The position numbers and the translations under genes are program-made. Below are positions 1-64,000 of a stretch of DNA of 64,000 nucleotides, piece by piece. The notes beneath the pieces are model-generated. The model ran no database searches. It was not told where the DNA came from and was given only the letters and a program-made list of their open reading frames with translations. Position 1 is the first letter of the stretch. Each line of letters opens with the position of its first letter. Origin of the DNA: Anniella stebbinsi (lineage: Eukaryota; Chordata; Lepidosauria; Squamata; Anniellidae); contig JARDYH010000005.1 in NCBI GenBank assembly GCA_029215795.1, positions 38,632,001-38,696,000 of the forward strand. Direction: 5' to 3'.

Positions 1-334
1 CCATTAAAAAACAAACAAACAGGGGAAACCCTCACCCACACCATCTTTAAAGAAAAGCCCATCCTCACCCAAGAGTACTTTGATTTTGCTACTCCCTCCT
101 TCCCTCTGACTAATTTCCCCTAATTTGCAGGGGGATGAACTCACAGAAGTGGCAGAGTATTTGGCCCAGCCTGAGTGTTAACCATTGTCTGATTGGAAGG
201 ATCAAGAGAATGCAAAATGGACCAATGGTCAGCTATTCGCCACTTCTTCTGTGAAAGACCATCATGCATATTCTTGCTTGATAGTGGAAACATGTTTTAG
301 TACCAAAAACCATAGCAAATGCCACTCCAGATAA
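1..334. other. non-coding, nothing recognised
   Basis: No open frame of note and no repeat that I recognise. Confidence 0.5.
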
Positions 335-431
335 ATTTAGACAGAAAGAAGTCCTATAATTCCTAGTATTTCCCAGACAGCCATGCTGGCTGGGGAATAC
401 TGTGAATTATAGGACTTCTTTCTGTCTAAAT
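335..431. repeat. perfect hairpin, MITE-like
   Basis: Two 28-base arms (335-362 and 404-431) are exact reverse complements around a 41-base loop. This is the form of a small non-autonomous inverted-repeat element. I see no clear target-site duplication and cannot name a family. Confidence 0.75.
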
Positions 432-1254
432 AGGCATAGGACTGCACCCTCGGTGGCTGACTAACCTTTGGGGATTACATATGAGGCGATGAGGCTATTG
501 CAATGAAGTTGGGAGGCCAAGGGACTGATGGGTAACAGGGACAAAGGATTATGTCTCTGGGTTCAGAACATTATGAAGGTAAGATGGCAATGGTTGTGTC
601 TATTACATTTTTCAGTGATATATAGAAATTATTTGACTGCCAAAATATATATTCTGAAGTCAGCTTTATCGTTATTTCAATTTATGAGTCGCCCTACAGC
701 CAAAGTTCTACAGCCGAAGTATTTATTTATTGACTACTTCTGGCAGATGTACATGTTATTGCAAAAATTCACATCACTGCTAATGTCCTTCCACCCAGTA
801 TGTGTGTTAGTGTTTCTATAATATCAGAACAGAAGACCATTCCATCTTATGTCTTATTTTTACCACAGAGTTGGCTGTCTCAGTTTAATGTGGCGTATCT
901 CTGAAACTCCACTAATTAGTGCTAGCTAGTATGTTGTTGCTAAGCAAGTTAGTCAATATTAATTAATGATCTAGCCCCCTTATCAAACACCTATACAGTC
1001 CTGGGAGGTGCAGATGCTGAGATAGAAGAATCCAGATAGGAGCCATTTGTAAACCGGCAGCAGCGGCTGCATAACAACTAAATATGTAAGCAGAACTGCT
1101 TCTGCTCCAGCTGCAACCTGTTTAATTTGCTTCTCTGAGAGAGGCAGGTGTGTGAAATGTCAGTGCAGAGGATGGTTGTTCACAGGAAAGCATCTTCATT
1201 CATACCTGAAGGTGGAAATAGGAAAATAAAGGGAGGGTGCTGTTGCAGTCATGT
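432..1254. other. non-coding, nothing recognised
   Basis: AT-rich sequence with a short open frame (528-821) that resembles no protein family. There is no splice-site context or recognisable repeat. Confidence 0.5.
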
Positions 1255-1358
1255 CATGTTTATGGGTTTCCCGTAGGAAGCTGGGTGGCCACTGCATGAA
1301 CAGAACGCTGGACTAGATGAACCTTGGTCTGATCCAGCATGGCTCTTCTTATGTTCCA
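1255..1358 (+). mobile_element. CR1-like LINE fragment (3' end)
   Basis: Contains the sentence 'gtttcccgtaggaagc...ggccactg...gaacagaa...gactagatga' and 'tctgatccagcatggctctt'. The same text recurs at 55860-55950, and in reverse complement at 63400-63510, where it adjoins a CR1-like reverse-transcriptase C-terminal frame. A dispersed 3' fragment is the simplest reading. Confidence 0.6.
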
Positions 1359-1749
1359 AGGTTACAGCTAACAAGAAACCCACCAAATTGTGAATTGCAA
1401 ACCAAATTCAAAATGCTGATTTCAGATCATGGTTTGGAGGCAATTCCCGGTTAGCGGTAACCATAATTCTCAAGCCGGCTTAAACAAAACCTCGGCATCT
1501 ACACCTGTTTATATGGAGAGCTCTATCCACATGATTAACGCGGCTGAACATGTGGGGGCTTTGAACAGTCTGAGACATTCAAAAACTTATCAGGTGTTCC
1601 TTGTCACAAAGACAGATGTACCAAGGAACAGATGTGTATTTTGCAAAGCACTTGTGGACCAAATTACACATTATATGCAGATCCATGTAACTGTAGCTAA
1701 CCAGTCAGTTTTCCCCTCTCCCTGCACCACCATGAAAAGCCACTTTAGG
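1359..1749. other. non-coding stretch
   Basis: Holds most of a 124-codon open frame (1429-1803) with no recognisable domain. It runs into the neighbouring inverted-repeat element and is probably chance. Confidence 0.45.
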
Positions 1750-2147
1750 GCTTTTCTACAAAAGGCTTTTAACTTGCCACTTTACCAAGGCTTCTGCTTC
1801 TAGATTCTTTGTGGGATTAAGATCGGATCCTTTACAACTGTGTTTTCCCCAGGATTTTTCTTTCTTTCTCTATCTTCTTTTATATTCCATTGCACAACCA
1901 TTAGATGGTGCTCTGGTTTAGCCAATTGTGCAAATACACCAGAATTTCATGCTGCCATTTACGGAAATACCAGACTTCCCTCATTAGGAAAAAAAACACT
2001 ATAATGGCTGCAAAGAATGGGAGAGGCCCTGGATGATGATGATGACAACGACGACGACGACGACGACGACGACGTCATAGAAAGCACCCACAAACTACCA
2101 TGAGCGAAGAATCACAAGTGCACAATAAATGCCTTGTGTAGAAAGGT
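1750..2147. mobile_element. TIR element, copy 1 of 3
   Basis: Starts with 'gcttttctaca' followed by 'aggcttttaa' and ends with 'gccttgtgtagaaagg', so the ends are inverted repeats. The interior shares ordered blocks with copies at 45371-45710 and 52917-53270: 'gagatc'-like text, 'tggtgctctg', and 'aaccatgag.aagaatca'. It has no coding capacity, so it is a MITE-like non-autonomous DNA transposon. This copy contains a (GAC)n run at about 2048-2074. Confidence 0.65.
2048..2074. repeat. (GAC)n microsatellite
   Basis: About nine perfect GAC/ACG units inside the TIR element, directly following a short GAT run. Confidence 0.9.
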
Positions 2148-3048
2148 TTTAGGAAGAAGAAACAGAGCGGAGGAGTGTACGGGAATGCACTTAACCCTTT
2201 CTCTGGCCAATGCTCTTCCATACCATAGGCAATTGGGTAAATGCACATTTGAATCCTTCTGCGAAGAAAAGGCTGCTTGGGAGAACAATTTGGAATGAGG
2301 AAATGGTGGGGTGGGCAGGGGAAGGTTAAGCATTTTCTACCATTGTTCCTCTGCTGTCAATTGCAGCCTCCCTGATGTGGCTTTTCCAGCAAACAAGAGA
2401 GAAAGAAAAAGGAACATTTACACATATTTTTGTGTAGCATGTAGCTTGTCCCCCTGTTCATGCAGATTGATTAAGTGAAACAAGCATGGCTAACAAAGAT
2501 GTCCTGTATACATTAAAAATACTTTTAGAAGCCATGCATGTTGCAAAGAATTCTGGGGCATGTTTGAAGACTCTCAGTTCATATGGGTTATCTAGCCAAA
2601 AGAGGTGACTCAGGAAAAAGAAATACCAACTGGGGGGGGGGGGAGTAAAGGTGTAGCAAAGACAGCTATTTGGGGAGCAAAGATTTTGCTATTGACATTA
2701 CTTCCAATCATATTGTGATGGAAAGTTGTATGTGGGAAATATTTTCACAAGAGTACTTTACTACCCCATGGAGTCATCCCTGCTAGCCAGACTTAATGAG
2801 CTTTATTATGTTATTGTTAGGGGGATTATACCTTGCATTTCCACTTACAGAATAGTGCTCAAGGAAGCAATAACAACAACAACAACAACAACAACAATAA
2901 TAATATCACCAACAATTAGACAATTAAAAACCAACAACCACAACCCAAAACCAAATAGATACAGCTTGGCATATAATTAAAACACCTGAGTCCACTTAAG
3001 ATTCCAAGGTTAACTGGAATTAACTTTGCCTCAACACAGGAGGCAGGT
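2148..3048. other. non-coding with simple repeats
   Basis: Contains a G run near 2632-2643 and an (AAC)n tract at about 2870-2897. No gene is recognised. Confidence 0.5.
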
Positions 3049-3215
3049 AGGGTGACAATATGAAATGGAGGACAGGGCTTATGTATCTTTAACAGTTGCA
3101 TTGAAAAGGGAATTTCAGCAAGTGTCATTTGTATGCATACAGCACCTGGTGAAATCCCCTTTTATCACAACAGTTAAAGCTACAGGAGCCCTGCTTTCTT
3201 TTGTATCTTGTCATG
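3049..3215. mobile_element. palindromic MITE-like repeat, degraded copy
   Basis: Starts 'agggtgacaatatgaa.tggaggacaggg' and carries the inner text 'tttaacagttg...aatttcagca..tgtcatttgtatgca', followed by the inverted half. It belongs to the same family as 3295-3504 and 44097-44416. Confidence 0.65.
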
Positions 3216-3294
3216 CTAGGCAGGCACTATACAAGAGGCATACAAAACAAAATAGGTCACAATACAATGCAGTAACTTCTTAAAGTGTCACAAT

Positions 3295-3504
3295 TAGGGT
3301 GACCATATGGAAAGGAGGACAGGGCTCCTGTATTTTTAACAGTTGTGTAGGAAGGGGAATTTCAGCAGGTGTCACTTGTATGCATGCAGCATCTGGTGAA
3401 ATCCCCTCTTCATCACAACAGTTAAAGCTGTAGGAGCCCTGCCTAGAGTGACCACATACAAAAGAGGGCAGGAGCCCTGTCCTTCTTTTCATGTGGTCAC
3501 CCTA
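3295..3504. mobile_element. palindromic MITE-like repeat (TAGGGTGACCA family)
   Basis: Begins 'tagggtgaccatatgg' and ends 'catgtggtcaccctac'. The two halves are inverted copies: 'aaaggaggacagggctcctg' against 'ccctgtccttcttttc'. Length is about 210 bp with no coding capacity. Related copies lie at 3049, 44097 and 24417, with end fragments near 12940-12985 and 18719. Confidence 0.75.
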
Positions 3505-4168
3505 CGTGCAGCAGGAGAGAGTTTCATAAAGGTTTAGCCACAGAAAAGGCCTTTGCACACATCCAGATTAACCTAAAAACCACCCCTGTCAGGGCTCAGT
3601 GAAGGGCCTCCCCTTCAGGGTGTCAGTAGGATGATATGAAAGGAAGCAGTCCTTTAGCAACTAAACCCTGAACCTAAACCGTTTCTCCTGGTGATCTGAA
3701 AAACACCACAAGCCATGTCTTGGAATAGTCTACAGTGTGCAGGAATAACCCCGTAGACTTGCAGATGATCCCATTTATACAGGTTCCCTGAAGATTAGAC
3801 GTTTGAAGACCATTGATCTAATCTACCTAACATCTTCTGACTAAGAAGGACATCCTGCTCTTAAAATTCCCCTAACAGTTCCTTGTTCAGTCTTTGCTTG
3901 AAAAATTCCAAAGAGGTTTCCCCACAACCACAGTAAGCAGCTTTACTAGTGCTGACGTGCTTTTACAGTTAGGAGGTTCTTTCTATTGTATTTTCTAAAA
4001 CTCTCCCAGGATGAGAAAGATTGGCCTGGTCCTTTGCCCTTATGCATGGTCCCTAATGTTTGTCACTTACAAGCAGTGATCAAGTCTATGTGGGGCCACA
4101 GAAGCATGAGCAAAACTGTGCATATTGTGTTCAGATAATATTTTACCAGACAGTTAAGCTTAAGTAAC
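3505..4168. other. non-coding, nothing recognised
   Basis: No gene or clear repeat. The text at 3780-4060 has the style of an old LINE 3' region, but I cannot place it. Confidence 0.4.
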
Positions 4169-4320
4169 CAGTGGAGGCTGGTGGCTCTGATGTCAGTGGG
4201 GCAGAGAATCCACTCTGGGTTTCAGTCAGAAACCTTGGATAACTCCTTCTGACTAGTTCTGACTGAAACCCAGAGCAGAACCACTGCCCCACTGACGTGG
4301 GAGCCACCAGCCTCCACTGG
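4169..4320. mobile_element. hAT-like foldback element
   Basis: A 152-bp near-palindrome. It opens 'cagtggaggctggtggctc' and closes 'gagccaccagcctccactgg', and the interior also pairs ('ctgggtttcagtcagaa' with 'ttctgactgaaacccag'). CAGTGG ends are typical of hAT non-autonomous elements. The flanks aagtaac and aaataac match at 6 of 7 bases, an imperfect target duplication. Confidence 0.75.
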
Positions 4321-7300
4321 AAATAACAAATAGACCTCCATCACACCTAATCCCCCCCCCCCCGCGTTTGTCTCTCCATTTTATTACCTCTGAGGCAGAA
4401 GTGCATCAAGCTTATGATCCCTTTCATAAACTGCTCCTTTGCTCTTCTACTCCACCCCTCCCCTTCTCTTTCTCCCTCTAGTCAGGTCCTGTCAGATGAG
4501 TACTTCAACCAGACCGCCTTTATACCAGGCAAAAATGGAAGGACCCTTTAGGCTGGCTTTTTGGGGGCATCGGAGTACAATCCTTTCTCTGCAGAGGTTC
4601 AGGCATTGTATGATTTTAAAAAAACACTTTCGAGCCTGGGATGCAAGGTTTGGGTTTTATATTGAGGCTTGGAGCCAGCTGCTGGGAGAGATTGCTTTTC
4701 CCTGCCAGAACCTGATGCAATCCATTTAAGCCCCCAGTTCCTTTAAAACTACACGGAGGCTTAGGGCGCATTATAAGCACATTATTAAACATGCTTAGAG
4801 AAAATAAACCAGACTTTTAGCATTCTAGGAAAGGCTGGGGAAGAGGCGGGGTGTCAGCACAACAGGCACGGCATCATGTGAGTACCATGCTACAAATCTG
4901 CACACCAGGCATGGCAAGAGTGCACTAAATTGCTGGTGTGATGGAGCTTATAATGGTTGCTAAATACAAATACTGGTGCTGGAAATTGGCCAAAATCTTG
5001 ATTGTCAGGGGCCTCAGCCAAAAACAGAGCTGAACCATCAATAGCCAATACCAGAGTTTATGGCAGTGTTTGGACTAACAAAGCAGCAAAAAAACAACAA
5101 AAGGTGGCTGGCCTTGGATGCTGGGGATTGGTATAGGACAATGGATTGAATAAATGCTGAGTTTAAAAATTATTCTGTGGCACTCTACTGAATACAGCTT
5201 CCCATCTCCCGAAATGTCATTTCTATTCTTGGAAACTGCCACAGTGATTAATGAACCAAATGACAAATAGTTTATTGTTTTAAATTCACATTTGTAGCAT
5301 GGTGCATTAGCCTCCATCATAGCAGATCAGTTGATCTAATACAATGTGGCAGAATATACCCCAATCCAAAAATGAATCCAGCACTGATGGAGAGTGTTGG
5401 TAGTAGAGCTGGAAGTTAGCTGCTCCCTCTTTGTGTTCAATAGCTGCTCTATGGCAATGAGGAACGTTGTGAAATTAATATCAAGGCATGCTGTGCTTCT
5501 GTTGTATTGCTTCTCTTCATCTTTCTGGTCTTTCTAGTACAACATACACCCTAACATAGTCTGGTATAGATGACATCTTCAAATGATTCTAATGAGCAGT
5601 TGTGTGAGTGTTTGTTTTTATAATCTCAACTCAGAAAGTGCAGGAATGATATCCTCACATTTTTAACTAAAAGATCTCTGGTGGTTGTAGGCATGCGCAA
5701 CACATTTCATTAGGGTATGCACCCAGGGAATTTTTTTAAAGGCAAACATTTATTGAATACGCAGTCATAAGGGACATCATTTTTATTCCTTTATTTATTA
5801 AGCACTGTAGACACTGATGCCTTACTCCACGTTCGGCCTACAACAAATTCCGCTTGCCTGACCAGGGAGGATCGTTGCAGGCAGGGCATTGGTTGAGCTT
5901 TGTGGTGATTCTAGCCAGAGGAGGGGCTTATGAGGCCCCTTCTCCTGGCCTCTTTGAAGTGTGGCTCCCGGCAGAGACGCTCCTGGCAGAGCAATTCACT
6001 CCCGCTGCTGGGAGCAATGGCATGCTGTTGGGGGTGGTGACAATGAAGCAGCCAGAGGGCAGCTGGAGGACTGTTCTTGCTGCATCTGGATCCCCCTCTG
6101 GATCCCCACTCAATGCCCCCCTCAATTTGGCATTTATTGCTTCAGACATTAGGGTGTGCCTGGGCACACCCAGCACACCCCTTGTGCACCCCTATGGTGG
6201 AGGTCATTGGAAAAAGTACAGAATTCTGAATATTGATGTTGATAGCTCATTCAGTTTTGGGCTAGATTGGTGGTGGTGGTGGGGAGTCTACACCAGCCAT
6301 TCATTGCAGGATTGTATCGCAGTCATTACTAATGTGGCACATGACATTCACCTACTCCCACAATGATCTCGGCTTCACCTCTCAGTTTTCCCGGAATATC
6401 CCTGACTGCTTTTGGCGCGGTTTTTCCAGCTCTTATGCTTCCATTCTGAAGAACGTGTGTGGTGTTCCCCCCACTTTGCAAGGTCGTTGCTATTCCCCGT
6501 GAGTTCTGAGCTCAGCAAACAGCCAATCAGCTGTGAGGGGCATGTACATGGGTATTGGAGGTGTGTGGGAGTGGACCTGTCCGCCATTTTCACCATGTGT
6601 TTTGGATGGGTATTGGCATGGTTTACTGTCAAGTGTTCTTTTTTTAAATACAAACATATCTCTGCGCAGGAGCACATATTCGACAGAATTCCTATCCCCC
6701 CCATACATGGCTGCGCTCGTGTGCATTCCTCAGGAGTCAATAAAAAAACCCTCTGCCCTGTAGCGATCTGCCTAACCCCACCCACTTCTACCGATACACA
6801 CATGCGGGAGTGCCTTAATGAGGCGCACGTGCTCCCGCAATGGCACTCCTGCCATTGCGGTACAGATTAATTGTATGTGCCCTGTGAGTGCAGCCCTCTT
6901 CCATAGCAAAAGGGCTACAGGTGTAGTTTAGCCCTTACACTACTGCTTTATAGTGATATTGAAGTTCACTGATAACTGTTGGAGCACATTACACATTCCA
7001 TATGCTGCTTTCATAGTGTCATTTCCTGGTTTTTATTCCACATTACCCAAAATACTGCAATAAATGTCATTGTGTGTCCTATGAGATATAAATGCACAAG
7101 AGGGATATAGCATACTATGGTGGGATTGTAATGATTTGACACAAGGTGTAGATCTAGCTCTAGTCACAGAGATATCTAGGTACAAGTAATGTGTACTAGC
7201 CCAGGTTAGGCATGCAGTTCCTCAGGCACATCAAAAGGCACATCCAGTCTGTCTAGTGGAACTCATGTGCATATTGCAGTCCAGACAGGGATGTACAACT

Positions 7301-7585
7301 AAATGCCTGCCTGCACCTACATCACTTAGACATTCAAAAGCTCATCTCCCGGTGTGGATCTTCCTTAGTAGGTCAGAACAGACAATCCTTGGCCAATGGC
7401 AGCTCTGAGTTGAGTTTTCCCTTCTCAATTGGTGCCATCTCAGTTGCAGACACTCTTGAATGAAACTGATTATCTGGATCCATTTCAGTCTGGATTCAGG
7501 CTTAGTTTGAGGATGGAATCGACCTTGAGCCATTTCTATACCAGGCATTGCCTGGGATGGCCCTAGCTGGTCTCTGTGCATCCAA
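4321..7585. other. non-coding, no gene recognised
   Basis: Contains a C run near 4352-4364. Several open frames lie on both strands (170 codons at 5854-6366, and overlapping opposite frames at 6375-6870), none with a domain, repeated family signature or splice-site support. Confidence 0.45.
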
Positions 7586-8095
7586 ATGATGCACAGGGGC
7601 TCCCAGGGGCGGGGGGGGGGGGGGAAACAGCCATGGGATTTACCAGGGATAAGGGATCCCTGGAAAATCCTGAATCGTCCCACAGTCCCAAGAAGTTCTC
7701 GGGAATGCGGGAGATGTAGCCGCCCATCCCGGCTGCTGCCGCGCTTACTCGCAAGGAAGCGTGGCAGCAGAAATAGGCACGGAACCGCACTGCGCAGCTC
7801 TGTGCCCATCAGGAGTGGGAGGACAGCAATTTTGCCATCCCCAGGATGGCGGGGGTGGGGGAGGGCCTCCCGATTTCGCGCACAGTTTTAAAAATATATA
7901 TACTTACCTTTCATTGGAGCACAAGAGCGCTCTTCTCAGATAAAAAAAATGGCGCCCATGACTGCTGCGATAACCCAGGAGGAAGCCAGGACATCGTGCC
8001 CATGATGTGGACTCCAGCGACGATCCCAGAAGCAAGTACTTCCGGGATCACCGCCCCTCCCTCCCTCTACACCCATGTGGTGTAGAAAGGGCCTT
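7586..8095. repeat. GC-rich interspersed repeat
   Basis: GC-rich relative to its surroundings. Its right part ('cttccgggatcaccgcccctccctccctctacacc...tgtagaaagggccttggt') recurs in related, partly inverted form at 15775-15910 and weakly at 14290-14345. It looks like a dispersed non-coding element that starts near a G run at 7611-7624. Confidence 0.5.
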
Positions 8096-9262
8096 GGTCA
8101 CCCTGATGGATGACCTTCTTTGAGAGAGGGATACAGGGAGTATGGCCCTGTTAATTCTTCTTGATCTCTCAGCAGCTTTTGATACTGTTGACCATGGTAT
8201 CCCCCTGGACCGCCTCCATGAGTTGGACGTTTGAGGCATTGTTCTACAGTGGTCTGACAGTTACAGAGAACAGCATTGGGTGACTGCACCTCAGTTCCAT
8301 GGCAGCTGAACTGTGGAGTATCATAGGGCACAATCCTAGCCCCAATGTTTTTACATCTTGATGAAGCTATTAGGAATGGGCATCAGGAAATTCGGGGCAA
8401 GATGTCATCACTATACTGATAACACCCAGCTCTATCTCTCTGTGACATTCTGAACTGGTGCCTGGATGCAGTTATGGTTTGGATGAGGGCCAATAAACTT
8501 TAGCTGAATCCCACTAAGACAGATACCTATGGGTTGGTAATTCCCTAGCCCAGGAATTGGGATGTTTGCCTATTCTGGATGGGGCTGCACTTTCTCTGAA
8601 GGAGCAAGTCCATAGTTAGGGAGTGCTTCTGGAGCCATCTTCGTCACTGGAGACCCAGGTAGCCTCAGTGGCCAAGAGTGCCCACTACCAACTTCAGTTA
8701 GTACTCGAACTATGCACATTCCTGGATAGGGTTAGACTAGCCATGGTGATCCATGCACTGGTAACCTCACAAATAAAATACTGTAATGTGCTCTATGTGG
8801 GGCTACCTTTGTGGGTGGTTCAAAAGCTGTAGAATGCAGCAGCTAGGGTGCTGACTGGGACACTTACTGTAGCTATGCTCACAAAGTACCTGCATTAAAA
8901 GAACTGCACTGGCTGCCTATTAGCTATCGAGCTACATACAAGGCTATGTTACTATCATATAAAGCCCTAAACAACCTGGGACCAGGATACCTAGCAGATC
9001 ACTTTCCCAGATGACATTTAAGATCATCAAAGGAGGCCTTTCTGGTCATCCCAAAGCAAACAGAATGTCACCATGAAGAACCCTGGCAGAGGGCCCTCTC
9101 TGTAGTGGCACCCACCCTCTGGAAAACCCTTCCCAGTGCAGAAAATGTGGCATCTTTCAAACACCTCCCAAAAATGTATCTTTTCACCCATGGTAGCTTG
9201 TTTTGGTAATGTGAACCAGGTCAATTTGATGTTCTGAGGAGGAGAATAGACAATAGACAATA
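8096..9262 (+). mobile_element. L2/CR1-clade LINE fragment (reverse transcriptase)
   Basis: Conceptual translation across several frames gives reverse-transcriptase landmarks. About 8145-8215 reads LLILLDLSAAFDTVDH (motif A). About 8408-8440 holds a degraded FADDTQLY-type motif C. About 8740-8990 gives VIHALVTSQIKYCNVLY, then NAAARVLTGT-like, then LHWLPISYRATYKAM and ALNNLGPGYLADHF, the C-terminal signature of L2-like elements. Many frameshifts mark it as an old, dead copy. Confidence 0.85.
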
Positions 9263-10188
9263 AGGAGGTATGGGGGCAAACTCAATATGGGGCTGCCAAC
9301 TTAAGACCCTTTAATTGACCACAGATCCCTGTCTTTACTTTCAATTCATTTCTATATGTAAACAGAAAAGAGGAATGTTAAGGGGCAATTATCTCAGGGT
9401 AACTGATCACAAATGAAATAATGAAGTGAAGGGGCCATCAATGTTAATATCAATAACAACAAACACCTTTCAGACTAAAATTTATTGTAGCCTATGGGTT
9501 TGACTAGAGTCTATTATCAGAAGCATGAGATGTTACCTTCAGTTGGTGTGTTTATGTACGTACACACACACACACACACACACACACTCAGGAAACAAAT
9601 TAACATGCGGCCAAATGCCAACTATGTACATAAAGCTTAAGATAAGCAAAGTTACCATTCATAACCACAGTAATTGGTGGTAAGCAAAGTCACTATTCAG
9701 TTGGCAGACTTCTCTGAATAATCAGTCTTACCCTGCATTCTTGGACCAATGCTTTTATGACTTAAGTTCCCATTCATATTAATAAGAAGTGTGTGTCCAA
9801 AGAACTCCAACCACTTACAGATCTGGTGATTCAACAACGCATCACTGGCAGATAATGTAACTGCAAAGCTGCTGTGAATGTGATGGTATGTGAGAAATTC
9901 TACTCAGTTACTTATTAATATTCAGAGGGATTTTATGCAAAGGCTGTTCATTTTTCACGTTCTGTGACTAGTTTTTAGAAAACAGAGTGTGCTACAGAAT
10001 TCCAGAAAATGTATATTGATATGGTAGCTCAGTGAGATGAGCTATGAGATGAACACTCATCCGGATTTATATTCTTTCATCTTTAAAAAGGGTTTATGAC
10101 TTATAAGCAGGGAACCCACATATTTTAGGCAATAAGTGTGGTCTTTTCCACGTCAAACTTCAAGCTTTAATGTAAGCTGTTCTGCATA

Positions 10189-10227
<39 letters not shown>

Positions 10228-12340
10228 AATTTATACATGTGGCTTTTCTGTTGGTCTAATCAGCTGTTTACGTAATGGGATGCAAGAGAAAATATATTGC
10301 TTTCTGCTGTATGTAATGTCTGTTTGAATTTAGTAACATAAGCTGATTGGGGTCCATTTTATTTTGAAACTGAGACATGTTAACGAGTTTGCATTTCTCT
10401 GCTGCACACATTATCTTGGCTGTAGATATATGGTACAAAAACTAAGAAGGAAGGATAGCTTATTGTATTAGCAATCAGCCATCATGTAATTCAAAACAAC
10501 AACAACAGCAACAACCACCAATGTGTTAAATTGCATTTGGCAAAATAAAATTAAAATAGCAATCAACGTAAGGATGTTACAGAAAGAACAATCTGATTAC
10601 ACCTAAACAGTAAAGTACATAGGGCATGATCCCCCACTTGTAAACTATATAGATAGTATAGATCTTTATCCAGTAACTTTTGGATGCACTTTCAAGGCAA
10701 GTATAATAAGCTTTGCAGTTCTGAATGTAGTATATCTGTCCTGGTCAGATCAGAAATATAACAGTTTTTGTGGCTGGTTTTCTTTGTTTTCCTTGCCAAG
10801 AGTGGCTAGAGATACAGATATACGCTCCAGTAAAAATGGACAAGGGGGCTGTATTCATAGCGCCACTTTGCTGCTCTTTCCTCTTGAAACCCTATGGTAT
10901 CGCTGCTGTGGGGTAGGGGTGGGAAATCCCCACAGCAGCAGGGAATGCAGGCTTTCCAATGGCTATCTGGATCACTGAGCCTGCCCCCTGCCCCTTGCCT
11001 GATCTTCCCATGCTTCTGGCAACCTATCAGCGGCCATCATCCACCTGGAATGCCTCCATCTTGATGCAAAAGCGAGGTCACATGGTGGAAGGAGTGTGGT
11101 GACCTTACTTCAAAGCAAAAAGTCAGGGTCCCCAACTTTTAAAATTCATAGCTTCGGGGGAAAGCCCCTGATGGTTGTGAGTTGGTGGCTGTGTCATATA
11201 ACTGATGCAGCTTCACTGCACAGCCACAGTGGGGCAAATTAAGGGAGGCACGGCAGTGCCTCCCTTGTTAAGGGCGGTCAGTAAAAAACACGTTCCACCA
11301 TGTTAAAGTGATAATTGGGGAGGGGTCATTCTAACAGCCATAAAATCGAAAATGTTTCACCAATCTCTCTGCAATTTACAGGTGCCAGAAAGAAATGTTT
11401 GTTTTACATTACCTGAAAATTTCAAGAAGATTGGTGAAAGACTGAGGGAAGGAGAGCAGTTTAAAGTAAAAAGATTAAAGAATCCCCTGAATCCGAAACT
11501 GAAAATTGAACTCAGGGGTTGCGACCATTTTTGCGCAGCTGTCCTTACCTTCAAGGAGCCTTATTCATTAATCCAATGGCAGGGTCTACTTCCTCCCGTT
11601 CTAGTGTAGGTGGAACTGCTTTTCTTTTTTTAAAATTCACTTAAGTGGATTTTATTAAATTTAAACTGTGCCTCTTTAAGAAATCTGGCAGCCATTTTGA
11701 TTATGGCGCACATTCAGTAGAGTCTCTACTCCCCTCCCTCCTGCGTCAGCTACAATGGCTGCTTCCTCTAGCAAAGACAGTGCTGTAGTCTCTTCTCAGA
11801 AGTAAGTTCCATTGACTGAATGCAATGTCTTACTCCCAGGTAAGTGTGTAGAAGATTGTAGCCTTTATTTTAAAAAACCTTGGAAGGCGGAGAGGGAGAG
11901 ATGTGAGTGAGAATTCCCTCTCCTTTACAGCACTATAACTCTACAATTAACAATTTGCTTGCATGCTTTGCATGTGTGTATGTTCATTTGATTATGGCTG
12001 CTGATCATTAATTTTCATATCAATTCAATCCAAGGCATGTCTACTCAGAAGTTAGTTCCACTGAGTGTAATGAGTGTCATTCCCATTGCACTAGCTTGAA
12101 GGGGTGTGTGGATTTGGCTGTACTTCTCTTTGAGAGCTCTGTGTATTTAGAGACCAAGGCTTTTTGTAAGAGAAGAGGTTAAGCTCCCCCCTCTTTTTCT
12201 TTCTTTTTTTTTAATTCCATGTATTTGATTTTTAAAGAATTTTTATTCCTTCATTGTTATTATAATTATTAATAATAATAATTAGTAGAAGTAGTAATAC
12301 GTTTATTAATGTTACATTTATATCCTGCCTTTTTTTCCTC
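9263..12340. other. non-coding with simple repeats and short repeat fragments
   Basis: Holds a (CA)n tract at 9561-9587 and a (CT)n tract at 10191-10225. At 11790-11860 and 12040-12100 lie two fragments of the dispersed 'tactcagaagtaagttcca...tgactga' family common in sauropsid genomes, also seen near 44035-44100. No gene is recognised. Confidence 0.5.
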
Positions 12341-12985
12341 TTGCAAGGAACCTAAGGTGGCTTACATAATCCTCCTCCATTTTATCAGCACAACAACCCT
12401 GCTCACTTCCACCCTCATTCTAATATTATGAGAAAGGGAGAAACTGCCTCCCTATCCACTTTCTTCACAACATGCATATAGGAGCGAACAGTGAGATGGC
12501 CAGATTTGCTGCTGACCTCAAAATATTTAGGTTTTTTTAAATGAAGTGAGATTACCAAGAGCTCCAAAAGAATCTCTCCATAGTGTGAAAATGGGCATCA
12601 AAATGGCAAGAACAGTTCTACGTAAGCATTTGTAAAGTGATGCACACTGGAGCAAAGCATCCCAACATCACATATACACTGATGGGATCTGAGCCTGCAG
12701 TGACTAAACAAGAAAAAAAAACTTGGGAATGTGGTTGACAGCTCAGTGAAAATGTCAACTCAGTGTGTGGCAGCTGTAAAGACAGCAAACTCCATGTTAG
12801 GCATTATAAGTAAAGTAATTGAGAATAAAACTGCCAGTCTCATACTGCCTTTATACAAATCTATGGTGTGACCACACTTAGAATACTGTGTACAGTTCTG
12901 GTTAACTATAAAATTTAGTATCACAAGATGTTGTGCTGGCCACCATTTTGGATGGCTTGTCCTCCTTTCCATGTGGTCACCCTAT
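12341..12985 (+). mobile_element. CR1/L3-like LINE fragment
   Basis: Interrupted translation reads like the reverse-transcriptase C-terminal region: a 'CKVMHTGAKHPNITYT'-like stretch near 12610-12680, then EKNLG(M/V)W near 12705-12735, then text equivalent to LYKSMV.PHLEYCVQFW near 12850-12905. It ends in a TAGGGTGACCA-family end fragment near 12940-12985. Confidence 0.65.
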
Positions 12986-14185
12986 AACATGACACTATTC
13001 CCCCTTCTGAAGAGGTCTGGACCTCAGACTACTAAAAACAAAGTGGCAGACCATAATAACAGTGTTCATATGCCCACTGCTTTATGAGGCTTCTGCAGGC
13101 TACCAAACAGAGAACTATCAGGCCATAAAGTTGTTTAAATGGGTCCGCCAGAAACCTGACCTCACTGTTCCTGTTAGGTCCATGTCCTACAGCAAATGCT
13201 CTCAGCTGAACTTGATGGAAACCCATCCTTCATCCCTTGGTTTAATTTACTGACCTCCCCTGGCTGGGCCTTGCAGGGAACAATAGGGTAGACAGAGCAG
13301 GCATACATAGCATGCGCAGAGTGCTGAGAGTGGCAAATCTAAAAGCAAATACGTTGCTTTTAAAGAACCAAGGAAATTCAATGGGTCTTTTAAGTAAATA
13401 TCTATGGATGGAAATGCAGCCCATGCAGGCTTGAAACTTGACCACAAACATGATCACAATCTGCTACTTTCAGATGCAAACAGGAAGAAAAAGCATGTAG
13501 CATAAAATGAGCTAAAATAATTAATAAAGTAAACTGTAACTTATTCTAATTTAGGATATTTTCCTGTATCATCTTGTATGCTTCCAGAATTTTTAGTCCA
13601 GTAGATTTTTTTTTCAGGTTTTCTCCAAATACAGACACAAAACATGAAATGCTTCTTTTCATGAGTCAGTCATAGAAAGCTTTTATTTCTGGACATTGGC
13701 TATTGAAAAATTCAAATGAGACCCCTCAGATTTCAAGTGAGAGAGCATAACTTCTGGGGTTCATTTATTATTTTGAAAAGTGGGTGCAACACATATCACT
13801 AGCTTTGATTTTATATTGGATGTCAAAATGGTGTAACATCCTAGCTGATGCTGGCTGCTTGTCAACTGTATAATATCCAGTCATCCATTACACAAAGCCA
13901 TGAAATTCATTAAACAAAAAAACTATGGTTTACAAAAACAACGTTAAGGCTCTACAGATTCCAACCAAGCACCAAAAAGCAGGGAAATTGGGAGTTAAGG
14001 CTCCCAAGCCTTAACGCCACATCCTCCCTAAGGAGGCAGAAAGTGCAAGTGAAATTCTCATTCTCCCAAAGCAGATAAACCATGAGGACAGGATGGAGAA
14101 TATGATATGCAGAGGTGACTGTGGGGTTGTGGAAAACTGATCACGAACAACTTAGGGCCACCTACTTCTCTTTTTTTGTTTAGAG
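12986..14185. other. non-coding, nothing recognised
   Basis: Short open frames on both strands without domains. No clear repeat family. Confidence 0.45.
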
Positions 14186-14345
14186 CAGCCCTTCCCCAAC
14201 CTGGTGCCCTCCAAAGGTGTTGGACTACAACTCCCATCATTGCAAGTCAGTGAACCTGGACCATTGCACTTCTGATGTAAATTGAGAGTGCTGATCCAGG
14301 AAGCAGCTACTTCCAGGATCGTCCGCCTTCTACAACCCTATGGTA
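14186..14345. repeat. interspersed repeat, 'actacaactcccatcat' family
   Basis: Contains 'ttccccaacctggtgccctccaaaggtgttggactacaactcccatcattg', a sentence that returns in part at 49850-49950, 61215-61330 and 62725-62760. Dispersed and non-coding. Confidence 0.65.
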
Positions 14346-15399
14346 GAGGTGGGCATATATTTTGTCTGGTACATCCAGCAGGTTTATTAGCCTATAAGTG
14401 GTGGAATCTGCCTTGGGGCCTCACTTATATATTAGTATAATTATGGCTATGGCTGAACCTTCAACCTGAATCCATCAATATGTGAAAACAAAGCTGCCAA
14501 AGCAGGAGTCAATAAAGGCCGTAAAAAGTTCAGGTGGAAGGTGATTCTCACCTGGAGCTTCCCATTTTTAAGCAGGATAAATTCTTTTTACCTCTTGCAC
14601 AGTGACTGGTGGTCATTCTGGAATTTTTGCTGATGTAAAGGCTTCTAAGGCTTTGCAAAGGCTTGAGGGTGGAAACTTTGTTGTTATCTGGTGGTACAAG
14701 TCTACTACAAGGTCAGGATCATTAACTAACAGCTATTTCTACCTTGAATTTAAAACTTCCTCATTATGCAATTTCTTATTTAAGTCAGCTAATACTTGAA
14801 GATTCCATTTAATCCTTCTTTTTGTTGTAACTACAAGTTGATTAGCCTGTAACAACTCATATTCAAAGTGGCAGCCAGTGCGCATCTTGGAGCCCCACAG
14901 GTTTATTAACCCACAGGTTTATTAACTCACAGTGACTTTTAGTAATGCATGAAGCGAATCATACGGTCAAACAGATGTGTGGGGGATGGAGCCTCTTCTG
15001 CACACATAGCTACCCAAAGCCTCAACCATTTCTGAGCTGTTAGCAGCTAAAATTATTTCTGCTGCAAATCCACAAAGGCATGAAATACTTTAACAACAAC
15101 AATAGTAAGAATAACAACAATGACAAAGCTTCAGTAATCCAGAAGTTAGAAAACCGGTGCTAGATTGTAGATACCATGCTAAAAGCATGGGTATGCATAG
15201 CAAATATGAATAGTTGTAACAGAAGGCAGGGTGCTAAATATAGAGACTAGTAGCAGTAGTAGCAGTCACAGCAATAGCAATAGTAGTCGTAACAGAGCAG
15301 TCAAATGAGGATTCCATATTGTGTAAGATGATAACCTCATACTTGGGTGCTGGATTCAGTTGAAACTTGGATTTGGTATCTCCGTCCTACCCTGGTATC
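14346..15399. other. non-coding, nothing recognised
   Basis: AT-rich with short CAA/AAT-type runs near 15090-15120 and 15245-15290. No gene is recognised. Confidence 0.45.
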
Positions 15400-15490
15400 A
15401 AAAGATGTATGGATTTTCCTGAAATAAACTGCCCAGAGAGTTTCAGCTATTGGGCAGTATAAAAATGCAATAAATAAATAAATAAATTTA
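15400..15490 (+). mobile_element. L2-like LINE 3' tail
   Basis: 'aactgcccagagagtttcagctattgggcagtataaaaatgcaataaataaataaataa' matches the 3' end of the LINE at 16890-16960: a short hairpin followed by an (ATAA)n tail. Confidence 0.75.
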
Positions 15491-15774
15491 ATGTAGCTGT
15501 TAGTCCAAGTCTGTTTTAGCCTTGTATACATGTAATCTGTCAACAAGCATCAGACCATTTTTCCTGCCTGTTCTTTCTGCCCCATCAAAGACCTGGAAGC
15601 ATATGCAAATAAATCTTGCTGGTAGAAAAGGAATAATTAACCTTAGCATTTATATAGCATTTTAAAGTGTTCAAAGCATTTCACATATTGTATCTCAGCA
15701 ATTTTTGCAACTATCCCACAAGGTGGTTCAGTATTGATGTCCTCATTTTTCAGATATAAGGCTGAGGCCACTAC

Positions 15775-15910
15775 TCCCTTTTTACACCATTGGGGTGTAG
15801 AGGGAGGGAGCGAGGGAGGGAGGGCGATCCTGGAAGTACCTAATACACACCATCGGTGCCCAGGGGCCATCCCAGGCAAACTGCCTGGTGTAGAAATGGC
15901 CTTGGTCTTA
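15775..15910. repeat. interspersed repeat shared with 7990-8095
   Basis: 'tttacaccattggggtgtagagggagggagcgagggagggagggcgatcctggaagtac' and the closing 'ctggtgtagaaatggccttggt' recur near 8040-8095. Both ends carry a ggtgtag motif in opposite orientation, which suggests a terminal-inverted-repeat element. Confidence 0.55.
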
Positions 15911-15980
15911 TGGTCTGGGCAAGATTAGCAGGGACATCCCAGGACTCAGCCTATCCTCTTAGTTAGCTCAAGTTCTCAAA

Positions 15981-16047
15981 CAGTGGCCCTGTTCAGAAGA
16001 CACCTTAAACCACCATGGTTTAAAGTATCTTCTGAACAGGGCCAGTG
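15981..16047. repeat. 67-bp hairpin, MITE-like
   Basis: Arms of 32 bases (15981-16012 and 16016-16047) are reverse complements with three mismatches, separated by three bases. Ends are CAGTGGCCCTG / CAGGGCCAGTG. Confidence 0.75.
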
Positions 16048-16189
16048 TCAGGTTCGTTGGGGACCCCTGTGTAGAGTCTTCAGCTATGTGCAATCCTGTG
16101 AGGGATGAGTGAGGTCCCGACCATGGTATGAGAATAAGGGTATCACCAAAGTGTCCCCTATTTTCTAAGCTTTTACCAGCTTAGGCTGA

Positions 16190-16965
16190 TATACCAACTG
16201 CGCCTTTATCTGGACAGAGATAGCCTAGCTACAGTTATCCATGCTCTCATAACCTCTCGTTTGGATTACTGCAATGCGTTATACGTGGGGCTGCCTTTGA
16301 AAACGGTCCGGAAACTTCAGCTGGTACAAAACAGGGCAGCCAGATTGTTAACGGGGACTGGCCAATGAGACCATATTACGCCAGTCCTTTTCCAACTTCA
16401 CTGGCTGCCGATCCAGGTCCAGGCCCAATTCAAAGTGCTGGTACTAACATTTAAAGCCCTAAACGGCTTGGGGCCAAGTTATCTAAAGGAACGCCTCCTC
16501 CCATATGTACCTGCCCGGACCCCAAGATCATCTACAGGGGTCCTTCTCCATGAGCCCCTGCCAAAGGAAGTGAGGCAGTGGCCACTAGGAGGAGGGCTTT
16601 CTCCACTGTGGCACCCTGGCTGTGGAATGAGCTCCCCAGAGAGGTTCGCCTGTCGCCTACTTTGTACTCTTTTCGTCGCCAGGTGAAGACCTTTGTATTC
16701 TCCCAGTATTTTAACAGTTAAATTAACTCAATTTTAATCCTTGCTGTTTTAAATTTGTATTTTAATCTGTATTAATTCCTGCTGCTTGGTTTTATTCTGT
16801 TGTATTTTTATATTGTATGTTATTCTGTGTTTTTAGATTGTGGCTTGTTTTATATTTTAAAAATGATTTCATGGTTTTCATTTTTGTGAACCGCCCAGAG
16901 AGCTTAGGCTATGGGGCGGTATAAAAATGCAATAAATAAATAAAAATAAATAATAAAATTTTAGG
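16190..16965 (+). mobile_element. L2-like LINE, 3' part of reverse transcriptase
   Basis: Translation gives IHALITSRLDYCNALYVGLP, then KLQLVQNRAARLLTGT, then LHWLPIQVQAQFKVLVLTF and ALNGLGPSYLKERLLPYVPA, the C-terminal reverse-transcriptase signature of L2-type LINEs. The 3' end is a short hairpin with an (ATAA)n tail at 16890-16965. Frames are broken near 16360 and 16620. It is less decayed than the copy at 8.1 kb. Confidence 0.88.
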
Positions 16966-19900
16966 GGGGCTATTTTGTGAGGGCCTGATGACTTACTAGG
17001 TGAGTGAACTGGATAGTGGCAAAACATTTCCTATGAAGAGAGTCCAGTTGCTCCCCCATCCCACTCCCAAACAAAACAAGAAGTTAGAATCCACAACATA
17101 GGCAAAGTTAGCATAGCAGGAGTTCATTAACTGTATTGCAGAAATGAATAAATATGGTCTTGTGGAGCAGAGATCTGCCTTCTTTCTGCTGACAGGGAAG
17201 CAAAGCCTCTCTGAACCGTCGTGACCCTCCTGCATGCCAGCAGAGGAGGCACAGTTGGCAAAAAGCTTAGCATCTTCCACTCCAATAATTACTTTAGTGA
17301 AAAATTATTTTCGTTATCAGCTTAACTTTTCAATGGAGAGCAATTGCGGGCTTGTAAAAACACACACACACACACACACACACATCATCAACTAGTCATT
17401 TTAATGAAACTTTCTGGGCTTTTCAAAACATGGTTCAAAATCAGCCAGAATGTGAATAATTAGCAGCTGCCCAACAGGGCCCAAAATCTATTATTTAAAA
17501 AGGAAGTGAAATTTGCTCAAGCAGAAGACCCTATTAAAAATCTACAATATCTGTAAATGTCAAGGCTGTGTATTTCAATGCGGCATCAGGATGTGGCAAA
17601 TCTGCCTTAATGTCATGGTTAGTGGCGATCAAAGCAGATTCATGTCAGCTCAATGCATACTATAGAACTGATCTGGCTTGAATCCAGAGTTCCCATGAGC
17701 GGAACTGTTGATTGGCAACTTCGGGAGCCGTGCTGCTCCCCCCTTTATGGATCTTTGTCTTTAAACTAGACTTGGACTGGGCAGCCCTTCAAATGTAGAT
17801 TGCCTCTCGGTAGAGGGCTGTCCTCCTATAGGCCTTCAAATAGATTACTGTAAAGTAGGACACCTGGCCACTCCTTTGCTAACAGGTTTACTATTGACGT
17901 TGGTGGCTGGTGAAGGCAGATATTCCATTTTGCTCTGAAGCCTTTTGCCTTTCTTATTCAAGTAAAGAATGAGAAATAATTCATGCCATACTGCGTGTGA
18001 CAGATTCAACCTTGCTTTCATTCTTCCCACACAAACACACCTTGATCTCAGAGTTGCATCCATCTGCACAAAACAAATTTACAAGACAGAAGAGGTCTCT
18101 GTCTTGATTTATAATTTATCACAAACCCAAGGCGATCAGGCTGCTAGGAGGTTTTCTGCAGCCATACATCAATCATATGCATTTACCTTCTAGCTCCATC
18201 AACAGATAAGCCAGTCAGTGTGCATTAGATGTGACTAGTTTCACTGCACACTCTCAGACCAAAAAGGAGAGCAACAGAAGATATGGCTATGGAACATCCA
18301 GTGCCTATCGGTATTGGGGCATACTTCAGGCCTGATGTTGCCCCTATGCATCCATGCAGTTCACAGAGAAGCAGAGGATTCTTCCAATAGGCAGAAATAA
18401 CCAGTTCGTAGAGAGCTGTCTAGAACAATTCTAACATTTCCCTATGCAAAGACATATAATGGGGAGGTAGCTGCTTTCTGGATTTCTGCCTCTTCTATCC
18501 CTTAAGGACCTATACCAACATATAAAACAGGATGAAGGCTGCACTTGTTCCAGTGTGGCTCGAGGAAGCATGAAGCATTTGCATTTCATTACACATCACC
18601 CATATTTTACTGTGAGGTTACCATCTGGAATAACTATTACCACCTGCCCCCTTGCTTATAATCATAATATGGGTTAGAGTCTTCACTCCACATGACATGA
18701 AAAACTGGGATAGGCATAGGGTGACCATATTTTGTTAACCAAAAGGGAGGACAACATAGTTGGCCCCCAAGGGGTGTCTCCACCAACATGTCTGTCCCCA
18801 GGGTGTGTGTCCAGCACCAAGGGACTGTGCCCACCTGAACATGGCCTTAGTCACATGTATGATTTTACAGCACACAATTAAGACAAATCTGTTCTACATA
18901 ACATCTTAATGGTAAAATCACTGAAATAACAAATGAGACATCCAATGTATCTGAAATTAACTTCACTCACTCCTACTTTTGTAGCTTTTGCTGTACTTTG
19001 TTGCTGTACTCGGTGTGTACATTCTCCTCTTCCCTCAAATATCTTTTCTGATTGTATCCGCACTCTGCTGCAAGCTGCTGCTTAACAGGGCTTGCTGCTG
19101 GCTTTTTTATTTTTAAAGTTCAATTTTTTAAAAAATGTGTATGATTGTCACAAGTTTCTCTACATTAGGGTGGGTGTTGTGTGTGGCAGACACTACTTCA
19201 CCCATTCATACTTCTCACTTATATACATTAGCTTCTCAAGGCTTTTGCATTGGCACCACTTTTCATATCCAGACTTTGAACTCCTGTCTACTTCCTGCAC
19301 AAACATGCGACTCTGAGACCCTCTCCCTAATGCCTTGCATTGCATGCCAGCACCGTGGGGCTAAGTTACAACAGGTGTCTCTGGGTTGCAGCCTCTGTTG
19401 TCTCTCTCTAAGTCATGGCAGCCAAACCAAAGCCTCCAGCCTCAAGCAATCAATCTCCCTCCCTCTTCCAAAGTCTCCCAATGGTCCAGCCAGGCTGCAC
19501 ACTTGTACCATGTGGCCGGGGGGAAGGGTGCCAGCTTATTGCTTGATCACGTATGGTGACTCTTAATTTAAAAACAACCTCTGACGCCAGCCACCTCTGC
19601 TTGCACCAACACTGGACTCTGAGATGCTCTTAACTGGCTCTGTGTGGCACGCCAGCCTCTCAGGGCTCAGCTACAGCCATCGCTGAGTTGTGTCTTCAGT
19701 CTAACTCTGTCTCCAAGAGATATGCCAGCCAGCCAAAGCTGCAAATCTATTTTTCTCTGACACGCACTTCAAACATTCTGCATTGCATGCAACCAGTGCA
19801 GACAAAGCATAGCTCAGAAGTGAACAAAGTGAAGTGGAAGGGAAGAGGTAGCAAAGCAAAGCAATGACATGCCAGGTTCCAACATCCACAGTAACAGGGC

Positions 19901-21289
19901 ATCTGCAAAGATGAGAGCCTCTCGACTGGCACCTCACTGTTGGTCATGAGAGTTTTTCTCTAAGGATGACCCTTCATCACCCATGATGTGGAACTCTGAG
20001 AAAAAGGTCTCTGGCCTATTCTGGTTTGCCCTGTTGGCTGCTTTGACTGACCTCTCCTCTCCCATATTTTGATCTGTGGACACCTCACCCCTGCTGAGTT
20101 CCAGGTGCCCGACTGCCCACTAAATCTGCAACAGGAAAGGCGCCGTGCTCGCCCAGCACTTCTTAGCTAAAAACTTGAGAACCCCTTGATGCCAAGGGCT
20201 GAAACTGCTCAAGGTCAACAGATGAACAGTGTGGCCTGTTAATAATTTGCTGTGTATATGTACAAGTATATGCACATTACTTGTGTATATGTACACATAT
20301 ACTGGTGGTATTAAAGCACCTAAAATCTGGGCTATAAATGGAAAGGGGAAAGAACATACATATACACAAGTAATGAGGTAGTTTCAAAATTACTAGTTGT
20401 ACCTGCCAGAAATGAGTGTTTCTGCTTGTTCCCAGAAGTGCAAAATTGTGGTCGCACGCAGTAGGGGGCACACCTGGACTGTGACCAGCCATGATGGCTG
20501 TATGCGCAAGTCCCCTGTTAGATCCTGTCCTCCGTTCTCCTCACCGCTGAAATATTCTCAAGAAGAATGCTACTTCTGCTGGCCTAAAGACAGGAAAAAA
20601 TAGAATGTGTGTTTCTGTGTAGTTAGTATACATAAATGACCACATGCATATAGATTCATTGCACAGTTCAATGGGGATCCCCAACCTTAGTGTTCACAAG
20701 GCCTCCTAGCCATCTCAGGGTGAGAAAGATCGGTAGAATTTAGAAATATGCTTTTTATGGCTTCAGGATCCAGCGAGGCGATATCATTAATGAAAGGCCC
20801 ACAACATAGCCTTGCAGAATTGGCAATATTACTCATCTGCCTGCTCTGAGATAATCATCCCATCAATCTACCAAAGACTTTGCACTCATTTTCTAGCCGG
20901 CCTCTTCATTCAGCAGCCTTCCCTGCTGGGTGTGCCAAACCCTACAGAACAAGTTATATCTGCTTCCATTTCTAATCAGGCTTTTAGGTTTGGGCAGAAC
21001 TTGGATACAAATTCTACCTGTTCATTGCAGCAACGTCTGAAGATTAAAATATTAATAATGCCAAAGTAGCAGTTGAACAGGACAGGGAGCAGCTAGTTAC
21101 CATGGTCATTTGTACAAGCATTTTGTCAATTAAATGGAGGACATGGGATCACCTCCTATGGCCCCAGGTGTTTCTGAATGTCAAAAATCAACCCCAAACT
21201 CGACAAGCAATATCCAGATCAGCCACCACAGTCACAAAGATTGGGTGAGCATGGGGTATGAGAAGCCAAGTATAAGAGGTTAGCTGAGG
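16966..21289. other. non-coding, no gene recognised
   Basis: Contains an (AC)n tract at 17360-17384 and, at 18719-18850, a fragment opening with the TAGGGTGACCA-family end. Open frames up to 143 codons (19135-19566) show no domain or conserved-looking composition. Confidence 0.45.
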
Positions 21290-21605
21290 ATCATAGAACA
21301 GTAGAGTCGGAAGGCCATTGAGTCCACCCCCCTGCTCAATGCAGAAATCCACCTTAAAGCATCCCTGACAGATGGCTGTCCAGCTGCCTCTTGAATGCCT
21401 CTAGTGTGGGAGAGCCCACAACCTCCCTAGGTAATTGGTTCCATGGTCGTCCTGCAGTCCAGCCGGAATCTGGCTTCCTATAACTTGAGCCCATTATTCC
21501 GTGTCCTGCACTCTGGGATGATCTAGAAGAGATCCTGGCCCTCCTCTATGTGACAACTTTCAAGTACTTGAAGAGTGCTATCAGATATTTGCGTCCCCCC
21601 CGAAG
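21290..21605 (-). mobile_element. CR1 LINE fragment
   Basis: 'ggatcatagaacagtagagtcggaaggccattgagtcca' is the reverse complement of a typical CR1 3' terminus, followed by antisense CR1 coding text ('ctgtccagctgcctcttgaatgcctctagtg', 'tgagcccattattccgtgtcctgcactctggga'). It ends where the L1-like sequence begins. Confidence 0.8.
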
Positions 21606-22612
21606 GGTCCTAAGAAGAGGAGGATAGGAGCCACTGCCCGGGGAAACCTGGGGTTGAAGGGGGGGAAAATGGGGGTTATATGTGGGGGGAGGGGGGAGGG
21701 AAGGAGGGGGTAATTGTGTCACATTAGGAGACCTACAAAGAAAATTAAGAATGGAGATATGGAAAATAAAGTAAGATTGATAAAGTTAAATGTTAATGGG
21801 CTGGGTAGTGTTGTTAAAAGAAAGAGAATTGAAGGGTTGTTGAATAAAAGGAAAGCTGATATAATATTTTTACAAGAAACACATCAAAAGGAAGATGGCA
21901 GAAATGAACTTAAAATAAGGAATTTGGGTGTATATGAGAAAGCATATGGGACTTCTAAAGCAAGAGGAATTGCGATAATAATTTCTAAAAAATGTGCACT
22001 TAATGTGGTTAAAGTGGTAAAGGACATTTTGGGAAGATTTATTATTTTACACTGTTTCATGGGGGATGAAAAATATGTATTGGTTAATGTATATGCTCCA
22101 AATGAAAAGCAAATAGAATTTTATGATAAAGTGCTTAGAAATATGGGGAATGTAGAGAAAGCAAATATTGTAATGGCCAGAGACTTTAATATTGTGATGG
22201 ACAAAATGAAAGATAAAGATACTATAAAAGGTATTGGGAAAACAGGTTTAGCCAAAGTAATGGAACAAAGAGAATTGAAGGATGTATGGAGAATAGTAAA
22301 AGGGGAAGAAAAGAAATATACCTTTTATTCATCAAAACGTAAGAGTTTTTCCAGGATTTACTATATATTTGTCTCAAAGAATATGCTTTCTAAGATCATG
22401 GACTGTGAAATAGGAGTAATTAAGGTCGCAGATCACACATTAATGAGCATGGATATTAAAATAAAGAAAGATTACAGGGAAGCAAAAAGGTGGAGATTGG
22501 ATACTAAATTTTTAAGTTATAAAAACATTGTGGAAAAAATGAAAAAGGAAATACAGACTATATGGGAAATAAATGAAACGGGTAAATTCGCAAGGGATAT
22601 TTTGGGACACGA
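21606..22612 (+). mobile_element. L1-like LINE fragment, endonuclease half, cut at its 3' side
   Basis: The stretch 21606-21752 aligns by eye with the G-rich leader upstream of the intact L1 at 28240-28387, and 21756-22612 encodes the apurinic endonuclease domain of ORF2. Visible motifs are LNVNGLGSVVKRKRIEGLL, IIFLQETH and VLVNVYAPNEKQ. Two catalytic motifs have changed compared with the intact copy: GDFN reads ARDFN and RIDYIF reads RIYYIF. The frame is open for 304 codons, but reverse transcriptase is missing; homology stops at about 22612, beside the left end of the viral element. L1 copies usually lose 5' rather than 3' sequence, so the cut belongs to the neighbouring insertion or a later rearrangement. 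Confidence 0.85.
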
Positions 22613-22719
22613 TAGTAGTAGAGAATAGGACCTCTCATCAAACTCGAAACCATGCCCCTTTTGAAAAAGTGACAGGTGCGCCACCCCCTTTGGGGACCAG
22701 AAGTCCCGCCCTAGTGGGA
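22613..22719. other. junction between L1 fragment and recognised inverted repeat
   Basis: 107 bases that match neither the L1 nor the right-hand end of the element. The last 23 bases (22697-22719) and the first 23 of the inverted repeat (22720-22742) form a tandem duplication differing at one base. The true outer end of the element could lie anywhere here. Confidence 0.5.
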
Positions 22720-22935
22720 CCGGAAGTCCCGCCCTAGTGGGAATCTCCCTCAGCCGGAAGTGAGATCATGAAACCGAGTGTCATGTGACCACCCCTCCCC
22801 CAGGTGATCACGTGACCCCCATGTGGTCATGTGACCCAATACCATTTTGGGCGGGGGTTTCAAACCGCTCCCGGATTGGCCCAGAGGGGTCATGTGACCC
22901 CTCTAACAACTCCCCAGGCTACTGCGGACCAATAG
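22720..22935 (+). promoter_or_regulatory. promoter-like region in left inverted repeat
   Basis: Contains ETS-type sites CCGGAAGT at 22720-22727 and 22754-22761, a palindromic E-box TCACGTGA at 22808-22815 with nearby TCATGTGA-type half matches, an inverted CCAAT box (ATTGG, 22875-22879) and a CCAAT box (22929-22933). All are repeated in the right inverted repeat. They lie about 100-310 bases upstream of the first ATG, with no clear TATA box. Promoter function is inferred from motif clustering and position. Confidence 0.6.
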
Positions 22936-23045
22936 GAAGTGGTTGTAGAGCTGTAACTCCACCCCCTTTGGTACAGGAGCAAAAGAAGTCGTTCTTGGCA
23001 TGCCCAGACAAGTTTTTCCTGCGGGGAGAGCATGGCAGATCCTAG
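22720..23045 (+). repeat. left terminal inverted repeat
   Basis: Reverse complement of 41850-42176 with scattered mismatches and small indels, from 'ccggaagtcccgc' to 'gatcctag'. The inner end includes the first codons of the left terminal gene (ATG at 23032). Confidence 0.95.
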
Positions 23046-24165
23046 CACACCTACAGGCACTTCAGCAATACCGGCCATGGTACCTGTGAAAATTCAATAC
23101 AAACAGACGAAAACTGCACAAAGGAAATGCACAAATGACCCGAGAAAGCGGTATCTCAGTTCTGAAGAGGATGTTTTCCTCCCATGTAAACTTCGACACG
23201 AGGAACAAGCCAAGACACCCCAACGATATGCTGATCTCCACCAGGAGCAAGCCAAGACACCCCAAACATGTGATGCTCTCCAGCCATGTGCTGATCTCCA
23301 CCAGGAGCAAGCAGGGTCACCACAGATGTGGTACAATATTTTGGAAGTCATCGCAGCAGAGAATGCTGTACCCATGGTAAAAAATTACATCTTTCTTTCA
23401 GCATGTGTGTGCAAGAGGTTTCTATCAGTATCAATATGTGTATGTACTTCTATTTATAGGTATCATCTTTGAATAGAGCTGCTTCAGAAAAGACAGGGGG
23501 AATGGCAACTGTGGATTTGACCATATCTGGAGATGATCACAGACAGGTATTTAATCATTTTTCTAAAATATTAAATTTAGTATGAAAACATATTGTGTAT
23601 TTTAAGATTAACTACTAATATTGTGTTAAATTGTTTTTAGGAATCGGATCTTACCATTGATCAGCCAGGACATGTTCTCATGAGGAGTATCCTAGGGCTG
23701 CCACACGCTGATTTCGATACCTCTTCTCCACGCAAACAGAGGAAATTAATGCTGTGTATTGTGAGAAGTGCTGTGTTTGGGGTTCTAAGACATTGTTTAA
23801 ATAAATATCTCAGGGAGACGTGTCCCGGTTGCCAAATCGAGGCAAAAGGTCAATCCTCGCATGAATGCTTAACTTGGCCCAAAACTGTCATTTCAAGAAA
23901 ACTTAGAGTTGTATGTGGAAAAATATGTTTCAAAAGCGTTCTCCACATTGTTATTTTAATAGCATATAGTTTAAACTGTTTACTTCTAAACAGTTTAAAC
24001 TACACAGAGGTTGATGAGGTTCTAGTTTTGATTACTAGAATTGGCAGATCCCAGAATGCCTTAAAGCATATGAACCAAATTCTCAAAAAAAGTGATGAGC
24101 TCATGTTAAACCACGTTATGGAAGTTATTAAAAGTAAGCCCTATAAACACTTTTTTCAGCTGTAG
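23032..24165 (+). CDS. left terminal spliced gene, three exons, zinc-motif protein
   Basis: Three exons fit together in one frame: 23032-23376 (donor ATG|GTAAAA), 23460-23546 (acceptor TTATAG|, donor CAG|GTATTT) and 23641-24165 (acceptor TTTTTAG|). All junctions are phase 0 and each exon is open, giving 318 residues. The N-terminus (MADPSTPTGT) lies in the inverted repeat. Exon 1 has degenerate repeats around HQEQAKTPQ (about residues 64-105). Exon 3 holds CPGCQIEAKGQSSHECL, a C-x2-C...H-x-C pattern that could bind zinc. I do not recognise a family. Its position under the terminal promoter fits an accessory or early gene, and accessory genes with zinc-type cysteine pairs are known in adintoviruses; a link to those is inference. 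The reading frame appears intact. Confidence 0.72.
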
Positions 24166-24266
24166 AATTAACTGCTTAAAAAAATGTCTGAATCGCTGTA
24201 ATTATAAAAGCAAAACTGTTGTGAAACAATGTACGACTACATGTCCCATCTCTCTATAAATGCTTT
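24166..24266. other. 3' flank of left terminal gene
   Basis: Short AT-rich stretch. The text 'gaatcgctgtaattataaa' at about 24190 recurs at 24361 and, slightly changed, at 24622. Confidence 0.5.
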
Positions 24267-24675
24267 CCCCAGCAACTGGTGTACATAGGCATATTGCCTC
24301 TGATACTGGATGTAACTTGTAGCTATCTGTTCATGCTTTGCTTTGGGTTGTGTCTCTGCTGAATCGCTGTAATTATAAAGCTAATTTTGTGTAAAATAAT
24401 AATAAAAAAGCAGGCACTAATTGCATACAAATGACACTGGCTAAAATTCCCTTTTCTCTACAACTGTTAAAGTTACATGAGCCCTGACCTGGATTTTATC
24501 TTGTCAGCCTACCCTCCCACCCATGTTCCCCAGCAACTGGTGTACATAGGCATATTGCCTCTGATACTGGATGTAACTTATAGCTATCTGTTCATGCTTT
24601 GCTTTGGGTTGTGTCTCTGCTGAATTGCTGTAATTGTAAAGCTAACTGTTTTGGAAAAAAAATTAAAAAGCAGGC
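24267..24675. repeat. duplicated segment with repeat fragments inside the element
   Basis: Two copies of a unit of about 149 bp (24267-24415 and 24527-24675) start with 'ccccagcaactggtgtacataggcatattgcctctgatactgg', text also found at 55795-55825 (inverted) and 63535-63580 and therefore a dispersed LINE piece, and end with 'aaaaagcaggc'. Between them, 24417-24515 is a half copy of the TAGGGTGACCA-family palindromic repeat. AATAAA at 24401-24406 could serve as the polyadenylation signal of the left gene. Confidence 0.7.
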
Positions 24676-24799
24676 TGCTCGTTTCTGGAAGAGGTGTGTT
24701 TATCTATTCTATGGGGATGGCGGAACCAGAGCGCTGGAAAAAAATTACTGATAGGAGGAGGAGTGAAAAACAGCCAGTGTCCGTTCAAAAAAGAATGAG

Positions 24800-24900
24800 C
24801 CAATGGGAGTAGAGGGCGGGGAAAAAACCCAACCAATCGGAAGAGATAGTCATACGGCGGGAAATCCAACCAATAGGGGAGTACTAGCTAGAGGGCGGCT
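24800..24900 (+). promoter_or_regulatory. internal promoter-like region upstream of polymerase leader
   Basis: Three CCAAT boxes (24800-24804, 24833-24837, 24870-24874), GC-box text (gggcgggg at 24814-24821; gagggcggc at 24891) and a consensus-like E2F site GGCGGGAAA (24856-24864) within 100 bases, just upstream of the first ATG of the exon chain. No TATA box is obvious. The E2F-like site would fit S-phase-linked expression of a replication gene, but that is inference. Confidence 0.6.
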
Positions 24901-24937
24901 GGATCAGTTGAAAAGAACAAAGCAACAAAGGACACAC

Positions 24938-26442
24938 ATGGCCTGCTGGAATGGCGAACGGTGGCCATCCAGAGATATACAAAGAAACCCTGTTGAAGGT
25001 AGTTATGGGGTGTTTTTTCTGAGTTGGTGAGGGGAAGGGAAGGGAAAGGGGGTTAATTGGGGTACTGGGAGAGGTAGCTGTGCATTGCTTTTGGTTTAAA
25101 ATTCTGGCTTTGAGGTTTACAGCTCTCTCTCTCTCTCTCTCTCTGTGGGTGGAGCAGTTTGATAATATTGAGGGGATGGGGTAATTGGGGGTACTGGGGA
25201 GAGGATGGAGAGGTTTTTTTGGTTTTTAAAATGTGGCTTCCCAGCTTCTGTATTGTGTGTGACTGGGGCATATGCCTGATTGCCTTAAGATTTCCAACTT
25301 AAAAAAGAAAAGGTGGAATTATAATGTGAATCCATTTTTAATATGGATCTTCCATATACTGCATGTATGGAGGGGAAGGGAAAGGTGTGTGTATGTGGGT
25401 AATTGGGGCTGTGCATTGGCTTTACAGTTCTCTCTGTGTGGGGGGGTGGGGGGGAAGGTTTAGAGGTTCCAGCCAGAAAAAAGGTGGGCTTGCTTTTGTG
25501 TATAATAATAATAATAATAATAATAAGTAAGTCAGAGAGTTTGGTTTAAAGTTTTACCAGCACATGGTGCCCCCACGCCCCTTGGATCAGTTCCCTAGTT
25601 CTTTTTTTTCCTTTCCAAAGCAACGGTTTTGCTTATCTGTAAAGGCCTTATGCTGTGGGCGGGTAAGTGGAGTGTTATCTTTTTTAAAAAACTATTAGGC
25701 GTGCCTCAGACTCATAGAAACTTTGTTATCTTTTTGGCCAGGCACTCCTCACAGTGTATACCACCCTTGGCTCCTGGGTGGGGGGAGCGGGGCATGTTTA
25801 TCCCTCTACTCTGCAATATCAAAAGGATTAATTTTATTATTTTTTCCATCTTATTTTAACGCAGCAAATCAATCTAAGTGGGGAAAAATGGAACATATTC
25901 AAAACAGCACTACACGTGGAAAACAACATGATGAAGACATGAGTAAGTTGTTTATAATAAAAAGTATTAAGTTAAAACTTATTGTTTTTATGAAAATACT
26001 TAATATATGCATTATTATTTACAGAACATTTCAAAAAATATATACTTTTAAGAAAACAGCAGTCATTACAACAGAAGCAGGACCTCTTGATGGTAAAGCA
26101 ATTTATATGTAGTAATTGTCTAATATTTTGTAAAGCATTCCTACAAAGTAATTTTTATTTTTTTGTTTTTTAGAAAAAAAAACACCAGAAAGCTACAACA
26201 GAAGCAGGACCTCTTGAGGGTAAAGCAATTTATATGTAGTAATTGTCTAATATTTTGTAAAAGCATGCCTGCAAATTGATTTTAAAGAAAACTGAAACAT
26301 GTTAATAATGAATATAATGGAACAGGTTACCTCCGGCTGTTTATTTTATTTTAACAGGGGAGAACAGATATGATAGAATGCCTTTTAAAAAACCACAGGC
26401 CAGAGCTGTACCACAATGGAAAAACCTTGGTAAAACATGGTT

Positions 26443-26473
<31 letters not shown>

Positions 26474-26761
26474 AGGGTAATTTGTAATTTTGTAATCCAT
26501 TCTTAAAATGTTTTTTCTTTTATAATTTTTAAAAAGGTCTTGATACTCTGGAACCAGTAGTGATTAATCTTACTGATGAAAATGAATCAGGTAGAGTAGC
26601 TTTGGAAGGGGTTTTTGTATATGCTCTTGATGAAAAAATAGAAATAATGGGTGTGGGTATAATAAGATCTGCGGATATTCTGTTTATTTTTACAGAGACT
26701 CCTGAGAACCCACCAATTAAAAAAGCAAGCATCTCAATGCAGCCTGACATCAAGAAAGCTG
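24938..26761 (+). CDS. 5' exon chain leading into DNA polymerase B
   Basis: Seven short exons with good splice sites form one continuous frame: 24938-24998 (donor AAG|GTAGTT), 25865-25942 (donor GA|GTAAGT), 26025-26092, 26174-26219, 26358-26429, 26537-26590 and 26696-26761. Exit phases 1, 1, 0, 1, 1, 1, 1 match each following entry, and the last joins the exon starting at 26921. All are stop-free in that frame. The product would be a basic leader of about 148 residues with no recognised domain. A second ATG at 24951, in better start context, gives a 41-codon product ending at a TGA that abuts the donor at 25942. Exons 26025 and 26174 are partial tandem duplicates. The exon model is inferred; only the open frames and splice motifs are seen. 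Confidence 0.6.
26446..26474. repeat. (GT)n microsatellite in intron
   Basis: About 14 GT units in the intron between exons ending 26429 and starting 26537. Confidence 0.9.
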
Positions 26762-26920
26762 GTAATTCTGTTTTTTTCAGCTGTACCTGTAATTGAAATT
26801 TCCAATTCAATTTTATTGAAATTTCGGATTTGTGAAAGGGGGGGTGGGGGGTGGCAGTTTGTAATTCACTAACAAGGGGTGTATGTTTACCCCTTTTGTT
26901 CTGTCTATTTTTTGTTTTAG

Positions 26921-27997
26921 ATAAAAGATCCATACCAATGAAAAGAGATCGTGCAGAGGCACAGGATGTCATGGGACAAAAAACTAAGAAGCAGAGAATG
27001 GAGGACATCCTATTGTCTGCAAACAATGAACCTGAGTCAATATGCTATGAAGAAATGTCATATGTTCAGCTGGTGTCCTGTCTAGAACAAAGTCTTAATA
27101 TTGCAGAAAAATGCGGTATGGTTCTGAAAACTAGAACTGAGGATACCATGTCCAGGATTAATAGTTCTGTAATTGTGGGTACATTGCCAGAGCATTCTCA
27201 GAATATTAAAAACCATCAAAAGTGTTCTGTTCATGGCCACACTTCATTTAAATCTGTTCAAGTAGGGGGTGACGGTCAAGGTTTTTTGAAAAAAGGGCGC
27301 CTTAAAAACAAACGTTTCCCATATTGGAAGAGGAGGATGGCTAAAATAGTAAATAGAGCTAAAAAAACACTCTCTGTCAGTAAAAAGAAAAGGCATACAG
27401 CCACTCCCCTTTCTGAAACAGTCCAGGACGCTGTGGCTCCAGAGGTACCCTCTCAAGAGGACTCACAGCAATCTGTAGCATCCAGTGATTCAAACCCTGT
27501 GAGCCAATGCCCCCATAACTCAGATTCCTCAGAGGAAGAGGATAGTGAACCTTTGCAGGTCTATGCGGAACACGTAAGACACTGGGAATGGAGACAGGGG
27601 GCGTTCAACGCACTGCATATTGCGGCAGAATACAGATTTGTTAATTTAGAATGTATACCATCGTTCTCACAGGCTGTTTTAGCCCTCTATAGCACAGTAC
27701 AAAACATACTTGATGATGTCAATCGTAGAATTTCACCAGAAGACTTTGTGCAGTTACGCCTCGATGGGGGTGGATTAAATTTTCTACTCTTTTCAATTAA
27801 AAGGCACAGAGATGTTTTAAATATAGATGACTTTCTATCTCATATTAGTAATCTTTTACAAAGCAATGCTGAAATATGTGGGAATACTAGTCTACGTTTG
27901 ATTGTAACGATTGTGACAGCCCCCAGGGGGGGTAGCAAAAGGCGGAAAATTAGTTCTATTGCTAGTAGCAAAATCATACTTAGAAAAAGAAAACACC
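26921..27997 (+). pseudogene. DNA polymerase B, N-terminal part, cut by L1
   Basis: The exon begins after the acceptor TTTTGTTTTAG| and stays open to the L1 insertion. It has a lysine-rich start, an acidic serine stretch (SDSSEEEDSEPLQ near 27523-27560), then FVQLRLDGGGLNFLLFSI and the following helical region. This matches the conserved N-terminal region of Polinton/adintovirus protein-primed polymerases, which lies upstream of the exonuclease. The frame continues in register after the L1 at 32342, where a Cys/Leu-rich segment typical of this protein resumes (LCFAGGLLAVMAE). The five codons after 27997 in this frame belong to the L1. The upstream open frame to 26851 is intron read-through. 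Confidence 0.8.
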
Positions 27998-30900
27998 GGG
28001 GCGTGGCCTAGCAGAACATGGGGTAGGTCGTATATCCTTCATCCTCCGAAAGAAGCAGTGAATTAAATGTAAATTCCCTATCTTAAAAGAGCGATTTGTT
28101 ACATATAAGTCTGCTAAGGAGAGGGGAAAGCTTACTGAAGAGGCTGCAGCTGGGAGAAGATAGGAGGGAGTAATGAATAGAAGATACGGAGGGAGGGTAG
28201 ACGTTATCCTGGAATGTTGGGCCGAGTTCCCCCCCCCCTAAGAGTTCTAAGAAGATTGGGACCAATGCCCAGGAAGCTGGTGAGGAGGGGGGTGAAAATG
28301 GGGGTGAATGTGGGGGGGAGGGTTAGGGAGGGGGGGATTGTGTTACACAGAGGGAGACCGACTTAAAGACGTGTGTGAAAGTGAGAGATGGAAAATAAAC
28401 TTAGATTGGCAACATTGAATGTTAAAGGGCTAGGAACAGTAATTAAAAGGAAAAGAATTGAAATGTTATTAAAGAACAAAAAAATAGATGTAATTTTTTT
28501 GCAGGAAACTCATCAGGCCAAAGATGGAGTTAATGAGCTTCAAATGAGGGAGGTGGGCGTTTATGAGAAGGCATATGGAACTTCGAAATCAAGAGGGGTG
28601 GCAATAATAATTTCAAAAACATGTGGCATAACTATTCAAAGTGTAAAGAAAGATAAAAACGGAAGGTTCCTTATTATGTTCTGCAGGTTGGGAGAAGAGG
28701 AATATGTATTGGTGAATGTCTATGCTCCAAATGGAAAACAAATGGATTTTATTGATGAAGTATTTAACGTGTTGGGAGAAGTGGGTAAAAAGCACATCGT
28801 GATGGCAGGTGACTTTAATATGGTACTAGATATAGGGAAAGATAGGGATAATATATTAAAAGATACTAAGAGGGTGGGGAAGACAGAGTTAAGCAAATTA
28901 ATGGAAGGGAAAGAATTAATGGACGTGTGGAGAGTTATAAGAGGGGAAGAAAGGAAGTATACCTTCTACTCACAGAGATTTAAGAGTTATTCAAGGATAG
29001 ATTATATTTTTGTATCAAAAAATATGTTACCCAAAATTATAGACTGTGATATTGGAGTTATCAAGGTTACTGATCACGCGTTAATGATAATGGACATGGA
29101 AACCAAAAAAGATTATAGACAAGCGAAGAGATGGAGATTGGATGTAAGGTTGCTGAATAAAAAAGATATAATGGAGAAGATAAAGAAAGAATTGCAGGAA
29201 ATATGGGAGATTAATGAAAAAGAGAATAACCGGCAGGACATATTGTGGGATACGATGAAAGCTGTGGTAAGAGGGATTTGTATTAGGGAAAGTTGTACAT
29301 TAAAAAAACAACAGGAAGCCCAAAATAAAAAGATTGAAGAGGAGGTAAGGAGTTTGGAAGAAAAGTTAAAGGAGACAAAAGATAAACGCCTAATTGCCCA
29401 AATTCAAGCTAAGAAAAAGGAATTAGAGAAAGAAGAATTAGAACAAGTACAAAAAAATTTGTTGTATTTAAAAAGAGATTTTTTTGAATATAGCAATAGG
29501 AATTCAAAGATGCTGGCCAGATCCACACAGTTAGAAAAGGCTAAGAATATGATAGGGACAATAAAGGATAAGTCAGGGAATAGTTGTAATTTAATGAAAG
29601 ATAAATTAAATATATTTAAGGATTTTTATAGTGAATTATATACATCAGGGTCGGGACCGCAAGATAAGGTACTGGAATATGTAGAGAGGAATTGGAAAAT
29701 AAAATTACAGGAGCAGGATAGGGAATATATGGAAGGTTTAGTTACGGGAAAAGAGATAGAGGGAGTTATTGATAAACTGAAAGGAGGAAAATCACCAGGG
29801 ATGGATGGTTTGGGGTCGGAGTATTATAAGCTTTTTAAAGGAATTTTATTACCAAGATTAAAGAAATTATTTAATAACATAATAGAGGGGGGGAAGACTC
29901 CGCCATCATGGGATTATTCCCTGATTATATTAATTCCAAAACCAGGTAAGGACTTAACGGATCCCGCATCATATAGACCAATTTCCTTAATAAATCAAGA
30001 TTCAAAGATATTTACAGCAATATTGGCAAAAAGAATGGCCACATTTATTTGTAAATATATTAAAAAAGATCAGTGTGAATTTATTCCGGGTAGGCAAATG
30101 TCTAACTTAATGGGAAGAGTATTAAGTATAATTAATATTATAAAAAAAAGGAATTTAAAAGCAGGCTTGTTAGCATTGGACATATTCAAAGCCTTTGATT
30201 GTGTGGAATGGCCAGCGCTTAAAACAATATTAAAAACCTTTGGGTTTGGAGACAAATTTATGGGAGTGATGGATAAGTTGTATAAAAACAATAAAGCGGA
30301 AATATTGGTTAATGATGGGTTAACACAACAGATTACACTAGCCCGAGGAACTAGGCAGGGATGTCCTCTTTCACCGATCTTATTCGCAATAGTAATAGAA
30401 ATTTTGGCAAATGTAATAAGGGAAGATGAAAGAGTGAAGGGGATAGGAAGAAAAGAGAAGATTAAAATGAATATGTTTGCGGACGATACTTTACTGACCG
30501 TAGAAGATCCCCTAGGGAGTGCAGAGGTGATTAAGAAACATTTAAGAGAATTTGGAGAAATTACGGGATTAAAAGTAAATTGGGGGAAGTCAGAAATGAT
30601 GTTATTTAATTATAATAAGGAAGAACTGGAAGAAGGTAAGGTTAAGTTGGGTCTTAGACTTAAAAATATAGTACGTTACTTAGGGATTAATATTGATAGA
30701 GATTTAGAAAGGTTAAAGGAACTTAATTTGGTAGCTTTAAAAAAACAAGTAGGGGAGAAATTAGAAGTATATAAGAAATTAAAACATTCTTGGTTTGGTA
30801 GAATAGCAATTATTAAAATGAAGATTTTACCTAAGATTAATTTTTTGTTTAGAATGTTACCAATTAAAATATCAGACGTAGAGTTGAAAAGTTGGCAAAA

Positions 30901-32333
30901 TATAATTAATGCATATTGTAATGGGAATAAGAAAGCTAGGATTAATAAAGGGTTATGGTACAAGGCTCAAAAGAAGGGAGGTTTAGGACTTCCAAATATT
31001 AAGTATTATTATATAGCTAATCAGTTAAGATATGTTATAAGTGGTATTCTAGGGGAGGAAGATTTGGAGTGGTTGGAGACGCAAACTAGGGAAATAGATT
31101 ATAAACTGAAAAATATTTTTTTCAAAAAAATTCAAAAGAAAGAATTAAAGGGACTGGACAACCCTTTGTTGATAAATATAGTGGAGATCTGGGAGAAATT
31201 TAGGGGGAAGCTGATACCAGGAGATTCACCACTTGCCCCAGTGGTAGTAGTGGAAAATTTCCCAAGAGTGTTAAAAGTGGAGATTGAAGCGAGATTGAAA
31301 GATAAGGAAATAATTAAGTTAAGGAAGTGGATGGAAAATTTGAAGGATAATGAGCAAATTAAAGAGCTATTGATAGGTCAAAAATTAGCATGGTTTAAAT
31401 GTATACAGTTAGGGAAATGGACTCAGGAATGGAAACTGAAAAATAATAAGTGTAGAAATAATACAAGATTTGAAGAGTTAATAGAGTCAAAAGGTAGGAA
31501 AGAAGAAAATAAAATTAAGAAAGGGTTGACTAGTGAGATATATAAACTATTGATAGAGGAGGAGTTTCAAAATTCACTTAAAGCAATAAAAAAGGTTTGG
31601 GAAGAGGATGTGAATGGAGAAATTAAGGAATACAACTGGGAGAGGTTGTGGAATGCAAGAATTAAGGAGAATTTTTATAAGGTATTGTGGAGATGGTATC
31701 TAACACCGGTTAGATTTCACCAGATAGATAAAAAAATATCTAAAAATTGTTGGAGGGGATGCCAGGAGGTTGGAACTTATTACCATATGTGGTGGAGCTG
31801 TGAATATGTACAAAAATTTTGGAAAAGGGTATTTAAAGAAATAAGTGAAATAATTGGAAGTAAAGTGGAATTAAACCCGAAGCTTGCTCTACTAGCAATT
31901 TGGGATAGAGGGGAAGAGGACAAAAACAAGAGAGAATTGATAAACAACCTCCTGACACCTGTTAGACTAATGATTGCAAAAAATTGGAAAGGACAAGGAA
32001 GCTATACAATAGAAGAATGGTATAAAGAAATATGGGATATGGCTTTGAATGATATGCTGACTTGTAAAATGAAATTAAAGAGGGGAATGTCCGGTAAAAA
32101 TGATTTTGGGGAAATATGGAGTCCCCTATTGGAATATGTATTAAGATTGGGGAAGGGACAAACACCTTCAAAAGAGTCGATAAATTTTTGGATAGAATAA
32201 AAGATTAAGAGAAGGTCTCATGGTGTGGGGGTGCACGGGGGGGATTATCGTGGATTATGTATGTATTTTATGTTATTTTATGTTATTATTATGTTGAAAT
32301 TAATAAAATTATTTCAAAAAAAAAAAAAAAAAA
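27998..32333 (+). mobile_element. L1 retrotransposon inserted in the polymerase gene
   Basis: Flanked by an 8-bp direct repeat, AAAACACC (27990-27997 and 32334-32341). It ends in an A-rich tail of about 20 bases preceded by AATAAA. The inserted sequence has a 390-base leader with a G-rich tract and a single complete ORF2. No ORF1 is present, so this copy is probably 5'-truncated or from a family whose ORF1 was lost; 28071-28160 could be a remnant of an ORF1 tail. The insertion separates two pieces of one gene that are in the same frame. Confidence 0.92.
28388..32200 (+). CDS. L1 ORF2 protein: endonuclease and reverse transcriptase
   Basis: 1270 codons without interruption, a normal ORF2 length. 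Residues 1-240 are an apurinic-type endonuclease with LNVKGLG, FLQETH, NVYAPN, GDFNMVLD, RIDYIFVSK and VTDHALM, so the expected catalytic residues are present. Residues about 510-720 are reverse transcriptase: IPKPGKDLTDPASYRPISL, FIPGRQM, LLALDIFKAFD (motif A), GTRQGCPLSPILFA (motif B) and FADDTLL (motif C, near residue 697). Near residues 1120-1145 is the C-terminal Cys/His motif (CWRGCQ...YYHMWWSC). Coding sequence is A-rich on the sense strand, as in other L1s. The protein would nick target DNA and copy its RNA there. An open frame with intact motifs points to recent insertion. Confidence 0.95.
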   Translation: MENKLRLATLNVKGLGTVIKRKRIEMLLKNKKIDVIFLQETHQAKDGVNELQMREVGVYEKAYGTSKSRGVAIIISKTCGITIQSVKKDKNGRFLIMFCRLGEEEYVLVNVYAPNGKQMDFIDEVFNVLGEVGKKHIVMAGDFNMVLDIGKDRDNILKDTKRVGKTELSKLMEGKELMDVWRVIRGEERKYTFYSQRFKSYSRIDYIFVSKNMLPKIIDCDIGVIKVTDHALMIMDMETKKDYRQAKRWRLDVRLLNKKDIMEKIKKELQEIWEINEKENNRQDILWDTMKAVVRGICIRESCTLKKQQEAQNKKIEEEVRSLEEKLKETKDKRLIAQIQAKKKELEKEELEQVQKNLLYLKRDFFEYSNRNSKMLARSTQLEKAKNMIGTIKDKSGNSCNLMKDKLNIFKDFYSELYTSGSGPQDKVLEYVERNWKIKLQEQDREYMEGLVTGKEIEGVIDKLKGGKSPGMDGLGSEYYKLFKGILLPRLKKLFNNIIEGGKTPPSWDYSLIILIPKPGKDLTDPASYRPISLINQDSKIFTAILAKRMATFICKYIKKDQCEFIPGRQMSNLMGRVLSIINIIKKRNLKAGLLALDIFKAFDCVEWPALKTILKTFGFGDKFMGVMDKLYKNNKAEILVNDGLTQQITLARGTRQGCPLSPILFAIVIEILANVIREDERVKGIGRKEKIKMNMFADDTLLTVEDPLGSAEVIKKHLREFGEITGLKVNWGKSEMMLFNYNKEELEEGKVKLGLRLKNIVRYLGINIDRDLERLKELNLVALKKQVGEKLEVYKKLKHSWFGRIAIIKMKILPKINFLFRMLPIKISDVELKSWQNIINAYCNGNKKARINKGLWYKAQKKGGLGLPNIKYYYIANQLRYVISGILGEEDLEWLETQTREIDYKLKNIFFKKIQKKELKGLDNPLLINIVEIWEKFRGKLIPGDSPLAPVVVVENFPRVLKVEIEARLKDKEIIKLRKWMENLKDNEQIKELLIGQKLAWFKCIQLGKWTQEWKLKNNKCRNNTRFEELIESKGRKEENKIKKGLTSEIYKLLIEEEFQNSLKAIKKVWEEDVNGEIKEYNWERLWNARIKENFYKVLWRWYLTPVRFHQIDKKISKNCWRGCQEVGTYYHMWWSCEYVQKFWKRVFKEISEIIGSKVELNPKLALLAIWDRGEEDKNKRELINNLLTPVRLMIAKNWKGQGSYTIEEWYKEIWDMALNDMLTCKMKLKRGMSGKNDFGEIWSPLLEYVLRLGKGQTPSKESINFWIE

Positions 32334-32341
32334 AAAACACC

Positions 32342-32847
32342 TAGTAGATTTAAATTACACAGACAGCGATCTCTGTTTTGCTGGGGGTCTCTTAGCAGTC
32401 ATGGCTGAGAAACCCCCCACAGATGCAGAGTTATTGGCTGCTGCTGCACAGTTGCACAGGGATCTTGGCTGGCCAGAGCAGAAGCAAGTGGCACTCAGTG
32501 ATGTTTCACTGATTGAAAACCATTTGAGAGTCAACATACAAGTAATAAGATACACCAAGAAAGGTTGGGGAATATTTAAACCAACAGGGCTAAGGTACAA
32601 TAAAACCTATACAATGTTACTTCTTGATGAACATTATTATGGAGTGCACAGTGTGAGGGCTGTTTTTGGGTCAGAGAATGTCTGCGAAACATGCGCAACT
32701 TTATTTTCTCATTCCCACATTTGCATTTATTACTGCAGATTATGTTTGAGCGCAGATTGTGCCACCAAGGTTGTTAAAATACAGAGATGTAACAGATGCA
32801 AGAGAACTTGTAGATCCGATACCTGTTTCAGCATGCATCAAGACTAG
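32342..32847 (+). pseudogene. DNA polymerase B, second segment
   Basis: Continues the frame of 26921-27997 after the L1. It contains the segment LNYTDSDLCFAGGLLAVMAE and then a region with cysteine pairs (CETCATLF, CRLCLSADC, CNRCKRTC) that looks like a zinc-binding region ahead of the exonuclease. It ends at a TAG (32845-32847). The next frame (codon starts shifted by -1) is open before and after this point, so a one-base loss near 32838-32844 explains the stop. An open frame back to 32257 exists only because the L1 tail is readable; the lysine run there is the poly(A). Confidence 0.82.
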
Positions 32848-34199
32848 CGCTTGCAGATAAAGTAGAATGTGTTCCTAGACAGTATTGCAAAAACTGTGAA
32901 TCATACCAGAAATTGAATCATGATATTTATCGTTGTCCAGGAAAACATTGCAAAATATGCTGTGGATTTAGTACGGGTGATGAAAAGCATCAGTGTTACA
33001 TGACCAGTCTTAAGAAACCTGAGATATCTGTAAAATATGTGTTCTATGATTTTGAAGCCCACCAATCAACAGGTTTTCATGTTCCTAATTACTGTTTTGC
33101 AAAAGCTTTTGCAGGTGAAACATTACAAAGCTTTAAAGTTGAACTGTCTTCTGGTAAGAATAAAAAACGTAGTGTGAAACCGCACGGAAATGTAATCCCT
33201 TGGGATTTGGCAGGCAAAACATGGGAATTTAAGGGTGAACAGTGTCTGTCTGAATTTATTCAGACGTTCACAGATAGTACGCAGTTTGAAGACTGCACAT
33301 TTATAGCGCATAACTCAAAGGTTTATGGTGGTTACTTTATTCTTAGTGGCCTTATACATCAAACACTGGACGTAGATCTTCTTACTCAAGGAGGGAAATT
33401 GATCTGTATCACTGTTAAGGGTTTAAAAATCAAATTTATAGATTCCCTTTCTCATCTCCCCATGGCACTCTCTAAACTACCAAAGGCTTTGGGATTTGAA
33501 GGTGCAAAAGGGCACTTTCCCCATTATTTTAACAAACCTGAGAATTGGAATTATGTGGGGCCTATGCTTAAAGTAGATGACTATGGTGTGAATCATATGA
33601 TGCCGGCAGAAAGAGAGTCTTTTTTAGCATGGTATGAAGAGAACAGGTCTGAAACCTTTGACCTGCAGAAGGAGTTAGCCCTTTATTGCAGACAAGATGT
33701 TGATATTTTGGAGCAAGCCTGTACCAAGTACAGACATGAAATCATGGAGATGACTCAGACAGTGAGAATGATATGCAAGGGTAGGAAATCTGTGTGGAAG
33801 AGGCTCGCTATAGACCCTTTTCAATATCCCACACTTGCTAGTACATGTTTTGCTATGTACAAGTTTAAGTTTCTCAAAGAATATTGCATAGCTATCCCAC
33901 CACCAGATAATTACCATAGCATTCTTAAACGCTTCTCTACACCATCAATTCAATGGTTGTGCTACATGGAGCACAAATACAAAATTCAGATTCGGCACAC
34001 CTTAAAGGGTGGAGAATTCAAAGCTGGTAATTATTTTCTAGATGGTTATGCAATAATAGACAATAAGAAAACAGCTTTTGAATTTCACAGTTGTTTTTGG
34101 CATGGTTGTGTACTCTGTTATTCTCCAGATGCTCAGAACCCTTTGCTGGGTAAGCCATACGAATACCTGTTCAACAGTACAGAAAAAAAGGACTGCTGA
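32841..34199 (+). pseudogene. DNA polymerase B, exonuclease segment
   Basis: Carries further cysteine pairs (YCKNCESY, CPGKHCKICC) and then the 3'-5' exonuclease. Exo I is YDFEAHQ near 33046-33066 with its D-x-E pair. Exo II (FIAHNSKVYGGYFIL, near 33300-33345) has Gly where this family normally has the metal-binding Asp. Exo III is YCRQDVDIL near 33685-33710. The frame closes at 34199 just after a run of seven A (34183-34189). The continuing frame is offset by +1, consistent with one extra A in that run. The Asp-to-Gly change would be expected to weaken proofreading if the protein were made. Confidence 0.88.
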
Positions 34200-35661
34200 G
34201 CTGAAACTTATGGGGTTTGAAGTCAAAGCCATCTGGGAACACGAGTGGCGCCAAATGCTAAAAACAGATGTGGAACTCCAAAATTTTCTTGTTGATGATA
34301 ATTTTCCAGAACCTCTCGAACCTGGAAATGCCCTCTTTGGAGGGCGTACTAATGCGATCTCTCTGTATTGTAAACCTGAAGAGGGGGAGCAGATTCATTA
34401 CTATGAGTTTACAAGTCTGTATCCTTATGTAGGCAAAAACAAGGCATACCCTCTTGGCCACCCTGAAATAATTTATGAAAAATTTAAGCCTCTGTCCGCT
34501 TACTTCGGCCTTGCAAAAGTTAAAATTTACCCACCGCGGGGTCTTTTCTTTCCTGTTCTCCCTACTAAGGTTAGTGGCAAGCTCATGTTTGTCCTGTGTA
34601 AAACTTGTGCACAAACTCATCAGCAGGGAACATGCGAACATTCAGATGAGGAGCGTGCTCTGTTAGGAACATGGTGCACTATTGAATTGAATGTCGCTAT
34701 AGAAAAGGGGTACAAGGTTGTGGAAGTTTACGAAGTCTGGCATTTTGAAAATAAGTCCAGTCGTTTGTTTTCAGATTATATTGATATGCATCTTCGCCAG
34801 AAACAGGAGGTTTCAGGGTACCCCCAGTGGTGTGTCAGTGCAGAAGATAAAAAGCAATATATTGATACTTATCTCCAGCATGAAGGGATTGCATTGCGAC
34901 CCAGTCAGATTGAGGTGAATCCAGCAAAGAGGCAAATTGCAAAATTATTCTTAAATTCTCTGTGGGGAAAATTTGGCCAGAGAACAAATCTGCCTAACAC
35001 ACAGTTGGTGAGAGACCCAGATGAGTTATTTCAGCTTCTGTTTTCTGATGCTTATGATGTTTCAATGTGTGAATTTATTGATGATGAGGCTGTCTGTGTG
35101 TCCTGGAAGCATTCTGAAGATCGGGTATTGGCTCTAGGTAGGAAAAATGTGTTCATAGCAGCCTTTACAACGGCATATGCGCGTCTGCAGCTCTACAATT
35201 TGCTAGACAAATTGAAAAAGCGTTGTCTCTACCACGATACCGATTCTGTGATATTTGTGAGTCAGGAGGGGCAATGGATGCCCCCTCTTGGTGATTACTT
35301 AGGAGACCTCACAAGTGAACTACCCGCAGATCAATTTATCACAGAGTTCGTGTCAGCAGGTCCAAAATCTTATGGCTATAAAACTGTTTCGGGGAATGTT
35401 ACAATCAAGGTCAAAGGGATCACACTGAACACTGCTAATTGTGAAAAAATTAATTTCAACAGTCTCAAAGATCTGGTTTTTAACTACGTCTCAGACAGGG
35501 ACCAGGGGCCAGCTCGTGAGATGGCAGTACAACAACCAGGTATTGTAAGGAACAAACGCAGGTGGACTCTTGAATCAAAGCCTGTCAGAAAAACTCAAAA
35601 AGTGGTCTATGACAAAAGAGTTATTCATCAAGGCTTTAAAACATTGCCTTATGGTTTTTGA
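34191..35661 (+). pseudogene. DNA polymerase B, polymerase domain
   Basis: Holds the palm motifs of a protein-primed family B polymerase. Motif A region is TSLYPYVGKNKAYPLGHP near 34408-34460, motif B is KLFLNSLWGKFGQ near 34942-34981, and motif C is YHDTDSVIF near 35230-35256, followed by KSYGYKT and KVKGITLN. In motif A the residue before FTSLYP is Glu where catalytic Asp is expected. The C-terminus is at a TGA (35659-35661), two bases before the ATPase ATG at 35664. The upstream part of this open frame (34078-34190) is the wrong frame of the exonuclease segment. Replication of the viral DNA would be its role; the accumulated changes say this copy cannot do it. Confidence 0.9.
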
Positions 35662-35663
35662 AT

Positions 35664-36337
35664 ATGTATACACGTTGGAAACATCCATTTTCAGCTATTC
35701 TAGCAGGACCTAGCAACTGTGGGAAACTTTTTTTATCAAACAAATGTTGGACAATGCTAATTCTGTTTTTTCAGCTGTACCTGAAAATATTGTGTGGTGT
35801 TATGGTTGTTGGCAGCCTTTGTACAAAGAACTACTGTGTAAATATCCTTTTATTCATTTTGTGCAAGGTCTGCCTGAAAAATTTGATGATACAGTTTTGT
35901 TACCTCTCAATAAAGTAAATTGTCTTGTGATAGATGATTTAATGCAGTCTGTATGTGATAATAGTGATGTTGAAAAGGTCTTTACTCAATATGTACAGCA
36001 CAGGAATTTGAGTCTGTTTTTCATAACTCAGAATATATTCTGCAAGGGAAAAAGTATCCATACCATAACTCTAAATGCTAAATATTTGGTCTTGTTCAAA
36101 AACCCGAGAGATAAATTGCAGATAATGACTTTAGCTCGCCAGTTGTACCCACAAAACAGCCAATTCTTATTGGAGGCCTTTGCGGATTCTACAAGCAAAC
36201 CTTATGGTTATCTGGTGGTGGATTTACATGCCACAACCCCCAATAATTACAGGCTGAGAACTGGCCTGTTCCCTCCAGACCTGCCTGTAGTGTACATCAT
36301 GAAAAAAACAGGTGGTAACAAAAGGCAGCGCCTTTAG
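35664..36337 (+). pseudogene. genome packaging ATPase, FtsK/HerA type, one frameshift
   Basis: Two frames together cover the usual length of about 220 residues. The first (35664 onward) gives the N-terminus and Walker A (AGPSNCGK, near 35703-35726); the second (open from 35744) gives the rest: Walker B LVIDDLM near 35925-35945, the sensor-like FFITQNIF, then YLVLFKNPRDKLQIMTLARQ and KPYGYLVVDL. These are typical of Polinton packaging ATPases, which pump DNA into the capsid. The shift lies between about 35725 and 35743, beside a run of seven T, and amounts to one missing base. The stop at 36335-36337 is followed 41 bases later by the next gene. Confidence 0.92.
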
Positions 36338-36378
36338 TGTTGTACTATGTATTACTGCGCAGTTCCCAGAGAGGTAAC

Positions 36379-36707
36379 ATGTCTCTCTGTGTAAAAAGAA
36401 ATCTTCCGCTCTTAAAGCATCTTATTAAGATGTCTCCTCAACAAAGAAAAGCTATTTTATGCTCAGCATCTGATGACCTGATTGCTGCCATCTCAGAAAT
36501 AGCACTCAATACTTTAAAAGGCAACATTCCTCTATCTCCTCAACAGGTACGCATATTAAGAAAGAAGCAGGGTATTATTAAAAATTGAGTAACAAGAAAA
36601 TCACTCTGAAAAGAAAGAAATTTTTGGTGAAGCAATCTGGTGGTTTTCTGGTGCCATTACTAAGTTTTGCAATTCCTCTACTCACAGGCCTTTTAATCAA
36701 CCAATAA
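36379..36707 (+). pseudogene. small conserved Polinton protein with hydrophobic C-terminus, one frameshift
   Basis: The first 70 codons (36379-36588) read MSLCVKRNLPLLKHLIK..., then SDDLIAAISEIALNTLKGN and SPQQVRILRKKQ. An ATG at 36379 is preferred over the earlier GTG frame start. A TGA at 36586-36588 closes the frame. The frame offset by one base continues from about 36591 with a basic stretch and KQSGGFLVPLLSFAIPLL, ending at TAA 36705-36707. The two parts have the order seen in a small gene found next to the ATPase in Polintons and adintoviruses. Its function is not settled; a virion role is often suspected. The stop overlaps the next ATG (TAATG). Confidence 0.7.
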
Positions 36708-37423
36708 TGGAGTATGCTGAAAAGATGTATTTGGTCCCAAGCCAACAACTAGAACAACTAAAGGCGTCAACTCCGAAGGAGGAGAACATCAGAACTGCAA
36801 CCATGAGTTCATTAGATATTGAAATGCAAGGGATTCTCAGCAGGACTGACTTAACTGAATATGAAAAAGCCAAACGTTATGATTCTTTGCTTCAAAAATA
36901 TCTTACACATGTAAGGCAAAGGGAGGCAGAGAAAGAAAACCTAACTTTATTTCTGCCTCAGACACCACAGAACGCTGTGGAACCTTCAGCAGTTTCTGAC
37001 CCTGTCTACCAGGAAGTAATAGACAACCTGCCTGATAGATATAAAAATAATGCAAGAATCCTATTAAACAAAATGAAGGTAAACAAAGATATTTCTTCGT
37101 GGGATGAGAAGGATAATTTTGTGTACAAGGGGAGTGTTATATTGGGCTGCAATATGACGGATTTGATTAAGGGGGCCATGCAGACACATACCCTGACAAC
37201 CAGACATGCGCCTAAAGGCTGGGATGTTTTTATGAGGTCTCTGGCTGAACTGAATATTCCAACATCTATAGGGGGTAGTCTTGCTAATAGAGAAGTCTTG
37301 GATGCGCTAAAGGCAGCCAAGGGCTTTTCAACAACAACAGCAATGGATCTCTCACCTAACCTTTCTCACAAGCGTACTAAAAAGCAAAGAAAACATGACA
37401 TCCCTGCCTGGCTCAACTTATAA
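36707..37423 (+). CDS. conserved Polinton/adintovirus protein of unknown function
   Basis: 238 intact codons starting MEYAEKMYLVPSQQLEQL, the characteristic N-terminus of a gene that follows the ATPase in many Polintons. A middle part rich in charged residues (about 25-110) precedes a conserved core (NLPDRYKNNARILLNKMK, then GSVILGCNMTDLI near residues 105-160). The C-terminus is basic (HKRTKKQRKHDIPAWLNL), which could contact DNA. The function is unknown to me. It overlaps the preceding stop by one base, so the two genes are tightly packed. AATAAA at 37464-37469 can end transcripts of the whole + strand set. Confidence 0.8.
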   Translation: MEYAEKMYLVPSQQLEQLKASTPKEENIRTATMSSLDIEMQGILSRTDLTEYEKAKRYDSLLQKYLTHVRQREAEKENLTLFLPQTPQNAVEPSAVSDPVYQEVIDNLPDRYKNNARILLNKMKVNKDISSWDEKDNFVYKGSVILGCNMTDLIKGAMQTHTLTTRHAPKGWDVFMRSLAELNIPTSIGGSLANREVLDALKAAKGFSTTTAMDLSPNLSHKRTKKQRKHDIPAWLNL

Positions 37424-37522
37424 TATTATCAGCGCATTTTTCTTTTTATGTTTTAGACCTTAAAATAAAAATGTAAAAATATGTTAATTTGCGATATGCG
37501 CGTTAACTCTGTACTGTCCATT
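37424..37522. terminator. convergence point with polyadenylation signal
   Basis: 99 bases between the ends of the + strand and - strand gene sets. AATAAA on the + strand lies at 37464-37469. No clean AATAAA is visible for the - strand genes. Confidence 0.55.
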
Positions 37523-38833
37523 TTACATATAGTCAAACAGGACATTTCTTCTGTGATTTATCTCTATCACATTGTCAAAACCCCCATACACAATCATGTT
37601 GATCATGTCAGCCAGGACTCTACTAAATCGAAATTCTGCCCTAAGGTTTCCCATTTTTATCAAAGAGTAGTGGTCTCCACCTTCTTGGTCTGGAGTCGGG
37701 TCAAAGGCAAAAAGTGTGTAGCCTCGAACATAGTCCTCACGGTTAATTAAAAGAGACCTGTCTTTCATATGTTTCCCCGCTGTTTGTATGAGACTCATGT
37801 ATTCTCTTACACAGTTTCCCTCTTCGAAAACAGGCTGGAACGGTTTTGTTGGGATCTGTTCTCCATCCAGGTAAAGGGCCGCGAAATGAATATTAAAATG
37901 TTTAAAATTAAAAGGATTTTAAAGGTAAGATCCGCTGTAAGAATCATTATCAACCATGCCTATAATAACCTGCTTCGGTAATGGCCCCAAAAATAGGTTT
38001 TCCTGATTGGCGACACGACTCCCCCTTGGAATGCTAAACACCTTCATACTCACACGATCCACAGGATACTTGGCATTAGCAGTCAACAGAGCCTCGGCAT
38101 GGCCTAAACACACGCCTGGGGCGACTCTCACTTTCTTAACAAAAAGTGACGCTGACAAAATCTGTAGTTTGTAATGCCTAGCTGCGTTGTCTGACATTAA
38201 GCAGAATGTATCTTTGCTACAAGTAAGTTTGATCTTCAGATCAACCCCGTTTAATAACAGGTTTTCTTGAAAAAAAAGATCAGCATGGAGATGCCCCAGA
38301 AGGTCTATTTTCCGGCTTTCAGTGGTCAGGTTTGCTCTTCTATTAAAACCAAGATTATTCCCACCCCTGTCACCAGATTCAAGTTCCCCCGGTGTATCTT
38401 TGTAAAATAGTCCTGCAGAGAATTGTGTTGCCAATGCATCCTCGCTGTAATTCAGCACAGATTCAAAATAGGCTCTATATGGATATGAATTATTACTCTG
38501 ACTTATTAATCTATCACCCAGCATCACATCCAGCTGGCTAAACATGGATGCAATTGGATAATTCACCAGACCTACATTAGCGTCTGCTGCAAGGTTGGTT
38601 CTGTCAGGATTGACAATTTTGCAACACACATACAGCAAGGTGTTATTTAAGTCCATATAATCCTCACCATTTCCTGCAATGAAGAAATCCAGGGGTGCTG
38701 TGTCTGTAAGGGCTGACAAGGGGGGTACCTCGATATACAGACTTCTCTCAATGCTGGTCTGCGTGGGTCCAATGTTGAATAGGTCAAGTTCAGATTTAGT
38801 GCATTCTTCAGAGCCACAGTGGATAAAAGCCAT
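37523..38833 (-). pseudogene. major capsid protein (double jelly roll), one in-frame stop
   Basis: From the ATG at 38833 the frame is open for 304 codons, meets a TAA at 37919-37921 and then continues in the same frame, without another stop, to 37523. The whole is 437 codons including both stops, a normal length for Polinton capsid proteins. The first part has ERSLYIEVPPLSALTDTAPL and SMFSQLDVMLGD; the end has REDYVRGYTLFAFDPTPDQ, GNLRAEFRFS and NVIEINHRRNVLFDYM, all typical of this family. It would form the hexon-like shell. A single nonsense codon is the only lesion seen. It is the last gene of the - strand set and lies 9 bases after the pVI/pX-like gene. Confidence 0.95.
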
Positions 38834-38842
38834 AGCTATGGT

Positions 38843-39324
38843 TTAAAATATATCTCCTTTAGCTGGAAAAGACCGACGCCTGTTTGTTACAACTCTTCTC
38901 CTGTGGCTTTTCTTCCCTCTCTGGCGTCTCTTTCCTCTCTGCGCTTTTCTTTTAAAGGGGTGTGGTGGACCAATCAATCTTACCCATGATGCTTTTTTAG
39001 AGCCCTCCTCCTTTTAATATACATTAGCCCTGACCCGTCTTGTTGTGGTCGTGGTGTGTTCACTCTGTTCAACACTTCTTTTGTAACGTGACTGATTACA
39101 TCTTTAGCAATATTATGAGCAGCAGTTTTTGCGTGGGGTTTAATGATGTCTATGCCTCTTCTCAAAAGGGGAATAGCTATTCGGAAAAGGCTCCTGAAAA
39201 CCCCACCAAGCCCTGCTCCATACATAACAGGGGTCCCCTGGTATCCTGTCAGGGTGTACCCCGCCTGAGCTTTATAATAATTACGATAAACGGACGGGTC
39301 ACCATATGTTTTCAGAATAGCCAT
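38843..39324 (-). pseudogene. pVI/pX-like minor virion protein, frame-shifted basic tail
   Basis: The start ATG at 39324 gives MAILKTYGDPSVYRNYYKAQ, then a glycine-rich stretch and an amphipathic segment (FRSLFRIAIPLLRRGIDII), conserved in Polinton minor capsid candidates. The first frame ends at 38980 after RRRALKKHHG. An adjacent frame, open to TAA 38843-38845, has no ATG of its own and is very basic (KRKAQRGKRRQRGKKSHRR), ending in GDIF. A short basic tail with that type of ending is usual for this protein, so a one-base shift near 38985-39005 is likely. The family comparison with adenovirus pVI/pX is inference. The penton stop lies 5 bases upstream of the ATG. Confidence 0.65.
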
Positions 39325-39328
39325 TTTC

Positions 39329-40054
39329 TTAAAATACAAAGGTTCTCCGAGGGTGAAAGTGTAGCTTCACCGTCACCTTACCAAAACGAAATGGTATGTT
39401 TTTGTTCTGATCATTCTTTATTTCAACGGTGATAGTGTCAATGTGATCCTTGGTTACAGGGATGTAGTGCGGTTTGTCATAGCCAATGTTGACACATTCG
39501 TTGTTTTTTCCATGCACAGGTATGCAGCGCAGTAAAGGCACATAATAATCTCCAACTATCTGGTGCTCCACAATGTCTGTGTAAATGTATAAGGTGTTAA
39601 AACCTCCAGTAATGTCAGCAGGAAAAGGCAATTTTTTAACATTCTGTTCAGGAAACAGGCCTAATATGTTGGCCAATTCTGCACTAGCTAGAAAGGAATA
39701 TTGTTCTGTTGCTTGCAGACTAATTTTTCGAGAAACAGTATCGTAGTGCAGGATTACTTTCGGACCACCTCGTATAAGGCTGTTCATGTTTTCAAGCAAC
39801 TCAGGGATGTCTGCATAATAGCCACGTCGCAGAACAAAATGATACCTAGTTTCTGTACTAGCAATTTCAAAGCGTGCATCTCTAGTTAGAGTATCCCAGC
39901 TGTGAGGGTACTGAATTTCAACTAGGCCAACTTCCCAGACACCAGGAAGGTCCAAAGCTCTACCTAATTGAATAGTACATGCTGAACTCTTGTTTGGAAA
40001 AGTCGCTGCACAGGCATTGCTGGGTAAGGTAACGTAAAACCCACCATCACCCAT
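39329..40054 (-). CDS. penton-like minor capsid protein (single jelly roll)
   Basis: 241 intact codons from the ATG at 40054 (an upstream GTG start is less likely). It begins MGDGGFYVTLPSNACAATFP, then LPGVWEVGLVEIQYPHSW, the hallmark opening of Polinton minor capsid (penton) proteins, and ends in a beta-rich region (RFGKVTVKLHFHPRRTFVF). It would sit at the capsid vertices. Integrase ends 4 bases upstream and the pVI/pX-like gene starts 5 bases downstream, so these genes probably share a transcript. No lesion is seen. Confidence 0.92.
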   Translation of the reverse strand: MGDGGFYVTLPSNACAATFPNKSSACTIQLGRALDLPGVWEVGLVEIQYPHSWDTLTRDARFEIASTETRYHFVLRRGYYADIPELLENMNSLIRGGPKVILHYDTVSRKISLQATEQYSFLASAELANILGLFPEQNVKKLPFPADITGGFNTLYIYTDIVEHQIVGDYYVPLLRCIPVHGKNNECVNIGYDKPHYIPVTKDHIDTITVEIKNDQNKNIPFRFGKVTVKLHFHPRRTFVF

Positions 40055-40058
40055 TCTT

Positions 40059-41150
40059 CTATACAGGTTCACAAAGATCAGAAGCGCACACCCAACTGTT
40101 GAACTTGCTAGGCCAGCCTAACCATTTCACTAAATGGTACTTTCTCCTACCCTTTCCTTTTGTTGCTAAGATTTCTTCAATCCTGTATGTCCTGTCCTCC
40201 TTGGCATTAACTTTCTGTAATTCCTCAGGATAGAAGTTGCCCACCACTACCTCACCTTCATAATATTTTAACTGGTATACAGGCCTCTTTGATCTTTTGA
40301 TGACTTCATCCACTATAAATAACTCGGTGGTAAAGTTTTGTTCGTAACCCTTAGCAAAGACACCCTTGCATTTAGAAATGCGTACATGATCCCCTTTTTT
40401 AAAATACGCCAACTCCGGCTTTCTTTTTATACCGTCAAAATAAACGGTTCTCCAAACGGCCAAGGAGTTCGACTGATTAACGTCAACAGGCCTAGTTTTT
40501 ATAGTTCTGTGAAAACTATGGTTATAACTTTTTAGAAATTGGGGTAACACACCTATATATGTGAATGTATTGTTGGCTGTGAAATACCTCCACATTTTAG
40601 TTTTTAAAGTTCTGTTGAAGCATTCCACAACTGCTGCTTTGACTTCATTGCTGGTAACAAAATGGTGTATTCCTTGGTGTTTGAATAGTTTCTTCACTGT
40701 TCTGTTTAGAAACTCCCTGCCTTTGTCTGTCTGTATTTTGACAGGGACTCTTCCATCTTGTGTGAAAATAGCTTTAAAAGCAGTGGCCACCTGGCCGCCT
40801 GTCTTGTCTTTTAGAACCCTTGCCCATGCATATTTAGACAAAATGTCTATAATGGTTAAAATGTACTTGTAACCCTTGTTATATTGAGAAAACTGTTGCA
40901 TATCAACTAGATCGGCCTGCCATTGCGAATCCACTTCAGACACAATTGTCTTATTTCTTTTAAAATGGATCCTGGCTGGTTTATGCAGCATGTAAGCATC
41001 CTGATCTGACAACCATTTGGTAACCTCTCTTTCGCAGTGGTTTTTGCTCTGTTTTTTGGCCTCCTGAAATAGGGAGTTGACTCCATCCAAACTCCCAACA
41101 TGTCCAGGGGTATAATAAATATTCCTTAGGATCTCTTCATGAGTTGCCAT
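40059..41150 (-). CDS. retrovirus-type integrase with chromodomain
   Basis: 363 intact codons. The N-terminal region (IYYTPGHVGSLDGVNSLF and VTKWLSDQDAYMLHKPAR) is the form seen in Polinton integrases. The catalytic core carries the D-D-E set at D80 (WQADLVDM), D142 (IQTDKGREF) and E176 (VVECFNRTLK). A C-terminal chromodomain (YRIEEILATKGKGRRKYHLV, then WLGWPSKFNSW) covers about residues 320-360 and would guide insertion toward certain chromatin. The protein joins the viral ends to host DNA. It is the first gene of the - strand set, 81 bases downstream of the final exon of the right terminal gene. No lesion is visible. Confidence 0.96.
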   Translation of the reverse strand: MATHEEILRNIYYTPGHVGSLDGVNSLFQEAKKQSKNHCEREVTKWLSDQDAYMLHKPARIHFKRNKTIVSEVDSQWQADLVDMQQFSQYNKGYKYILTIIDILSKYAWARVLKDKTGGQVATAFKAIFTQDGRVPVKIQTDKGREFLNRTVKKLFKHQGIHHFVTSNEVKAAVVECFNRTLKTKMWRYFTANNTFTYIGVLPQFLKSYNHSFHRTIKTRPVDVNQSNSLAVWRTVYFDGIKRKPELAYFKKGDHVRISKCKGVFAKGYEQNFTTELFIVDEVIKRSKRPVYQLKYYEGEVVVGNFYPEELQKVNAKEDRTYRIEEILATKGKGRRKYHLVKWLGWPSKFNSWVCASDLCEPV

Positions 41151-41230
41151 ATTTGTAAGTTAACACACAGGAATGGAGGCGTAAGTTTTACAACAAAACG
41201 TTTTTACTGCTGCAAATCACCAAAGAAAAA

Positions 41231-41863
41231 TCATTCTTCTATTTCCATGTCTGGGGAAACACACGAAATGCAGGAAATGTTGACAGTCTGTGAAGTGTCA
41301 ATGTTCAAGTTCTCAAAAGCACCACACACATCACTCATCTGTGTAAAAAAAGAAAGTTTTAGTCATCCACAATCAAGACCCTGTACAAACAATTAAGAAC
41401 ATTTTACTAAAGACATAAAAACACTCACCAGTGTGTCATCTGTCTCTGCTTCAAGAGTCTCCAGGGGAGGCTGGTAGGTAGAACAGGATGTGGTAGGATC
41501 TCCCTGCTCCGTTTTCTCTTCGGGCCGTGGGGCTATTTTCGTAAGACCACAGCCATTAACGGTTTCAACAGGCTCACACCCCTGATCGGTACAAGCCATG
41601 CACCAAGCAACAAAGGATGGGGTTTCAGGATCCGGATCCGGCCCTGATGTCAGTTGGTAAGGAACCAGTTTTCTGGGTTGAAGCTTCATGGGTGCCAGTG
41701 GAGAAGAAAAACCCGCAGGTCCTACGTATGAGGGTATGCTCTCGGTTAAAGCAGAGGTATTCTGAGACACTGGTGGCGTATGCACAGTTTTCACCTTTCT
41801 AGGCTGAAGCTTCAAGGGTGCCCACTGTTTAGAAAAAGCCCAGAGACCTCTAGGATCCGCCAT
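41231..41863 (-). CDS. right terminal spliced gene, two exons, CxxC protein
   Basis: Exon 1 is 41429-41863 (donor CTG|GTGAGTG) and exon 2 is 41231-41338 (acceptor TTTACACAG|); both are phase 0, giving 180 residues. It starts with MADP inside the inverted repeat, like the left gene, and then diverges. Residues 10-75 contain the repeated motif AP(L/M)KLQPRK. Cysteine pairs follow: WCMACTDQGC in exon 1 and ISCISCVSP in exon 2; the tail is acidic (DMEIEE). Both pairs could bind zinc. I recognise no family. Small CxxC/acidic proteins under a terminal promoter recall accessory, oncogene-like proteins of small DNA viruses, but no LxCxE motif is present. Reading on past the donor gives a slightly longer 156-codon unspliced form. 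Confidence 0.7.
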
Positions 41864-42176
41864 GCTCTCCCCTCAGGAAAAACTTGTCTGGGCATGCCAA
41901 GAATGACTTCTTTTGCTCCTGTGCTAAATGGGGTGGAGTTACAGCTCTACAACCACTTCCTATTGGTCCGCAGTAGCCTGGGGAGTTGTTAGAGGGGTCA
42001 CATGACCCTCTGGGCCAATCTGGGAGCGGTTTGAAACCCCCGCCTAAAATGGTATTGGGGCCACATGACCACATGGGGGTCACGTGATCACCTGGGTGGA
42101 GGGGTGGTCACATGACACTCGGTTCCATGATCTCACTTCCGGCTAAGGGGGATTCCTGCTAGTGCGGGACTTCCGG
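41850..42176 (-). repeat. right terminal inverted repeat
   Basis: Inverted counterpart of 22720-23045. Includes the ATG of the right terminal gene (41861-41863). Differences are scattered single bases and small indels. Confidence 0.95.
41955..42176 (-). promoter_or_regulatory. promoter-like region in right inverted repeat
   Basis: Holds the same sites as the left repeat: ACTTCCGG (ETS type) at 42135-42142 and 42169-42176, TCACGTGA at 42080-42087 with nearby TCACATGA-type sites, and CCAAT elements in both orientations near 41960-42015. Confidence 0.6.
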
Positions 42177-42180
42177 CACG

Positions 42181-42218
42181 CTACTGAGGGACAGGCCGTG
42201 AAGCCTGTTTCTCAGTAG
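42181..42218. repeat. short hairpin at right boundary
   Basis: 'ctactgag' and 'ctcagtag' flank an inner inverted pair 'ggacagg'/'cctgttt'. It lies 4 bases outside the recognised inverted repeat and has no counterpart on the left. Confidence 0.6.
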
Positions 42219-42470
42219 ATTTGAGCACCGTAGGGAAGCGGACGCCCCAGCAGGTGGTGACGGGGGGACTCCCCCCACCCAAAACCCCACCACCAAACCA
42301 CCCATCCCCCCCAAAACCCAGCCCGGACCTACTGGGTCTACCGCCACTCGCCGCTGCCGCCGCGTGACCCCCTGCAGCCCCGGGTTGCCCCCGCCGCCCC
42401 CCGGTTGGCCCGGATCACCCCAGGTTTCCCGGTTAGGACTGGGAAACCCCGGGCGATCTGGTCACCCTAA
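42219..42470. repeat. GC-rich segment right of the element
   Basis: Very GC- and C-rich compared with its surroundings, ending 'gatctggtcaccctaa', which resembles the end of the TAGGGTGACCA repeat family. No open frame of interest. Probably a different non-autonomous transposon adjoining the element. Confidence 0.4.
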
Positions 42471-44096
42471 AATAATCCATCCTTATTTTAAAAGTTAGGC
42501 TGTATTCCTACACTTTCCAGGGGATGAGCCCTAATGAACACAGTGAGATTTACTTCTGTGTAAACCTGCATAGGATTGCACCATTAGCATGTCTAATAGC
42601 CCAATCCCATAGTTGTGTATAATTGTGGCAAGAAGGGGTTTGTTCATGTGAGGGGTCTGTCTGACTGACTGCTATAGCCAAGGACAGGAGGGAATTTTCT
42701 CCCAGGCCAACATGGCTAGAAATCCTGGGGTTGTCTGTCTTCTCCTGCAGCATGGATTGGCTCTCTTGTTCAAGTCAACTGGAGCTATTTCCTCTGAAGG
42801 TTCATTTCTGCAAGGCCCCTGCTCTCTGCTTGTGACATGAAAGATGTGTCTTTTAATGCCTAAGCTCTGATAGCTAAATGGAAACTCCATGGGTAGATGC
42901 AGAATATCTGTGAATACCAGATGCTGTGTACAAACCACAGGGTAGGCTGTTGCTGTTGTGCCCTACTTGGCGTAATTAGCCACTTTGGGGTCTGAACAGT
43001 TCTTATGTGCCACTGTGTTGTTGTTTTTTACAAATACATATCAAAATGGAGAATTCTGAAACACTTAAAGTTTCTTGTAATGTAAACTGTTCTTAAAGTG
43101 GCACATTATATTCCTTATATATTTAAACTATAACATCCTTCAGATACATATGGTATGGAATGTACAAGGGGGGATGTAATTTGGAGACAACATTTGCAGG
43201 CAGAGGCACAGGAGTTTGATTCAATAATGAGCATACAGCATACTGCATCTTCCTGAGATTTGACCTGATGGTGCCAAAAAGGGGGGGGGGCAATCCGCCT
43301 CTGGTGCTCTACTTGCTCACATAAGGGGTGAAATTATCTGTTCATATTAAGAAAAAGCAATCACACCCAGGCACACCAGATAAGAGCATAAAAAAGAGGC
43401 TTTGATGCTTTTCCTGATAGTGTGCCCAGACAGTTCATGAAGAAAAAGAAGGGGGGGGGGAACCACTGCAATCCCAGTCTGAAAATACATATATAATTAT
43501 AGAGCAGAAAGGTCTATTGAAAGGGTGGTATGACTGCCAGTTCTGCTTCTTTTGTTGCATAACATCTTTTAAACATTGAAAGCACTATAATGAAGCATGG
43601 CAGAATTTTGTTCCCACTGTGCTTACAGCCCAGAGACTGCAATTTCCTGATATAAATACATATCAATTGGTTGTCAACTAGCAGAATAAGGTGAGAGAAG
43701 AAAACCTTTCCACCTGAATAAGACCAGAGTTGGGGAGAGTGGTATAATTTTACCTGTATGTCTAAGGGTAGTGATACAGTAAAAGTAGTTGCATTTAGAG
43801 TTCCAACCTCAGTGGCTTTTAATGTGGTTTGCCAATTAGGATTTGCCTTTTGCTAAGAAAACTGGAGTAGATTGATGGATAAATTGGACCATTTCATCCT
43901 CTAAGTAGAAACACACTATGTGAGGTAGGTTTGTATGTATGTACATTTGAAAATATATGTATAGCTCATTTCTCTTAAAATATCAAAAGCCATTCACAAC
44001 AAATTCAAAATAAAGCCAGACTAAAACACATCAACAGTGCAAGCCTGTCTACTCAGAAGTAGGCCCCGCTCAGCTCAATTGGACTGACTCCTAAGT
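42471..44096. other. non-coding, nothing firm
   Basis: Starts with a 'tactcagaagtaagtcc'-type repeat remnant near 42500-42590 and has another at 44035-44096. G runs lie at 43281-43289 and 43451-43460. No gene is recognised. Confidence 0.45.
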
Positions 44097-44416
44097 TAGG
44101 TTGACCATATGAAAAGGAGGACAGGGCTCATGTAACTTTAACAGTTGTAGAGAAAAAGGAATTTCAGCCAGTGTCATTTGTATGCAATTAGTCCCTGGTG
44201 AAATTCCCTCTTCATCACAACAGTTAAAGTTGCAGGCACTATACTAGAGTGACCATATACAAAAGAAGACAGGGCCCCTGCAACTTTAACTGGTGTGATG
44301 AAGAGGGAATTTCACCAGGAACTAATTGCATACAAATGACACTGGCTGAAATCTCCTTTTCTCTACAACTGTTAAAGTTACATGAGCCCTGTCCTCCTTT
44401 TCATAAGGTCAGCCTA
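44097..44416. mobile_element. palindromic MITE-like repeat, inverted dimer
   Basis: Opens 'taggttgaccatatgaaaaggagg' and closes 'cctccttttcataaggtcagccta'. The two halves of about 160 bases are inverted copies over nearly their full length, including 'aactaattgcatacaaatgacactggctgaaat'. It is the best-preserved long copy of this family in the window. Confidence 0.8.
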
Positions 44417-44989
44417 CCTAAGTAAATGGGTATAAGATTGCTGCCAATTTTTTTTTAAAAAAGCCAACATTAAATAATCTAAAACAGAGATTAAGGCAAT
44501 AAAAGCAGCAGACCTAAATCGTTTGTTTGTTTGTTTGTTTATTTTAACGCCCTGTAACTGAAGATCTCTGGGAGGTTGACAAACACAACTACAAATTATG
44601 CAGTCAACTTTCCCACATTTGGGGAAATTGCAGGGTTCAGCACACCCAGAATGCAATGGATGAGTCTCTCCCCGGGAAAACTACCTTCATGATCATGGTG
44701 TCTCCCCTGTCAGGTAGGTATTATAAGACTTGGAGTGGTCTCTTAGATTGCTCAGTGCCTAAAGGTGTTGTCTATGCCTTTTGCTGCCGTCTATACCTAG
44801 TTTTATTATGACAGGGAAATGGAAAGAATCAGGAAAATGGGGCTTATTCCTCACTACAAGAAGAACAGTGCAGTTCATGAGTACACCACAATGACAGTTT
44901 GACCATCCAGTCAGGATTCGGAACTGCATGAGGTGTCCCCTCCTGAGACAGGCATAACCTGGCCACTATTACTGTAACAACTGTCTTGG
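44417..44989. other. non-coding
   Basis: Contains a (TTTG)n run near 44521-44540. No gene is recognised. Confidence 0.45.
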
Positions 44990-45325
44990 ACTACTGTAGT
45001 ATGTTATACATGGGTCTCCTTCTGAAGAACGTTCAGAAGTGACAGTTAGTTCAAAATACAGCACCTTGATTGCTGAGTGGGACTGGGCAGGTGGTATGTA
45101 TTTTTAGCCACTTTTGAAGCAGCTGCACTGGCTTGCTGTCCATTTCTAAGCACAATTCAAAATGTGCGTTTCAACCTCGAGAGCACTGAACGTCTTGGTA
45201 CCCATGTACTTCAAGGATCATCTTCCCCCAGATGATCCTGCTCAGAGGACCTTCTCTGAGTTCCACCATTGTTGGAATACCTTTCCCTAGTAAGTTCATC
45301 ATCCTTCCCTAGTAAGTTGCTGAAT
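44990..45325 (+). mobile_element. L2-like LINE fragment
   Basis: Text parallels the LINE at 16.25-16.6 kb: 'ttggactactgtagtatgttatacatgggtctcc' (DYC.ALY.GLP), then 'gctgcactggcttgctgtccatttctaagcacaattcaaaatg' (LHWLPV...FK). Heavily decayed. Confidence 0.7.
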
Positions 45326-45370
45326 ACCTACAGGTGTTATTCCTAGCTACATTTTTGTTTTACATTTTTT

Positions 45371-45710
45371 AGCTTTTCTACACAAGGCTGTTAATCTGCT
45401 GTATCTACTTTTAGTTTCATCGCCCCATTGAGATCCAAACACTATACTAGGAGCATTTCTTTTCCTGCTTTTCCACCACATAACATTTTGGTTGGCACTG
45501 TGATGTATCAAAATAGTGCAAAAACACAAATAAAAAGTCTTTTCTTTTTGTTTTACAATACTGCACTTTCCCTGGTCTAAAATAACCGCTGAATGTGCTA
45601 GCTAGACACAGAAGCAAAACTGGAGGGTCACAATATCATCTAAAGAACCCACAAACAACCATGAGTAGGGAATATGATGAGCAGACAATCAATGCCTCCT
45701 GTGGAAAAGC
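45371..45710. mobile_element. TIR element, copy 2 of 3
   Basis: Begins 'agcttttctacacaaggc' and ends 'gcctcctgtggaaaagc', clear terminal inverted repeats. The interior shares 'ctgtatctacttt.agtttcatcg' and 'aacccacaaacaaccatgagta' with copy 3. Confidence 0.75.
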
Positions 45711-48337
45711 CTTTTATTTGGCTGATGGCCTGGTCTGTCTTTAAACCATTTTGTTGATTTGTTATTGCCTTTATGTTCTCTGGGAGTTGCTATGGCTAAA
45801 GAACAGGAGAATATAACCAAATAAATAAATATAATAGCAGGATGGAAGAGTGCTCCCCACCACCTGAAGATCTGTGTAATGATTAAAGACTCAACAAGTA
45901 ATTGCAGAATTCCTGTTGAAGTTAATGCAACCATTTCAAGGGAATTAATAATAGTTATAGCCTTCTCTTTCTGTAGAAAATTGGAAGTGACTTACCTAAT
46001 TCCAGATGATCTTCCATCCAGGCACTGATCAGATTCACACCTGCTGAGATTAAACAATGCTACAGCCCCAGGTGGCTCCAGACCATTCAATGAGTCTATA
46101 AATTGATAGATCCCTCTCCACTAATGAAAACCTTTCAGTGGCTTGAATTAGTGAAGCCTGACCAGCTGTAGCTTAGACAATCCTAACAAGTCAGTAAGAA
46201 TTTTACATTCAGTTTGTCTACTTGTATATTTCACCAGTATTGGTTTTTCCTACTCTTATTTAGTACTTTCCTTTCTTATATTTCTCCAAAAACCTGGCCT
46301 GTCTTCTATAATTTACAGTACTATATCCTACAATATAGCTTTCATCCTTCTCATGATAATAAAAGTCAAGTGTGTGTTGGACATTTTTAGACAAGATTCT
46401 GCAAGATCCTAATATCTACTCTTGATTACATTCAAGGCTGAATTGCAAAACAAGCAGCCTATTTTGAGGCCACATATATATTATCTTTAGCAATGTTAGC
46501 AATGCACAACAAACGCTTTTCTTCAGACAACTGCCTTTTACGCCAACCAACCAAACCAGAAAAGTCAATGAAATCCTTGCCTTTAGCATGCTTCCTTAGT
46601 ACATAGGCTCATTTTTAAATATAATAATAGTCATTCAGGGTATAGAACCGGTGAGCTGTACCAGATATGTTTGTGTTCCTGAGGAATAATAAAACACAGC
46701 CTGAAATGTGAATGGTGATGTTTCTCTTTCACACGCACACACAACACTGCCCTCCCTAAATAGCACCGTCTCTGACTTGTAAGCAAGTACAAGGAATTCC
46801 ACTACTGAATACTGTTGCAATATGAACATTTTCAAATTAATGCCAGCAAAACAGCTTAATCAAAAACCCTTCACAGCCTCCGAAAAGACTTTTAGACTAT
46901 TTTACAGAGCAGAGTAATACATCAACTGCATAGATTATCGTTCCACTGTTACAGTAAGAGACATGTGAATAAAAAGTCATAAAACCCAGAGATTAATGCT
47001 TTCTGAAGACAGAGCAATATGAACTGTCAGTACAAAGAGACTTATGTGCGTGGGGTGGGTGGGTACATTTTAAACCCTTAGAAACTGTATTGACTATAGT
47101 TGAGCCTTTCAATTTGAACTCTCCTGCCACCTTATGCTCACAAGCAGTAATTACCTTTCAGAAAACACACTTTCCCCCCTCTGTCACTCTCCCTCAGCCC
47201 TTTTCTCAGGGCTAGTCCAAGGCATTCTGCTGCCTGAAGAAAAGGACGAGGGGCTCCCCTTATTCCAGCTACAGAAGCTGACTGGGCAGTCAACTGAATC
47301 TTACCTTGACACTGGTGATGAGACAGTATCCTCCATTGCAACTGAGGGCACCAGGCTAGCTTATGGGGTGTAAGGCAAGGCCTTGTGACACACATGTCTC
47401 TGTCCTCCAACAAAAATGAATGGCCAGGAGGCCGCTATCGCTGCACCCTCCACCCTGCTGAGCATCTGTCGCTGGAGAAAACTGCCTCGTTCTGCCTAAT
47501 GGTAGAGCCAGTGCTGTGTATTTGTCTACTATGAAACTGGGGGAGAGAGTTATATGTCATTTATAGCTTCCCTTCCACTTACAAACTAGTGAGGTCCGCA
47601 GTCTAGAGAAGTCTATTTGCTATGAAATGGAAAACCTCCACATTTCAGTTATAATTTACAAACCCAACTGGGTAGATAAATGTTCTGCTTTGTGAGGCAT
47701 GTGGTTTCAAGTACACAAACAAGCTGTGGACATGCTAAGAATTATTATGCTCTTGGTCTGTTGACAAAGAAAGGGTTTCTTTCCTCCGAGGGAAGAATGG
47801 ACATATTAGTGGTCCAGCACGCTCATCGCAGCAATAGAAAATGACACATGCATGTAGCTATCTGACTAGAAGACTCTCTTGCTCTTAGCTAAATTGATGA
47901 ATCACAATGTTTGTTTCATATTGAGTAGAGTTGTTCATCCAAACACAGACACATCATCAAAATATAAACAATGTGGGATTAAAAGGGGCTTCCTATGTGT
48001 AGATAAGCAGGTTGCAAGTCAAGATCTGGGGTGCAAAGCTTTGAGGTTATTTTGTTTTTTGGACTAAACTCAGGAAAGGTTGTAAAGCTAAGAGGATAAA
48101 ACAAGGACAGGTATGAGGAAGTTGGTTATGAGTATGTGTATTTCAAGGCACAAAAGTTCCGTCACCACTCTGACTGCCACTTTGAAGAGCTCAGGAGAGG
48201 CTGTGTGTCGAGTCCCCCGTGTACATAAAGTTAAGACACGAATGGTCCTCTATGGTTGTGGCACAGTTCCTATGATATTCCCTTTGAAGAAACCCAGGAC
48301 ATCTCTGAAAACTGTTGAAAGTTATAGTTATTTATTA
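45711..48337. other. non-coding, nothing recognised
   Basis: Only short open frames without domains. No clear repeat copy apart from short simple runs. Confidence 0.45.
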
Positions 48338-48518
48338 GGGCTGTGCATGGACCCCTCAATTTGCTTCAGATCCCGATTCGGACCTTTCAAATCCAGCCCG
48401 ATTAGCTTCAGATCGATTTGGACCTGTCCCGACTCACTTCGGATCTGTTTTTAGGTCTTCCAAATCATCCTGCCTCACTTCGGATTCGGGATTTGGATCA
48501 GAAGTGATGCACAGCACT
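48338..48518. mobile_element. MITE-like element with GGCTGTGCAT ends
   Basis: Starts 'gggctgtgcatgg' and ends 'gatgcacagcac', terminal inverted repeats of about 10 bases. The interior repeats 'ttcggat', 'cttcagat' and 'gattcgg' words. Probably a hAT-type non-autonomous element; flanks are too AT-rich to assign a target duplication. Confidence 0.6.
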
Positions 48519-49829
48519 ATTATTTATTCATTTATTATTATTTTGTATTTAGTCAGGCTTTGAGTGATTGACTGCTTACATCTGATCTGAACTGAGAGTT
48601 GTGTTAAATTTGAAGCTCACATTTTTACTGGCTATGTTAAACCCTGCACCTTGAAAAGTGAGGAACAGATGTAATCATACAAATAATATATGCTGAAGGG
48701 TGTGGATGTTTGTTATCAAAGAAGAAGGGATTGGAGACGTCTATTTGGACTCACAGTATTTTCTTAGCTGGTCTATCTCATGCTTAGAAATGTAAAATTT
48801 CTGGAAATTTTGAAGCCATGGGGAAAAAAGTTTCTTTATCGGGGGGGGGGGGGGTTCGGAAAGAAATAGAAATTTCCAGAAAAAATGGGGGGAATGCAAT
48901 ATTAGCAGTTTTTATAGATTGAAAGTCACTTTTTTTACTTTAGGGACGTAAAATGTAATTATGTAGAAGTTGGTTTCGCATAAAATGATCACATTTGGTC
49001 TATTAACAATACAGTTTATTCAAACAATTATTACAAATTGAATGTACTTTTAAAAGTTTTTACTATTTATTTGTTTATTTATTTATTTATTTTGGTAACA
49101 AATGGAGCTACAAGCTCCTGACCTGTAAGGATATTTTCTGTTTTTCCCCCCAGGCCGTCACATCTCTACTCATACTAGGTAGAGGGGCAGCATCACTTTG
49201 AACTTCTGCACTGCAGTACATAGCAACAAACTGTTGAAGTTAGATCACTGATAGCAGAGGTAGAAATAGTTATTGTCAGTGAAGATGCACCATACAAAGG
49301 GGGTCGATTTTGAACAGGTAGCCTATACAAGTATCTGAAATATGTGGCAGATAGACCTCTGACCAGAGCCAGCATCAATGGGAGGCATGGTTGGGCCCTG
49401 CCAAGGACCAACACCCAGCAGGAGCCCAAAGGAAAGAGGCTCCTGGACTGGCTCCTTCATTTTGCCATTGCAACCTGTTTGTCCACTAGCCTCTCACTCT
49501 GGCAAAGAGAATGGTGATGAAGGCGGACCAATAGATGCCCCTGCCTATTTGTTCACTGGCTCTCTGCTTGTCAGGCAAGTGGTATCTGTGATGAGAAAGA
49601 GGTTGAGCAATAGCAGACACTGCTAATGGCCATGAGAAGGTAGATTTACTGAGGAGGAGGCATATTGAGGCCTGCACTGCCTCTGACCCTTAAGATGTAT
49701 TTCTGTAACCAGAGTTTCTGTTTACCCATGCAACTTTGCACAGGGCAGCCTGGCGTGTTCAAGAAAATAATTTTATATGAACTTGCCTACGGACAACAAT
49801 GACTTATACCACCCTTCCCCCACTTGTGG
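48519..49829. other. non-coding with simple repeats
   Basis: G run at 48841-48854 and a TTTA-type run at about 49063-49092. No gene is recognised. Confidence 0.45.
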
Positions 49830-49955
49830 TGCTTTCCTGATGTGTGAGACTACACTTCCCATCATCTGCAGTCAACATGATCAAAGATTGTGCTGGCTGG
49901 GGATGATGGGGGTTGTAGTCAAACACATCTGGAGGACACGAGTTAAGGAAGGCTA
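49830..49955. repeat. interspersed 'actacaactcccatcat' repeat, inverted pair
   Basis: 'gactacacttcccatcatctgcag' and 'ggctggggatgatgggggttgtagtc' are inverted copies around a short spacer, flanked by 'ccacttgtggtgctttcc'/'ggaggacacgagttaaggaagg'. Confidence 0.6.
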
Positions 49956-50079
49956 ATCTATACAAGCAAACTGCAATGCACTCTAAGTCAGTCTGCCCTT
50001 GAAAAGTGCTTGGAAACTACATGTCATGTAGAATTCAGTGGCTGGATTGCTCTCTAGTGTATCCTTTTTAGACCACATT

Positions 50080-50370
50080 ACAGTCTTCTAGCAATTGCAC
50101 TGGCTTCTGATTAGTTTCCAGTCTCAGTTGAAGGTGCTGGTGCTTACCTAAAAAGCCATAAATGGCTTAAGGCCAGAATATCTGAAAGACCACTCTTCCC
50201 GTAGACTGAAATCTTCTTTGAAAGTTCTGCTATATGTCCATCACTAAAATAGATTTGTTTGGTAGGGATGTTAAACAGGGCCTTTTCTGTGCTAGCACCC
50301 CACTTTAGGAAATTCCCTTCCAAAGGAGGTGCGATTAGTTCCATCTCTGATGGAATTTAGGTAGGCAATA
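50080..50370 (+). mobile_element. L2-like LINE fragment
   Basis: 'ttgcactggcttctgattagtttccagtctcagttgaaggtgctggtgcttacc.aaaaagccataaatggctta.ggcc' parallels the LHWLP...FKVLVLT.KAL.GLG region of the LINE at 16.4 kb. Decayed. Confidence 0.7.
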
Positions 50371-50776
50371 GCCCAATCTACATGGGTGAGTTAGTTCAGA
50401 GCAAGAGCACCTCAGGGTCAGTTGTAACACATGATGTTGTCGCCACTCTGCAGCCACCACACAGCTTCTCTCTCAGAAGGGTGCATTGTCACAAAGTCCT
50501 TTTAGTGTGTCTTTTTTCTTTAGTTTCTGCCTGGGTCTATTGCAGTGTGACCCATTCCGCTGAATTAAATCCTGCATACTGGGCATGCCTAGGGGCGTGT
50601 CTGTGACCTTGCCAAGGGTGCAGCCAACCCTCCCCCCTCAGTCCTCCCCCCCTCCATTGGCAGTAGCTATTTTGGACACAGGCTTGTTTTTCCACTTAGC
50701 ACTATTGCACTGTAGTGCTATTTCACTGCTTGCCTTTCCTGTTTATTTTTACTTTTCACTATTTCTTTGCTGTGTT

Positions 50777-50995
50777 GAAAGTCATATAATCACACAATTG
50801 TACAATGTTTCATTAGCATGATAGTCATAATTGAGTTGTACTGTGAAGTAACTCATGTGGGGAGCAGGGCTTCAATATTGCTGATTCAAAGTCCTGTAAT
50901 CACACAATTGTGCAATGTTGCATTAGCATGATAGTCATAATTGAATTGTACTGGGGTAGTAACTAATGTGGGGAGCAGGGCTTCAATATTTCTTA
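50777..50995. repeat. tandem duplication of about 109 bp
   Basis: The text 'aatcacacaattgt.caatgtt.cattagcatgatagtcataattga.ttgtact' and 'gtggggagcagggcttcaatatt' occurs twice in a row with about 90% identity by eye (units start near 50777 and 50886). Confidence 0.85.
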
Positions 50996-52739
50996 TTCTC
51001 AGTCTTGGTGGATGCAAGGGGAGAGATATGCAGTAAGCTAAAGGACATCATTAATCTCTTCCATTAAACTTCCCTGAACAGGGGAGCTTTGAAAGGACCA
51101 GAGAGCAAGCTTCTCTCATTCGCTGAGCAGCTCCTAAGTGGCTGATATTCAGTTCTACGCACTGGGCTCTGCTGACCCAACCCCAAAGTATGGTAGTTCC
51201 AAATTTTCAAGTACCATTCGACCCATGAAAGTGAGTTTTTAGGTAGTATGCACTCCACTTTTCTTACTTTGTGTACCCCTGACGAACCAAAGCAATTTCA
51301 TGAAAATCCAGATATAACCAGAAAATCTTCTGAAACTGTGTACATTGGGCCAGTGAAAACATTCTTATTCCACTTGTCTTTAAATGGATTTTAATTTAGG
51401 TCAGACGGTTTTAGCTCCGCTCCTTTTATTTTAAGATGTTTGTTTTGATTCTTCTTGCTCGGTGTTGTTTGGTTTAGTTTTCTTTTGTTTTGTAAATTGT
51501 GTTGGGAGCCCTTCTTAGGGCTGAAAAGCAGTATAAAAATGCGTTTATGGGTGGGGGGAATAAACACAAGACGTGTTTGGCTGTATTCAACAACCATCCA
51601 TTTGGTCTGATACTCTTTTCCAACAACAGCTAACCAGACGTTCAGAAGCAAGGAATGAAGAAAAAATCAGCCACCACGGCTTTTGTCTCCAACAATTTGT
51701 ATTCAAAAGGTGCATTTATACCGGGAGATTCCATTTAACTTCTAGGAAAACTTACTGGCTTTTTGCAAATGGTGCAAAGTGTATCTCTTCTGTCTGGCCT
51801 TTGTTTCAGCCAGTCAGTTTGTTTAGTTTTTTGGTGAACGTGTCTTGAAATGCTTTTCTTGTATATTTTTGGGGGTGGAGAGTAGCAATGTGCTGTCTCA
51901 ACACACTTTTCAAAGCTTTTCTAGGGTGTAATGAGTTGCGATCTCACCATATGTTGGAGCACTCATGAGATCATTTCACCATGGCAAAATTGTGCAGAAA
52001 AGCCAGCTGCTTCACCACATCAAGGATTATTTTAATTGTGAGCATTGGCCTTATGGTCTTGCTCAAGCATTAGATTTATGGCGGACATAGCCATGATAAT
52101 CCTCAAAGAATTTTATAGCCAAAAAGGAAAGAAGAGAAATGGAATCCATTAAACAAGTCAAGTATCTCTGGTGACCGAGTGCAGTGCTGGATCTGAGTGG
52201 CTTAAAAATAGTATTCTCGTAGCGTGGTCGTTCAGGTCCAGTGGAGCCTTGAGTAATAGTATTTGACAGCTAGACTCCCAACATCTGCATTTGGAATGTC
52301 ACCAGGAATTTCCCATTGCTTGATGTATTCATTATTAGTGATGCGTGGATTATTCACCTTTAAATCCCACCCCCCAGCATGATGCAGAACAGGAGGAGAC
52401 CAAGTAGACCTACGATTCTCTCATGGTAGGGTATGAATGTGACGTTTCATTTGGAATGGGTATATTTACCTGGATCCCTGCTGTTGTCATGTTTACATGA
52501 CTGCTGTTAATATTTAGTCAAAAGTTAATGTCCTGGTAAATATTTTCCCCTCCTCTAATCAATCCTCAGTGAACTCTTCCTTCAAAAGGTTGATAGTGGC
52601 ATATAATTCCTGCTATCATGTCACATCTTGAGATGTCTGACTGATTTCTATTTATTATATTGGCTCTGAAATGATGCTTGCAGTTGTGCTGGGATATATG
52701 TTGTCTATGTTATCTATTTCTATGTCTTTACATAAATGG
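50996..52739. other. non-coding, nothing firm
   Basis: Includes an L2-like 3' hairpin remnant at about 51500-51560 ('gggagcccttcttagggctgaaaagcagtataaaaatgc'). No gene is recognised. Confidence 0.45.
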
Positions 52740-52850
52740 TTTTCCTGCTTTGTGTAATGTATTTTAATGGTTTTTCAGTTTTGTGAACCACCCAGACAGC
52801 TTCAGCTATAGGACAGTGTAGAAATATAAAAAATGAATAAAATGAAATGA
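52740..52850 (+). mobile_element. L2-like LINE 3' tail
   Basis: 'tttttcagttttgtgaaccacccagacagcttcagctataggacagtgtagaaatataaa' parallels the 3' end of the LINE at 16.88-16.95 kb. Confidence 0.7.
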
Positions 52851-52916
52851 ATTTTGCCTCCATTGTAATAGAATTTAGGTTAATCCATTTATGTTCTGCC
52901 TTATTGGTGATATAGA

Positions 52917-53270
52917 GCTTCTCTACATAAGGCTTTTAATCACTGTATCTACTTTGGTTTCATCGTAGAATTGAGATCTGATCCGAGCTCTACAGAAAGA
53001 GCTTTTCCTTTTCTGCTTTTCTGCTATATAACCTCTAGGTGGTGCTCTGCTACAACAGAATATCTCAGTTACACAAGTAAGAAAATACATTTTCTTTCAC
53101 TTTCCGAAATAATACTCTGTTTTCCCTGCTCTCCCCCCTCCCCCCAGAAAAGTGCTCTTAAAAAACAGAAATGAAACTGGAGGATCATGACATACATCAT
53201 CTAAAAAAACCCATAAACAACCATGAGTAAGAAATCATGAACATATAATCAATTCCTCGTGTAGAAAAGC
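52917..53270. mobile_element. TIR element, copy 3 of 3
   Basis: Begins 'gcttctctacataaggcttttaa' and ends 'attcctcgtgtagaaaagc'. The interior order matches copies 1 and 2, including 'tggtgctctg' (shared with copy 1) and 'acccataaacaaccatgagtaa'. Confidence 0.75.
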
Positions 53271-55533
53271 TCATTGGAGGATTCTTCCCAGCAGTATAAC
53301 ATTTTCAGCTTTTCAAGAGAACCTCACGCTGTCACTCTGATCCTAACCATATTCACTTGGACCTATTTAGTGTAGCACAATGCTGCCCTCTGCACTATTA
53401 AATGGACAATTTAATAAAATCCTGTCCTACTCTAAACTGAGTCTGTCTTGGCTCTTTACTAAGTAATACAGGGACATTGACAGGGAAATGGTCAAGAACA
53501 ATTTTACCAGGCACATAGTTTTTCTTTGTTTTTTTTTTTTTTTTTTTGTACAGAGTGATGTCTGAGGTGCAGCAAAGGTCAAAAGCCAGTAAAAGGGCAA
53601 ATCAAGTAAAAATGCAGTCTGAAAGCAAAGTCCAGAAGATTCATGACAGATCCCAATTAACAAATATCTGTGTTGGTGTGGAACTGGAGTAACAGACTCT
53701 GTTGTTCATATACTCCTGTATTGTAATTTGTATAGAGGCTACAGAGAAAGGCTGATTCTTCCTCTACTAAGAACTCTTCTGGGAAGATCTTCTGAAAACC
53801 TGATATTGTTCTGCTTAAGGGATAATTCATCCTATATTACTGAGAGGGTTGCTATTTTTTGTTTTTGTTTTTACTTCAGTGCAAATTAAGGGGGGAAGTT
53901 GGCTTCCTTTAAAAACCCAATTGTATCTGTTCTTAACTTGCTGTATTTGTTCTCTGTATCAAAGTTCTTTCTGGTCTCTGACTGTAATAAATCATTAATT
54001 TGTTAATTCATAGTATACCTTAGGAAGGATGGGAATGAGAGCACCAGTTGTTTTATTCTCAGGCAGAGATATTCTCCCAATTTTACTGTGGCCTGATGAC
54101 TGTATTACTTCTAATTTTAATGGCGTAAAGCCACTATAAGAGCATCATTTCGTGAGATACACATTTTCATTTAACTGGTAAATGCCAGTAGTTATGTAGG
54201 CAGGATCTACACTACTGCTTCAAAATGGTTTATAACAGTAGTGACAACTGTTGAGGCCCAGGACACACCCCATATACAGTTTTCAAACCATTTTCAAAGT
54301 GTCATATCTTGCTTGGTATAGATCTGGCCCAAGTTAAGGGAAAGCACTGAAAATGAGAGTTCTCACCAGATGAGGGTGCATTGAAAGAAGGTATGGGCCT
54401 TCTTTAGATGATCACAAGGAGTAGGGTGGAGTAACAGAACCATGGAGTGGAGAGGAGTAAGGGAACTATGAAATACATGCCCCTCAAACAACTGCAGAAA
54501 TACACAGGGCAGCCAACTGTTCCAGCGGTTGTTATGTGACTGCAACCATAGAATTTGGCTGTGTGAGCTAGAACATCACCAGAAGTTTTTGATGTGCTAG
54601 GCAGCCATCTTTATGGTTGTCAGGATTTATCCATGAAGAGGCCGGATTTATCCACGAAGCACCAGACACATGGCACGGTAAGCCACCCCAGGGCCCAGGG
54701 GTGGCTAATTTACCATCCTGAGCAAGGAAAGCTCCCACCACATGACATGCTAACTCCATGTGGGTTGCTTTACTCTCTGAAATGTCTCCACAGCACAATG
54801 GTGGATGCACTACTAGGCCAGCCCTACTATTAGATAAACTGAAGTGGTCACCACAGCAACAGACTTTAAGTGTCATGAAAGGGTAGCAATTTTTCAATTA
54901 TTAACTTATTGTTATTTTATTTTTACTACCCGGGTTGGGGAGATGCACTTGTGGTTTTTTCTGCCACAGGTGCCAAAATAACTTCCCTTGCCTTGGGTAC
55001 TATGTCCTTTGGGTGCCATTTTTACTCTGCCTTAGGCGGCAAAATGTCTTGGACCTGCTCTGGCTGTACAGCATTCCGCTTTGTGAGAGATGTTGTCTGG
55101 ATTGAAGCTGGGGAGTAATGCTAAAAGACACTTTAATGCTAAAAGAATTGAACAGTAAGGACGAAAAGATCAGGGGAAAATTCAGCTATTTATGTATTAC
55201 CACTACTTTATTCCATAATAATTTATCACAACCGTTAAACTCCTTAGGGCAGGATCATATTTCTTGTTTATGTATTTTGTTTATGTAACCATGTAAACAA
55301 CAACCCATGTACATTGATGGTGTGGCATGAATATATGAGTGGTATTTGAAGGGGTCCATCTTCACCCACACTTTATGGTGGTGTCTGTGTGTGTGTGGAC
55401 TTAAAGTAAAGTGCATATTGTTTACTATTTATAAGCATTATCAATGCATACAATTATCAGTTTATGTGACAACATGGAGCTGCATATATATCTGCTTAGA
55501 GATATATATTAAGAGAAAGTAAGTGGTGTATAA
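53271..55533. other. non-coding, nothing firm
   Basis: Contains a T run at 53527-53546 and an inverted-repeat-like stretch at about 54200-54330 ('ggatctacactactgcttcaaaatggttta'...'caaaccattttcaaagtg'...'tatagatc'), possibly a MITE. No gene is recognised. Confidence 0.4.
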
Positions 55534-55537
55534 AACT

Positions 55538-55671
55538 ATATCTATATCTATATATCTATATATCTATATATCTATATCTATATCTATATATCTATATATC
55601 TATATATCTATATATCTATATATCTATATATCTATATATCTATATATCTATATATCTATATATAGATATAT
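55538..55671. repeat. (TATATC)n-type microsatellite
   Basis: About 134 bases of alternating TATC and TATATC units, ending in a reversed unit. The open frame across it is an artefact of the repeat. Confidence 0.95.
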
Positions 55672-55779
55672 AGTGCGCAGAGCTTCTGGAGCATTGAAAG
55701 AGAGTAATTACTTTTCTTGTGAGGAGAACCATTATTATTAAGAACATTTTGCTATCTGCTACCTCCTGATGGCTATTTG

Positions 55780-55950
55780 CTACTTCCAGCATCAGAGGCT
55801 GTATGCCTATGTACACCAGTTGCTGGGAAACATGAGGGGGTGCTTTTGCATTCATGTTCTACTTGTGGGTTTCCCACAGGTAGCTAGCTGGCCGCTGTGT
55901 GAACAGAATGGTAGACTAGATGGACCTTTGGTCTGATCCAACATAACTGC
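55780..55950 (+). mobile_element. CR1-like LINE fragment (3' end)
   Basis: Inverse of the text at 63400-63580: 'gcctatgtacaccagttgctgggaaacatg', 'gtgggtttcccacaggtagc', 'actagatggacctttggtctgatccaaca'. Confidence 0.65.
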
Positions 55951-57273
55951 GTTCACTCAAGACAACCCAGAGTATGGGGTGAATATAGGTTGTCGTTGAC
56001 AAGCCATGAAGAAAAACGATGTTTTGTTGTTTGGTTGGGAACTCTGGGTTATTTGTGGTTAATAAATCATGGTTTGTTAGCATGGTTGAGTTCATACAAC
56101 ACAACAACCTTACATTTCAACAGCAACCTACAATTTTAACAACAACCCATAGTCAACCTGTAGTCTGGCTTGTAGTGTTGTGTGAACAGTCTTCATGACT
56201 CTTCTTAAGCATCCATTGTTGTGATGTGTACTTGAAGGTTTTCCTGCAATGTAATTTTAATGACTGCATTCATAAATTAAGTGGAAATGTGTTTTTTGTA
56301 TAGAGCCATGCAGTCTTTCTAACTGGCTGTTCCTGCTGTTGTTCCCCAAATGTGTGCCATTAGAAAACAGTTTGAAACTCTCCTTGTGTTAAGCAGCAAG
56401 TCGTGCCTGAGGCCGTGGGAGGCTGGCTGTTCTCTTCTATTACAAAGTTTTAAAGTAATATTGCTGGTGAAATAAACATTTATAAATTGCAGCTTCAGGA
56501 AGAATGTTAAAGCCTTGGATTTGCTATTTCTCTTCTGGCACAGGTGAGGGTGCTATAAAACAAGCACTAGAAAAGCTACATCCAAGAAATTTCGGGGGAA
56601 GAAGAGAGGGAGAACAGAAAAGACATTCAACATGAAACAAGGGTTGTAGTTTTTCTTAAAGAAAAATATTGTTTCACTTAAGAACCTTACTTTCCCTCAG
56701 TGTCCTTCACAGTTTGCCCTTTACAACCCCAACAGTCATCCTTACAAATCAAAGGGGAATATAAAGACTGAAGGAGATGTTGTGTGTTAATTGCATGGCT
56801 TGCAGTCCGGTCAGGGAATTTTTGTAAACTTAACCTTAGGCAGAGGGGGCAGTTTTCATCAGGACTGCAGCATGCAGGGAGGGGATATTTAACCCTTCCT
56901 TCCCCAGCTGATATCCTAATAGAAATCTCCCTATCTGTGCTGCATTACTCGAGCAGGTTCATAGTGAGACAGGCAGTTCCTTAGATAACCAGGTCTAAAG
57001 CTATTTAGGATTGTAATGGTTAAGAATAAAACTTTGAACTAAGCCTAGGAAGCAGTTGGCAACCAATGTGCATCTGTTAGGACAGGTGTAATAGGATCCT
57101 GATTCTGTGTACTGGTTAGCAGCCTGCCTGCCACATTTTGCATCAATTGAAGCTTCAGGGGTACCCCCCCCCCCCATATAGAGCACATTGCAATAGTATG
57201 ATATAAATAAACATGAAATAACAAAGGCAGGGGTAACTTGTTGCCAAGTCAAACTGATTCAGGAAGGGTCATT
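55951..57273. other. non-coding
   Basis: The stretch 55950-56200 has repeated inverted words (aacaaccc/gggttgt, catggtttgtta) suggestive of a decayed inverted-repeat element. A C run lies at about 57166-57174. No gene is recognised. Confidence 0.4.
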
Positions 57274-57291
57274 GTTTTACAACATGGGATT

Positions 57292-57973
57292 GTTTTTGTC
57301 GTATTTCAACAGTCTTTTGTCTGGGAAGCCAGCCAACCCCCTTATCAAAGAATGTCCGGGAAGGACACCAGCACTTATTTGTTTGAAGGTTTTTTATTTG
57401 TATTCAAAAAGTCCATTTACCAAAGCCAAGGGTCACGCCAGAAAGTCAGTCAGTCCAAATGTCGAAGCCGAAGGTCAAACCAGGTATTAGAGCAGTCCAG
57501 GGTCCAGAGCAAACAGTCAAGCCAGGTGTTCAGTTCACAGGTTCCAAGCCAGAAGTACGTGGGGTGTCAAGAGCCGAATACGTCGGTTGTTCTCAACGAA
57601 TCTCTGCTTACGCCTTCACCCTTTTTATCCTCGCTTGAGCCTGTCCACAGCTGTGTCCTATTCCTTCGCAATCTTATTTAAGGCTTGCGTCAGCTGTGCT
57701 CTGTTTTTGTAATCTCATGCTGCGTCTTGTGGGACGAGCTTGCTCCGCACGTTTGAGCCACCGCCTCTGCTGGGGAGTTACCGGACAAACCCCTTCAGGC
57801 CCAGAATCTTCCTCGTTAGAAACAGGGGGTGGGAGAGGGTGGCTTTCCTGGGGCTCTTCTGAGGTACTCCCTGCCGTTCCTCCTCCTCCGGTAAGTCCTG
57901 GGGAATGGGTGAAGCTGCAGTCTCTGCCACTTCTTCCTCCTCAGAGGAAGATTCTTCAGACTGCCTCATGACA
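57292..57973 (-). mobile_element. 682-bp retroposon-like insertion with 18-bp target duplication
   Basis: Flanked by perfect copies of 'gttttacaacatgggatt' (57274-57291 and 57974-57991). Read on the - strand it ends in 'acgacaaaaac', a short A-rich tail. The 5' part on that strand has a 63-codon open frame with an acidic stretch (MRQSEESSSEEEEVAETA). The long direct repeat and A-rich end point to target-primed retroposition. I do not recognise the inserted sequence. Confidence 0.8.
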
Positions 57974-57991
57974 GTTTTACAACATGGGATT

Positions 57992-58165
57992 ACCTGGGGA
58001 AACCAAGGGAGACGTCCTGGCTGTTTACGATGTCATGCAATTAACCTGAAAACTTGTGTAAGTGGCCAGTCGTGAGCATGCTATCAATTGCTCATTTAGA
58101 GAAGCACTAGGATCAAGGAGCACCCCCAAGCTATGGACCTGATCCTTTAGGGGGGCATGCAACAC
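57992..58165. other. non-coding spacer
   Basis: Nothing recognised. Confidence 0.4.
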
Positions 58166-59530
58166 TTTCCAGAAAAGGTTGAATTCCTGTCTCAGTTTAG
58201 AACTGGTTTTTGCACATGCCAGGCAAGCCTGGTCTTCATGGGGATGACTGAACGTACAGCTAGTTTTCATATATGTCAGTGTCTCCTCTTTATGGGGAAG
58301 AATTTCCTCCTAATTGGGATAGCTCTGCTTAGAGCTGATTTTCTCATGCCTGGCAAGTTTCCTCTTTGTGGGGATGGCTCAATTTAAAGCTTGTTTTTTT
58401 TATTTGACACATGCCTACAAAACCTTCTCTTCATGAGCATGGCTCAATTTAAAGCTGATTATCACACACACTGGAAATGCCTCCTCTTCATGAGGATGGC
58501 TGAGCTTAGAAATGACGTATACCCATGCCAGTAAGTGTCCTCTTCATGGGGATGGCACAACTTAAAGCTGGTTTTCAGACAAGCGTCCTCTTCAAGGGAA
58601 TCACTGAACTTAGAATTGATATTCACACATGCCAGGCAATCAGAAATGGCATACACCTATGCCATTTATACATCCCAGGCATGTTTTCACATTCCAGACA
58701 ACTCTCCTCTTCATGATGATGGCTGAGCTTAGATCTGTTTTTCACACATGCCAAGCAATTTTTTTCTTCATGGGGATGGCTCAGTTTAGAAATGGGGAAA
58801 AAACATTGCAAGAATGCCTCCTCTTCATGGGAGCAGCTCAGTTTAAAGCTTAATTTCACCAATGCTAGGCAAGCTTCTGTTTTCATGAGGTTGTCTTAGC
58901 TTAGAGGTGATTTTCACACATCCCAGGTAAGTCTCCTCTTTATGGGGATGGCTGAGGGTGGTGCTGGTTTTCATCAATGCTCAGCATGCCACCTCTTTCA
59001 TGGGGTTCACATGTGCCTCCCAAGTCTTTCATGGGGACAGCTTTCTCTTGATGACGTGGCTAGGCTTAGAGCTGTGTTTTATCCCTTCAAGGCAAGCCTC
59101 CCTTCTATGATCACGGTCAGCTTAGAGGTGGGGTTCACACATGCCTGACAATCTTCCCCTTGATGGGATGGCTCAGCTTAGAGTAGAGTTTAACATATGC
59201 ATGGCAAGCCTCCTCTTTATAGGAATTTCTCAGCTTAGAGCTGTGGTTCACACATGCCAGGGAAGCCTCCACTTCATGGGAATAAGTCAGTTTAGAGCTG
59301 GGATCCACATACCATGGAAACCTCACCTCTATGGGGGTGCCTTAGCTTTTTGTTGGGGTTTACAGTGCCTCACACATGCTTCCTCTTCATTGGGATGGTC
59401 CATCATAGAGCTGGGGTTCACACATGTATGGCAATTCTCTCCATCGTGGGGATGGCTCATCTTATTACTGGGGTTTACACATGAATAACAATTATCTTCA
59501 AAGTAATTGCTAATCATAGGTCTGAGGCAA
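58166..59530. repeat. degenerate minisatellite, units of about 57 bp
   Basis: About twenty imperfect units around 'tcttcatggggatggctcagcttagag', a variable part and 'cacacatgccaggcaagcctcc'. Spacing between successive 'cttcatgggg' words is mostly 50-72 bases. On the - strand a unit of about 19 codons recurs with the pattern C-x2-C...SKLS-H-x-H (for example CLACVKNRSKLSHHHEEE), in broken frames. It is either a plain minisatellite or the remnant of a repeat-protein exon. Confidence 0.8.
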
Positions 59531-59589
59531 AGGACAAGAGGACACCCTCCCCATTCCATGTACAGAAATCAACCAGACTTTTGGAAGGC

Positions 59590-60175
59590 CAGCTTCTTCC
59601 ATTGTACCTGAGGGCAGTATTGTAGTTTAGTGGGCACAGGATGTCAGACTAACTGGTCTGTAGTTCCCAGGTTCCTCCTTTTTGCCCTTTTTGAGGATAG
59701 GGACAACATTAGTCCTCCTCCAGTCATCTGGCACTTCACCTGTCTTTCACGATTTTTCAAAGATAACGGACTGAGAGTTCTTCTGCCAGCTCCTTTATTA
59801 CTCTAGGATGCAGTTCATTGGACCCTGGATATTTAAACTCATTCAAAGAAATTGGGTGTTCCTTGACCATTTGTTTATCAATCTCAAACTGCAATCCTTC
59901 CCATTCAGCTTGTACTTCACTTTTGCCAGGGGGATCATAGACCCGCTTTTGGGAGAAGACTGAGCAAAGTAGGAATTGAGCACTTCGGCCTTTTATTTGT
60001 CATCTGTTATTAATTTGCCATCCTCATTAAGCAGTTGAACCACCATTTCCTTCCTCTTTCTTTTACTATGCACATACTTGAAGAAAGTTTTTTTTGTGGA
60101 TTTTAGCATTCCTCGCTAGCCTCTGCTTATTCTCAGCTTTAGCCTTCCTTATGCCATTCCTGCACTTCTGTGCTA
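59590..60175 (-). mobile_element. CR1 LINE fragment, middle of ORF2
   Basis: The - strand translation reads, in order, FFKYVHSKRKRKEMVVQLLN, then text equivalent to AEVLNSYFAQ, then TGEVPDDWRRTNVVPILKKG and EEPGNYRPVSLTS, the linker and first reverse-transcriptase motifs of CR1. Several stops and shifts make it a dead copy. Confidence 0.85.
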
Positions 60176-61125
60176 TGTGTCTGTGCATACAACTCTGTCC
60201 TCCAACATCTTGCCATCACTTCCTGCTTCCCTGCCCCCAGCTCCCTGAGTCTGTCTAATGGTAGCACCAGCTCTGGAATGGGTTAAACCACTGCAGTGAG
60301 GTTCCTTCTGATCCACACATTGGCTGCACTCAGACAACACATTAGTCAATGGTGGGTTGAATAGCCAACTCACAGTTGGTTATTTTGTGGGTTCTCCCCA
60401 CACAACATATTCCTACACAACTGTGGGCAGTTGGAGCTGGCATTGAATGGACTAATAGTCAACCCAGCATTTGACTGACACAGCCCCCGCCCCTCTCCCC
60501 ACCCTCACTCCTCCCTCAGTCCTCCCAGTTCTATCCCAGCAGCCTCTGCACCAGTTGTAGCAGAGTGGCAGCTGCTGCTTTGGTCGCTCTTGCTACCTGC
60601 CTCTATGGGCTTGTGTTTTAACCCACTCACCACACGCCATTAACACACTCACCCCTCCACACAACACATTAGACAACTGGCTTCGAGCTAAACAACTTGC
60701 AAGCCAGTTGTTTCTCTCAGTTGCTTATTTGGGCAGAATAGCATACTGTCAGTAGTTTGTGAGTTGCGTGTTACCCTCCACACAACACAATAAGCAACAC
60801 AACTGACGATTGTTCCCCCACCCCTCAGTTGCTTAATGTGCTGTCCGAATGCAGCCATTTACATCACAGGTCAACAGTGATGTGGGAGGAGCCCATATTG
60901 TGACATTATCCCATTCAAGGGAATCCTTAAAGAACAAGACTGGTGAGGGGAGAAACTGCAGCATGGTTGTGGACATCCAGCAAACCACATAACACAGGAA
61001 AGAGCCACAAGGCAGCTGCACTGATGCCCCTAGAAGTCAGGTTATGAGTGCCTTCCAAAGAAAGAAGCAGGGCAAGGGCAAGTGATAGTGGAACAACAGC
61101 ATCAGCCCCATATGCTATTCCATAC
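60176..61125. other. non-coding, nothing recognised
   Basis: Repeated words such as 'cacacaacacatta' and 'caactgtgggcagttgg' between 60310 and 60830 suggest a decayed inverted-repeat element. No gene is recognised. Confidence 0.4.
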
Positions 61126-61410
61126 CAGGCAAGAGCCATAGCGCAAGGCTTGCACACAAGAAATCCCAGGTTCAATCCCTGGCATTGTAGGGATTGAACC
61201 TGTAGCTCAGGGATGGACAACTTGTGGTTTTCCGGATGTTTGGGGCATCAACTCCCACCATCATGGGTAGAGCTGATGGGAGTTGTAGGCTGAAACATCT
61301 GGAGGACCAGAAGTTGCCTATCCCTGGTGTAGACATTTGCTTAGTATTAATATCTACTATACTGAGCATTAGCTCACTATGTGTAAGGCAGCTTCCTATG
61401 ATCTACTGCC
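61126..61410. mobile_element. tRNA-type SINE remnant with nested repeat
   Basis: 'agcgcaaggcttgcacacaagaaatcccaggttcaatccctggca' has a tRNA-like B box (GGTTCAATCC). The inserted 'actacaactcccatcat'-family inverted pair follows at 61215-61325. The SINE-type ending 'taaggcagcttcctatg' lies at 61386-61402. Confidence 0.65.
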
Positions 61411-62890
61411 GAAGCCTCATGCAAGTTGCAAGGTTGAAAAGTCCTCCTTGCCGTACCCATCTTCTTGGGAAAGCTGGATTTTCTCTCTCAGCATGTCTAA
61501 TTGATACTTTGCTCCATCTATTTTTAAACATGCCAATCAATCAGTGGGTCTTTAATTGCTCATCTCTCCCCTGACACTCTCTAAACCCTCTCCCCTTAAT
61601 CATTCCAGAGACTACTAAGCTCCACACAAATGTCACCTCTTGGCAATATAGCAGAACAATCCTTTGAAGGACGGACAGGATCTATCGCAACTATTGAGAT
61701 CATGAATATTTTATCCAAAACCTTTGCTGCTGACAGACAGCACAGCTGGTGCACAGGAGAGACAGCGTAATCTCCTTATTCAGGACTGCCAAGGCTTTGG
61801 AATTTCCATTACATCATAACTTTGAGAATCCCTAGAAAGTCAGGCTTTGTCTGCCAGTCACAGTGATTGGCTGTCATTGCCCCTTCCCTTTTATTCTTGT
61901 CAATCAACAGGGAAGAGGGAGGAGAGGCAGAGATATGCTATGTGACTGCTGGTATGCTTAGGGCAAGGGTGGGAAACTTGCAGCCCTATAGCCACATGCA
62001 GCTCTTGGCCTAATTTCAAAAGCCCTCAGTAGGAAATCAGGTTAGACCTCTGGCAAGAGCAACCTATCCCTCCCCATCAAGTGGAAATGAAGAGGGAGAA
62101 GAGAGAAAAGAGGGTGGCAGGAAGATTAAACCTATTCACTCTTGGCACTGATCTTGCCCACCGCTGGCTTTGCCCCTCAAGACAGATTACCCATGAATAA
62201 CTGTGGGCCTCAATCAAAGAAAGGCTGCTCACCCCTTTAGGAAGAAAGGCAGGCACATCATTTGCTCTTATGGTTATTGCAAAATGGAAAATATTTCAAT
62301 ATTTCATATTTTTTAAAAATAAATTCAATGTAGTTCCCAATGTTCTTTATCTTAAACCTTTGGTGTATCCATTTTTAAAAGCTGGAATTAATGTATCACA
62401 GATGTGGGTGGTAAAGTACAAGGAACAGATTTCTGTGTCTGCTAAAGAGAAGAGAATTGATCCTAAATTCAGTACAAATGCTGTTACGGTCATTGATTTA
62501 GTACATGTACAGTATTAGGAATATGTACTTAAAAATACTAGATGAGCATCTTTTGGATCTGCAATCCTATGCACACTTACGAGAGAGGTCTCAATGAAGA
62601 AATTTCATAATGCTAGGAAACACACATTCTGAAGAAAACTGTCCCCAAGAGTCGTTTCCCACTCTTCTGTGCCTTCTGCCCACAGAAGTCAATGGTCAGA
62701 TATGTCAAGCAGCCTTCATCTTGGTGCCCTCCAGATGTGTTGAACTACAACTCCCGTCAAACCCAGCCAGCATGCCATCTGGAGAGTATCAAGTTGGGGA
62801 GAGTAAGAGCACAGGAAAGGGAGAAGGAAAGAGAAAGAGCTCAGTCGGGCCCTAAGGATCCCATGCTATTACCCCAGCACAAGCTCCTTT
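61411..62890. other. non-coding, nothing firm
   Basis: Short open frames only. A fragment of the 'ccctccagatgtgttgaactacaactccc' repeat lies at 62725-62760. Confidence 0.45.
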
Positions 62891-63024
62891 TTGCCGCCTG
62901 AGATGGGGGAGAGTACACACCCTGCCGCATCATTCACCTTCTCCCCACTTCATCATGCCCCACTTCCCTTGTCATGCAACCCCCTTTCTCCTTACCTTTG
63001 CTGCCTCCACAGTCGGCTGTACAG

Positions 63025-63142
63025 AGAAGAAGAAGAAGAAGAAGAAGAAGAAGAAGAAGAAGAAGAAGCAGCAGCTTCATGGCTAGCCATAGAGACAAGG
63101 TGGTGGTGGTGGTGGTGGTGGCGGCGGCAGCGGCAGCAGCAA
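63025..63142. repeat. (GAA)n, (GGT)n and (GGC)n simple repeats
   Basis: (AGA)n at about 63027-63068 followed by (GGT)n at 63100-63122 and GGC/AGC units to about 63142. Open frames across it are compositional. Confidence 0.9.
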
Positions 63143-63399
63143 AAGTTAGTGGTAGGTGGCTGCTTCAGAGAGCCCCATTGACCGTTTTCTCACTGTGTCA
63201 AATGCCATTGCAGGAGTGCTGCTGAAAGGGCTCACTAGAGGCAGAAGGGCTGCGGTGATGGTCCCTCTTGGAGGGGTGGGGAGTGGCACAGTTCCACCAT
63301 TCCTCACACTTCTCTGCCTGCAGTGAGGACCTCACTCTGCTTCATGGAACGGCTGGCCCTGCCTGCTATGTTTATACACATACATTTGGCTGTAAAATT

Positions 63400-64000
63400 G
63401 GAACATAAGAGCCATGCTGGATCAGACCCAATGATCCATCTAGTCCAGCATTCTGTTCACACAGTGGCCAACCAGCTGACTACAGGAAACCCATAAGCAG
63501 GGTATGAGTGCAACAGTACCTTCCCACCCACGTTCCCCAGCAACTGGTGTATATAGGCTTATTGCCTCTGATACTGGAGGTAGCACATGGCCACCAGGAC
63601 TAGTAGCCATTGATAGCCTTCTCCTCCAGGAATTTATCCAATCCCCTTTTCAAAACCATCCAAATTGGTGGCCATCACTTCATCTTGTGGAAGTGAATTC
63701 CATAGTTTAATTGTGGGCAGCATGAAGAAGTACTTCCTTTTATCTGTCCCAAATCTTCCACCAATCAGCTTCATTGGATGAGCCCAAGTTCTAGTATTAT
63801 GAGAGAGGGAGTATAATCTCTCCCTATCCACATTCTCCACACCATGCATAATTTTGTACAATTCTATCATTTCCCTTCCTACTCATCTTTTTTCTAAGCC
63901 AAATAATCCCAGTTGTAACCTTCCCTCATAGGGGAAATGCTCCAGTCTCTTTCTGCAACATTAGAGATATAAAGGAAATGCCCCTTTACGACCACCAAAA
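63400..64000 (-). mobile_element. CR1-like LINE, 3' end with ORF2 C-terminus
   Basis: The - strand frame 63634-63870 reads MIELYKIMHGVENVDRERLY, then RKYFFMLPTIKLWNSLPQDE and LDGFEKG, the C-terminus of CR1-type ORF2. Downstream on that strand lies the 3' text found in the fragments at 1255 and 55780. It runs off the window end. Confidence 0.85.

What the first reader, a model, noticed from the sequence alone, without database searches (positions are those of the whole stretch)
22720..42176. Endogenous adintovirus/Maverick-Polinton with most of its gene set still readable
One stretch has inverted repeats, integrase, family B polymerase, packaging ATPase, major capsid, penton and small virion genes in two converging sets. 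Integrase, penton, the 238-aa gene and both terminal genes are open; the others have only one or two lesions each. Such well-preserved copies in a land vertebrate suggest relatively recent germline entry or transposition.
Basis: partly seen in the sequence, partly recalled or inferred. Interest (0 to 1): 0.92.

Follow-up and report, generated by a model that had tools for sequence, protein, structure and literature searches.

The report
Decayed Maverick virus in lizard DNA
This is an inactivated copy of a known kind of virus-like mobile element (Maverick/Polinton, or beta-adintovirus) in what is most likely a lizard genome, and its less usual feature is a set of apparently spliced genes near its ends.

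Summary
An element at about 22,720-42,176 has inverted repeats of about 326 bp and two converging gene sets: PolB, ATPase, PM, PZ against integrase, penton, PW and major capsid protein (MCP). The MCP groups (SH-aLRT 100) with two Elgaria lizard copies inside a squamate set, so the host is probably an anguimorph lizard. Mavericks of lizards and turtles are published; this is a new member of a known kind.

Corrections: a 4.3-kb LINE splits PolB, which also has two frameshifts. ATPase and PM frames are broken and the MCP has one stop. No protease was found, and no exact 6-bp target-site duplication. The repeats differ by 4.6%, which does not suggest very recent entry.

Each terminal gene starts at an ATG at the inner edge of a repeat. 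A chain of small exons behind CCAAT/E2F-type sites runs in phase into the PolB frame (36.0 against at most 11.1 in 120 control tiles and 13.3 in 200 shuffles), though exact exon boundaries are uncertain. The main survey of vertebrate Mavericks reports no introns in intact elements. RNA data would decide.

The parts
22720..23045 (.). left terminal inverted repeat; the outermost 23-bp unit has one more copy at 22702-22724
   Evidence: 310 of 325 aligned sites identical to the right arm, 3 gap columns
41850..42176 (.). right terminal inverted repeat
23032..24165 (+). left terminal gene, proposed 3 exons 23032-23376, 23460-23546, 23641-24165, all phase 0; ATG at the inner edge of the repeat
   Evidence: exons translated one by one, open; exon 3 has a 54% identical homologue P0121 over 133 aa. 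Splice scores of this gene are modest (1.3-4.1)
41231..41863 (-). right terminal gene, proposed 2 exons 41863-41429 and 41338-41231; ATG at the inner edge of the repeat
   Evidence: donor score 6.2, acceptor score 10.1, both phase 0; no homologue
24798..24874 (+). promoter-like cluster: three RRCCAAT boxes around the only TTTCCCGCC (E2F-type) site of the window
   Evidence: factor names recalled
24938..26761 (+). proposed leader of seven exons (hand model: 24938-24998, 25865-25942, 26025-26092, 26174-26219, 26358-26429, 26537-26590, 26696-26761), in phase with the PolB frame at 26921; boundaries uncertain
26921..27997 (+). N-terminal part of PolB (expected terminal-protein domain); first ATG in frame 26938
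   Evidence: by position next to PolB; no Pfam match
27998..32337 (+). LINE inserted into PolB, with open 1271-aa endonuclease/reverse transcriptase frame and poly-A
32338..32847 (+). PolB continuation after the LINE (expected vOTU region), by position
   Evidence: fold failed
32814..35661 (+). PolB exonuclease and palm parts in two frames (32814-34199 and 34060-35661)
   Evidence: PF03175 E 3.7e-19 and 1.8e-26, successive parts of the profile
35640..36337 (+). packaging ATPase in two frames (P-loop-like piece in 35640-35918, rest in 35714-36337)
   Evidence: motif (recalled) and position only, no Pfam match
36379..36707 (+). PM-like small gene, broken (frames 36319-36588 and 36582-36707)
   Evidence: position between ATPase and PZ as in PMC8097293
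36707..37423 (+). PZ-like gene, 238 aa, open
   Evidence: by position
37523..38833 (-). major capsid protein, full length with one internal stop
38980..39324 (-). PW-like small virion gene, 114 aa, open
   Evidence: by position
39329..40054 (-). penton/minor capsid gene, 241 aa, open
   Evidence: by position
40059..41150 (-). integrase, 363 aa, open; rve core with D,D-33-E spacing (motif recalled) and C-terminal chromodomain
24265..24669 (+). interspersed-repeat insertion(s) in the left accessory region
   Evidence: families D3, D4 and pair I3, partly also found at about 44.1-44.4 kb

Best explanation
This is an endogenous, now defective Maverick/Polinton of the vertebrate (beta-adintovirus-like) lineage in a squamate, probably anguimorph, genome. 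While active, the integrase would have inserted linear viral DNA into the chromosome. A protein-primed PolB would have copied it from its inverted repeats, and the capsid, penton, PW and ATPase genes would have built and filled particles. It is disabled by a LINE in PolB, frameshifts in PolB, ATPase and PM, one MCP stop and the lack of a recognisable protease gene. The identity of integrase, PolB and MCP and the breaks are shown; the other names rest on position and the life cycle on family knowledge. Its terminal genes and a PolB leader look spliced, with start codons at the inner edges of the repeats and CCAAT/E2F-type sites; that is inferred from sequence alone.
For: Inverted repeats. rve and chromodomain. 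PolB. MCP 84-88% identical to two Elgaria proteins and an unnamed ENA contig, grouped at SH-aLRT 100 inside squamates. Double jelly-roll fold of a full-length relative matched PBCV-1, Sputnik and mavirus capsids. Converging order as published for vertebrate Mavericks (PMC8097293). LINE and frame breaks. Exon chain joined to the first leader exon and to the PolB phase: 36.0, with 0 of 120 control tiles (max 11.1) and 0 of 200 shuffles (max 13.3) reaching it.
Against: No protease where the published order puts it. No exact 6-bp target-site duplication in 1680 end pairs. The published (AGT)2 or (AG)3 end motifs were not recognised by eye. ATPase, penton, PW, PM and PZ rest on position. The OTU domain could not be tested. 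The splice models have no RNA support and several weak sites; my hand-drawn leader scores well below the best chain (17.3 against 37.5) and unconstrained chains in 1 of 120 tiles and 1 of 200 shuffles match it, 12 of 120 and 16 of 200 under the harsher penalty.
Confidence: 0.95

Rival explanations
1. A recently acquired element: the genes are readable because insertion was recent, and lesions are few.
For: Four core genes and both terminal first exons open; MCP departs at only 1 of 68 highly conserved columns; one clear nonsense change seen where 6.0-7.7 are expected from the repeat divergence.
Against: Repeat arms differ by 4.6%; the element had time to receive a full LINE and interspersed repeats; PolB, ATPase, PM and MCP are damaged and no protease was found, so it could hardly act alone.
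Confidence: 0.25
2. The apparent exons in 24.9-26.8 kb are chance, or belong to a captured or interrupted host gene, rather than to the viral polymerase gene.
Against: Exons in compatible phase lead into the PolB frame, with introns of 81-159 nt after the first in my model; under the same end constraints 0 of 120 tiles and 0 of 200 shuffles reach the best chain.
Confidence: 0.35
3. The lineage had no protease gene, rather than this copy losing it.
For: PZ and MCP stops lie only 100 bp apart and the gap is compact.
Against: Protease loss is also reported for single decayed copies in a bird and in placental mammals (PMC8097293; PMC9683012 passages).
Confidence: 0.35

Closest known systems
Vertebrate Mavericks of Barreat and Katzourakis 2021 (incl. 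Anolis carolinensis type sequence and intact Terrapene carolina element)
   Same: Two converging modules, gene order polB-atp-pm-pz and int-mcp-pw-Mcp, inverted repeats, accessory regions at both ends.
   Different: No protease found, no exact 6-bp duplication, LINE in PolB; accessory genes and a PolB leader appear spliced whereas no introns were reported in genes of intact elements.
Beta-adintoviruses (Terrapene box turtle adintovirus)
   Same: rve integrase with chromodomain; MCP relatives in turtles at up to 78% identity.
   Different: The reference itself was not compared; OTU-like domain not demonstrated here.
Adenoviruses (E2 region, recalled)
   Same: E2F-type sites near an early promoter and an upstream exon supplying the start for pTP/polymerase resemble the leader proposed here.
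   Different: No integrase in adenoviruses; here the priming domain is expected to be fused to PolB; the resemblance is by recall, not tested.

Membership tests
Maverick/Polinton | terminal inverted repeats | tested here: met
Maverick/Polinton | retrovirus-like (rve) integrase | tested here: met
   PF00665 E 7e-13, above cut-off
Maverick/Polinton | family B DNA polymerase | tested here: met
   PF03175 in two frames above cut-off; gene broken
Maverick/Polinton | double jelly-roll major capsid protein | tested here: met
   (fold made on the full-length relative P0002, 88% identical)
Maverick/Polinton | packaging ATPase | tested here: inconclusive
   position and P-loop-like motif; no Pfam or PHROGs match
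Maverick/Polinton | penton / minor capsid protein | tested here: inconclusive
   open 241-aa gene at the expected place; no profile match
Maverick/Polinton | adenoviral-type protease downstream of the MCP | tested here: not met
   only 100 bp between MCP and PZ stops; none of 29 frames in and around the element matched a protease profile. Loss is known in decayed copies
Maverick/Polinton | 6-bp target-site duplication | tested here: not met
   0 of 1680 end pairs exact, 14 with one mismatch
Adintoviridae | integrase with C-terminal chromodomain | tested here: met
   PF00385 E 2.7e-5, 24.4 bits, just under the 25.1 cut-off
Adintoviridae | PolB with N-terminal OTU-like domain | tested here: inconclusive
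   single-sequence fold of 32338-32844 gave pLDDT 35
Adintoviridae | hexon recognisable by BLASTp to adintovirus hexons | tested here: inconclusive
   turtle relatives up to 78% identical; the reference protein itself was not compared

The most novel reading that the evidence does not exclude
A reptile Maverick lineage has an adenovirus-like early region: a CCAAT/E2F promoter drives a multi-exon leader spliced onto the priming end of its DNA polymerase, and the inverted repeats carry matching promoters (ETS, E-box and CCAAT sites) and start codons that launch two different spliced accessory genes inward.
Probability: 0.4. Interest if true: 0.62.

Novelty: new member of a known kind. Interest (0 to 1): 0.42.

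Why it matters
It adds an annotated squamate copy whose closest MCP relatives follow the broad host order (a squamate set, turtles and Gavialis, amphibians, fishes), with exceptions, which bears on long host association. If the spliced leader and repeat-edge start codons are real, Mavericks share a gene-expression layout with adenoviruses, and annotations that assume intronless genes miss their accessory and N-terminal exons. That is testable with lizard RNA data.

Tried and rejected
Scans of IMG/VR with the MCP piece, the MCP alignment, a PolB piece, the integrase and the left-gene alignment gave no relatives. PDB sequence search with the MCP piece and alignment: none. Right terminal gene homologues: none of 9 candidates. 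Single-sequence fold of the OTU region: meaningless. PHROGs: four matches at E 0.034-0.091, taken as chance. In one search the look-up of the PolB acceptor failed (its last two lines are void); score and phase were redone. The conserved-column part stopped on an error (no row passed a filter) and was redone with lower limits. The LINE remnant left of the element (21595-22613) does not resume on the right side, so it gives no empty site. A terminal exon at 26781 after the last leader exon was dropped because the intron would be 19 nt.
Full report
Observation. The inverted repeats are real: about 326 bp at 22720-23045 and 41850-42176, 310 of 325 aligned inner sites identical, 3 gap columns. Between them lie two converging gene sets. 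Pfam confirms PolB in two frames (E 3.7e-19 and 1.8e-26), the integrase core (E 7e-13) and a chromodomain just under cut-off. The MCP piece 37922-38842 has 1589 homologues at E <= 0.001 of 3227 candidates; the best 120 were listed. The rest (ATPase, PM, PZ, PW, penton) I name by order, size and motif, following the vertebrate Maverick order in PMC8097293 (abstract, Results, first part of Discussion and passages seen).

What it is. In a tree of 54 MCP rows (the window piece and 53 of the 120 listed homologues, chosen for host spread; 67 listed rows not used) the window groups with two Elgaria multicarinata copies and an unnamed ENA contig at SH-aLRT 100, inside a set with Anolis, Tiliqua and two geckos (support 89). 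Turtles and Gavialis form another set; amphibians and fishes lie further out, while other lizard and snake rows (Pogona, Thamnophis, further geckos) fall elsewhere, so squamates are not one clade; 20 of 51 inner branches are open. The host is therefore probably an anguimorph lizard; this is inference, the window's genome could not be searched. A model of the Elgaria MCP P0002 (pLDDT 80.7) matches PBCV-1, Sputnik and mavirus double jelly-roll capsids and, among predicted viral structures, a bracovirus-annotated protein (35% identical), adomavirus LO7 and an adintovirus protein.

State of the genes. Integrase, penton, PW and PZ are open; the MCP has one stop; the ATPase and PM run in two frames each; PolB is split by a LINE with an open 1271-aa frame (27998-32337) and has two further frameshifts. 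The published order puts the protease behind the MCP; here PZ and MCP stops are 100 bp apart, and none of 29 frames tested matched a protease profile. No exact 6-bp duplication was found among 1680 end pairs; 14 pairs had one mismatch, one of them nearly symmetric to the repeats. Protease loss is also reported for decayed copies in a bird (PMC8097293) and placental mammals (PMC9683012, passages).

Age. K2P between repeat arms is 0.048; the plain difference without CpG transitions is 0.037. At a recalled neutral rate of 1e-9 per site per year this is about 19-24 million years, with at least a two-fold margin. Against this, the 12 element frames counted (ATPase and PM left out) show one clear nonsense change, in the MCP, where 6.0-7.7 are expected; the LINE frame shows none where 3.1-4.0 would be expected had it the same age. 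The frames were picked as open stretches, which biases this count downwards. So the LINE is probably younger, and the repeat clock may run fast or the arms may have differed at entry. The MCP departs at 1 of 68 columns conserved at 95% (rank 61 of 121) and 2 of 115 at 90% (rank 88 of 121). 'Recent' is neither shown nor excluded.

Spliced genes. The left terminal gene reads as three exons, all phase 0, from an ATG at the inner edge of the left repeat; its third exon has a 54% identical homologue over 133 aa, the one match among 35 candidates. The right gene reads as two exons from the matching ATG of the right repeat, with a strong donor and acceptor (6.2 and 10.1) but no homologue among 9 candidates. 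Both repeats thus encode the same first codons and then different proteins. By base composition, open stretches of 145 and 153 codons have P 0.0003 and 0.0009; with the stop-triplet frequency actually seen there (0.0256 and 0.0403) the chance is larger, about 0.02 and 0.002 (last step by hand). Splice scores of the left gene are modest (1.3-4.1).

PolB leader. Between 24938 and 26761 my hand model has seven short exons that keep phase and lead into the PolB frame at 26921 (one base of the split codon from upstream; acceptor score 6.2), with introns of 866, 82, 81, 138, 107, 105 and 159 nt. A free chain search scored the region 37.5; 0 of 120 control tiles of this window (best 19.3) and 0 of 200 dinucleotide shuffles (best 16.8) reached this; with a harsher penalty 23.7 against 12.3 and 9.0. 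Forced to start at the first leader exon and to end in the PolB phase, the best chain scores 36.0 (harsher 22.3); 0 of 120 tiles (max 11.1; 5.1) and 0 of 200 shuffles (max 13.3; 8.4) reach it. My own model scores only 17.3 (5.3): under the same constraints 0 of 120 tiles and 0 of 200 shuffles reach it (harsher 0 and 1), but unconstrained chains do in 1 of 120 tiles and 1 of 200 shuffles (harsher 12 and 16). The best free chain shares three exons with my model exactly and two in part, omits one, adds others, and reads the last in another phase. So the region is unusually rich in in-phase exons that reach PolB, while the exact boundaries are unsettled. The penalty and limits were set after I had seen the region.

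Promoter sites. Upstream lie three CCAAT boxes and the only TTTCCCGCC of the window; each repeat carries two CCGGAAGT, one TCACGTGA and two CCAAT sites. Factor names are recalled; binding is not shown.

How it works. By family knowledge (PMC11071308 passages): polinton PolB has an N-terminal terminal-protein domain, then a vOTU protease, exonuclease and palm; replication is protein-primed. Packaging into capsids and rve-driven integration are family knowledge too. Here the LINE sits where the priming and vOTU parts would meet, judged by position. The spliced leader would place a host-type, S-phase-like promoter in front of the polymerase; this is inference.

Known or new. Lizard and turtle Mavericks, an intact box-turtle copy and tortoise adintovirus reads are in print (PMC8097293; PMC10812802 passages). 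PMC8097293 states that no introns were seen in genes of intact elements. Searches touching Maverick/Polinton/adintovirus splicing listed 20 of 78,621, 9 of 9 and 15 of 38 papers; from titles and abstract starts, and passages of two of them (PMC8363768, PMC11071296), I saw none describing it in vertebrate Mavericks. The founding adintovirus paper was not held, so I do not claim it is unpublished. I file the element as a new member of a known kind.

Noticed in passing
window 27998-32337: LINE with poly-A and one open 1271-aa endonuclease/RT frame; only about 390 bp precede the frame, so no ORF1 of usual size (recalled) fits. Flanked by a short repeat (CACC) merging with the poly-A.
   Followed up: partly
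window 21595-22613: Second, 71% identical LINE fragment that ends just before the element and does not resume on the other side.
   Followed up: partly
window 44574-44721: U1 spliceosomal RNA match on the minus strand, 106 bits against a cut-off of 69.5; gene or pseudogene not tested.
   Followed up: no
window 44091-44422: Palindromic repeat (146-nt arms, 94% complementary) related to the insertion at 24411-24513 in the element.
   Followed up: no
window 23178-23324: The left terminal gene contains three copies of a 45-nt unit spaced 42 and 60 nt, read as HQEQAKTPQ-like protein repeats.
   Followed up: no
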